34,931 nucleotides of DNA, taken from the NCBI GenBank assembly GCA_964058805.1, contig CAXKVV010001850.1, positions 1 to 34,931 on the forward strand, given 5' to 3'. Position 1 is the first letter of the stretch, and the number at the start of each line of letters is the position of its first letter. This document shows, one piece after another, positions 1 to 34,931 of the stretch. The notes under the pieces were generated by a model. It was not told the DNA's origin. It searched no databases and saw only the letters and a program-made list of their open reading frames with translations. The position numbers and the translations under genes are program-made. Source of the DNA: Schoenoplectus triqueter (Eukaryota > Streptophyta > Magnoliopsida > Poales > Cyperaceae).

Positions 1-1159
1 CTAATAATATTTTTTAAAAAAATTAAACAGCTCAATGTTAATATACATATTTTTTTTGTTATTTAGAGTATAGATAAATTTTTATTATAATAATACAAAC
101 CATATTCTGTGTACAACTGTTGTGATAATCGTTGTAACGGTTAGAGCATATTACCTATGTTTTACTTGGTTCAATCTCAAAATTACTTTGGTTACCTTTG
201 TTTCTTACAACTCTAATGTAGCATAAGTTTTTTTTGAGATCTTCAAATATGTTCTTCTATTGATGTTTTATATCTGCATTTCATATACTTATAGAAATCA
301 TTAAATTCTTATGTTATTATTTTATAAATTAATAAATATAATTATGCATATATTTTTAAAATCAGATCGGGTCTGGTGAATTTCGATGTTGGCTTTATTC
401 GAATTTTAAGTTAATTACATTTGGATTGTTGGATATTTGATCTCAGGACTAGTTAAATCAGATTTGTTTGATTTTCTAAAAATTCATGTCAAATCAGATT
501 GGATCGGACGGATTTTGCCACCCTCCAGCTATATGTGATGTTGTACTCATTCGACATACATCTTAATTCTTAAGTTTCAGAAAGAAATGTAATTAAACGT
601 TACGTTTTATTGTACGGACAATCTAAAATCAGAAACAATTTAAAATTTAGCACAAAATTTCGCAATCTTATTTTATTTATTTATATTTTAAAGTTTGAAT
701 GTATTGTTGATACTCTTTTGATTTTATTTCGATAAAATAATCTAAAATTAAGGTACTAAATTTATCAATAATAATTAACTATATTAATTTACACCATTTG
801 AGTTAATATGAGATGAAATTTAATAATGAAATTTTAGATACATGCATTTCTCAAAAATACGATTAAGATTAATTAATAGTTTCAATTTCAAATCTGAGTA
901 TTAAAGTTTAAAATATAAATGAAAAAAATGAGTTTGTGGTATCGTGTGTTACCGAAATTTGTGACATTGGAATTAAAATCTTCTAATTTTAAAATAGAAA
1001 TATTCATATTAATCAAAATATTTATTATTTATTATTTTTTTTATAAAACTTAAACCTGCATCAATATATAATATATAAAAAGACAAGATCCAACACCATC
1101 TTATATAAACCCTCGATTTTTGTTAATATTCGATATTTGTTATTATTGGATGATGGAAA
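1..1159. other. AT-rich intergenic DNA, no gene seen
   Basis: No reading frame of useful length and no recognisable domain occurs on either strand. The stretch is AT-rich with poly-T and poly-A runs. A palindromic box resembling CGTTGTAACG lies near 131-140 and recalls the boxes at 2030-2300 and 13620-14040. A TATATAAA stands at 1102-1109, but no coding sequence follows it, so I do not call it a working promoter. Around 484-525 there is a phrase of the kind common in dispersed plant repeats, which I cannot assign to a family. Confidence 0.5.
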
Positions 1160-1420
1160 ATATCAGATATGGTCATTGCCTGATTGGGGCCGACGCCCCA
1201 AAACTCAAGCAGTGACCACGGACTAGTGGCTAGTTAGTTAGTAATACGGCATGTTACGCACATACAGAAACTGAGTTGCGGCCTCAGAAGAACCGGTTAA
1301 TATTATTGGTTGCCTGGTCGGGAGGGAAGGAATAAAAAGTTGCAAAATCAATGATGGGGTGGTGCCCCACGTTGATATTCACTCATCTCGCCATCATCAC
1401 ATGTCACGTGTCTCCGAAAA
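1160..1420. other. GC-richer island with G-box and strong palindrome
   Basis: This is the only clearly GC-richer stretch in the first 3 kb. It holds a perfect hairpin, TTGGGGC (1184-1190) and GCCCCAA (1195-1201) around a 4-base loop. A second GGGG/CCCC inverted repeat lies near 1354-1369. A G-box CACGTG sits at 1405-1410 in the context TCACGTGTC, which resembles an ABA-response element. No ORF is evident. It could be low-copy upstream DNA of a gene outside the window, or simply part of an unrecognised repeat. Confidence 0.35.
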
Positions 1421-1609
1421 ATGTCATCATTAATTGGACATTCGGTTCTTTTTTTTTGTTAATTGACAGTCTCTGTAATGCAGTGCACAGTACAAAGTTT
1501 AAAAATTTAAAAATAACTTATCCCTCTTGAAAATGTTATTTTAACAATTTTAATAAGAATATTTAATGTATATCAAACAATATGTGCATTATTAACCACA
1601 ATATTTATG

Positions 1610-1768
1610 GTAAATGACCGATATAAATTCTAAGTTGACTCAAAATTGACATGTGTCATATCTAGAAAAATAGTAAAAGATTCTAAAAAATATAAAATTT
1701 TATTTATAATTAAATTTTTATATAAAAAATATTTTAACCGGTTCAGATTAGTCATTTAGTTTTTTATA
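1610..1768. mobile_element. Probable decayed third MITE-like copy
   Basis: The right half (about 1677-1768) resembles the right arm of the foldback element at 2348-2711: an aaaaatataaaatttt-like core followed by a GGTTYAGATYRGTCATTT-like stretch. Near 1612-1635 a TAAATGACCGATATAAA-like segment looks like the reverse complement of that end, as expected for an opposite arm. Divergence is high and the ends are not clear, so this is a weak call. Confidence 0.3.
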
Positions 1769-2029
1769 ATGAAGAAAGATTAACAACACAGACGATCCAT
1801 AATATCTAACATCAATGCTTGCAATGAGAAATATATTTCAATCAGTAGGGTGTCAATTTGTAATTTGATCATACACCATCTAATATATAGTCCGATGAAA
1901 AATAAGTCAGGTATGAGTTGATATTTTTTTCCTGACTTAAATTGAAACTACCCGTTGAATTTTAAAAACTTATTTATCTACAACTAATAATAACCGTCAA
2001 GATTTTATCTGAAAAACTCTAGAGCATAT

Positions 2030-2300
2030 TCAATCTCTAACCATTACAATGAATCTCCAACCTTTGTAGCAAATGATCTCGAGATAAATTTCAGCAAAAA
2101 TCAAGTCACAACTGTTATAACAGATTTTATAACCATTATAACAGATTAAATCAATTGTGCATAAATTTTCTCTCAAAATCTCTAGATCACAATCCCTTAG
2201 TATCCATTCTAATAAATTTCACATCCGTTGTAACGATTAATCTTATCAGGGTTAGCATCACCTAACCATTCCAACGGTTAGACAACAATTATAACGAATA
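2030..2300. repeat. Cluster of CNGTTATAACNG-type palindromic boxes
   Basis: Several near-palindromes occur here: CTGTTATAACAG near 2110-2121, AACCATTATAACAG near 2131-2144, CCGTTGTAACG near 2225-2235, AACCATTCCAACGGTT near 2264-2279 and AATTATAACGAAT near 2286-2300. They share a consensus close to the perfect palindrome AATCGTTATAACGATT that is arrayed at 13620-14040. The boxes contain MYB-type CNGTT cores, but a repeat origin is at least as likely. Confidence 0.45.
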
Positions 2301-2347
2301 TAGGTGATTTTTTTGCCAATTTTGATGCATATATATATGGGAAGAAT

Positions 2348-2711
2348 AAAATATAACGCGTTGTACGGATGCATCTGTGCACCATGTCAAAATCTTAAAT
2401 TTTAAGTTAAAAGTGCCCCATCCGAACTGATATATTGTCCGTGTCAAAATCATGTAGAAAATCAAATTTTATATTTTTTCAAATTTTTTTGCTATTTTTT
2501 TGGGTCAGAAGAAAATCATCACTATTGGACGATCCAAATTTCTTAAATCAAACAACTTTCACTTGTCCCAAAAAAATAGCAAAAAAATTTTAAAAAATAT
2601 AAAATTTAATTTTCTACAATAATTTAATATGAAGAATAAATTAAATGGTTTAGATCGGTCATTTTTAATTTGAATTTTGAGATTTTAACACCGTACACCG
2701 TGTTGTATTTT
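2348..2711. mobile_element. MITE-like foldback element 1
   Basis: The two ends are inverted repeats of each other. The left end begins AAAATATAACGCGTTGTACG and the reverse complement of the right end begins AAAATACAACACGGTGTACG. Homology of the arms continues inward for about 150 bp, to a gctatttttttggg segment (about 2489-2502) mirrored at about 2566-2580. The element is 364 bp with no coding capacity, which fits a non-autonomous DNA transposon (MITE). No convincing target-site duplication is visible, so the superfamily is unassigned. Confidence 0.7.
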
Positions 2712-2719
2712 AATCTTCC

Positions 2720-2723
<4 letters not shown>

Positions 2724-2756
<33 letters not shown>
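2724..2756. repeat. (TG)n microsatellite
   Basis: An uninterrupted TG/GT dinucleotide run lies between the two foldback elements. It produces a Cys-Val repeat in one frame, which is an artefact and not a protein. Confidence 0.95.
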
Positions 2757-2759
<3 letters not shown>

Positions 2760-2765
2760 GTGAGG

Positions 2766-3121
2766 CTATGGTACTTCGTGAAACATAAAAGCTTTCGTGT
2801 TTCACATTTGTATCTTGAAGTTGAAATTGCAAATGGTCAATCCAAACCGTTGAACATGATCTTCATATTGAAATATTTTTTGGAGATCAAATTTAATATT
2901 TTTTATATCGGTACAAAGTTTATTGATCTAACGAATCCTGCATCATCCAATATCGATGATTCTCCACTCATCCAAAAAATAGCAAAAAATATATAAAATT
3001 TGATCTCCAAAGATATTTCAATATGAAGATCATATTTAATGGTTTGAATCAGCTGTTTGCAATTTCATATTTGAGATATGAATGTGAAGCACGGGATGTT
3101 TTATATTTTATGAAGTACCAT

Positions 3122-3123
<2 letters not shown>
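2766..3123. mobile_element. MITE-like foldback element 2
   Basis: The left end CTATGGTACTTC (2766-2777) is the exact reverse complement of the right end GAAGTACCATAG (3112-3123). The arms remain alignable for about 145 bp inward, including a tcttcatattgaaatat block and a ttggagatcaaattt block on both sides. The element is 358 bp. The inner parts of its arms also resemble those of element 1, so the two are members of one family inserted side by side. No transposase is encoded. The family cannot be named without a clear target-site duplication. Confidence 0.75.

Positions 3124-3203
<80 letters not shown>
3124..3203. repeat. Compound (CT)n(AT)n microsatellite
   Basis: A CT run (3124-3154) passes directly into an AT run (3155-3203). 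It begins at the last base of foldback element 2, and a (TG)n tract lies just before that element's left end. Microsatellites at element ends are a known association of MITEs. Confidence 0.95.
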
Positions 3204-3204
<1 letters not shown>

Positions 3205-3562
3205 CCTTAGACGTTAACTGTGTACTCTTGAAAAATTCATGTTTTCTGAACTTAATCCAAAGATTGCTTTGTTATATCTTCATAAAGTGAGATCATGAGA
3301 TTTTTATTAGGATTTATTATGTTTCTCTTTTGTGAGTTTTGAGGTATTGTCCTCATTTTTAATTGGTCATGAATTACTTATTTACTTAGTATAAGGGATT
3401 GGAAATTCATATTTGTATGAACAATTATGTTTTAGTGGCTCGACGTGATTGACTGTTTGTGAGGGATTGAAGATTCTCGTGTCTTCTTTCTCTTATAATT
3501 TACTTTGTTTATTTATGTTATTGTGGTATAATCTAACTATTTGTCCTTTATAAAAAATAAAG
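3204..3562 (+). mobile_element. Putative decayed 5' LTR of a Ty1/copia element
   Basis: This AT-rich stretch has no coding sequence and ends directly before a primer-binding-site-like motif that precedes a copia gag relic. By position it should hold the 5' LTR or its remains. The left boundary is unknown because it is confounded with the microsatellite, and no matching 3' LTR was found in the window. Confidence 0.35.
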
Positions 3563-3575
3563 TGGTATAAGAGTA
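3563..3575 (+). other. Copia primer binding site (initiator tRNA-Met type), degenerate
   Basis: TGGTATAAGAG at 3563-3573 differs by one base from TGGTATCAGAG, the usual plant Ty1/copia primer site complementary to the 3' end of initiator tRNA-Met. It lies about 80 bp before recognisable gag sequence, which is the expected spacing. Confidence 0.55.
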
Positions 3576-3635
3576 GTAACTATTAGATTCACTAAATGAC
3601 ACCACATAGATTTGATAAATAACCACTAGTGAACT

Positions 3636-4735
3636 TTAGTCATTAGAAGAAGATCATGACCAACTATTTAAATATTTAGAGGTCTGGGATATTATGGAAT
3701 AAGGGTATATACCAAAATATAACCCTATCACTAATGTATTGACAATCGAGTCACTATTGAAAAAGAGATCAAATGATAATGCTATAAATATTATTATAAA
3801 CTCAGTTAATGAGGGAATAGTCATGTTATTCGGTAATATCACAACAACACATGAAATGTGAAATATTTTACTAAATCAATATGAAGCTAATTTCTAAATT
3901 AAAAAGACAAAATAACTGGGTTAGAGATCAAATTTGAGAATTTTAGACTAGATGATGGTCAAACCCTAAAAAATATGTATAATAAACTTATACATATTTA
4001 AAAAAAATTGTCAATTAAGAGAGACACTATTTAATAAAAAACTTATAGAGAAATTATTTTGTGTGTTGCTTAAGTAATCAAGGCGGGAAGGATATGTAAA
4101 TGCGTTTGAGGCAATACAAGAAGTGCAAGCCATATTTAGATCAAATAAAGTTTACGCTCAACTTCGAAACTTCAAGAAAAAAACTCTAAAGCAGACCGAT
4201 GAACCTATACATGAATCTAAAGCATTAGTATTTTCAGCACAAAATCTCAAATCCATAACTATCTTATAACTTCCAACTCTTAACTCACATCCGACTCCTT
4301 CATAACTATTTAAACACTTAAAGCTCGAATGAAAATACAATAAGGATTGAGAATAAGAGAACAAAAAAGTGGTGTGCTTCGCATGACACAAGGAGGGATG
4401 TACAATCTAATTTTGTTTCAAGTTGTTCCCTCATGTGAAAAAAAAAACGTGAAGGAAGACAAGAACTTAACGCTAGGTAAAAGAGGAATGATTTCAAAAA
4501 TAAGAAGAAAACTAAAGTTATGAAAGTGATGTGGAGCGTAGAATTTCATAATAGTGATACAAAAGCTTTGAATAATCAAGATATAAGTCCAATACAACTC
4601 TAGCACTCATGGCGTAGGTGAACGAGGGTCTTTCTATTATCAATGTGGATGAGATCATTGCAAGAAATAATATCACAAACATCACCATTATCGAGTTATT
4701 GTGAAAAATAACACTATTTGAGAACAATGATCTAG
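3636..4735 (+). pseudogene. Ty1/copia gag relic (UBN2-type Gag with decayed zinc knuckle)
   Basis: A plus-strand reading interrupted by several stops and frameshifts matches the general pattern of plant copia Gag. Around 3655-3700 it reads LFKYLEVWDIME followed by a stop and GYIP, like the tryptophan-rich start of UBN2-type Gag. At about 3793-3880 it reads SVNEGIVMLFGNITTTHEM, a stop in place of tryptophan, then NILLNQYE. Around 4081-4240 it reads YVNAFEAIQEVQ and DEPIHESKALVFSAQ, like the helical C-terminal part. Around 4635-4680 a YYQCG-stop-DHCKK reading looks like a ruined CCHC zinc knuckle. Many stops replace Trp or Gln codons, as expected from C-to-T decay. Protease, integrase and RT are not seen: sequence homology stops near the start of module X1, so the element appears truncated. 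Confidence 0.65.
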
Positions 4736-4913
4736 AATACAACAATAAAAAAAATGCCTCAACCTCTTAAAGCAATGGGAATGAAGTAAAAGAAAGTAAA
4801 AATGCGATTAAAATACTTAAAAGTCAAAATAATTATAAGACACATCTAGGTGAGATAGGATTAACTAATGTAAAAAGTATAAAAATTAGAAACAAAATAT
4901 CGGGCTTTGAGGA
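4736..4913. other. AT-rich remnant between copia relic and module X1
   Basis: No domain can be recognised. It is lysine/asparagine-rich in the copia reading direction and probably belongs to the linker after the zinc knuckle. The boundary with X1 is set by where similarity to 9356 and 25552 begins. Confidence 0.3.
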
Positions 4914-6037
4914 CTATTTATCTTTGAAAAGATCTCAAGGGTAGAGTAGTTGAACAATTAAAAATAATAGTCAATTATTAGTAATAGGGGGGCCACCAGC
5001 TAGAAGAAGTCGCTACTGAATTCCAGAACAAGTTTATTTGTCACACAAGGAAATTTTGGAGTAAAAGGCAAAGGTATAATTATTTCACTATTCATTATCC
5101 ATTTGAGGTAGATGACACTCAAGAGATTCAGAAGAACGTGCTAGAATAGTTTATTTCTAGTATGGTTTACTGTGAATCACTCACATGGGAGATAAAGTTT
5201 GCTCGACCAAAATATGGTGAGAGCAATCCAGCGCTTGAAAGCTTCAATTGATTGGTCATAGAGCCTCTTTGAACTCACACGACGCCAATTGGAACCCTTG
5301 ATCAGCTTCTAGAGGCATTATGTATAGTGCATCACCAACCCACTTGTTGTGCCAAAAGGTGACGTGCCCAAACCCTGTACCAGAGTGCATAAATGATCAA
5401 ATAAACTTGTTAATTGGGATAATGAAGCTGACTTGATGCTATTAGCACTTAAAATTTGAGAAATTAATGTAGAAATAGGTGAAATTGTGTTGAGGCTTTA
5501 AATCGGGTTTGGGGGAAAGAAATAGGTCTTAGGTGCTAGAAGGATCCAATAACACGCTGAAAGCTTAAGAAAGGAGTGCCACAATGATGTTTGAGTTATC
5601 AGGAGGTTCTAGAAGAATCTAGAAGGGGAGAATTGCCTAAATGACAATAGAGTGGAAAAATTATAAATTTGATTAAAATTACAACAAACTCAAAATTGTT
5701 AATGTTTTCAGTTGTGATGAGTCAACAACTGCCTCAAGGTGACTCAGTAGACCGCAAAGCACATCAGGAGGGTAATTGAACTAAGGAATCGAAAGACCAA
5801 GTGCAAATGGGTTGAAAAGAGGTGAAATTAATAGAAAAACAGAAAATCACTAATTGCCAAGTTGGCAATCCAAATCTCAGGAGTATCCCTTCAATAACAC
5901 AACTGAAACTGATCATGACCCTTGAATTATTGAAGGAGAGGCTGAGATTGTGCCATGTCATCAATCCATGGGAGAGAGAAAACACAAATTATGCTAAGAG
6001 AAAAACACAATTAGGCAATTAAGCTCTAAGCCAACCC

Positions 6038-6045
6038 CTATATAA
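6038..6045 (+). promoter_or_regulatory. TATA box of module X1
   Basis: TATATAAA, followed about 200 bp downstream by CTAG|GTAATT at 6239/6240, a candidate 5' splice site. The same TATA-to-GTAATT arrangement recurs in X3 and X4 and, with a weaker TATA, in X2. Recurrence in four diverged copies makes it more credible than a single AT-rich match. Confidence 0.5.
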
Positions 6046-6419
6046 ACCCCTAGTCAGTCAAGAGATGAAAGAAGAGAGTGCAAAGGCAATTACTCCCCCT
6101 GAGAGGAAAAAAAAGAAGAGTAATTAAAAGAAGAGAGAGAGAAAAAGAAGCTCAACAAGAAAGAACAAAATTAATCTCCATTCTCTCGATCAAGATCAAA
6201 CTTTTGATCATCTTTTAGCTTATACTCAGAGGCATCTAGGTAATTGTCCATTGTGAGAGTAATTTTCTTAGAAGAGCAATGTAGGTAATTGTGCAATAAA
6301 GCTTTGAGTTGAATTTCTTTGATTTTCATTTCTTTTCTCATTTTCTTCTTTCTCAATCCCCTTTTATTTCCTTTGTTCACTCCTTGAAGTCGTGTGACAC
6401 TAAAGTTGTTGTTCAAATT

Positions 6420-6660
6420 TTGATTGAAGGGTTTTTATAACTGTGATACTAAACATTAAAAATAAAGTCAGCCGGGGTGTGACAGTAACCCTCTCGAATC
6501 TAATTTGAATATAGCAATTAGATTGCAACTACAATTGGAGTTGGTCGAAGGGTTTGTGTAACTCTCCCAATCTCAACTCGAACAAGAAAGTAATAAGGAG
6601 TAATTACCACACTTGACACTGGTTGAAGGGTTTATGTAACCCTCCCAGTACTACTGCAAG
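6420..6660 (+). repeat. Leader hairpin repeats of X1 (GAAGGGTT/AACCCTC type)
   Basis: Three or four copies of a unit with a GTTGAAGGGTTT..AACCCTCCC core lie downstream of the candidate splice donor. In one, AGGGTT (6627-6632) pairs perfectly with AACCCT (6638-6643). In another, AGGGTT (6549-6554) pairs with AACTCT (6560-6565) through one G-T wobble. A weaker copy is near 6427-6441. The position matches that of the unrelated-looking hairpin repeats in X2, X3 and X4. Confidence 0.5.
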
Positions 6661-7370
6661 TTTTATCACCTAGGCTTAATGTCTTACGGCATAGCCGACA
6701 GACAAATCCACCTTGGGTGAAGAAATGACTTAAGCACACACTGGTTTCCATGTTAAGAGAATCAAAACCAATTCAAACCAGTGGAACAGGTGTGCCTGTG
6801 AGTGCATAAAGCCTAAATGAAGCCTAGGTGAGCAGAATTGCAAAGGCGTTGGTAATCGGTACTGAGTGCATACCAGACCTTAACCACATTTGCAACAAAA
6901 AATGAAGATTAAGCAGTCAACAGAGGTAATAGACACACTAAGGCGATGTCTTTTGGCATAAGAATTACAAAGATTATCAATTAATTAAGTGAGAAATCGA
7001 TGAAATAATCTACTCGGCACTGAAGTTATCACCGGTAACGAAAATGGTACAGACCCTACCACTGTTTCACCGTATAGATTCAAGATTCGAGACTGCAGGC
7101 AAGTTGTTGGGACTCGGGCGATCCTGGTGGTGTTCTCCGATCTCCGGATAGCTAGCGAAAAAGCCAGATAGTTGCCTAAAGCACGAATCTCAAGACAAGG
7201 TAAGAGGTTCTGACAGAAGGTTATCATGTGATGAGATCACCCGAATCTTGAAGAAATTCGATGAAGCCTAAGTCGGGTATTGAAGTAGAGCAGCTCATTT
7301 CTGTGGCATAGATCTTCATGTCCATTCAACGACATCTGAGGATCAAGTTTGAAAGGGAGATTAAAAAATG
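6661..7370 (+). other. X1 middle/late segment with GGTACT-like and AGGCGATG motifs
   Basis: No gene. It contains ATCGGTACTGAGTGCATACC near 6856-6875 and aaggcgatgtc near 6942, motifs that recur in X2-X4. It also has a gatctccggatagc region near 7138 that resembles the gatcggagg-agctc-ccgg stretches at 24699 and 29898. It is part of the same repeat module. Confidence 0.4.
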
Positions 7371-7640
7371 CATCTGGCCCTTAATTTCTTTCAGATCCAA
7401 TCACGAGGAAATCCAACAACTCTAGACTACCCACGAGAGAAGAATAAAATCGGCCCAACAATGAAAGAAAGGAAAAGAAAATCAAGGAATTAGGCCCAAT
7501 CAGTGAAGGAAAAATAAAAAAATTGAAGTTGGCCCAACCCAAGGAGGCCCAATTATGAGGAATAAAAGGAGAAAATGAAATGGACTCAGCAGCAGAAATT
7601 AAAAGAAATAAATATTGGCCCAATCAATTAAGCCTAAAAT
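7370..7640 (-). promoter_or_regulatory. TGGGCC (site II-like) cluster of X1
   Basis: About six GGCCCA or GGCCC matches occur in 270 bp (near 7376, 7454, 7492, 7533, 7546 and 7617), and at least four near 24975-25080 and a further cluster near 30180-30310 in the same relative position. Read on the minus strand these are TGGGCC/TGGGCY site II elements, bound by TCP factors in plant promoters. Whether they act here is unknown. Confidence 0.4.
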
Positions 7641-8069
7641 TCAGTTAATAATAGAAAATTAAAAATAAAGAGTAAATAATTATTTTTGGAGGTCTTCCCA
7701 AACTCCAAATTTACTCAAATTTATTTCTAAAAATTCTTTGTTTTTCATAGTATTTTTCTATATAAAAATATTTCAGTTTTAAGAATATTACTATATAGCA
7801 ATAATTTAAAATCAAAATGATATTGTTTGCTTTTTTCTGTTTGACCAAGCATTAATTTGCTATTTTGACTATTATAAAAATTCTAAAAATCTAAATAAAA
7901 TTCTGAATAATAGCCAACCTATTTTTTATTATTTTATAAAAAATTTCTACAAAAATAAAGAGAGTTAAAAATAAAAAAAATAAATTCACCTTTGTAATTG
8001 AGATAATAATAAAGGGTATTATCTTATTAATAAAAGTCAATAATAATATAATAATTCCTTTGCATTTTA
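7641..8069. repeat. AT-rich terminal segment of X1
   Basis: AT-rich DNA with taaaaattctaaaaatctaaa blocks. It aligns in order with 25080-25506 (X4) and 31200-31624 (X3), including an ataatagccaacctatttt-like block and an aattgagataataat block. No gene. Confidence 0.6.
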
Positions 8070-8110
8070 GAGGTGATTAAATAAGTTCACACAAGGGGTG
8101 TAGAGCAAAA
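8070..8110 (+). repeat. Recurrent module junction (aggtgattaaat..cacacaaggggtgtagagca)
   Basis: The same approximately 40-bp stretch occurs at 8070, 14223 (mutated), 25507 and 31625. It is always at the end of an X module and is followed by A (here), B (14246, 31649) or directly by the next X (25552). The cacaca step also matches the ends of the A and B modules (TCACACA or TCGCACA), so it behaves like a shared recombination or LTR-end sequence. Confidence 0.6.
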
Positions 8111-9355
8111 GAGTATTTTTTGCACAAGTAATGCAACACTCAGAATAGTCGGTCAACAACAGTTTGAACAAGAACATCATAACACCTGCCAAGAAGACAA
8201 CTGAGACTGCAACATCAACACAGTGAGTGTGTTGACTTTAAAAAAGAATATTATGATGTCTGAATAAGTGATATCATAATGCTGAGATTGATGATTCATC
8301 GATCATTAATGCATCAGCTACCTCCCAAACCTGATGGTGCACAGATATGGGATTGATCTGTTTGTATACCTATAATCTGACCAGATGAGAAGAGTTGAGC
8401 TGAACTGTCTACAAATTCACTCTCTAACAAATTTGTCTTAATATTAGACCAACAAAGTACTCCGAGTCTAATTTTGTGTACAAGGTAACCCTGAATCTAT
8501 GAATCGGCCAAGTGCCCAGAATTTATGATTTGGAAGATCAAGTAAGACAACTGTAGGGACTCCGTCCACTGTCTACTAATTATGTGTCTTGAACAACTAT
8601 TCATGACTTGACATGCTAGTGAGGCTAAACTGATCATGTTTATCCTCTAGTCTATGAGATCGAACTAACCTGTTTGTAAGTTCATCTCCCAAACCATAAG
8701 ATTGAACTAATCTGTTTGCAAGTTCATCTTCTAAACAGTGAAATTGAACTAATATGTTTGTAAGTTCATTCACTAACACACCTACCTCAATGTTGAACTA
8801 GTTTAGCACTTCATGTTTGACTTTGTGTGTGGAAGTGTTCCTAGGTTTATGAATCTGCTCAATGCTTAGAATTCATGATCTAGAAGATCAATAATATGTG
8901 CATGTGGGCCATATCCACTAATCTTCTGATTCACCAACCTTAAGATCAACTGGCTTAGCGCTTCAGGTTGTATTTTGTGTGATTGGTCATTGACTAGTTA
9001 TGATTGAATTGATTTGTTTATAAGTTCATCTTCTAGATCAATTAAGATTGAGTTGGTCTGTTTGTAGACTAATCTTTTATCCCTTCGTAGAGATTGATCT
9101 GATCTGTTTGTAAGATCACCTCTCAAAGCTGCCAATATTGAACTGATCTGTTTATAAGTTCATCTTTCTCTACCCTAAAATGAACTGATCTGTTTGTAAA
9201 TTTATTTCCTACCAACCTAATTTTACTACTCAAGTGAACTGATCTGTTAGTAAGTTCATCTACATCTCCGTTATATGAACTCAAGCGAACTGATCTGTGT
9301 GTAAGTTCATCCTCACCCCTATAATCTGTAACTAGCGAACTAATCTGAGTGTAAG
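8094..9355 (+). repeat. Hairpin-array module A, copy 1 (truncated)
   Basis: Matches the first two thirds of the A copy at 32708-34373. About a dozen short hairpins occur. Clear ones: GAGAT-c-GAACT (8656-8666) with AGTTC-ATCTC (8679-8688); AAGAT-t-GAACT (8698-8708) with AGTTC-ATCTT (8721-8730); GTGAA..T-t-GAACT (8738-8750) with AGTTC-A-TTCAC (8763-8773); GAT-t-GAATT (9002-9010) with AGTTC-ATC (9023-9030), extended by CTAG/CTAG; TGATCT (9095-9100) with AGATCA (9113-9118), extended by GAGA/TCTC. Loops are 12 nt, mostly GATCTGTTTGTA. A hairpin with a shorter loop is at 8621-8647 (GAGG-c-TAAAC with GTTTA-t-CCTC). The array breaks off at a hairpin where X2 begins. No ORF. Confidence 0.75.
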
Positions 9356-9579
9356 TGTTTACCCTTGAAAAATTTCAAGGACGAAGCAGCTGGACAATTA
9401 AGGACAAATATCAATTATCAGCAATAAATCATAAGAAAGAGAAAATGACAAGAAGAGAGGGTCCATTAGTTAGGAGAAGTCGTTGTAGAGCCCCGAAAAG
9501 AGTTTATTTGTCCCACAAGGAAATTCTGGACAAAGGGTCGAAGGTATAAAAGCCCTGCCACCTTCAATTCATTCGAGGC

Positions 9580-9628
9580 GGATGACTCTCAGGAGATTGA
9601 GGAGAGAAAATCTCCTGATGGGTCATCC
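9580..9628 (+). repeat. 50-nt hairpin near start of X2
   Basis: GGATGAC (9580-9586) and CAGGAGATT (9590-9598) pair with AATCTCCTG (9609-9617) and GTCATCC (9622-9628), leaving a 10-nt loop. Homologous hairpins with changed but still paired stems lie at 25780-25830 and 26017-26072. In X1 only the 5' arm remains (5108-5128). Confidence 0.7.
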
Positions 9629-9839
9629 ATTTGATTATTGTTCACTGACAAGTGGGTCTCACACCTCAGTGACAAATATTAAGGAAATCAAGATCAAACC
9701 CTAGAAATTAATTCTTAAAGTAAACCCTAAGAGCTAAAGCAATGCAATCCTTGTACAACAAAGGAATCGTGTTAATGCCAAGCTAGTATTTTGATACAGC
9801 CAATCATAAGAAATCTCAATGTGATTTTGCTTTCAAAGC

Positions 9840-10001
9840 TGACTAGGTGCCAAAGTTGTCAGCAACCACCTAATCAAGCCAAGGTTTGTGTCAATTGTTG
9901 ATAAGTATTAGTTATTGACCAAATCACTTTCATGAATATGGATTGAAAGTCAATTTTACAAGACTGATCAGGTGCCAATGTTATAAGCAACCATCTGATC
10001 A
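9840..10001 (+). repeat. Paired GGTG/CACC hairpin repeats of X2
   Basis: Two units about 125 bp apart. Unit 1: TGACTAGGTG (9840-9849) with CACCTAATCA (9867-9876), nine of ten positions paired. Unit 2: TGATCAGGTG (9965-9974) with CATCTGATCA (9992-10001), all ten paired with one wobble. Both share the loop core ccaa..agcaac. The X3 copy has the same two-unit arrangement (26277-26320, 26407-26443). Confidence 0.6.
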
Positions 10002-10439
10002 AGTCTAGATTTGTATTAATTATTAATAAGTAATCAGTTTTTGATCAAATCAAACCCTAATGAACATCAATATTGGTGTTTAATTGGGGGAGTTTCTGCA
10101 AGGAGAATTTTATTTGGCAGAGACACTGAGCTACAACTATGAGAAATTGAGATTTATTCAAAAGGAAAATAGAGTTTTCTTGACAAATAAATTTTTAATG
10201 CAAGGAGGCAGGGACAAAAATGGAATTTAAAATTACAATGGTGATAATCATGAATTTAGAGATTTATGGTGAAATTTTAATGATTTTTGGACAAATAAAA
10301 CTATCAGAATAATATTAGAGGGAAAAACAAATTAATCAAGGGCTGAGATTTGATCACAGGCCTCTTTGGGTACAACTTAGGGATAGAAACACTTCTGAGT
10401 GCAAAATTGGGGATTCAAACATACATACACATACAAAAT

Positions 10440-10700
10440 TAAAAGGAAAGAGAGGGTGTCACGTGACTACACCTCATTGGTTCACCTCAGCTATGTGGGC
10501 CTCACCACTATACTGACCTGATAAGTGGGTCCCACTAACATGCCACATGGCAAGCCATGACAGAGCCACCTCAGCACACAATGCCACATGGCAATACAGC
10601 AGCAACACACCTCAGCAGATTAAACTATACCTATTGCCACATGGTTGTACACCATTGGTGCAATTAAACAGTGCGGGCCCCACAGGTGACACATGATATT
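10440..10700. promoter_or_regulatory. Decayed G-box/CCAAT array of X2
   Basis: One CACGTG remains (10459-10464). Three further copies read TGCCACATGGCA or TGCCACATGG (near 10542, 10582 and 10636), that is CACGTG with a CpG-to-CpA change. They alternate with ATTGGTTCACCTCAG-like and GTGGGCCTC/GTGGGTCCC-like segments. The homologous array at 26911-27440 keeps four CACGTG copies. In X2, cytosine methylation and deamination probably eroded the sites. Confidence 0.5.
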
Positions 10701-11845
10701 CATTAACAGATGCCATCTCAACACAGATTAATACTATAACAGATGATTAACATAGTGATTATATAGGTGACCCTATCAGGTTATACCAAGTCAGATCAAT
10801 TAAACCTAAGCAGAGAGTTAACCAATCCATAATTGAATCTATGGGCTTAGACTCAGCTGCTTACACAAGGGGCCCATTTGTAAGGTTTATGAGTGTACAA
10901 CTCACACAAGCAATCATGCACCAAACTCATGCGCATATCTAAGCAGAGATTTAAATCAAAGAGAAAAAGGGGATGTGTATCTGGCTCATTTGCGCTGTGC
11001 CTCTGATGGTGGGCCCTACCTTGTAGTGGATCATGTGTGCTGAGCTCAGCCCCTCTGGAGCCTTCTCCTTCTCCTTTTCCCCTCCCTCTTTTCTTTCTTC
11101 TTCTCGCCAAGGCCGATGGCGCCATTAACGTCGATTGAGCTCTCTAAAGCTTGAGATAGCTTATACATAGGAGATAGCTTATACATAGGAGAAAAGGGGT
11201 AAATACTTAAAATTAAAAGGGGACAAATGAATGAAGAAATATAAGAAGATGATCACCTCGGGTAGTTAATGAGGGACTTCGATCCTTGTGTTCAAATTCA
11301 AAATTGATGACGCACATAGTCTCTAATCATCTAGGCGATGTTGTAAGTGAAAAAAAATAATTAAGCATCAAATTGAAGTAATTGGAATAAGGTGATGAAA
11401 TCGGGCAAATGGAGAAAAAATAAAACCTTACACTCTAAACTCAAATTGGCAATACTTGTAACTTCTGTATGCCCACATAATGCTGCTTAGGTGATTAGGA
11501 TTATCAATGGAATGAGGGGAGTATGATTTTGACTAAGGCTTGAAATCGGATGATCAAATTCTAAGCTTTGAAGGTGAGTTACAATGGCAGAGAGGAAAAA
11601 GGCGCCTTGGATGCATTGAAATGAGTATATATAGTATGCTGAGAAGGCTAGAAGGTTCTGTGGATGAAGAGAAGTGAGAAGAGGATTGAATCTGGTCAAC
11701 AGTCAAAGAATTGAGATTTGAATTCTTTCAAATGGGACCCACACCATAACAGAATGGCTAACACAAAATGAAGACCATGTTCATAGGCCAAGTCAGCTCA
11801 ATTGTTGGTGTTTGTATGGTATATGATCTTAATTCCCTTGTGCTC
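10701..11845. other. X2 upstream segment, no gene
   Basis: Contains a gggcccattt segment near 10871 and a tgggccctacc segment near 11012, a GC-richer CT/AG-rich patch (11040-11120), a short exact direct repeat (gagatagcttatacatagga, near 11153 and 11172) and a taggcgatgtt motif at about 11332. A TATATATA at 11626-11633 is not at the position of the promoters in the other copies. The 90-residue and 70-residue minus-strand ORFs here show no domain and are not conserved between copies. Confidence 0.45.
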
Positions 11846-12050
11846 CACTCCAATTGAGGCAAAGATACACACAATACACACACACAGAAGAGACCTATAC
11901 AAAGAAATTCAACTCCTAGTTTCAGCAGTGAGAAATAAAGAGTGAGTGCAAGGAAAGGAAGCAAAACAAGAAGAAGAATTTGTTAAATCGATTGATCTCA
12001 GTATTTCACTTGAGAACTTGATTCATTCACTCCAATTGCTTATCTAGAGG
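11846..12050 (+). promoter_or_regulatory. Weak promoter and candidate splice donor of X2
   Basis: CTCCAATTG near 11846-11854 and TATACAAA at 11896-11903 stand where X3 and X4 have CCAATCACAAT and TATATAAA. AGAG|GTAAGT at 12049/12050, 150 bp downstream, is a near-consensus 5' splice site and matches AG|GTAATT in the other copies. The TATA box is mutated relative to the others. No 3' splice site can be assigned by eye. Confidence 0.35.
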
Positions 12051-12469
12051 TAAGTTCTAAGTCCTGCCCTTTGTTGATTAGGAGTTAGCAAGCTCAATTT
12101 TTGAAGATTGAGGCGTAAAAATATAATCGTAATTGAATTTGTGAATATCAGTATAATAATGTGCCGCTTCTTATATTTCCTCAATTTCTATCAATTTTTC
12201 TTTGATTTTCTTCTTTCTTTCATAAACTGCAAGTTCAGCAAATATAAATTTTTATTTTCCTTGATGAATTTTACTTCAAAACTGATAAATAACGCTGTTA
12301 AATCAATTGATCTTAGTATTTCACTTGAGAACTTGATAACAGTGGAATTTCTTATCCAATTCTTCATCTTCAAGTTGTGATTATCTTATTTCTTGTTCAT
12401 ACTACATGTATTAAGGTCTATAGCCTCACTTGAAATCGATTGATCTCAGTATAAACTTGAGAACTCGAT
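11987..12469 (+). repeat. Leader hairpin repeats of X2 (TCTCA/TGAGA type)
   Basis: Three copies of a unit with two stems. Copy 1: ATCGA (11987-11991) and TCTCA (11996-12000) with TGAGA (12011-12015) and TTGAT (12018-12022). Copy 2: ATCAA and TCTTA (12302-12315) with TGAGA and TTGAT (12326-12337). Copy 3: ATCGA and TCTCA (12435-12448) with TGAGA and TCGAT (12458-12469). The outer stem is ATCAA/TTGAT in one, ATCGA/TCGAT in another and the wobble intermediate ATCGA/TTGAT in the third. They begin before the candidate splice donor. Confidence 0.6.
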
Positions 12470-13300
12470 TAATTTGAAGCTTATATACTATTATCGCGTC
12501 CTGTCAGTAATATTAAATTTTAATTTGAAAATTAAGAGAAATTGTAAGTGTATTTAAGCATATCTTGACTTAGATAAGTGTTATGAAGTTTGTTAAGTGC
12601 ATCGGTGTCAATACAAACCGATGAACAATAAGAATTTGGAGTAAATCATAACTGATACCAACCGATATTATCATGTCTCAGTGAATATTCTAAACAGTGG
12701 AGTTATGGATCAATTTGGGTCATTCTAATTGTGTTAAGATGCATTAACATACATGTGCAACATCAATTAAGTGTTCAATTGCTAGAAATAATAATCAATT
12801 GCATCAAATTTATGAGATTTGAGATTCAGTACCGAATGGTACCAATTTGCTCCACCTGACACTAGTGCACAACACGATTCACCGTATGGATCATCAATCG
12901 AGTGCCATAGAAAAAGTCCCCACGACAGGGCGAAGCCACAGGAGTTGTCGACACACAGCACGATTCACCGCAAGAGTTTTTTTATTATTCAGAAAGAGGT
13001 AGCCTTAGTCGCTGGCGACGCTACCAGCACGAATCTTGGAGGCTCCATTGACCGGGGAGTCAAAAAAACACAGCAACACGAATATTGAAGCGCCAACATG
13101 AATATTGAAGCACACATGTGAATCTTGAAAGAGATCGGACGTTTATAATAAGTTACCGTTTAAATAAAAATGATAAGCGGATCTTGGCCTCTCATCTCAT
13201 ATAACTTAATCTTAAAGCAGATCTAACAACCCAAATAGAATAAAGATTTAAATAGAAGACCAGTGCTAATTTTGATATAGATCCAATGGTCCACATCAAA
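12470..13300 (+). other. X2 segment with GGTACC motifs, no gene
   Basis: Contains gataccaaccgatattat near 12655 and cagtaccgaatggtaccaat near 12828, members of the CGGTACCAATCGGTAC family found in X1, X3 and X4. It also has a GC-richer stretch (12850-13090) with repeated cacgattcaccg and acgaat phrases and a ctggcgacgctacc motif. The 89-residue reading at 12819-13088 is composed of these repeats and I do not consider it a protein. Confidence 0.45.
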
Positions 13301-13530
13301 ACCCTATTTAACAGAAAAATAAAATAAATACACAATGATAATAAAAAATATACATATACATAAAAAATAAAAAAATAAAAAAAAATATATATAATGAGAT
13401 AATAATAAAAAAAGAATAATAAATGAAATAAAATATATATACAAAATAAAAAAGGAAAAAAGAAAGAAAGAACAAATAAAAAATATATAGTAAATATATA
13501 TAAACACAGAAATAAAAATATAGAAAAGTA

Positions 13531-13562
<32 letters not shown>

Positions 13563-13576
13563 ATTAAATTAAACAA

Positions 13577-13617
<41 letters not shown>

Positions 13618-13618
13618 G
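13301..13618. repeat. AT-rich tract with (AT)n and (AAT)n microsatellites
   Basis: Low-complexity A/T sequence with an AT run at 13530-13554 and an uninterrupted AAT/ATA run at about 13577-13616. It sits where the other X copies have their AT-rich terminal segment. Confidence 0.85.
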
Positions 13619-14045
13619 GAATCGTTATGATGATTCTCTAAATCGTTATACGGTTCACCAAAGCGTTGAACGTTTCATGAGACGTTGGCAACGCTTTGAC
13701 TATCCTCTGACAAGTCAATATATTCTGAGGAATCATTGTAATGATTATCTAAATCGTTATAAGGTTCATCAAATCATTATAACGCTTCACGGGACGTTAG
13801 CAACGGTTTGACCATTCTCTGACAAGTCAACATATGTTAAAGAATAGTTATAACGATTCCTTGAATCATTGTAATGATTTTCTAAAACGTTGAATGATAT
13901 ACAAAGCGTTAGCAACATTTTGACCTCTATTGACAAATTCTCTGACAAATCTGATATCTTCTGAAAGCGTTATAAAGGTTTGTGGAAGCGTTATAATGAT
14001 TCGTTGAAGTGTTGTAACAGTTTGTTGAATCGTTACACGATTTCT
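13619..14045. repeat. Array of degenerate AATCGTTATAACGATT palindromes
   Basis: About 18 short inverted repeats stand nearly end to end. Examples: GAATC/GATTC around 13619-13636, AATCATT-gt-AATGATT (twice, near 13731 and 13864), CGTT-ggc-AACG and CGTT-agc-AACG (near 13683 and 13795), GAAT.GTTATAAC.ATTC near 13843, and AATCG-ttaca-CGATT near 14029. Longer units (ctctgacaagtcaa, near 13706 and 13817) show a nested higher-order repeat of about 110 bp. The boxes resemble those at 2030-2300. Confidence 0.6.
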
Positions 14046-14245
14046 AGAATGTGAATGATCAACATGGTGATGATATACCTTGTTGACTTTTGATGAGACA
14101 TAACATGTATGATAATTTTTAATCTCATCCTCTAGTAACACTGTCTCAATGTTAAACAAGCCAAAATCTCTAAGTCTAATATTATGCACAAGATAACCCT
14201 GAATATGTGAACCCATGATTTAAAGGTGATTAAATATGCTCACAC

Positions 14246-15312
14246 GGAATGATGTGAAGTAACATAGTAATTTTGCATAAGTAATGCAATATTCATAATA
14301 GCTTATCAAGACAAGAACATCTCGACGTCCGTAGAAAAATGACCAAGACTATGATATTAACACAAGTAGAAGAACATCATGGTGTCCAAGGAGGTGATAT
14401 CATGATGGCCATGTCATGAACAAGTAATTCATGACTAGTCAAGCTAGTAAGACCAAACTAGTTTGTCGATAAGTTTGTTTTCTAGTTTAGAGGATTGAAT
14501 CGTTCTGTAGTAGATTCATCCTCAAACAGTGGAATGAACCATTCTGTAGTAGGTTCTTTCACTGACACACGCCTCAATGTCAAGCTATCTCAGCGCTTCA
14601 GGTTTGACTTTGTGTGCAGTTGTGTTCCTAGATTTATGGATCCGCTTAGTGCTTAGAATCCATGATCTAGAAGATCAGTGAGAAGTACCATGTGGGCCAT
14701 ATCCACTCTTCTCCTGATTCACCAACCTCAAGATCAACCGGCTTAGTGCTTCGAGTTGTATTTTGTGTGATTGGTTGTTGACTAGTTAAGATTGAATCGT
14801 TCTGTAGTAGGTTTATCTTCTAGATCAACTGAGGTCGAGTCGTTCTGTAGTAGACTCACCTCCCATCCCTCCGCAGAGATCAATCTGATTTGTAGTAAGG
14901 TTATCTCTCGGAGCAGTAAATATTGAACCGATCTGTAGTAGGTTCATCTTTTCACCCCATATCCCATTGGATCAACCTTTTGGTAGTTCCAGAATACTCC
15001 AGTGATTTCTGATCATAAGAGCATGTGACCACTTGACTATTATTTAGCTATATTATTTTTTGCCCCCTTTCAAGATCTAGAGGTTCCTCGATGTTAATAG
15101 CCCAGGGTAATTAATGGTGGGGGCTTGCGCCCATCGAAATCTTTAAGTACTCATAATCACTAAAAACCCCCTAAATGTACATCCTAATAAGTCTAAGATG
15201 GCGGGACCAATCGGTGTTAAACAAATATTCGTTTAGGAGGGATCTCTGTGGCCTTCTTCTGCATCTCATCGCCACCAGCGGCGGTGCGGAGCGCGCGAAA
15301 AAAGGTCGCACA
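14246..15312 (+). repeat. Hairpin-array module B, copy 1
   Basis: Follows a mutated junction (14223-14245). Seven main hairpins: CAAACT/AGTTTG (14454-14477); GAGGAT-t-GAATC with GATTC-ATCCTC (14490-14523); GTGGAA-t-GAACC with GGTTC-TTTCAC (14529-14562); CTAG-tt-AAGAT-t-GAATC with GGTTT-ATCTT-CTAG (14782-14823); GAGGT-c-GAGTC with GACTC-ACCTC (14831-14862); GAGAT-c-AATCT with AGGTT-ATCTC (14876-14907); GAACC/GGTTC (14925-14945). The typical loop is 11 nt, GTTCTGTAGTA or GATCTGTAGTA, against 12 nt in module A. The module ends with a GGGGGCTTGCGCCC hairpin (near 15120), a CTGCA..TGCGG hairpin (15259-15289) and TCGCACA. Confidence 0.8.
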
Positions 15313-15973
15313 GTAAGTTCATCTATATATGTCTTTTATCTAAATTCAAGTTAACTGATCTGTGTGTAAGTTCATCTTTTATTGCATTTGTATCTGCTTT
15401 GAATTGAACTGCTCTGTTTATAAATTCATTTCCTTTATCTAAACTGATATGTTTGTAAGTTCATTTTCACCTATTTCTAAACCTCGAACTGATTTGTTTG
15501 TAAGTTCGTATGTTAGCACTCTACGTAAGTTCAATCGATCTATTTGTAGATTTAATTTACACTGTACCCTAAAGATAGAACTGATATGTTGGTCAGTTTA
15601 TCTTATGCCATTCCAGCCTTACTGGACTGATCTGATTGTAAGTCTAGGGTGTTTCGTAGTGACTCTGATCACTTGAACACTTGACCACTCGACCACTTAA
15701 CTATCATTTAGCTATAGTATTTACTTCCCCTTTCGAGATCCAGAGGTGCAACGAGATTAATAGCCCAGGGTAATTAACGGTGGGGGCTTGCGCCCATCGG
15801 AATCTACAAGAACTCATAATTACTGGAAAACCCCTAAATGTGTATCTTAATAGGTTTGAACGGTAGAATTAACCGATGTTAAATAAAAACATACTTAGGA
15901 GGGATCTTCGTGTCCTTCTTCCACATCTCATCGCCTCGCAGCGGTGAGGAGCGCGTGAAAAAAGGGTCACACA
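15313..15973 (+). repeat. Hairpin-array module A, copy 2 (5'-truncated)
   Basis: Begins in the middle of a hairpin (only the AGTTC arm, 15316-15320) and aligns with 33815-34373. It contains GAACT-type hairpins, for example CGAACT (15485-15490) with AGTTCG (15503-15508) and GGACT/AGTCT near 15623-15645. The end contains the GGGGGCTTGCGCCC hairpin (near 15782) and gagcgcgtgaaaaaagggtcacaca. TCACACA (15967-15973) directly precedes the element leader, so this is the likely 3' end of the 5' LTR-like block. Confidence 0.7.
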
Positions 15974-16188
15974 TGATATGACACGTCCGGTGGGGCTTAG
16001 ATTTTCCTCTTATCTTTGAATGAGGGGAGCAAATAGAATAGTTGAAAGATACAAGTGGTCTTTTAAGCGCTAAAAATGACTAACGAAGTTCAAGTATCTT
16101 CATTTTATAGGAAATGACATTCATTGGAAACTTGAACCTTACACCATGCACTGTCACCTTGGCATAGAGCCCATACGGTAATCTCTTC
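15974..16188 (+). other. Element leader with conserved TGACACG(T/C)CC motif
   Basis: TGACACGTCCGGTGGGGC at 15979-15996 lies five bases after the LTR-like end. The second copy has TGACACGCCCAGTGAGAC at the identical offset (34379-34396). This is where a primer binding site should be, and it resembles the GGCACGCCCAGTGGGAC-type leader motif of some plant gypsy elements. The matching tRNA is not identified. A caaatagaatag..gatacaagtggtctt block follows in both copies. Confidence 0.5.
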
Positions 16189-17436
16189 ATGTTCTTCGGG
16201 TCTATCCCGTAAGAACTCACCTTCTACGACCTAACTCTAGTGGCCACCTTCACTCCCGCAACTGTATGGATCTCCGTCCCGAACGAAGAGGAGGTCTCAA
16301 TCGCCCTAACTTCTAAGGACATCTCTAACAACATTATGGCCTCCCCTACTAACTTTCCCAAGAGGAGGAGACGCTCGACCAAGAAGGCAGCCCTAGCCGT
16401 AGTAGCCAAAACTGCCCATAACTCTCAAGCATCTAGGAAGAGAGCCCTGGATGAATATCAAAATCAACTGGTGGCTAGTTCAGTCATCCCAGTCTCTAAT
16501 CAATTCACCAATCTTCGCATTGTAGCCAAGAACTCCGCCACTGCCGGCTCCGCCAGGCATGGGAGGTGTCTAAGCCTACACCCCAGCCAGCCCAAATGAA
16601 GACATCTCTACGACGTCAGCGCATACCTCAAGCCCTTGCAGAAGCCATCTACAAGGCTCATAGAAGCGCTAGGTCGAGACAATATGTCTCCCGCTCCTAC
16701 CAATCTCAAGACGTGACTAAGCCACCAGCCACTGTCTCTCACTATGGCCAATCTCAAGATATGGCCAAGTCTCAGGCTTTTATCTCTGCTCCCCAGGCCA
16801 AAAAGGTCATACATAAAGCAACACCTAGCGTCCAGCAGGTGTGGGTTCCCAAGAGTTCCCAGCCAACAAAACACCAGTCTCAGACCCAGGTCAGCAAGGC
16901 AGGCTTCAAGTGCTCTGTCTGAAAGCGTATTCAGTCGCTTGGGTCAAAGGAGCGTATTCAGCCGATTAGGCTCGAGAATATCGCTCGATAGCTTGAAAAT
17001 AGATGCCCCTGATCAGAAAAAGAAGAAGAGAAGAACCGCTCGTTATGAAGAATACTTCTCTATTAACACTATGAGTATAAGCTATGACACTGATCCAGAC
17101 ATAGATATTGAGGTGAATATAGTACAAGATGATCAATCCCCTCCTAACCAAGCCCATGTTACCAATACCAATAAAAATAATGGTAGAAAGAGGAGACCGC
17201 CCAAGAGAGTCAATCCCGAAGGTAATAGTAGAGAAGGGGAAGACAACGATGAAAACCCTGATCTCTTCGACAATGAAGATGACGACGAAGTTCGCCCTGA
17301 AGTGCCTATCGATGAAATCGAAATATTAAAAGGCCACATCGAGGCACGAAATGAAGAACTAATCAGGGAACGGAAACTAATAGCTACCATACTAAAACAA
17401 AATGAAGAGTTGATTAAGGCGGTCAAATCATTATAA
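16189..17436 (+). pseudogene. Ty3/gypsy gag N-terminal region, broken
   Basis: ATG at 16189 starts MFFGSIP and is followed by a TAA at codon 8 (16210), where the second copy (34682) has CAA. The same frame then reads a basic region (KRRRRSTKKAA, about 16351-16392) to about 16560, continues in the next frame through a Gln/Ser/Pro-rich stretch (about 16566-16920), and returns to the first frame with a repeated VFSRLG motif (about 16927-16977). An acidic stretch and a charged helix (EILKGHIEARNEELIRER, about 17320-17373) follow, to a stop at 17434-17436. The repeated VFSRLG sequence is a feature I associate with Gag of plant gypsy elements. At least two frameshifts and several stops make it non-functional. 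Codon content is less AT-biased than the surrounding DNA. Confidence 0.65.
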
Positions 17437-18604
17437 AAATCATAATATGCCAATTTTAATCCAAAAGTTGGTAGTTCCCGTCAAGAAGGAGTCCACAATA
17501 CTAAATCAATCAAAAAGGCAAACAACCTGTCAATTCTAAACCTCATCCACATAGAGCAATAGAAGAGGAGCCTAAATCAACGGGACTATCTCGGAAAGAG
17601 ATTCAAGCCATGATTGCCCAGCAAATATAGATAACAGAAGGTAGATACGCTATCCCTCTAGTAAAAAATTGTGGACATTCGTAGCCCGCTGTATATGACT
17701 TGGAAGAATATCCTAAGGGGTACATCATTACCCATTTTAGAACCTTCTCCGGGGAAGGTAATAAGGACTTGAACCCCGAACAACACCTGACCCACTTCGC
17801 AGTCTCATGCGGCAACACGGACGACAATGATGCATTGTTGTTGAGACAATTCCCCTAAAGCTTAGTAGGTACCGCCTTTTAATGGTACTACTCGCTAGAA
17901 AATAATAGCATCAGGACATGGGACGAAATGACTGAGTCGTTCAGGGCACTATTTGTTATGTTGTCTGATAAAATAAACATAGCCGATCTGGCGAGCACTA
18001 AACCCAAGAAAGGGGAGTCAATGACAGACTTTATCAACATATGGAGGAATCTCAGCATCAAATACGACCGCACATTAATTGATGATGAGACCGTCAATCT
18101 AATAATAAAAAATATTGACGGGTGGATGGACATGTTACTTGGCGTGACAAAAGTCAACACGTTCAAAGATTTGATCAGATCGGTGTCCAACATGGAAAGA
18201 ATGTCACCACATACCATGCCAAGCTTTATGAGTAACAGGCCACAGTGGGGAGCTAAGGACGAGACCAAGGTGGCATTTACGTCATTAAAGGATAAAATGG
18301 TTGCCAACACAAATATTTAAAGCGGCAGCAGTAGCACAAATAGCAATAACTATAATAAAGGACCTAGGTTCAATCCAGGAGGGAGTTCATAGGCCTTTGA
18401 GTCGTTGAAACAGAAGAAGAACAAACCGTATTCCTTCAGAAGGGACAAGGTCGCCCAAATCTTTAGAGGAGTGATAAAGAACGACCTATCTCTGTCGGTC
18501 AGTAAACGTTCAGAAGACGCCGATAAGTCAGATGAGCCTAATTTCTATCCATACCACAGAGTGCTAGGGCACACTATTGAAGATTACTGGGTTTTCAAAG
18601 ACTG
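17437..18604 (+). pseudogene. Ty3/gypsy Gag capsid domain and Cys/His finger, broken
   Basis: In one frame from about 17608 to 18604, the reading has the pattern of Retrotrans_gag: YDLEEYPKGYI and FSGEGNKDLNPEQHL (about 17690-17790), LLLRQFP, a stop, SLVGTAF, a stop, WYYSLE (about 17837-17898), TWDEMTESFRALF (about 17917-17955) and GESMTDFINIWRNLS (about 18015-18060). The tail carries YPYHRVLGHTIEDYW (18547-18591), a variant CX2HX4HX4C finger in which both cysteine positions are changed (to Tyr). Stops interrupt at about 17628, 17680, 17856, 17880, 18318 and 18390. It would have formed the virus-like particle core and bound RNA. Confidence 0.75.
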
Positions 18605-19499
18605 TTAAAAAAGCATACATGAATAGCGAAATTACCCTACCCAAGGGGTTCCTACAAAACTCAGCTTCACATGAACAGACCAACACGATCTCTCACGAAG
18701 AAGAGAAGAGTCCGGACCAATTAAGTAAAGATGAAGAAGTACAATGGACTACACACTTATTGAAAAAGTCAATTAAGATGCTTAAAGACCTCAAGAAAGA
18801 ATCTGGTATGAAATGAAAAGATGATATCACGTCAATAGTCCCACCAAGACCTAGAGTGTACTACAAGGTGGACCAGAGCGAGGACGAGACTCTTAAGAAA
18901 AAGAAGAAACACAGAAACAACAAGTCCAAGAAGAACAAAATAGAGGAATGAAAGCAGGGCAATCTCGAGGTAATCACCCTTAAGTGCTTCATCTCCAAAG
19001 AAGACTGGGAGAAGCTAACCCTAAGTCAAAAGAAAGAAAATACAGATAAAGGTGTAAACAAAGAAGAAAGTGAAGAAATCTGGGGTGCTTCGTAAAATAT
19101 GGTATATTCTTCGCACTATGAAGATATGCCAACACTAGAAGAGATGTTCTTCCCAAGCGATGAAGGGGAAGCAAACACCTCTGAGGCAAAGAGAGAAGAA
19201 TGTAGAGCTATGCTTTGGTGCGGGACTTATGTACCCGAGAGATAAGCTCTCAGAGACTCTAACAAAGGAAAGGACAAAGTCCCGAACAAGGATAAGAAGG
19301 TCGAAAGCCTAAGAAAAAACCCAGAGAAGACCCAGCAGACGGGTGAGAAATATAATGTGCTGGCACATCTGCATAAGATTTTAGCACTACTAAGTATATT
19401 CAATGAATTGATGATGTCACAAGACCTACGGGAGGTACTAATCCAGCCATTGTAAGATCCTGAGAAGTACAAGTCCTATTTCATCGTACAAAACATGTA
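18605..19499 (+). pseudogene. Gag-protease linker with basic and acidic segments, broken
   Basis: After a frameshift near 18605 a single frame runs to about 19755 with scattered single-codon stops (18814, 18949, 19094, 19243 and others). It begins with EITLPKGFLQNSASHEQ (about 18628-18678), includes a lysine-rich run (about 18889-18945), an acidic run, and LAHLHKILALLSIFNELMMS (about 19360-19420) followed by DLREVLIQ. This helical motif is common before the protease in plant gypsy polyproteins. No catalytic function is expected. Confidence 0.55.
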
Positions 19500-20036
19500 A
19501 GATGCCATTTTCAATGCCAGACGGGCAGCATGTATCAACTTCACGGATGATGACTTCCTGATAGGTACTGCCGACCACAACCGCCCGTTGTACATCACCG
19601 AAAACTATGGTGTGTACAAGTTTGGCCATATCTTGGTCATTGCAGGGTCCTCGATCAATATTATGCCTCTCAAAACCTTATAGACCATCACCCTAGATCT
19701 GAAAAACTTATCCGATGAGAAGGTGATCATCCATTACTTCAATCAAACTCTCAAAAGGCCCTAGAAGCGATAACTCTGAACCTGCAGTGCAGAAGCCTGA
19801 AAGCGTCTACCAAATTCTACGTCATTGATGTTGAGACATCCTATCGAGCATTGTTGGGTTGACCATGGCTTCACAGCTACTAAGTTATACCCTCTACTCT
19901 GCACCAATGCTTGAAATACATTGCGAATGACAAACAAAAGAGAATTGACGATAACGTCAAGCCATTCAGAGTGCATGAGATCAAATTCAATGACGCCCAA
20001 TACTTCCTGCCCAAATCGGTCATAGCGCTAAGCTAG
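19500..20036 (+). pseudogene. Retropepsin-like aspartic protease region, broken
   Basis: The reading NFTDDDFLIG (about 19540) and LVIAGSSINIMPL (about 19633-19671) fits the retropepsin flap and active-site region of plant gypsy elements, where V-D-x-G-S is expected. The catalytic Asp codon is replaced by ATT (Ile, 19639-19641). After a frameshift near 19755 the frame continues with YVIDVETSYRALLG, then TGA (19860-19862) where a basic residue is usual, then PWLHSY, a stop and STLHQCLKYIANDKQKR. Loss of the Asp and the stops exclude activity. The protease would have cleaved the Gag-Pol polyprotein. Confidence 0.65.
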
Positions 20037-20940
20037 CCAATAAGAAAGGCAAGTCAGAAACCTTTCAATGAAAGCCCAAAATTTGATGCCTCATTAGGAG
20101 AAGAAGAAGAAGTCAAATTCAATTTCAAACCCAGAGGCGTTCGAGCTCAGAGACCCAGAGAAGAGTCGGGCAAAAAAGTGGTCTTCCATTTCAAACAGGT
20201 GGTTACATCCAAAGCCCAGATAGAGCCAAGTGAAATAAACTCAAGTGATTCTGAGGAAGAAGTCATTTTCAACCTCAAGCCCGCTAATACATCTCGAATC
20301 CAAATTGCTGAGGCAACTTTAGGAGAAGACCCTGAAGAATCTGACGACTCAAATAACACTACCTCTGAAGAAGAGACTGGTCATGGTCGTCAACTCTGGG
20401 AAGAAGAATCCGACGAGGAGATCATCTACCACATCCTCAAGAAACCCTACCAGTGACATGAAATAGACAATAAAAGTGATGAGTCGTTCATGATCAATCT
20501 AGGGTCCAGCAGTGAAAGGGATAACCATGTCAGGCCAAGGCTTGTAAGCGAAGAATGATTGTGGCGGGAAAACTTCAAAACCCGTGTCTGGACTGCAATC
20601 AGTGAAATGAGATACCAAATTGAAAATAATAGAAGGGAGGTGTCTGAACAATGGGAAGAGATGCAGGACATCAAGACGCAGCACAATGAGATCATGATAA
20701 TGATTGAGACCCTGTAAACCATGATCTATAATTCCGGACTACTCAAAGAAGCGGCAAGTGAGCCCCGTTCTGGAACCCCAGAAAGGCAAACACCTGATAG
20801 CGGCAAATAAGTGATCATCATAGTTGACAAAGCAGAAACAGAAGAGGGGATATTCAAGCAATCAGCCATCGTGCCAACCCTCAAAGCTAGGAAAATAAGC
20901 GAACTGACGATTCCCATCTACAAGCGACCCACAAACATAA
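20037..20940 (+). pseudogene. Acidic repeat and coiled-coil segment of the polyprotein, broken
   Basis: The same frame as the end of the protease continues with few stops. It contains three related short motifs (KFNFKPRG, VFHFKQVV and IFNLKPAN, between about 20115 and 20290) separated by Ser/Glu-rich linkers, then an acidic tail (ESDDSNNTTSEEE, about 20338-20376). After a stop at 20454 there is a charged helical stretch (about 20575-20715, including VSEQWEEMQDIK). Its function is unknown. The helix has the same general character as that near 17320 in Gag. Confidence 0.45.
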
Positions 20941-21850
20941 ATAAGGCAAACGAATGCGAGTTCTGCCCCTACCATCGTGTGTTGGGTTACACGATTGAAT
21001 AATGCTGGGTATTCAAGGATTTCATAGAAAGAGGGTGTAAGGACGGGATAATCTAGCTCCCAAAAAGATTTCAACAGAACCCCACTCCGCACAGCCCAAG
21101 TAACAGAGGCAAATGCGTCGCTTACACAATCTCGTACAGAGCTGTGAGGCAGAAACCAATCAAGGAAATATACCGCTCCAACTCGGTCATTAACATTGAA
21201 ATAGAGGAGGAGATGGCGACGCTGGAAATCACTGTAATCCCCGAAAAATATTTTAAAGACCTCGTGCCAAGGGAAGTGAACCACATTCAGACTCTGAAGA
21301 CCTTCGTTGTGCCGGCGAAGGTAGAGCGCATCAAAAGAAGAAATATCATCCATAAGGCTATAATCTTCTATCAGAGTGACTCAACTCAGTCTCTGAAGAA
21401 CCCTGATCACAACACTTGGAAAAAGTGGGTGATAGAATAAGAGTCAGGGAGTGCGACGAGCGGCGGCGCCGCATCCCATCCCTTTGGAAAGGACCTATAC
21501 AAACTAGCTGAAAGGGCAAAATGTCTGAGAGACATGTCCAAAGCAAAGGACAAACGCTTTGACGACCTCTAGAACAATGGCCAGAATAAAGTCATGGGCT
21601 TAGACGGTAAAGTAAAGTACACCAAAAGGTTGGGTTATAATTGTGACAACGCAGCATGTTTCGAGGGGTTCCTCAACAAGCGCCACTCATATCAAATAAG
21701 GGAAAATTGCTGCATGACTGCTGTCGAGGCACTATGAGACGAATAAGAAGAAGACAATGCTCTAATCCTGAAGAACTCCATAAAAAACTGGAAAAGGCAC
21801 CCAACAAAGTCGATGAGTTAACTAAAGTTAATCTGAGAACATAGGAGGAC
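20941..21850 (+). pseudogene. Second finger plus pre-RT region, copy 1 of a duplicated segment
   Basis: A second finger motif, CPYHRVLGYTIE-stop-CWVF (about 20964-21012), repeats that at 18547 with its cysteines kept but one His lost. It is followed by LPKRFQQNP (about 21058), the homologue of LPKGFLQN at 18637. So finger plus linker occur twice in one polyprotein. Then EEEMATLEITVIPEKYFKDL and NHIQTLKTFVVPAKVE (about 21199-21330), and HSYQIRENCCMTAVEAL to a stop at 21735. The frame stays the same from about 19755 to 21735. The segment 21037-21730 is repeated at 22047-22690. Confidence 0.55.
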
Positions 21851-22046
21851 TCACGACTAACCTTTATAAGCGCGTCATTGTCAGAAGAGGTGGCTGACAG
21901 GTTAAAGACATTCTTTAAGGGTTATATGGACTGCTTCGCCTAAAGTTACTAAGAAATTCTAGGATTATACCCCAACGTGGCAGTCCATTACCTGAAAATT
22001 GATCCCACCTTTAAGCCGATCAAGCAAGCGCCAAGGCAAAAGATGG
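21851..22046 (+). pseudogene. Start of reverse transcriptase domain, truncated
   Basis: In a new frame the reading LSEEVADRLKTFFKGYMDCF, two stops nearby, YPNVAVHYLKIDPTFKPIKQ then APRQ (about 21874-22038) matches the N-terminal approach of gypsy RT, where a GL-P-VA-H-L-I-P---P-KQ-PR pattern is typical. It breaks off at about 22040 by fusion to a second copy of the upstream segment. The catalytic YxDD region, RNase H and integrase are absent from the window. Confidence 0.65.
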
Positions 22047-22782
22047 TGCAAGGACGGAATAATCCAGCTCCTGAAAAGCTTTTAGGAGAACCCCGCTCTG
22101 CACAGCCTAAGTAGCAGATCAAAGGGGTTGCTTACACAATCTCGCACACTCATATACCTAGGAAAACCCAAAGTTGTGAGGTAGAAATCAATCAAAGAAA
22201 TCTACCGCTCCAACTCAGTCATGAACATTAAAATAGAGGAGGAGATGGCGGTGCTGAAAATCACTATGGTCCTCGAAAGGCATTTCAAGGATCTCATGCC
22301 AAGAGAAGTAAACCACATTCAGACTCTGAAGACCTTCATTGTGCCAGCTAAGGTAGAGTGCGTCAAAGGAAGGACTATCATCCACAGGGTCTGGGAGTGC
22401 AAGAGTCTGGGAGTGCAACAAGCGATGAAACTGCATCCTGTCCCTTTGGAAAGGACTTGTATATATTGGCTGAAAAGGCAAAATGTCTAAGTGACATATC
22501 CAAGGTAGAGGCCAAGCGCTTTGACGACCTCTAGAGTGGTGGCCAGAACAAAATCTTAGGTCTAGATGGCAAGGAAAAATACACCCGAGGGCTGGGTTAT
22601 AATGGTGATGACGCAACATGTTTTGAGGATTCCCTCAATGAGCACCACTCATATCAAATAAGGGAAAGCTACTGTATGACCGCTGTTGAGGCACTGGAAG
22701 AAGACTGAGATGAGGACAACGCCCCAATCATTGACAAGGCATTTGAGTCACGAGGAGGTTCAAGGGTCGAGAACTGCTAAAA
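22047..22782 (+). pseudogene. Copy 2 of the pre-RT segment, fused to module X4
   Basis: Aligns with 21037-21730: caaggacgg, cagaaccccgctctgcacagcc-like, EEEMAVLKITMVLERHFKDL (22239-22298), NHIQTLKTFIVPAKVE, and HSYQIRESYCMTAVEALEED. Copy 1 lacks about 22 bp present near 22112-22135 and has about 80 bp extra near 21357-21440. Copy 2 has a small tandem duplication (gtctgggagtgcaa, near 22389). The reading fades after about 22757 and X4 sequence begins at about 22783, so the rest of pol has been lost. Confidence 0.65.
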
Positions 22783-23208
22783 GCAGTAATAAAGAGGCAA
22801 GTTCAATTGATGTTTTAGAGATCAAATTGTGTTGCTAAGTAGTATCTTTGAGGTGAGGCGACACTAATGGAAATGAATTAGCAAAGTAATTGAATGAAAA
22901 GATATGAAATTGTCCAAGAGAAAAGATAAGGTAGAAGCACGGTTTTAGGATTAGATGCAAGTTAGTGCAATTAAAAGTGGAGAGACGTTAGAATTGAAGC
23001 AGAGGTGTTTAAATATGATATGATGGGGTGGGGCCTGCTTGTCAATTGAAGCTTGTGTTGAATTGGGGTCAACTGAGTCGTAGCACAGTCAAAGGCGATA
23101 ACAGAAACGATTAAGCAACCCAACAACAAACACAAACTCATCTGTTCAAGCATGAAGAGTGAAAGGTGGAAATGCATCCAAGCTGGCAATCCGACTTAAG
23201 GGTGATCA

Positions 23209-23434
23209 ACCAATCACAATTAAGAAGGTGGCTGATTGAGAGTTATATAAATCCGACGGCCAACAACAGTGGAGAAGAGGTCAAAGTTTAGTAAGAGCAA
23301 TCTATAAATTGAGCAATTAAGAGTGAGAACACACTCACACACACTCATCATTGATCACTTAGTGTAGAGAGAGAGAGTTTGCGAGACTTAACAAGAAATC
23401 TACTCAATTTGAGCTACTATTTTGAATCTGAAGG
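23209..23434 (+). promoter_or_regulatory. Promoter and candidate splice donor of X4
   Basis: ACCAATCACAATTAAG near 23209-23224 (CCAAT box), TATATAAA at 23244-23251 and AAG|GTAATT at 23433/23434. The same three elements at similar spacing are in X3. Between them lie CT/GA-rich sequence and acacactcacacacactc, plausible for a transcribed leader. Confidence 0.55.
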
Positions 23435-23645
23435 TAATTAACAGTGTTCATCAGTTTAATCAGTATTTTTTTTGGCATTTCTTTCTCTAGAACTAAGCTT
23501 AAAACATTCAATTCATGTTTGTCAAGTAGTCAATTGAACTTTCTTTCTTGTTCTTGTTGTTTCCCTTCAAAAATTTAATTATTTCTCTTATCTCTTTTTG
23601 TTTTCTTCCTTGAAGGACATCAATCAATATCAATTGACTAAATTC

Positions 23646-24345
23646 AGTGAGCCACTGGCCCAATCACAATGTGATTGGTGAGCTTTTAGGCCTAGATCAG
23701 TCACAAACATCAAGAATTTACAATTCATTTGTTGCTGTGTTGATTTTCGTTGAGAATTTTTATTTTTCAATTGATCTTCGTACTTTTAATTAGATGATAA
23801 TTGAAAGATAGGGACTTATTATTATGTAATTACTTTGATTGAGTCACTGTAATTGATAGAAAGCAGTTAAAGTTGTGTAATTCCCTGGCAAATATACTAA
23901 TTCTGATAAGATCAGTATATCGCCAATCGTCAAGATTCAAATTCATTGAAGTTATCATCTGACTCAGCGAGCCACTGGCCCTAGCTCTTGCTAGGTGAGC
24001 CTTTAGGCCTGAGCGATGACAATCAAGTGTGCAAAATCTAATTAGCATCTTGAATTAAAAAGAAATCACAGTTGGTACTGATCGGTACTGAGTACTGTTA
24101 GTCAGCACCATGCTTCAGCATGGCTGTGAGAGAATAAAAGCCTCTCAACTCACTTCAAATCATACTAATGCATCAAGGCGATGCACACTAAGCTTGTAAT
24201 TGCTTCGAACACTAGCTAATTCCATCGAATTGCATTTTGATGTCGCACACAGCAACCGGCATTATGACTTTGTGCCTCAACAATCACTCAACTCAACGAG
24301 CCACTGGCCCTAGCTATGTCTAGGTGCGCCTTTAGGTCTGAAGAG
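23646..24345 (+). repeat. GAGCCACTGGCC hairpin units of X4 (three)
   Basis: Each unit has fixed flanks, GAGCCACTGGCC on the left and (GG)TGAGCCTTTAGGCCTGAG-like on the right, with a different stem between. Unit 1: CCAATCAC (23660-23667) and GTGATTGG (23671-23678). Unit 2: CCTAGC (23980-23985) and GCTAGG (23990-23995), enclosed by CTCAG (23963-23967) and CTGAG (24009-24013). Unit 3: CCTAG (24309-24313) and CTAGG (24320-24324). The units are about 325 bp apart. Confidence 0.7.
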
Positions 24346-24620
24346 TGTCAATTGGATGAGGAGATTCGATGCAAGATCACGAATTGGGCTAATTTAGGTC
24401 GGTACCAACCGGTATCGTGCACTACTAAGCAATGAGATGCTTCGGCACAACTAAGAGCAAAGGAGAAGCTCCCTACTCACCTCAGATAATGCTTGCACAT
24501 CAAAGCAATGCTCAGCAAGCTTATAATTTTTAAGAACTTCAATCAATTCTGTCGCATTTGACAAGGATTATATTTCGGTACCAATTCCTATTAGTACACT
24601 AGCCGACGCCATCATGAAGT
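24072..24620 (+). repeat. GGTACC motif repeats of X4
   Basis: ggtactgatcggtactgagtac near 24074, cggtaccaaccggtatcgtg near 24400 and cggtaccaattcc near 24575. Each of the first two is followed within 40 bp by a hairpin: CCATGC (24108-24113) with GCATGG (24118-24123), and AAGCA/TGCTT near 24428-24443. Confidence 0.5.
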
Positions 24621-24954
24621 GTCGATCACCGCACAGATCTTCAATTAGGCACCACAGAAGAACTCCCCAAGGCAAGGCGACGCTATGGCACCAACCTGAT
24701 CGGAGGAGAGGAGCTCTGATCACCGGAAACCACCACCCAACACAAATCTTAACATAGGAACAAGTCAGAGGAGTCTCATCAATCTTGAAGATCCATCAGC
24801 GGATGAGATCTATCGAGAGTTGAGAAAATAAAAAGCTGGTTAAATCTAAGCCTTAGATCTATTCAGCATACAATCTCAATTGAATTCGGCGGTCCAAATG
24901 CATCTAAACATCTAATTAAAACTTTGTGCTAATCTTAACACAAATCCAACGACC

Positions 24955-25506
24955 CAGATTAATTCAAGTATTAATCTCGGCCCAGTTGAAGAACAGGCCC
25001 AGCTCAGAGGAAATAAAAGGAAAATAGAATTTGGGCCCAATCTGTAGAAATTAAGAGGAATTAAATCTTGGCCCAATCATTAAGCATAATAGTCAATAAA
25101 TAATAGAAAATTAAAAATAAAGAGTAAATAAATCATTTGGATGTCTTTCAAACTCCAAATTAACTCAAATTTCTTTTTATTTTTTGTTTTTCATAATATT
25201 TTTCTATATAAAAACATTGCAATTTTAAAAATCTTACTATACAGAAATAATTTGAAAGCAAAAGAATATTATTTGTTTTTTTATTTGACTAAGTTTTGAC
25301 TTGCTATTTTGGTTATTATAAAAATCCTAAAAATCTAAATAAAATTCTGAATAATAGCCAACCTATTTTCTATTATTTTTGTAAGTCATTTTTTACAAAA
25401 ATAAAGAGAGTTAAAAATAAATTCACCTTTGTAATTGAGATAATAATAAAGAGTATTATCTTATTAATAAAAATCAATATAAATGCAATAATTCTTTTAT
25501 ATTTTT
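24955..25506. repeat. GGCCCA cluster and AT-rich end of X4
   Basis: GGCCCA or GGGCCC copies near 24978, 24997, 25035 and 25073, then AT-rich DNA that aligns with the end of X1 block by block. No gene; the 70-residue reading at 25296-25508 is low-complexity. Confidence 0.6.
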
Positions 25507-25551
25507 GAGGTGATTAAATATGCTCACACAAAGGGTGTAGAGCAGTAGGGT
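25507..25551 (+). repeat. Module junction, X4 directly to X3
   Basis: aggtgattaaatatgctcacaca followed by aagggtgtagagcagtagggt and then the X3 start TGTTTACCC. This is the only junction in the window where no A or B module separates two X modules. Confidence 0.6.
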
Positions 25552-25705
25552 TGTTTACCCTTGGAAAATCTCAAAGATAAGCAGCTGAGTAAATGAAAAT
25601 AAATATGAATTGTTGATAATAAAACATAAGAAGGAGGAAAGAGAAAGGGCAAGAGAAAGGGCCCACTGATCAGAAGAGGTCACTGCCTAACTCCGGAACA
25701 AATCA

Positions 25706-26110
25706 ATTAATCCCACAAGGAAATGTCAAGGTGAGAGACAGAGATATAAATACTCCACCACCTCCTGCTCATTCGAGGTGGCTGACCCTCAGGAGATTCC
25801 AAAGAGAGAAAATCTCCTGATGGGTCAGCCATATGATCACATTTTTTCTGATAAGTGGGACCCACATGACAGTCACTTGCAAGCAGCTCTGATAGCTTAA
25901 CACTAGCTTATCTACTAAACCTAATCAATCTGGAACAAAGCTAAGCAATAGTCCCACGAGGAAATTTTAGGCAAAAGCCAGAGGTATAAAATCCATGTCA
26001 TCTTCTGTTCATTCGAGATGGATGACCCTCAAGAGATTCAGGAGAGGGAGATCTCTAGAGGGGTCATCCATCTAATCATTTTCCACTGACAAGTGGACCC
26101 CACACCTCAG
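25706..26110 (+). repeat. 240-bp tandem duplication with 50-nt hairpins
   Basis: 25706-25900 and 25946-26110 are homologous. Hairpin a: GGCTGACCC (25780-25788) and CAGGAGATT (25790-25798) with AATCTCCTG (25811-25819) and GGGTCAGCC (25822-25830). Hairpin b: GATGGATGACCC (26017-26028) and AGAGAT (26032-26037) with ATCTCT (26051-26056) and GGGTCATCCATC (26061-26072). The C-G pair of a (GGCTGAC/GTCAGCC) is an A-T pair in b (GGATGAC/GTCATCC). Stem lengths are 18 bp in both. Confidence 0.75.
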
Positions 26111-26276
26111 TAACAAACATCAAAGGAGTCAAGATTAAACCCTAAGGATTTACCCTCAGAGTAAACCCTAAGGACTGAAGTAGTATAATCTCTATACAAC
26201 TAGAATTGTGTCAATGCCAAGCTAGTATTCTGATACAACTAATCATGAGAAATTTCAAATGTGATTTTGCTTTCAA

Positions 26277-26443
26277 GGCTGACCTGGTGCCAAAGCTATG
26301 AGCAACCACCTAACCATGCTTTGATTTGTGTCAATTACTGATAAGTAGTCAGCTCTTTGACCAAATCACCCTCATGTTAAGGGATTGAAAGTCAATTTCA
26401 CAAGACTGATCAGGTGCCAAAGCTGGGAGCAACCATCTGATCA
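26277..26443 (+). repeat. GGTG/CACC hairpin repeats of X3
   Basis: Unit 2 is TGATCAGGTG (26407-26416) with CATCTGATCA (26434-26443), all ten positions paired (one wobble). Unit 1 near 26279-26316 keeps only the GGTG/CACC core firmly. Same pair of units as in X2. Confidence 0.55.
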
Positions 26444-26910
26444 AGTCTAAATTTGTATCAATTGTTGACAAGTAATCAATTATTGATTAAATCAAAACCT
26501 AATAAATATCAATACATATCTAATTGGTATTTAGTTAGGGTAGTTTCTGTAAGAGAGAGATATTTAGCAGAGACACTGAGTTACAATTGAAATCTGGGAT
26601 TAATTCAGAGAAAAGAACAGGGTTTCCTTGATAAAAGAATTTTTAATTCAGAGAGACAGGGGTAAAAATGGAATTAAAAATTACAGGAATGATCATCATG
26701 AATTTAGGGATTTTTGGTGAAATTTTCATGATTTTTTGGATAAGTAGAGTTATTAAAATAAATTCAGGGAAGATAAAATAGATTAAAAGGAAAGATCAGG
26801 GGCTGAGATTCAATCAAGGGTTAATCTGGGTGCAACTTGGAGATAGATACACTGCTGGGTGCAACTCGGGGACAAGAAAGAGTGCAGATTCAGAAATCCA
26901 GTAACCATAC

Positions 26911-27500
26911 TAATGCCACGTGGCAGCTCTCTATTGGGCCAGCTCAGCCGTGAAGAAGCCACGTGGCACTCCCTTATTGGTCCACCTCAGATGGGTAGGC
27001 CCCACCACTGGGCTGACCTGACAAATGGGCCCCACTAGCATGCCACGTGGCAGGCTACCAGTTCGCCATGTCACACTATCAGAACCATGTGGCTTATTTT
27101 CACTGGTCCACATCGGCAACCACTCCACCAAACAGAGACAAGTGGCAGCACCTAGTTAAGCCATGTCAACAAGGATAAGCCATGTGGCATTTATCTACTG
27201 GTCCACATCAGCAGCCGTCTCACTATTTGAGATACAACAACTAGACATGTGGCAGCATGCCATGAAGCCACCTCAACAACTGAGTGCCACATGGAACTTC
27301 CTTATTGGTCCACCTCACCAATGTGGGCCCCATCATGCCACAAGATGACTGATAAGTGGGCCCCACTTGGTGCCACGTGGCAGGCACAGATTGGTGCCAT
27401 GTCATTACATAGGTATTACATGTGGCTTCTTCTGGTTGGTACAAGTCAGCATGAGGTGGCACACATGGCACTACTAGGCAGAGCCACATCACTCATCACT
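26911..27500. promoter_or_regulatory. G-box / CCAAT / GGGCCCCAC array of X3
   Basis: GCCACGTGGC occurs intact at 26915-26924, 26958-26967 and 27042-27051, with GCCACGTGGCA again at 27372-27382. Decayed forms (CCATGTGGC, CATGTGGC, GCCACATGG) are near 27084, 27178, 27245, 27285 and 27419. Between them are (T)ATTGGTCCACCTCAG-like segments, whose ATTGG is an inverted CCAAT, and GGGCCCCAC segments (27028, 27324, 27357) that match TCP-type sites. CACGTG is bound by plant bZIP and bHLH factors. The array lies about 1.2-1.7 kb before the TATA box and could be an enhancer. Expression is not shown by sequence. Confidence 0.55.
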
Positions 27501-28590
27501 AACAGATCATTGGTGTTAAGGGTTTGTTTATTAAGCAATCAACCAATCAGATCTTGCCATTTCAGCCTATTAACTCTAATCATTATACTAATCGACTGTC
27601 AACAAGGATCTATAGACCCAGACTTGTAAATCTTACAAATGGGGCCCAGCAGTCAGAAACCCAAGCAGAATCGCATAACTAAGCTATGAACCAAGTCCAT
27701 TCAATTTGTTCATTCAAATCAATACAGCCTATTCAAAATTGAGGATAAACAAGGGATGAACCTGGAGCATGCTTCCCCTGGCGCTTTGGGGCACGTGTGC
27801 TTAGCCTATCCAGTCCAGTCGAAGACTTTCCCCGCTCTCTCTTCTTCTTCTCCTCGCGCGCGATCACTGGCTTCTTCCCATGGCGTCTCACCATTGCAAG
27901 AGGCTTCGAGACAAGTAGCAAGCATCAATGCTTCGATCAGGGAAGTGAGAACAAAAGGATAATAGTGAAGGAAGAGTTGAACAACAAGATTATCACGATT
28001 TGAGTTGAAGCAGCGATGGTGTACTTCTAAAGAGATACGATTGAGTGCTTCAAACACCAAATTGAGCACAGAGGGAGCTTGCTTGTGCTTAGGCGACGCT
28101 AATTGATGAGTAATTACAAGACAATTGAGTGAGAATAGAGTTCAAGCGCGAAGAATCATCAAAGGCAGTAGCAAAGAGGCAGGCTTGATAGATGCTTCAA
28201 ACATCAAATTGTGTGGTCAAGGAGTTTATCTAGGCTAAGGCGATGCTGATTAGCATGGATTGAAGGAGAAGTTAGACCAGAAGGAGTGAATTGCGTCAAG
28301 AGAAGAAATGAGGCAGAAGCACGATTTTGAAATTAAGTGAAACACAGCGCAATTGAAAGTGAGGAGGTACTGGAATTGATGAAGAGAAGCTTAAATACGA
28401 TCTAGTGATGAAAGGGGGGGCCCACTCGTCGATTAGAAGATGTGTAGGATTGAAGTTGAGAGTGTTGGCACAGTCAACATATAACAGAAATAACCGATTG
28501 GTCAAAGGCGATCTTGAAACAAGCACAACTGCATCCTAGCCGTTAATTGAAGTGAGATAGAGGGTGGAGATTCATTTGAGTAGGCAATCC
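27501..28590. other. X3 segment upstream of the promoter, no gene
   Basis: Has a ggggcccagc segment (27641), a GC-richer CT-rich patch (27770-27890) homologous in position to 11040-11120 of X2, and AGGCGACGCT (28089) and AGGCGATGCT (28239) within two related units of about 150 bp. ORFs here on both strands are short, overlap, and have no domain. Confidence 0.45.
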
Positions 28591-28603
28591 GACCCAACAG
28601 TAA

Positions 28604-28770
28604 TCAACCAATCACAATCAAGTGAATTAGTTGGTCGAAGCCTATATAAACAGAGGGAGATAATAGTAAAAAAAAAGGAGGATCCAAACAGCAACAATTG
28701 AAGAACATACTATAGTAGCTGAGAAGAGAGAGAGAGAAGAGATCAATTGGTGTCCTATTCAAAGAAAAGG
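28604..28770 (+). promoter_or_regulatory. Promoter and candidate splice donor of X3
   Basis: AACCAATCACAATCAAG near 28606-28622, TATATAAA at 28643-28650, a GA-rich stretch, and AAAG|GTAATT at 28769/28770. Best preserved of the four copies. A transcript from here would pass through the hairpin units, the AT-rich end and the B and A arrays before reaching gag at 34682, unless spliced. Confidence 0.55.
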
Positions 28771-28995
28771 TAATTGGATTTTGTATTCATCAATCAAGAT
28801 CGAGTCTTTGTGTTTCTCTCCTTTGAAATTCTTATGATTTGAGGCACCTAATCTGTATCTATGTAATGATAGAAAAATTCTTGCTTGATTTTGCTGCCAT
28901 AATTTCCCTTCTTTTATAGATTTTCTCTTTTTCCTCTCTGATTTCATCATTTCCTTCTATTAAAATTAGCAATTAGATTATGTAATTGATATCCA

Positions 28996-29365
28996 GTGAG
29001 CCACTGACCCGAGTACAAGGTGCTTGATGAGCCTTTAGGCCTGGATTAATCATTAACATGAAGAATTTACAAAAAAGATTACTGTTTCTTATTATTGATT
29101 CATAATTTTTCCATTAATCGCTTTTCCTTCTTTAGCTCTGATTGGACAAGGTTTGATAATTAGAGGCTTATTATCTGTTAATTACTTTGATTAGATGATT
29201 ATGATTAGTAAGGATGATGTAAAGTGCATAAACCTTATAACAAAAGGTATTAACTCGATAAGATCAGTATATTGTTTATTTCTGGCACAATGATCAATCG
29301 AATTCAACAAGAATCTCAGCGAGCCACTGGCCCCAGTTAAGACTGGGAGAGCCTTTAGGCCTGAG
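28996..29365 (+). repeat. GAGCCACTGGCC hairpin units of X3 (two)
   Basis: Unit 1: CGAGTAC (29010-29016) with GTGCTTG (29020-29026), paired at all seven positions by three wobbles. Unit 2: CCCAGT (29332-29337) with ACTGGG (29342-29347), perfect. Flanks are as in X4 and the units are about 325 bp apart. Neither stem sequence occurs in X4. Confidence 0.7.
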
Positions 29366-29419
29366 AGTTGTCTATCGAGTGTACAAGTTCAATAAGCATC
29401 TTGGATTGGAACGGAATGG

Positions 29420-29830
29420 AAGTCGGTACCAGTCGATACCGCATACCTCCAATGCACGAGTGCTTCAGCACAATCAATAGTGAGCAATAAACCCTCTATT
29501 CATTTCAGATCATATCCATATACCAAAACGATGCTTATTGAGTTTGTAATCATCAGTAACATCAATCAAATCTGTCGAATTTGGTAAAAAGCAACTCGGT
29601 ACCAATCGGTACTGTGTATTGACAAATGGCGAAGTGGTTCAACACTACTACTAGCATGAGAGAAGCCCTCTGTTCACTTCAAATCATAATGGCATGCCAA
29701 AACGATGCTTGACAAGCTCACAATTGTTAAGAATGTCGAACAATTCAATCGAATTTGGCAAAGAATCCAACTCGGTACCAATTCTGATTAATACACCTCA
29801 GTCGGTACCATCGCGCAGCTTCTACTACCG
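29420..29830 (+). repeat. GGTACC motif repeats of X3
   Basis: cggtaccagtcgataccgc near 29423 (CGGTA pairs with TACCG), cggtaccaatcggtactgtg near 29601, cggtaccaattctg near 29774 and cggtaccatcgcg near 29804. Spacing is about 30-180 bp. A GCAC/GTGC hairpin lies near 29454-29463. Confidence 0.5.
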
Positions 29831-30179
29831 TATGGATCTTCGATCAGATACTTTAGAAAGATTCTACATACTGAGGCGATGCTAATACACCAGTCTGATC
29901 GGAGAAGGAGAGCTCCGGTCGCCGGGAACACCATGTTGCACTAATCCTAAAGCATCGGAAAGTCAGAGGCTGAGAGGATCTCTTTTGCACGATTACTGAA
30001 GCGTTCACCAATCTTAAAGATCCATTAGTGGATGAGATCCATCAAGAGTTCAGGAAATTAATATAAGAATAGATCTAGGCCTTAGATCCGTCAAGCACGC
30101 ATCTGAGTTAAATCCAACGGCCCAAGTATAATCAAACATTTAAATAAAACTTTGTACAAATCTCAGAACAATCCAATGG

Positions 30180-31624
30180 CCCAGATTAAAAAGCAGTATT
30201 TGAACTGCGGCCCAGCTGAGAATGGGCCTAATTGAATGAAAATAATGAAATAGGCCCAGTAGCAGAAACATTAAAAGAAAATTAATTTGGCCCAATTCAT
30301 TAAGCCCAACTATTAATTAATAACAGAAAATCAAAAATAAATAGTAAATAAATCATTTTAAAATGTTCCTAAACTCCAAATTAACTCAAATTTGTTTTTA
30401 AAGATTCTTTGTTTTTCATAGTATTTTTTTTTATAAGAATATTTCAGTTTTAAAAATATTATTATATTAAAACAATTTAAAAGCAAAAGACATTATATGC
30501 ATTGATATATTTGACTTAGCTTTAACTTATCATTTTAAATATCATAAAAATTCCAAAAATTCAAATAAAACCCTGAATTATAATTAAATATATTTTAATG
30601 ATTTTTCAAGTGATTTTCATAAAATAATAATAACAATAATAATATTCAATAAGAAATAAGAAATAATAAGATAAATTCTAATTATTACAAAAGAGAATAA
30701 ATAATAATAGTAAATAAGTATTATTTTAGTTTTTCTATAAAAATAAAAATAAATAATCATAATAATAAATAATAAATATACCTTATTTTATTTTAGAATC
30801 TAAATTATATAATAAAACAAGTTATACTGTTTGGTTATTTCTAAAATCAAATAAAAATATAATAATAATAGAATAAATCTTATTATTATTTTTAGTTTAA
30901 AAATACTAATAATAATATAATAAAAGTTCAATCATTCCTAATATTTTGTAATAAGAAAAATAATAATAAAGAATATAATAATTTCATTCTTTTAGCTATT
31001 ATAAGAATTCTAAAATCCAAATAATAATAATAATAATGATAATAAAACAAAATCTTATTCTAAAAATTCTAGAATTGAAATAAAAAAATATAAAATTCAT
31101 TCTTTACCATTTTTCTACAAATAATAAATAAAAATAAAAAAAAAATAAAAACTATCATAAATAGAATAAAAATAATAATAATTCCTTTAGTTATTGTAAA
31201 TTCTAAAAATCAAAATAAAAATAGCTAATTCATCTTTTATTTTGTAAATAATTTTCTATAAAAATAAATAGAATTTAAAAATAATAAAAACTATAATAAT
31301 AAAATCCTATTACTTTGGCTATTATAAAAATCCTAAAAATTCAAATAAAATCATAGCCAACTTGTTATTCTTGTAAGTAATTTTCTACAAAAAACAAATA
31401 GAATTTAGAAATAATAAAAAACAAAATTCTATTACTTTAGCTATCATAAAATCTCAAAAATCTAAATAAAATTCTATATAATAGCTAATCTATTTTTCTA
31501 TTATTTTTGTAAGTAATCTTCTACAGAAATAAATAGAGTTTAAAAATAAAAAGATAAACCCACATTTATAATAGAGATAATAATGAAAAAATCAATAAAA
31601 ATGTAATAATCCTTTTACATTTTA
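30180..31624. repeat. GGCCCA cluster and long AT-rich end of X3
   Basis: GGCCCA-type copies near 30178, 30209, 30225, 30253, 30289 and 30304, then about 1.2 kb of A/T sequence dominated by aataat and aaaataaa. Within it a block of the form 'attctaaaaatcaaataaaa...gtaatttttctacaaaaataaatagaatttaaaaat' is repeated about four to five times (near 31010, 31190, 31320, 31440). X1 and X4 have only one such block, so the AT end has expanded in X3. Confidence 0.6.
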
Positions 31625-31648
31625 GAGGTGAATAAATATGCTCACACA
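31625..31648 (+). repeat. Module junction, X3 to B
   Basis: aggtgaataaatatgctcacaca, followed by aggggtgtagagtaacacagtg. Same junction as at 8070 and 25507, here leading into module B. Confidence 0.6.
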
Positions 31649-32707
31649 AGGGGTGTAGAGTAACACAGTGATCTTGCACAAGTAATGCAACATTTAGAAC
31701 AATTAGTCGGGACAAGAACATCTTGACGCTCGTTGAAGAATAACCAAGGCTACGACATCAACATGAAGAGATATGTCGACTCTAAGAGAGAAGAACATTA
31801 CGATGTCCGAGAGGAGTGATATCTTAATGACTCGGTGTCATGAACAAGTAATTCATGGCTAGTTGAGCTAGTAAGACTGAACTCATCCGTCGATAAGTTT
31901 GTCTTCTGGTTCATCTCCCGAAATTGTGAGATTGAATCGTTCTGTAGTAGATTCATCCACAAAACAGTGAATGTGAACCGTTCTGTAGTAGATTCCTTCA
32001 CTAACACACGCCTCAATGTCAAGCTGGCTTAGTGCTTCAGGTTTGACTTTGTGCGCAGTTGTGTTCCTAGGTTTATGAATCGTCTTAGTGCTTGAAATTC
32101 ATGATCTAGAAGATCAATGAGAAGAAACACGTGGGCCAAATCCACCCTTCTCCTAATTCACCAACCTCAAGATCAACCGGTTTAGTGCTTCGAGTTGTAT
32201 TTTATGTGATTGGTTGTTGACTAGTTAAGATTGAACCGTTCTGGAGTAGGTTTATCTTCTAGATCAACTGAGGTTGAGTCGTTCTGTAGTAGACTCACCT
32301 CGAGCCCCTCTGAAGAGATTAATCTGATTTGTAGTAAGGTTATCTCTCGAGGCGGTAAAGACTGAACCGATCTGTAGTAGGTTCGTCTTTCACTGGATTA
32401 ACCTTTTTTTGTAAATACAGACGACCACTTGACCATCATTTAACTATATTATTTGCTTCTCTCTTTTAAAGATCCAGAGGTATCTCGAGGTTAACAGCCC
32501 AGGATAATTAACGGTGGGGGCTTGCGCCCACCGGAATCTATAAGAACTCACAATCACTAAAAAACCCCCCTAAATGTGCATTCAAATTGGTCTAAACGGT
32601 AGAATTAACCGACATTTAACAGATGCACGCTTGGGAGGGATCTTCGTGTCCTTCTTCCGCATCCCATCGCCAGAGGCGGTGCGGAGCGCGCGAAAAAGGG
32701 TCGCACA
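31649..32707 (+). repeat. Hairpin-array module B, copy 2
   Basis: Aligns with 14246-15312 throughout. Main hairpins: AAGAC-t-GAACT with AGTTT-GTCTT (31873-31905); GAT-t-GAATC with GATTC-ATC, outer GTG/CAC (31926-31960); GTGAA..GAACC with GATTC-c-TTCAC (31967-32001); CTAG-tt-AAGAT-t-GAACC with GGTTT-ATCTT-CTAG (32221-32262); GAGGT-t-GAGTC with GACTC-ACCTC (32270-32301); GAGAT-t-AATCT with AGGTT-ATCTC (32315-32346); AAGAC-t-GAACC with GGTTC-GTCTT (32358-32389). The last has AATAT/ATCTT as outer stem in copy 1. The end has CGGTGGG (32512-32518) with CCCACCG (32527-32533), CCGCA..CGCC with GGCG..TGCGG (32657-32684), and TCGCACA (32701-32707). Confidence 0.8.
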
Positions 32708-34373
32708 AGGGTATTTTTACACAAGTAATGCAACACTCAGAACAATCAGTCAACAACAGTTAGGACAAGAACATCCTGACACCTGTCAAGAAGACAACTG
32801 AGACTACAACATCAACATAGTGAGTGTGTTGACTTTAAAGAAGAACATTATGATGTCTGAAGAGGTGATATCATGATGCTGAGATTGATGATTTATTGAT
32901 CATCAATGCTCCAGCTGCCTCCCAAGGCCGGTGGTGCACAGATGAGTTGGGTTGAACTGTCTAGAAACTCATTCTTTAACAAACATGTCTCAATATTAGA
33001 CCAGCTAAGTACTCCGAGTCTAATTTTATGTACAAGGTAATCCTAAATCTATGAATCGGCCAAGTGCTTAGAATTCATGGTTTAGAAGATCAAGTAAGAC
33101 AACTGTAAGGACTTTGTCCACTGTATACTGACTATGTGTCTTAAATAACTGTTCATGACTTGACATGCTAGTGACATTAAATTGATTTATTTGTAAATTT
33201 ATCTTCTAGTCCATGAGATCGAACTGACCTGTTTGTAAGTTCATCTCCTTAGTCACAAGATTGAACTAATCTATTTGTAAGTTCATCTGTTAAACAGTGA
33301 AATTGAACTGATTTGTTTATAGGTTCATTCACTAACACACTTGCCTCAGTGTTGAACTGGCTTAGCACTTCATATTTAACTTTGTGTGTAGAAGTGTTCT
33401 TAGGTTTATGAATCCACTCAGTGTTTGAAATTCATGATCTAGAAGATCAGTAAGATGTACATGTGGGCCATATCCACTAATCTTCTAATTCACTAACCTC
33501 AAAATCAACTGGTTTAGCGCTTCAGGTTATATTTTGTGTGATTGGTCATTGACTAGTTAAGATTGAACTGATTTATTTATAAGTTCATCTTCTAGATCAA
33601 TTAAGATTGAGTCGATCTATTTGTAGACTCATCTTCTATCTCTTCGTAGAGGTTGATCTGATCTGTTTGTAAGATCGTCTCTCGGAGCTACCAAGATTGA
33701 ACTAATCTATTTATAAGTTCATCTTTTTCTATCCTAAAATGAACTGATATGTTTGTAAGTTCATTTGCTACCAACCTACTTTCACTATTCTGTATCAAGA
33801 GAACTGATATGTTAGTAAGTTCATCTATATCTCTTTTATCTGTAATTTGTGAACTAATATGTGTGTAAGTTCATATATATCTCTTTTATCTGAACTCAAG
33901 TGAATTGATCTGTGTTTAAGTTCATCTTTTATTGCATTTGCATCTGCTTTGAATTGAACTGCTATGTTTGTAAGTTCATTTCTTCTAACTGAACTGATCT
34001 GTTTGTAAGTTCATTTTCACTTGTTTCTAAACTCTGAACTGATCTGTTGGTAAGTTCGTCTGTCAACACTCTATGTAAGTTGAATTGATCTTTTTGTAGA
34101 TTCAATTCACAATGTACCCTAAAGATAGAACTGATCTGTTAGTAAATTCATCTTCTTTCATTCCTGCCTCACTGGACTAATCTGATTGTAAGTCCAAGGT
34201 GTTTCGTAGTGATTCCGATCACTTGACCACTTGACCACTTGATTATCCTTTAGTTATAGTATGTGCTTCCCCTTTCAAGATCCAGAGTGAAAGTGGACAC
34301 TAGAGCTGCTCTGTCCTTTTTTCGCATACCATCACCCCGCAGGGTTGAGGAGCGCACGAAAAAGGATCACACA
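32708..34373 (+). repeat. Hairpin-array module A, copy 3 (most complete)
   Basis: About 19 hairpins. Examples: ATGAGTT (32942-32948) with AACTCAT (32966-32972); TAAATT with AATTTA (33178-33201); GAGAT-c-GAACT with AGTTC-ATCTC (33215-33247); CTAG-tt-AAGAT-t-GAACT with AGTTC-ATCTT-CTAG (33553-33595); AAGAT-t-GAGTC with GACTC-ATCTT (33603-33635); GATCT with AGATC (33655-33676); AAGAT-t-GAACT with AGTTC-ATCTT (33693-33725); TTGAATT with GATTCAA (34080-34105); AAGAT-a-GAACT with AATTC-ATCTT (34122-34154); TGGACT with AGTCCA (34173-34196). Loops are 12 nt, mostly GATCTGTTTGTA. It ends with TCCTTTTTTCG..CGAAAAAGGA around 34313-34365 and TCACACA (34367-34373). Unlike the A copy at 15313 it lacks the GGGGGCTTGCGCCC hairpin. 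Confidence 0.8.
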
Positions 34374-34681
34374 GGATCTGACACGCCCAGTGAGACCTAG
34401 ATTCTCCTCTTATTTTTGAAAGAGGGAAGCAAATAGAATAGCTAAAATAAAAGATACAAGTGGTCTTTAAGCCCTAAACTCAGCCCTTTAGGGCACATTA
34501 TTCTTTTAGGATTCCTCAGCCCTTTATCAATAATTATAATTTTAACTAATGAAGTTTAAGTGTTTTCACCAGGAAATGGTATTCTTTGGCAATCTGAACC
34601 TTAATTTTAGCACTCTTATTATTAAAATTAGGATTATTTGAATAATTATAAAAAAAAAATCACTCAGACAGAAAGCTGTAC
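34374..34681 (+). other. Leader of the second gypsy-type element
   Basis: TGACACGCCCAGTGAGAC at 34379-34396, at the same offset from TCACACA as in the first element (15979). Then caaatagaatagct..gatacaagtggtcttt as at 16028-16060. It has about 90 bp not in the first copy, with repeated cagccctttag-type phrases near 34480-34525. Confidence 0.6.
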
Positions 34682-34931
34682 ATGTTCTTCGGGTCTATCC
34701 CGCAAGAACTCATCTTCTATAGTCCAGCTCGAGTGTCCATTTTCACTCCCGCAACCGTCCGGATCTCCATCCCGGACAAAGAGGATGTCTCAATCGCTCT
34801 AACTCCTAAGCACATCTCCAACAACATTATGGTCTCCCCTACTAACTCTTCCAAGAGGAGGAGGCACTCCACTAAGAAGGTAGCCCCAATTGTAGTAGTT
34901 AAAACTGTCTGTAACTCTCAAGCATTCAGGA
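34682..34931 (+). CDS. Gypsy-type gag, N-terminal part, open to window edge
   Basis: ATG at 34682 starts MFFGSIPQELIFYSPARV and the frame is open through the last base (83 codons). It is homologous to 16189-16440, including the ISNNIM motif and a basic KRRRHSTKK stretch. At codon 8 it has CAA (Gln) where the first copy has TAA. It would be the start of the structural Gag protein of the next element in the array. Whether the rest is intact lies outside the window. The start is chosen because it is the first ATG and is shared by both copies; the true initiation site is not proven. Confidence 0.55.
   Translation, partial: MFFGSIPQELIFYSPARVSIFTPATVRISIPDKEDVSIALTPKHISNNIMVSPTNSSKRRRHSTKKVAPIVVVKTVCNSQAFR

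What the first reader, a model, noticed from the sequence alone, without database searches (positions are those of the whole stretch)
8621..34200. Arrays of hairpins whose stems covary around a conserved loop and a conserved bulge (modules A and B)
In five module copies about 35 short repeats share a loop (GATCTGTTTGTA or GTTCTGTAGTA). They also share a one-base 5' bulge between an inner and an outer stem. The stem sequences differ widely: inner GAACT/AGTTC, GAATC/GATTC, GAGTC/GACTC, GATCT/AGATC, AATCT/AGGTT, GGACT/AGTCC; outer GAGAT/ATCTC, AAGAT/ATCTT, GAGGAT/ATCCTC, GTGGAA/TTTCAC, GAGGT/ACCTC, AAGAC/GTCTT. Changes on one arm are matched on the other, often through G-U pairs. This is what selection for a folded RNA or DNA would produce. 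I know of no described LTR feature like it. The alternative is arm-to-arm correction by template switching.
Basis: partly seen in the sequence, partly recalled or inferred. Interest (0 to 1): 0.9.

Follow-up and report, generated by a model that had tools for sequence, protein, structure and literature searches.

The report
Arrays of RNA hairpins in retrotransposon LTRs
A family of large LTR retrotransposons, probably of a plant, carries arrays of small hairpins whose stems change in matched pairs while the loop stays much the same, which suggests that its RNA is read as a row of repeated binding sites.

Summary
The window has 46 hairpin matches (E<0.01, all on the + strand, all in five arrays). 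On 23 of them, 8 of 10 stem pairs change on both sides (37 cells against 11.4 shuffled). The family is genome-wide: exact GATCTGTTTGTA 620+619 times, reversed control 10.

Across 67 array copies covariation exceeds a phylogeny-preserving null (13.5 against 7.8, sd 1.2, maximum 10.9 of 300); 6 of 49 testable pairs pass a 5% false-discovery rate. Watson-Crick pairs decay to G-U more often than to A-C, although spacers predict about 1:1. This points to the sense RNA rather than to DNA or arm-to-arm correction. Loops change less on ancestral branches, relative to terminal ones, than spacers (p=0.01).

The arrays lie near the 3' end of LTRs of about 6-7 kb in probably Ty3-type elements, by inference in a transcribed leader. 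Two of five window arrays sit in nested solo LTRs. A second, unrelated covarying RNA occurs 2-3 times in the LTRs in hand.

Best reading: multivalent RNA recognition sites, perhaps for packaging or export of the element's RNA. That function is inferred. No Rfam match at gathering threshold; my searches showed no report of such arrays.

The parts
8656..9353 (+). Hairpin array A, copy 1, 5' part (about 11 hairpins)
   Evidence: Loop scan; ten R1 model matches at E<0.01 in 8656-9314
15348..15645 (+). Hairpin array A, copy 1, 3' part, split from the 5' part by a nested solo LTR
   Evidence: target-site duplication checked
14449..14951 (+). Hairpin array B, copy 1 (6 clear hairpins, one weak)
31873..32390 (+). 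Hairpin array B, copy 2 (6 clear hairpins, one weak)
33173..34203 (+). Hairpin array A, copy 2 (about 18 hairpins)
9356..15312 (+). Solo LTR carrying array B copy 1, TGTTTACCC...GGTCGCACA, inserted in an A-type array; duplication GTAAG at 9351-9355 and 15313-15317
   Evidence: Read, letters checked; LTR end fixed by differing flanks in other loci
25552..32707 (+). Solo LTR carrying array B copy 2; duplication AGGGT at 25547-25551 and 32708-32712
34364..34373 (+). Putative 3' end of the A-type LTR (GGATCACACA), followed by the gag-side leader
   Evidence: Homology to GGGTCGCACA
17883..18317 (+). Decayed gag-like stretch
   Evidence: Pfam Retrotrans_gag E=0.0024, 18.5 bits, below the 24.1 cut-off
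19443..20036 (+). Decayed Ty3-type protease-like stretch (read with X at stops)
   Evidence: Pfam Peptidase_A2B E=0.0054, 16.8 bits, below the 21.2 cut-off
28641..28651 (+). TATA-like box CCTATATAAAC in the second solo LTR, about 3.2 kb upstream of array B; a 5' splice-like AG|GTAATT lies 127 nt on
23625..23717 (+). Second structured RNA motif (GAGCCACTGGCC - hairpin - TGAGCYTTTAGGCC)
23945..24034 (+). Second structured RNA motif, further copy
24274..24363 (+). Second structured RNA motif, further copy
28974..29066 (+). Second structured RNA motif (L085:1915-2007)
29297..29386 (+). Second structured RNA motif (L085:2238-2327)

Best explanation
The repeats are RNA hairpins of the sense transcript of a large, probably Ty3-type LTR retrotransposon. 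They lie in the 3' part of its LTR, so by inference in the long leader between the start of transcription and gag (and again near the 3' end). Each has a 5-bp inner stem, and at best a one-base 5' bulge and an outer stem, under an 11-12-nt loop (about GNUCUGUN(N)GUA). Stem sequence is free as long as it pairs; the loop is kept. This is the layout of a protein-binding hairpin, repeated for avidity (3 to 24 per fetched locus). I think the most likely reader is the element's own Gag or a host RNA-binding protein, and the most likely use is selection of the element's genomic RNA for packaging or nuclear export. Shown by computation: hairpins, covariation above a phylogenetic null, sense-strand bias, constraint on loop and pairing, place in the LTR. 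Inferred: transcription of the region, importance of the bulge, a protein reader, packaging or export.
For: Covariation: window alone, 8 of 10 pairs with both-sided changes, 37 cells against 11.4 shuffled. Across copies: sum 13.48 against null 7.78, sd 1.16, max 10.92 of 300; 6 of 49 testable pairs at BH 5%. Strand: WC pairs become G-U rather than A-C, 23:8 on internal and 72:45 on terminal branches (p=0.011, 0.016), and 113:65 in the A-only alignment (p=0.0004; not independent, shares copies); spacer rates predict 34.8:33.6 and 101:104. Selection: inner-stem changes keep pairing 17:4 on internal, 43:60 on terminal branches (p=0.0014). Loop: internal:terminal ratio of changes 0.18 against 0.32 in spacers (p=0.0098); A-only 0.25 against 0.35 (p=0.031), inner stems 0.18 against 0.35 (p=0.0007). 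Place: the LTR end GGGTCGCACA was found in 24 of 29 B loci; two share a leader, two are alike, the other 20 are followed by sequences no more than 43% alike; gag-side homology follows the LTR end on the same strand in L043 and L051, of 14 loci printed.
Against: No transcript, probing or binding data. The kept/broken contrast is not significant in the A-only alignment (inner 15:10 against 78:85, p=0.29; outer 3:7 against 30:32, p=0.33) nor for outer stems in the joint one (12:11 against 36:65, p=0.16). G-U:A-C subsets: joint inner 13:3 (p=0.02) and 39:29 (p=0.27), outer 9:5 and 34:16 (p=0.42, 0.015); A-only internal 12:7 and 3:4, not significant. Raw stem substitutions show no strand bias (C>T plus A>G against G>A plus T>C: 29:28 internal, 81:74 terminal); the bias appears only given the pair state, since G-U pairs are often restored. 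Slide -3 slightly exceeds its null. RNAalifold on 33 representatives recovers 15 of 71 proposed pairs in sense and 20 of 71 in antisense; both senses fold far better than column shuffles. The bulge column is not more constrained than spacers (p=0.80, 0.65). Recombination between copies could inflate parsimony counts; copies are best matches of two searches, not a random sample.
Confidence: 0.45

Rival explanations
1. Polyadenylation control: the loops expose UUUGUA/UGUA, known plant far-upstream poly(A) elements, and the arrays set where the LTR transcript ends.
For: 193 of 430 12-nt loops hold TTTGTA and 152 of 194 11-nt loops hold TGTA. UUUGUA is cited as a plant 3'-end upstream element (Rothnie 1994, title seen in the reference list of PMC1805453). 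The B arrays end some 320-360 nt before the LTR end, the A array about 170 nt.
Against: Loop base 9 varies (A in 97 of 430), which destroys TTTGTA there; base 9 was free in the loop scan, so its freedom is partly by choice, but the array alignments also show it changing as often on internal as on terminal branches. Only 9 of 194 11-nt loops hold TTTGTA. It does not call for covarying stems. Of AATAAA, ATTAAA and AATTAA only AATTAA occurs between the B arrays and the LTR end, and none after array A.
Confidence: 0.15
2. The hairpins act at the DNA level: cruciforms or inverted-repeat sites for a DNA-binding protein, as proposed for palindromes in other LTRs.
For: Inverted repeats in LTRs are often cis-regulatory (PMC10760457, passages); the arrays are in LTRs; antisense folds nearly as well as sense in RNAalifold.
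Against: A dimeric site would keep the half-sites and free the spacer; here half-sites change and the spacer (loop) is kept. G-U over A-C excess has a strand, DNA does not. In the window the array lies downstream of the TATA-like box, not upstream.
Confidence: 0.12
3. Arm-to-arm correction: template switching during DNA synthesis or reverse transcription copies one arm into the other, with no selection.
For: It makes matched arms; direct double changes on one branch occur (about 4 internal, 4 terminal in inner stems).
Against: Most internal inner-stem departures are single changes to G-U (13.2), A-C is rarer (3.4), and terminal copies keep many unrepaired mismatches. It gives no reason for loop constraint.
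Confidence: 0.08
4. The hairpins are substrates or by-products of small-RNA silencing and persist without use to the element.
For: Structured LTR regions attract small RNAs in maize (PMC10760457, passages).
Against: Stems of 5+5 bp with a bulge are far shorter than miRNA-like precursors (inference); silencing alone would favour loss of pairing, not its upkeep.
Confidence: 0.05

Closest known systems
Sirevirus (Ty1/copia) LTR palindromes, CACCGGACNNNGTCCGGTG (PMC2829016 and PMC10760457, passages read)
   Same: Clusters of short inverted repeats in plant LTRs, able to fold
   Different: There the stem sequence itself is conserved and lies upstream of the TATA box; here the loop is conserved, stems covary, arrays lie far downstream in the LTR, and the element is probably Ty3-type
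Retrozymes, plant non-autonomous retrotransposons with hammerhead ribozymes (PMC4918200, listing and start of abstract only)
   Same: A plant retroelement with conserved structured RNA
   Different: Self-cleaving ribozyme there; here no ribozyme match in Rfam and a repeated short hairpin
Retroviral and Ty1 5' leader packaging/dimerisation stem-loops (PMC5454406, abstract and passages)
   Same: Structured RNA between transcription start and gag in an LTR element
   Different: Few unique stem-loops there; here one hairpin type repeated in arrays; no packaging data here
Proposed dispersed degenerate packaging signals of satellite tobacco necrosis virus, stem-loops with AxxA loop (PMC6475782, passages)
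   Same: Short stem-loops with a fixed loop motif
   Different: Unique sites in a viral genome, other loop; here tandem arrays
Iron-responsive element hairpin (recalled, no call)
   Same: 5-bp upper stem, single 5' bulge, conserved loop, covarying stems
   Different: Loop is not CAGUGN, bulge is mostly U, and it is in a retroelement in arrays
MPMV constitutive transport element (recalled; listings only)
   Same: The second motif here is a pseudo-twofold-symmetric pair of internal loops
   Different: Different sequence; no export data

Membership tests
Conserved structural RNA | Covariation above a phylogeny-preserving null | tested here: met
   6 of 49 pairs at BH 5%; sum above all 300 null sets; own code, not R-scape
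Conserved structural RNA | Member of a described RNA family | tested here: not met
   No Rfam 15 match at gathering threshold in the window; only chance-level hits (E 2.2-3.9) at E<=5 in two window stretches and none at E<=1 in five loci
LTR retrotransposon (Ty3 type) | LTR with TG...CA ends and 5-bp target duplication | tested here: met
   Two solo LTRs, GTAAG and AGGGT duplications
LTR retrotransposon (Ty3 type) | gag and pol domains | tested here: inconclusive
   gag and Ty3 protease hits below curated cut-offs; reverse transcriptase and integrase not looked for
Sirevirus LTR palindromes | Conserved CGG-CCG palindrome upstream of the TATA box | tested here: not met
   Stems vary and do not hold it, loop conserved; array about 3.2 kb downstream of a TATA-like box in the window
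Iron-responsive element | CAGUGN hexaloop and C bulge | tested here: not met
   Loop GNUCUGUN(N)GUA; bulge U in 215, C in 39, A in 25 of 279; IRE definition recalled
Retroelement packaging signal | Needed for incorporation of RNA into particles | not testable with these tools
   No assay
Retroelement packaging signal | Lies in the transcribed leader | tested here: inconclusive
   Downstream of a TATA-like box and upstream of gag by position; no transcript seen

The most novel reading that the evidence does not exclude
The long LTR leader of these elements is a purpose-built RNA platform: tandem arrays of bulged hairpins as multivalent docking sites, plus two or three pseudo-twofold-symmetric structured elements upstream, together taking the place of the single packaging and export signals of retroviruses. 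Array length, which differs between copies, would set the strength.
Probability: 0.25. Interest if true: 0.88.

Novelty: new variant of a known kind. Interest (0 to 1): 0.74.

Why it matters
How plant LTR retrotransposons select, export and package their RNA is, as far as I know, little studied. Here many natural variants of one hairpin, from active ancestors and decayed copies, show which positions matter (loop, pairing) and which do not. That makes the RNA-level requirement of such an element directly testable. Noncoding LTR sequence, usually passed over as filler, would then carry repeated functional RNA.

Tried and rejected
Chance: rejected by shuffles. Coding repeat: spacings such as 37, 44, 46 nt are often not multiples of 3 (inference). 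Known RNA family: no Rfam match at gathering threshold, chance-level or none below it. Templated correction of loop base 4 from base 9: rejected, A4 is at least as common with A9 (23 of 97) or G9 (7 of 29) as with T9 (45 of 292). RNAalifold on the whole array alignment: little use, as hairpin arms are alike and can pair across slots. First Pfam scans of long read-through stretches found nothing; shorter pieces gave weak gag and protease hits in 2 of 9. A genome search for gag domains gave 150 scored matches that I did not link to this family. Identifying the species was not attempted; that it is a plant is my inference from the sequence.

Literature: ten searches, of which I saw the listings (cut) and passages of five papers, showed no report of covarying hairpin arrays with a conserved loop in LTRs. 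The library lacks most subscription papers, and the Sirevirus paper of 2016 is not held, so I know it only through PMC10760457.

Rows dropped: two duplicate modules of 72 before alignment, then 3 of 70 with gaps or poor homology; L018 as a duplicate of L017; loci overlapping the window (L009, L021, L039) and L001-L008 from hairpin counts (L001-L006 lie partly within L069). Slot 33226 has no B counterpart. For the second motif, 14 of 15 instances were aligned (the L050 one left out). The structure model was run on 41 loci and the window, not on all that I held; at E<=0.01 it lists fewer matches than the sequence-only model (539 against 571).
Full report
What is there. A plain scan for the two loops, not conditioned on pairing, gives 49 hits on the + strand for the first loop (up to 3 mismatches), of which 40 have at least 4 of 5 inner pairs (G-U counted), against 2 of 22 on the - strand; for the second loop (up to 2 mismatches) 12 of 12 against 0 of 4. 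A few of the 40 lie outside the arrays (for example 3050, 5300, 29135) and look like chance. I aligned 23 window hairpins, with no gap except for loop length, and counted pairs: 96.1% of 230 cells pair (84.1% when partners are shuffled, 30-49% when slid), 8 of 10 pairs have changes on both sides, in 37 cells (11.4 shuffled). A covariance model of these 23 finds 46 matches at E<0.01 in the window, all + strand and all in the arrays; 23 of them were not in the model. In 41 other loci it finds 539 matches at E<=0.01; a sequence-only model finds 571, with lower scores, the best 41 against 57 bits.

Genome-wide family. The window is one contig of an unnamed 82-Mb, 2086-contig assembly. GATCTGTTTGTA occurs 620 + 619 times (10 for the reversed control) and GTTCTGTAGTA 369 + 372 times (76 in control). 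DNA searches with array A and array B each scored 40 candidates of about 680 and returned 66 and 71 matching pieces; the longer A copies are 71-89% identical to the query, the longer B copies 94-97%. A and B align as one family with matching slots. By loop scan, with at least 4 inner pairs, fetched loci hold 3 to 24 hairpins each and the window 36; loci are cut at fixed flanks, so these are not exact array lengths.

Covariation against a phylogenetic null. I built a FastTree tree of 67 array copies from 258 columns outside the hairpins, reconstructed each column by parsimony, and drew null columns by throwing the same number and kind of changes on branches weighted by their total change (in the spirit of R-scape, own code). 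The summed covariation of the proposed pairs is 13.48; the null has mean 7.78, sd 1.16, maximum 10.92 of 300. Slid partners: -2, -1, +1, +2, +3 lie inside their nulls, -3 just above (7.58, maximum 7.35). Singly, 6 of 49 testable pairs pass BH 5% with 1000 nulls and 4 of 49 with 300. Examples, homologous slots: GATCT/AGATC in A is AATCT/AGGTT and AACCT/AGGTT in B-type arrays; AAGAT/ATCTT is GAGGT/ACCTC; GAACT/AGTTC with AAGAT/ATCTT is GAACC/GGTTC with AAGAC/GTCTT.

RNA or DNA, selection or correction. The two arms are reverse complements, so mutation alone should turn a Watson-Crick pair into G-T and into A-C about equally often; only a sense-strand RNA tells them apart. Observed G-U:A-C is 23:8 on internal (p=0.011) and 72:45 on terminal branches (p=0.016); by stem it is 13:3 and 39:29 (inner; p=0.02, 0.27), 9:5 and 34:16 (outer; p=0.42, 0.015). 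The A-only alignment with 18 slots, which shares copies with the first, gives 12:7 and 71:44 in inner stems (p=0.36, 0.015), 3:4 and 28:9 in outer stems (p=1, 0.003); 113:65 in all before rounding (p=0.0004). Spacer substitution rates predict 34.8:33.6 and 101:104. Raw stem substitutions have no strand bias (29:28 internal, 81:74 terminal); the bias appears once the state of the pair is taken into account, as G-U pairs are often restored to Watson-Crick pairs (about 10 internal and 20 terminal events in inner stems). Inner-stem changes keep pairing 17:4 on internal and 43:60 on terminal branches (p=0.0014), as expected if active ancestors were under selection and dead copies are not; outer stems show no clear difference (12:11, 36:65), and the A-only alignment does not repeat the contrast (inner 15:10 against 78:85, p=0.29; outer 3:7 against 30:32, p=0.33). 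In the A-only alignment inner-stem columns do change less on internal branches, relative to terminal ones, than spacers (0.18 against 0.35, p=0.0007); in the joint alignment they do not differ clearly (0.25 against 0.32, p=0.26). Correction between arms would leave few mismatches and would not prefer G-U. I take sense-RNA selection as likely (about 0.85).

The loop and the bulge. Loop columns change less on internal branches relative to terminal ones than spacer columns, in the joint alignment (0.18 against 0.32, p=0.0098) and in the A-only one (0.25 against 0.35, p=0.031). In the joint alignment G1, G6 and G10 change 1, 1 and 2.2 times on internal but 23, 36 and 26 times on terminal branches, and T7, T11 and A12 never on internal ones; in the A-only one the same G's change 8, 13.5 and 4 against 35, 47.5 and 41 times, which for G6 is close to the spacer ratio. 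The bulge column is not more constrained than spacers (p=0.80 and 0.65). Of 650 hairpins with at least 4 inner pairs, 279 have a 4-bp outer helix with a one-base 5' bulge, against 182 with shuffled partners; the base is mostly T (215 of 279), often exchangeable with its neighbour. Outer stems are weak or absent in many slots of array A.

Place in the element. I found the LTR end GGGTCGCACA (one base allowed to vary at two sites) in 24 of 29 B loci. After it L043 and L057 share a leader (95% alike), L054 and L059 are alike, and the other 20 sequences are no more than 43% alike. Gag-side homology follows on the same strand in L043 and L051, of 14 loci printed. The LTR begins TGTTTACCCTTG (213 + 214 genome hits, 10 in control). 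In the window two B-type solo LTRs of 5957 and 7156 bp, with target duplications GTAAG and AGGGT, are nested in A-type LTRs and account for the split arrays. Six same-strand pairs of LTR starts that I picked from the first hundred listed (contigs C13, C15, C22 twice, C79 twice) lie 19.1-21.8 kb apart, and on C22 the arrays lie about 6.2 kb into the LTR. A TATA-like box lies 3.2 kb upstream of array B in the window; its relatives lie 2.9-4.1 kb upstream of arrays on three further contigs that I matched by eye (C164, C992, C1572), while on C896, C1819 and C2067 the listed match is not upstream of the listed array. In three of four window sites near such a box an AG|GTAATT follows within about 130-240 nt, and in one (L087) of five other loci: a possible leader intron, weakly supported. 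The gag and Ty3-protease matches are below curated cut-offs. I infer, and have not shown, that the arrays are transcribed as leader RNA.

A second structured RNA in the same LTR. GAGCCACTGGCC occurs 141 + 142 times in the genome and 0 times reversed. In 15 instances in hand it starts an irregular hairpin: an outer stem, GCC/GGC and GGC/GCC helices around kept internal loops, and an apical stem that varies, such as CCAATCAC/GTGATTGG, CCAATTAT/ATAATTGG, CCAAGCAC/GTGCTTGG, CCCAGC/GCTGGG; RNAfold gives this shape for most but not all of the 15. In 7 + 7 aligned sequences, 7 of 26 and 6 of 29 pairs change on both sides; covariation scores are 0.260 and 0.144 against shuffled 0.155 and 0.099 (0 of 500 each). 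The number of pair types is not raised in the second set (287 of 500), and the outermost helices pair in only 75% and 56% of cells. Seven sequences per set are few, and these counts have no phylogenetic null. Both strands of the core read GAGCC-N3/4-GGC, a pseudo-twofold symmetry that recalls the MPMV transport element (recalled, not tested). Rfam gives only chance-level or no hits. In the window it lies between the TATA-like box and the array, so one LTR carries two unrelated covarying RNA elements. That makes an RNA role for the leader more likely.

What it does. A fixed loop over free stems, in many copies, is the layout of a protein-binding hairpin. The leader of LTR elements holds packaging, dimerisation and reverse-transcription signals (Ty1: PMC5454406, abstract and passages). 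I therefore think genomic-RNA packaging or export by Gag or a host protein most likely (about 0.45 for the whole statement), with poly(A) control through UUUGUA loops the best rival (0.15).

Novelty. The listings of ten searches of open-access text, and passages of five papers, showed no account of such arrays. Sirevirus LTR palindromes are the nearest plant case, with conserved stems upstream of the TATA box and CACCGGACNNNGTCCGGTG as the commonest motif; one maize survey says Ty3 elements generally lack an obvious peak of miRNA-like structure (PMC10760457, passages). Retrozymes carry a ribozyme (PMC4918200, listing). I score this as a new variant of a known kind, cis-acting structured RNA of LTR elements, with a new anatomy.

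Noticed in passing
window 23625-24363 and 28974-29386; L028, L050, L057, L086-L088: A second conserved RNA structure (GAGCCACTGGCC - covarying hairpin - TGAGCCTTTAGGCC inside a partly covarying outer stem), 2-3 copies in the LTRs in hand, 283 exact core hits in the genome and none reversed.
   Followed up: partly
loop base 4 of array A slots, loci L009-L037: Recurrent C-to-A change at loop base 4: 147 per 1000 C-branches on terminal branches against 14.5 in spacers, with no C-to-G; A occurs there in at least one copy in all 18 slots; independent of loop base 9, commoner after A2 than T2 and with a T-A closing pair. ATCTG outside the loops also shows some, so a sequence-context effect, a modified RNA base misread by reverse transcriptase, or a DNA lesion are all open.
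   Followed up: partly
window 9356-15312 and 25552-32707: Two solo LTRs nested in A-type LTRs with clean 5-bp target duplications; a hairpin array was the target site at 9351.
   Followed up: yes
window 28768, 23432, 6238: AG|GTAATT, a 5' splice-like site, about 130-200 nt after TATA-like boxes; absent after the fourth box (11620) and in four of five other loci. A spliced leader would make the arrays intronic.
   Followed up: no
L057, just after the LTR end: GGATC then TGGCACGCCCGGTGGGAC: a candidate tRNA primer-binding site beginning with TGG; tRNA not identified.
   Followed up: no
L064, L065, L067 and others: Extra tandem copies of a roughly 175-bp block of array B, so arrays grow by duplication of several hairpins at once.
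   Followed up: no
L036, L054, L059: Arrays on both strands within a few kb: inverted neighbouring insertions.
   Followed up: no
window 2759-3130: A 372-bp imperfect inverted repeat (72% identity with its own reverse complement), possibly a MITE.
   Followed up: no
LTR 3' ends, e.g. window 32650-32707: GC-rich hairpin-like stretch CCGCATCCCATCGCC..GGCGGTGCGG just before the LTR end.
   Followed up: no
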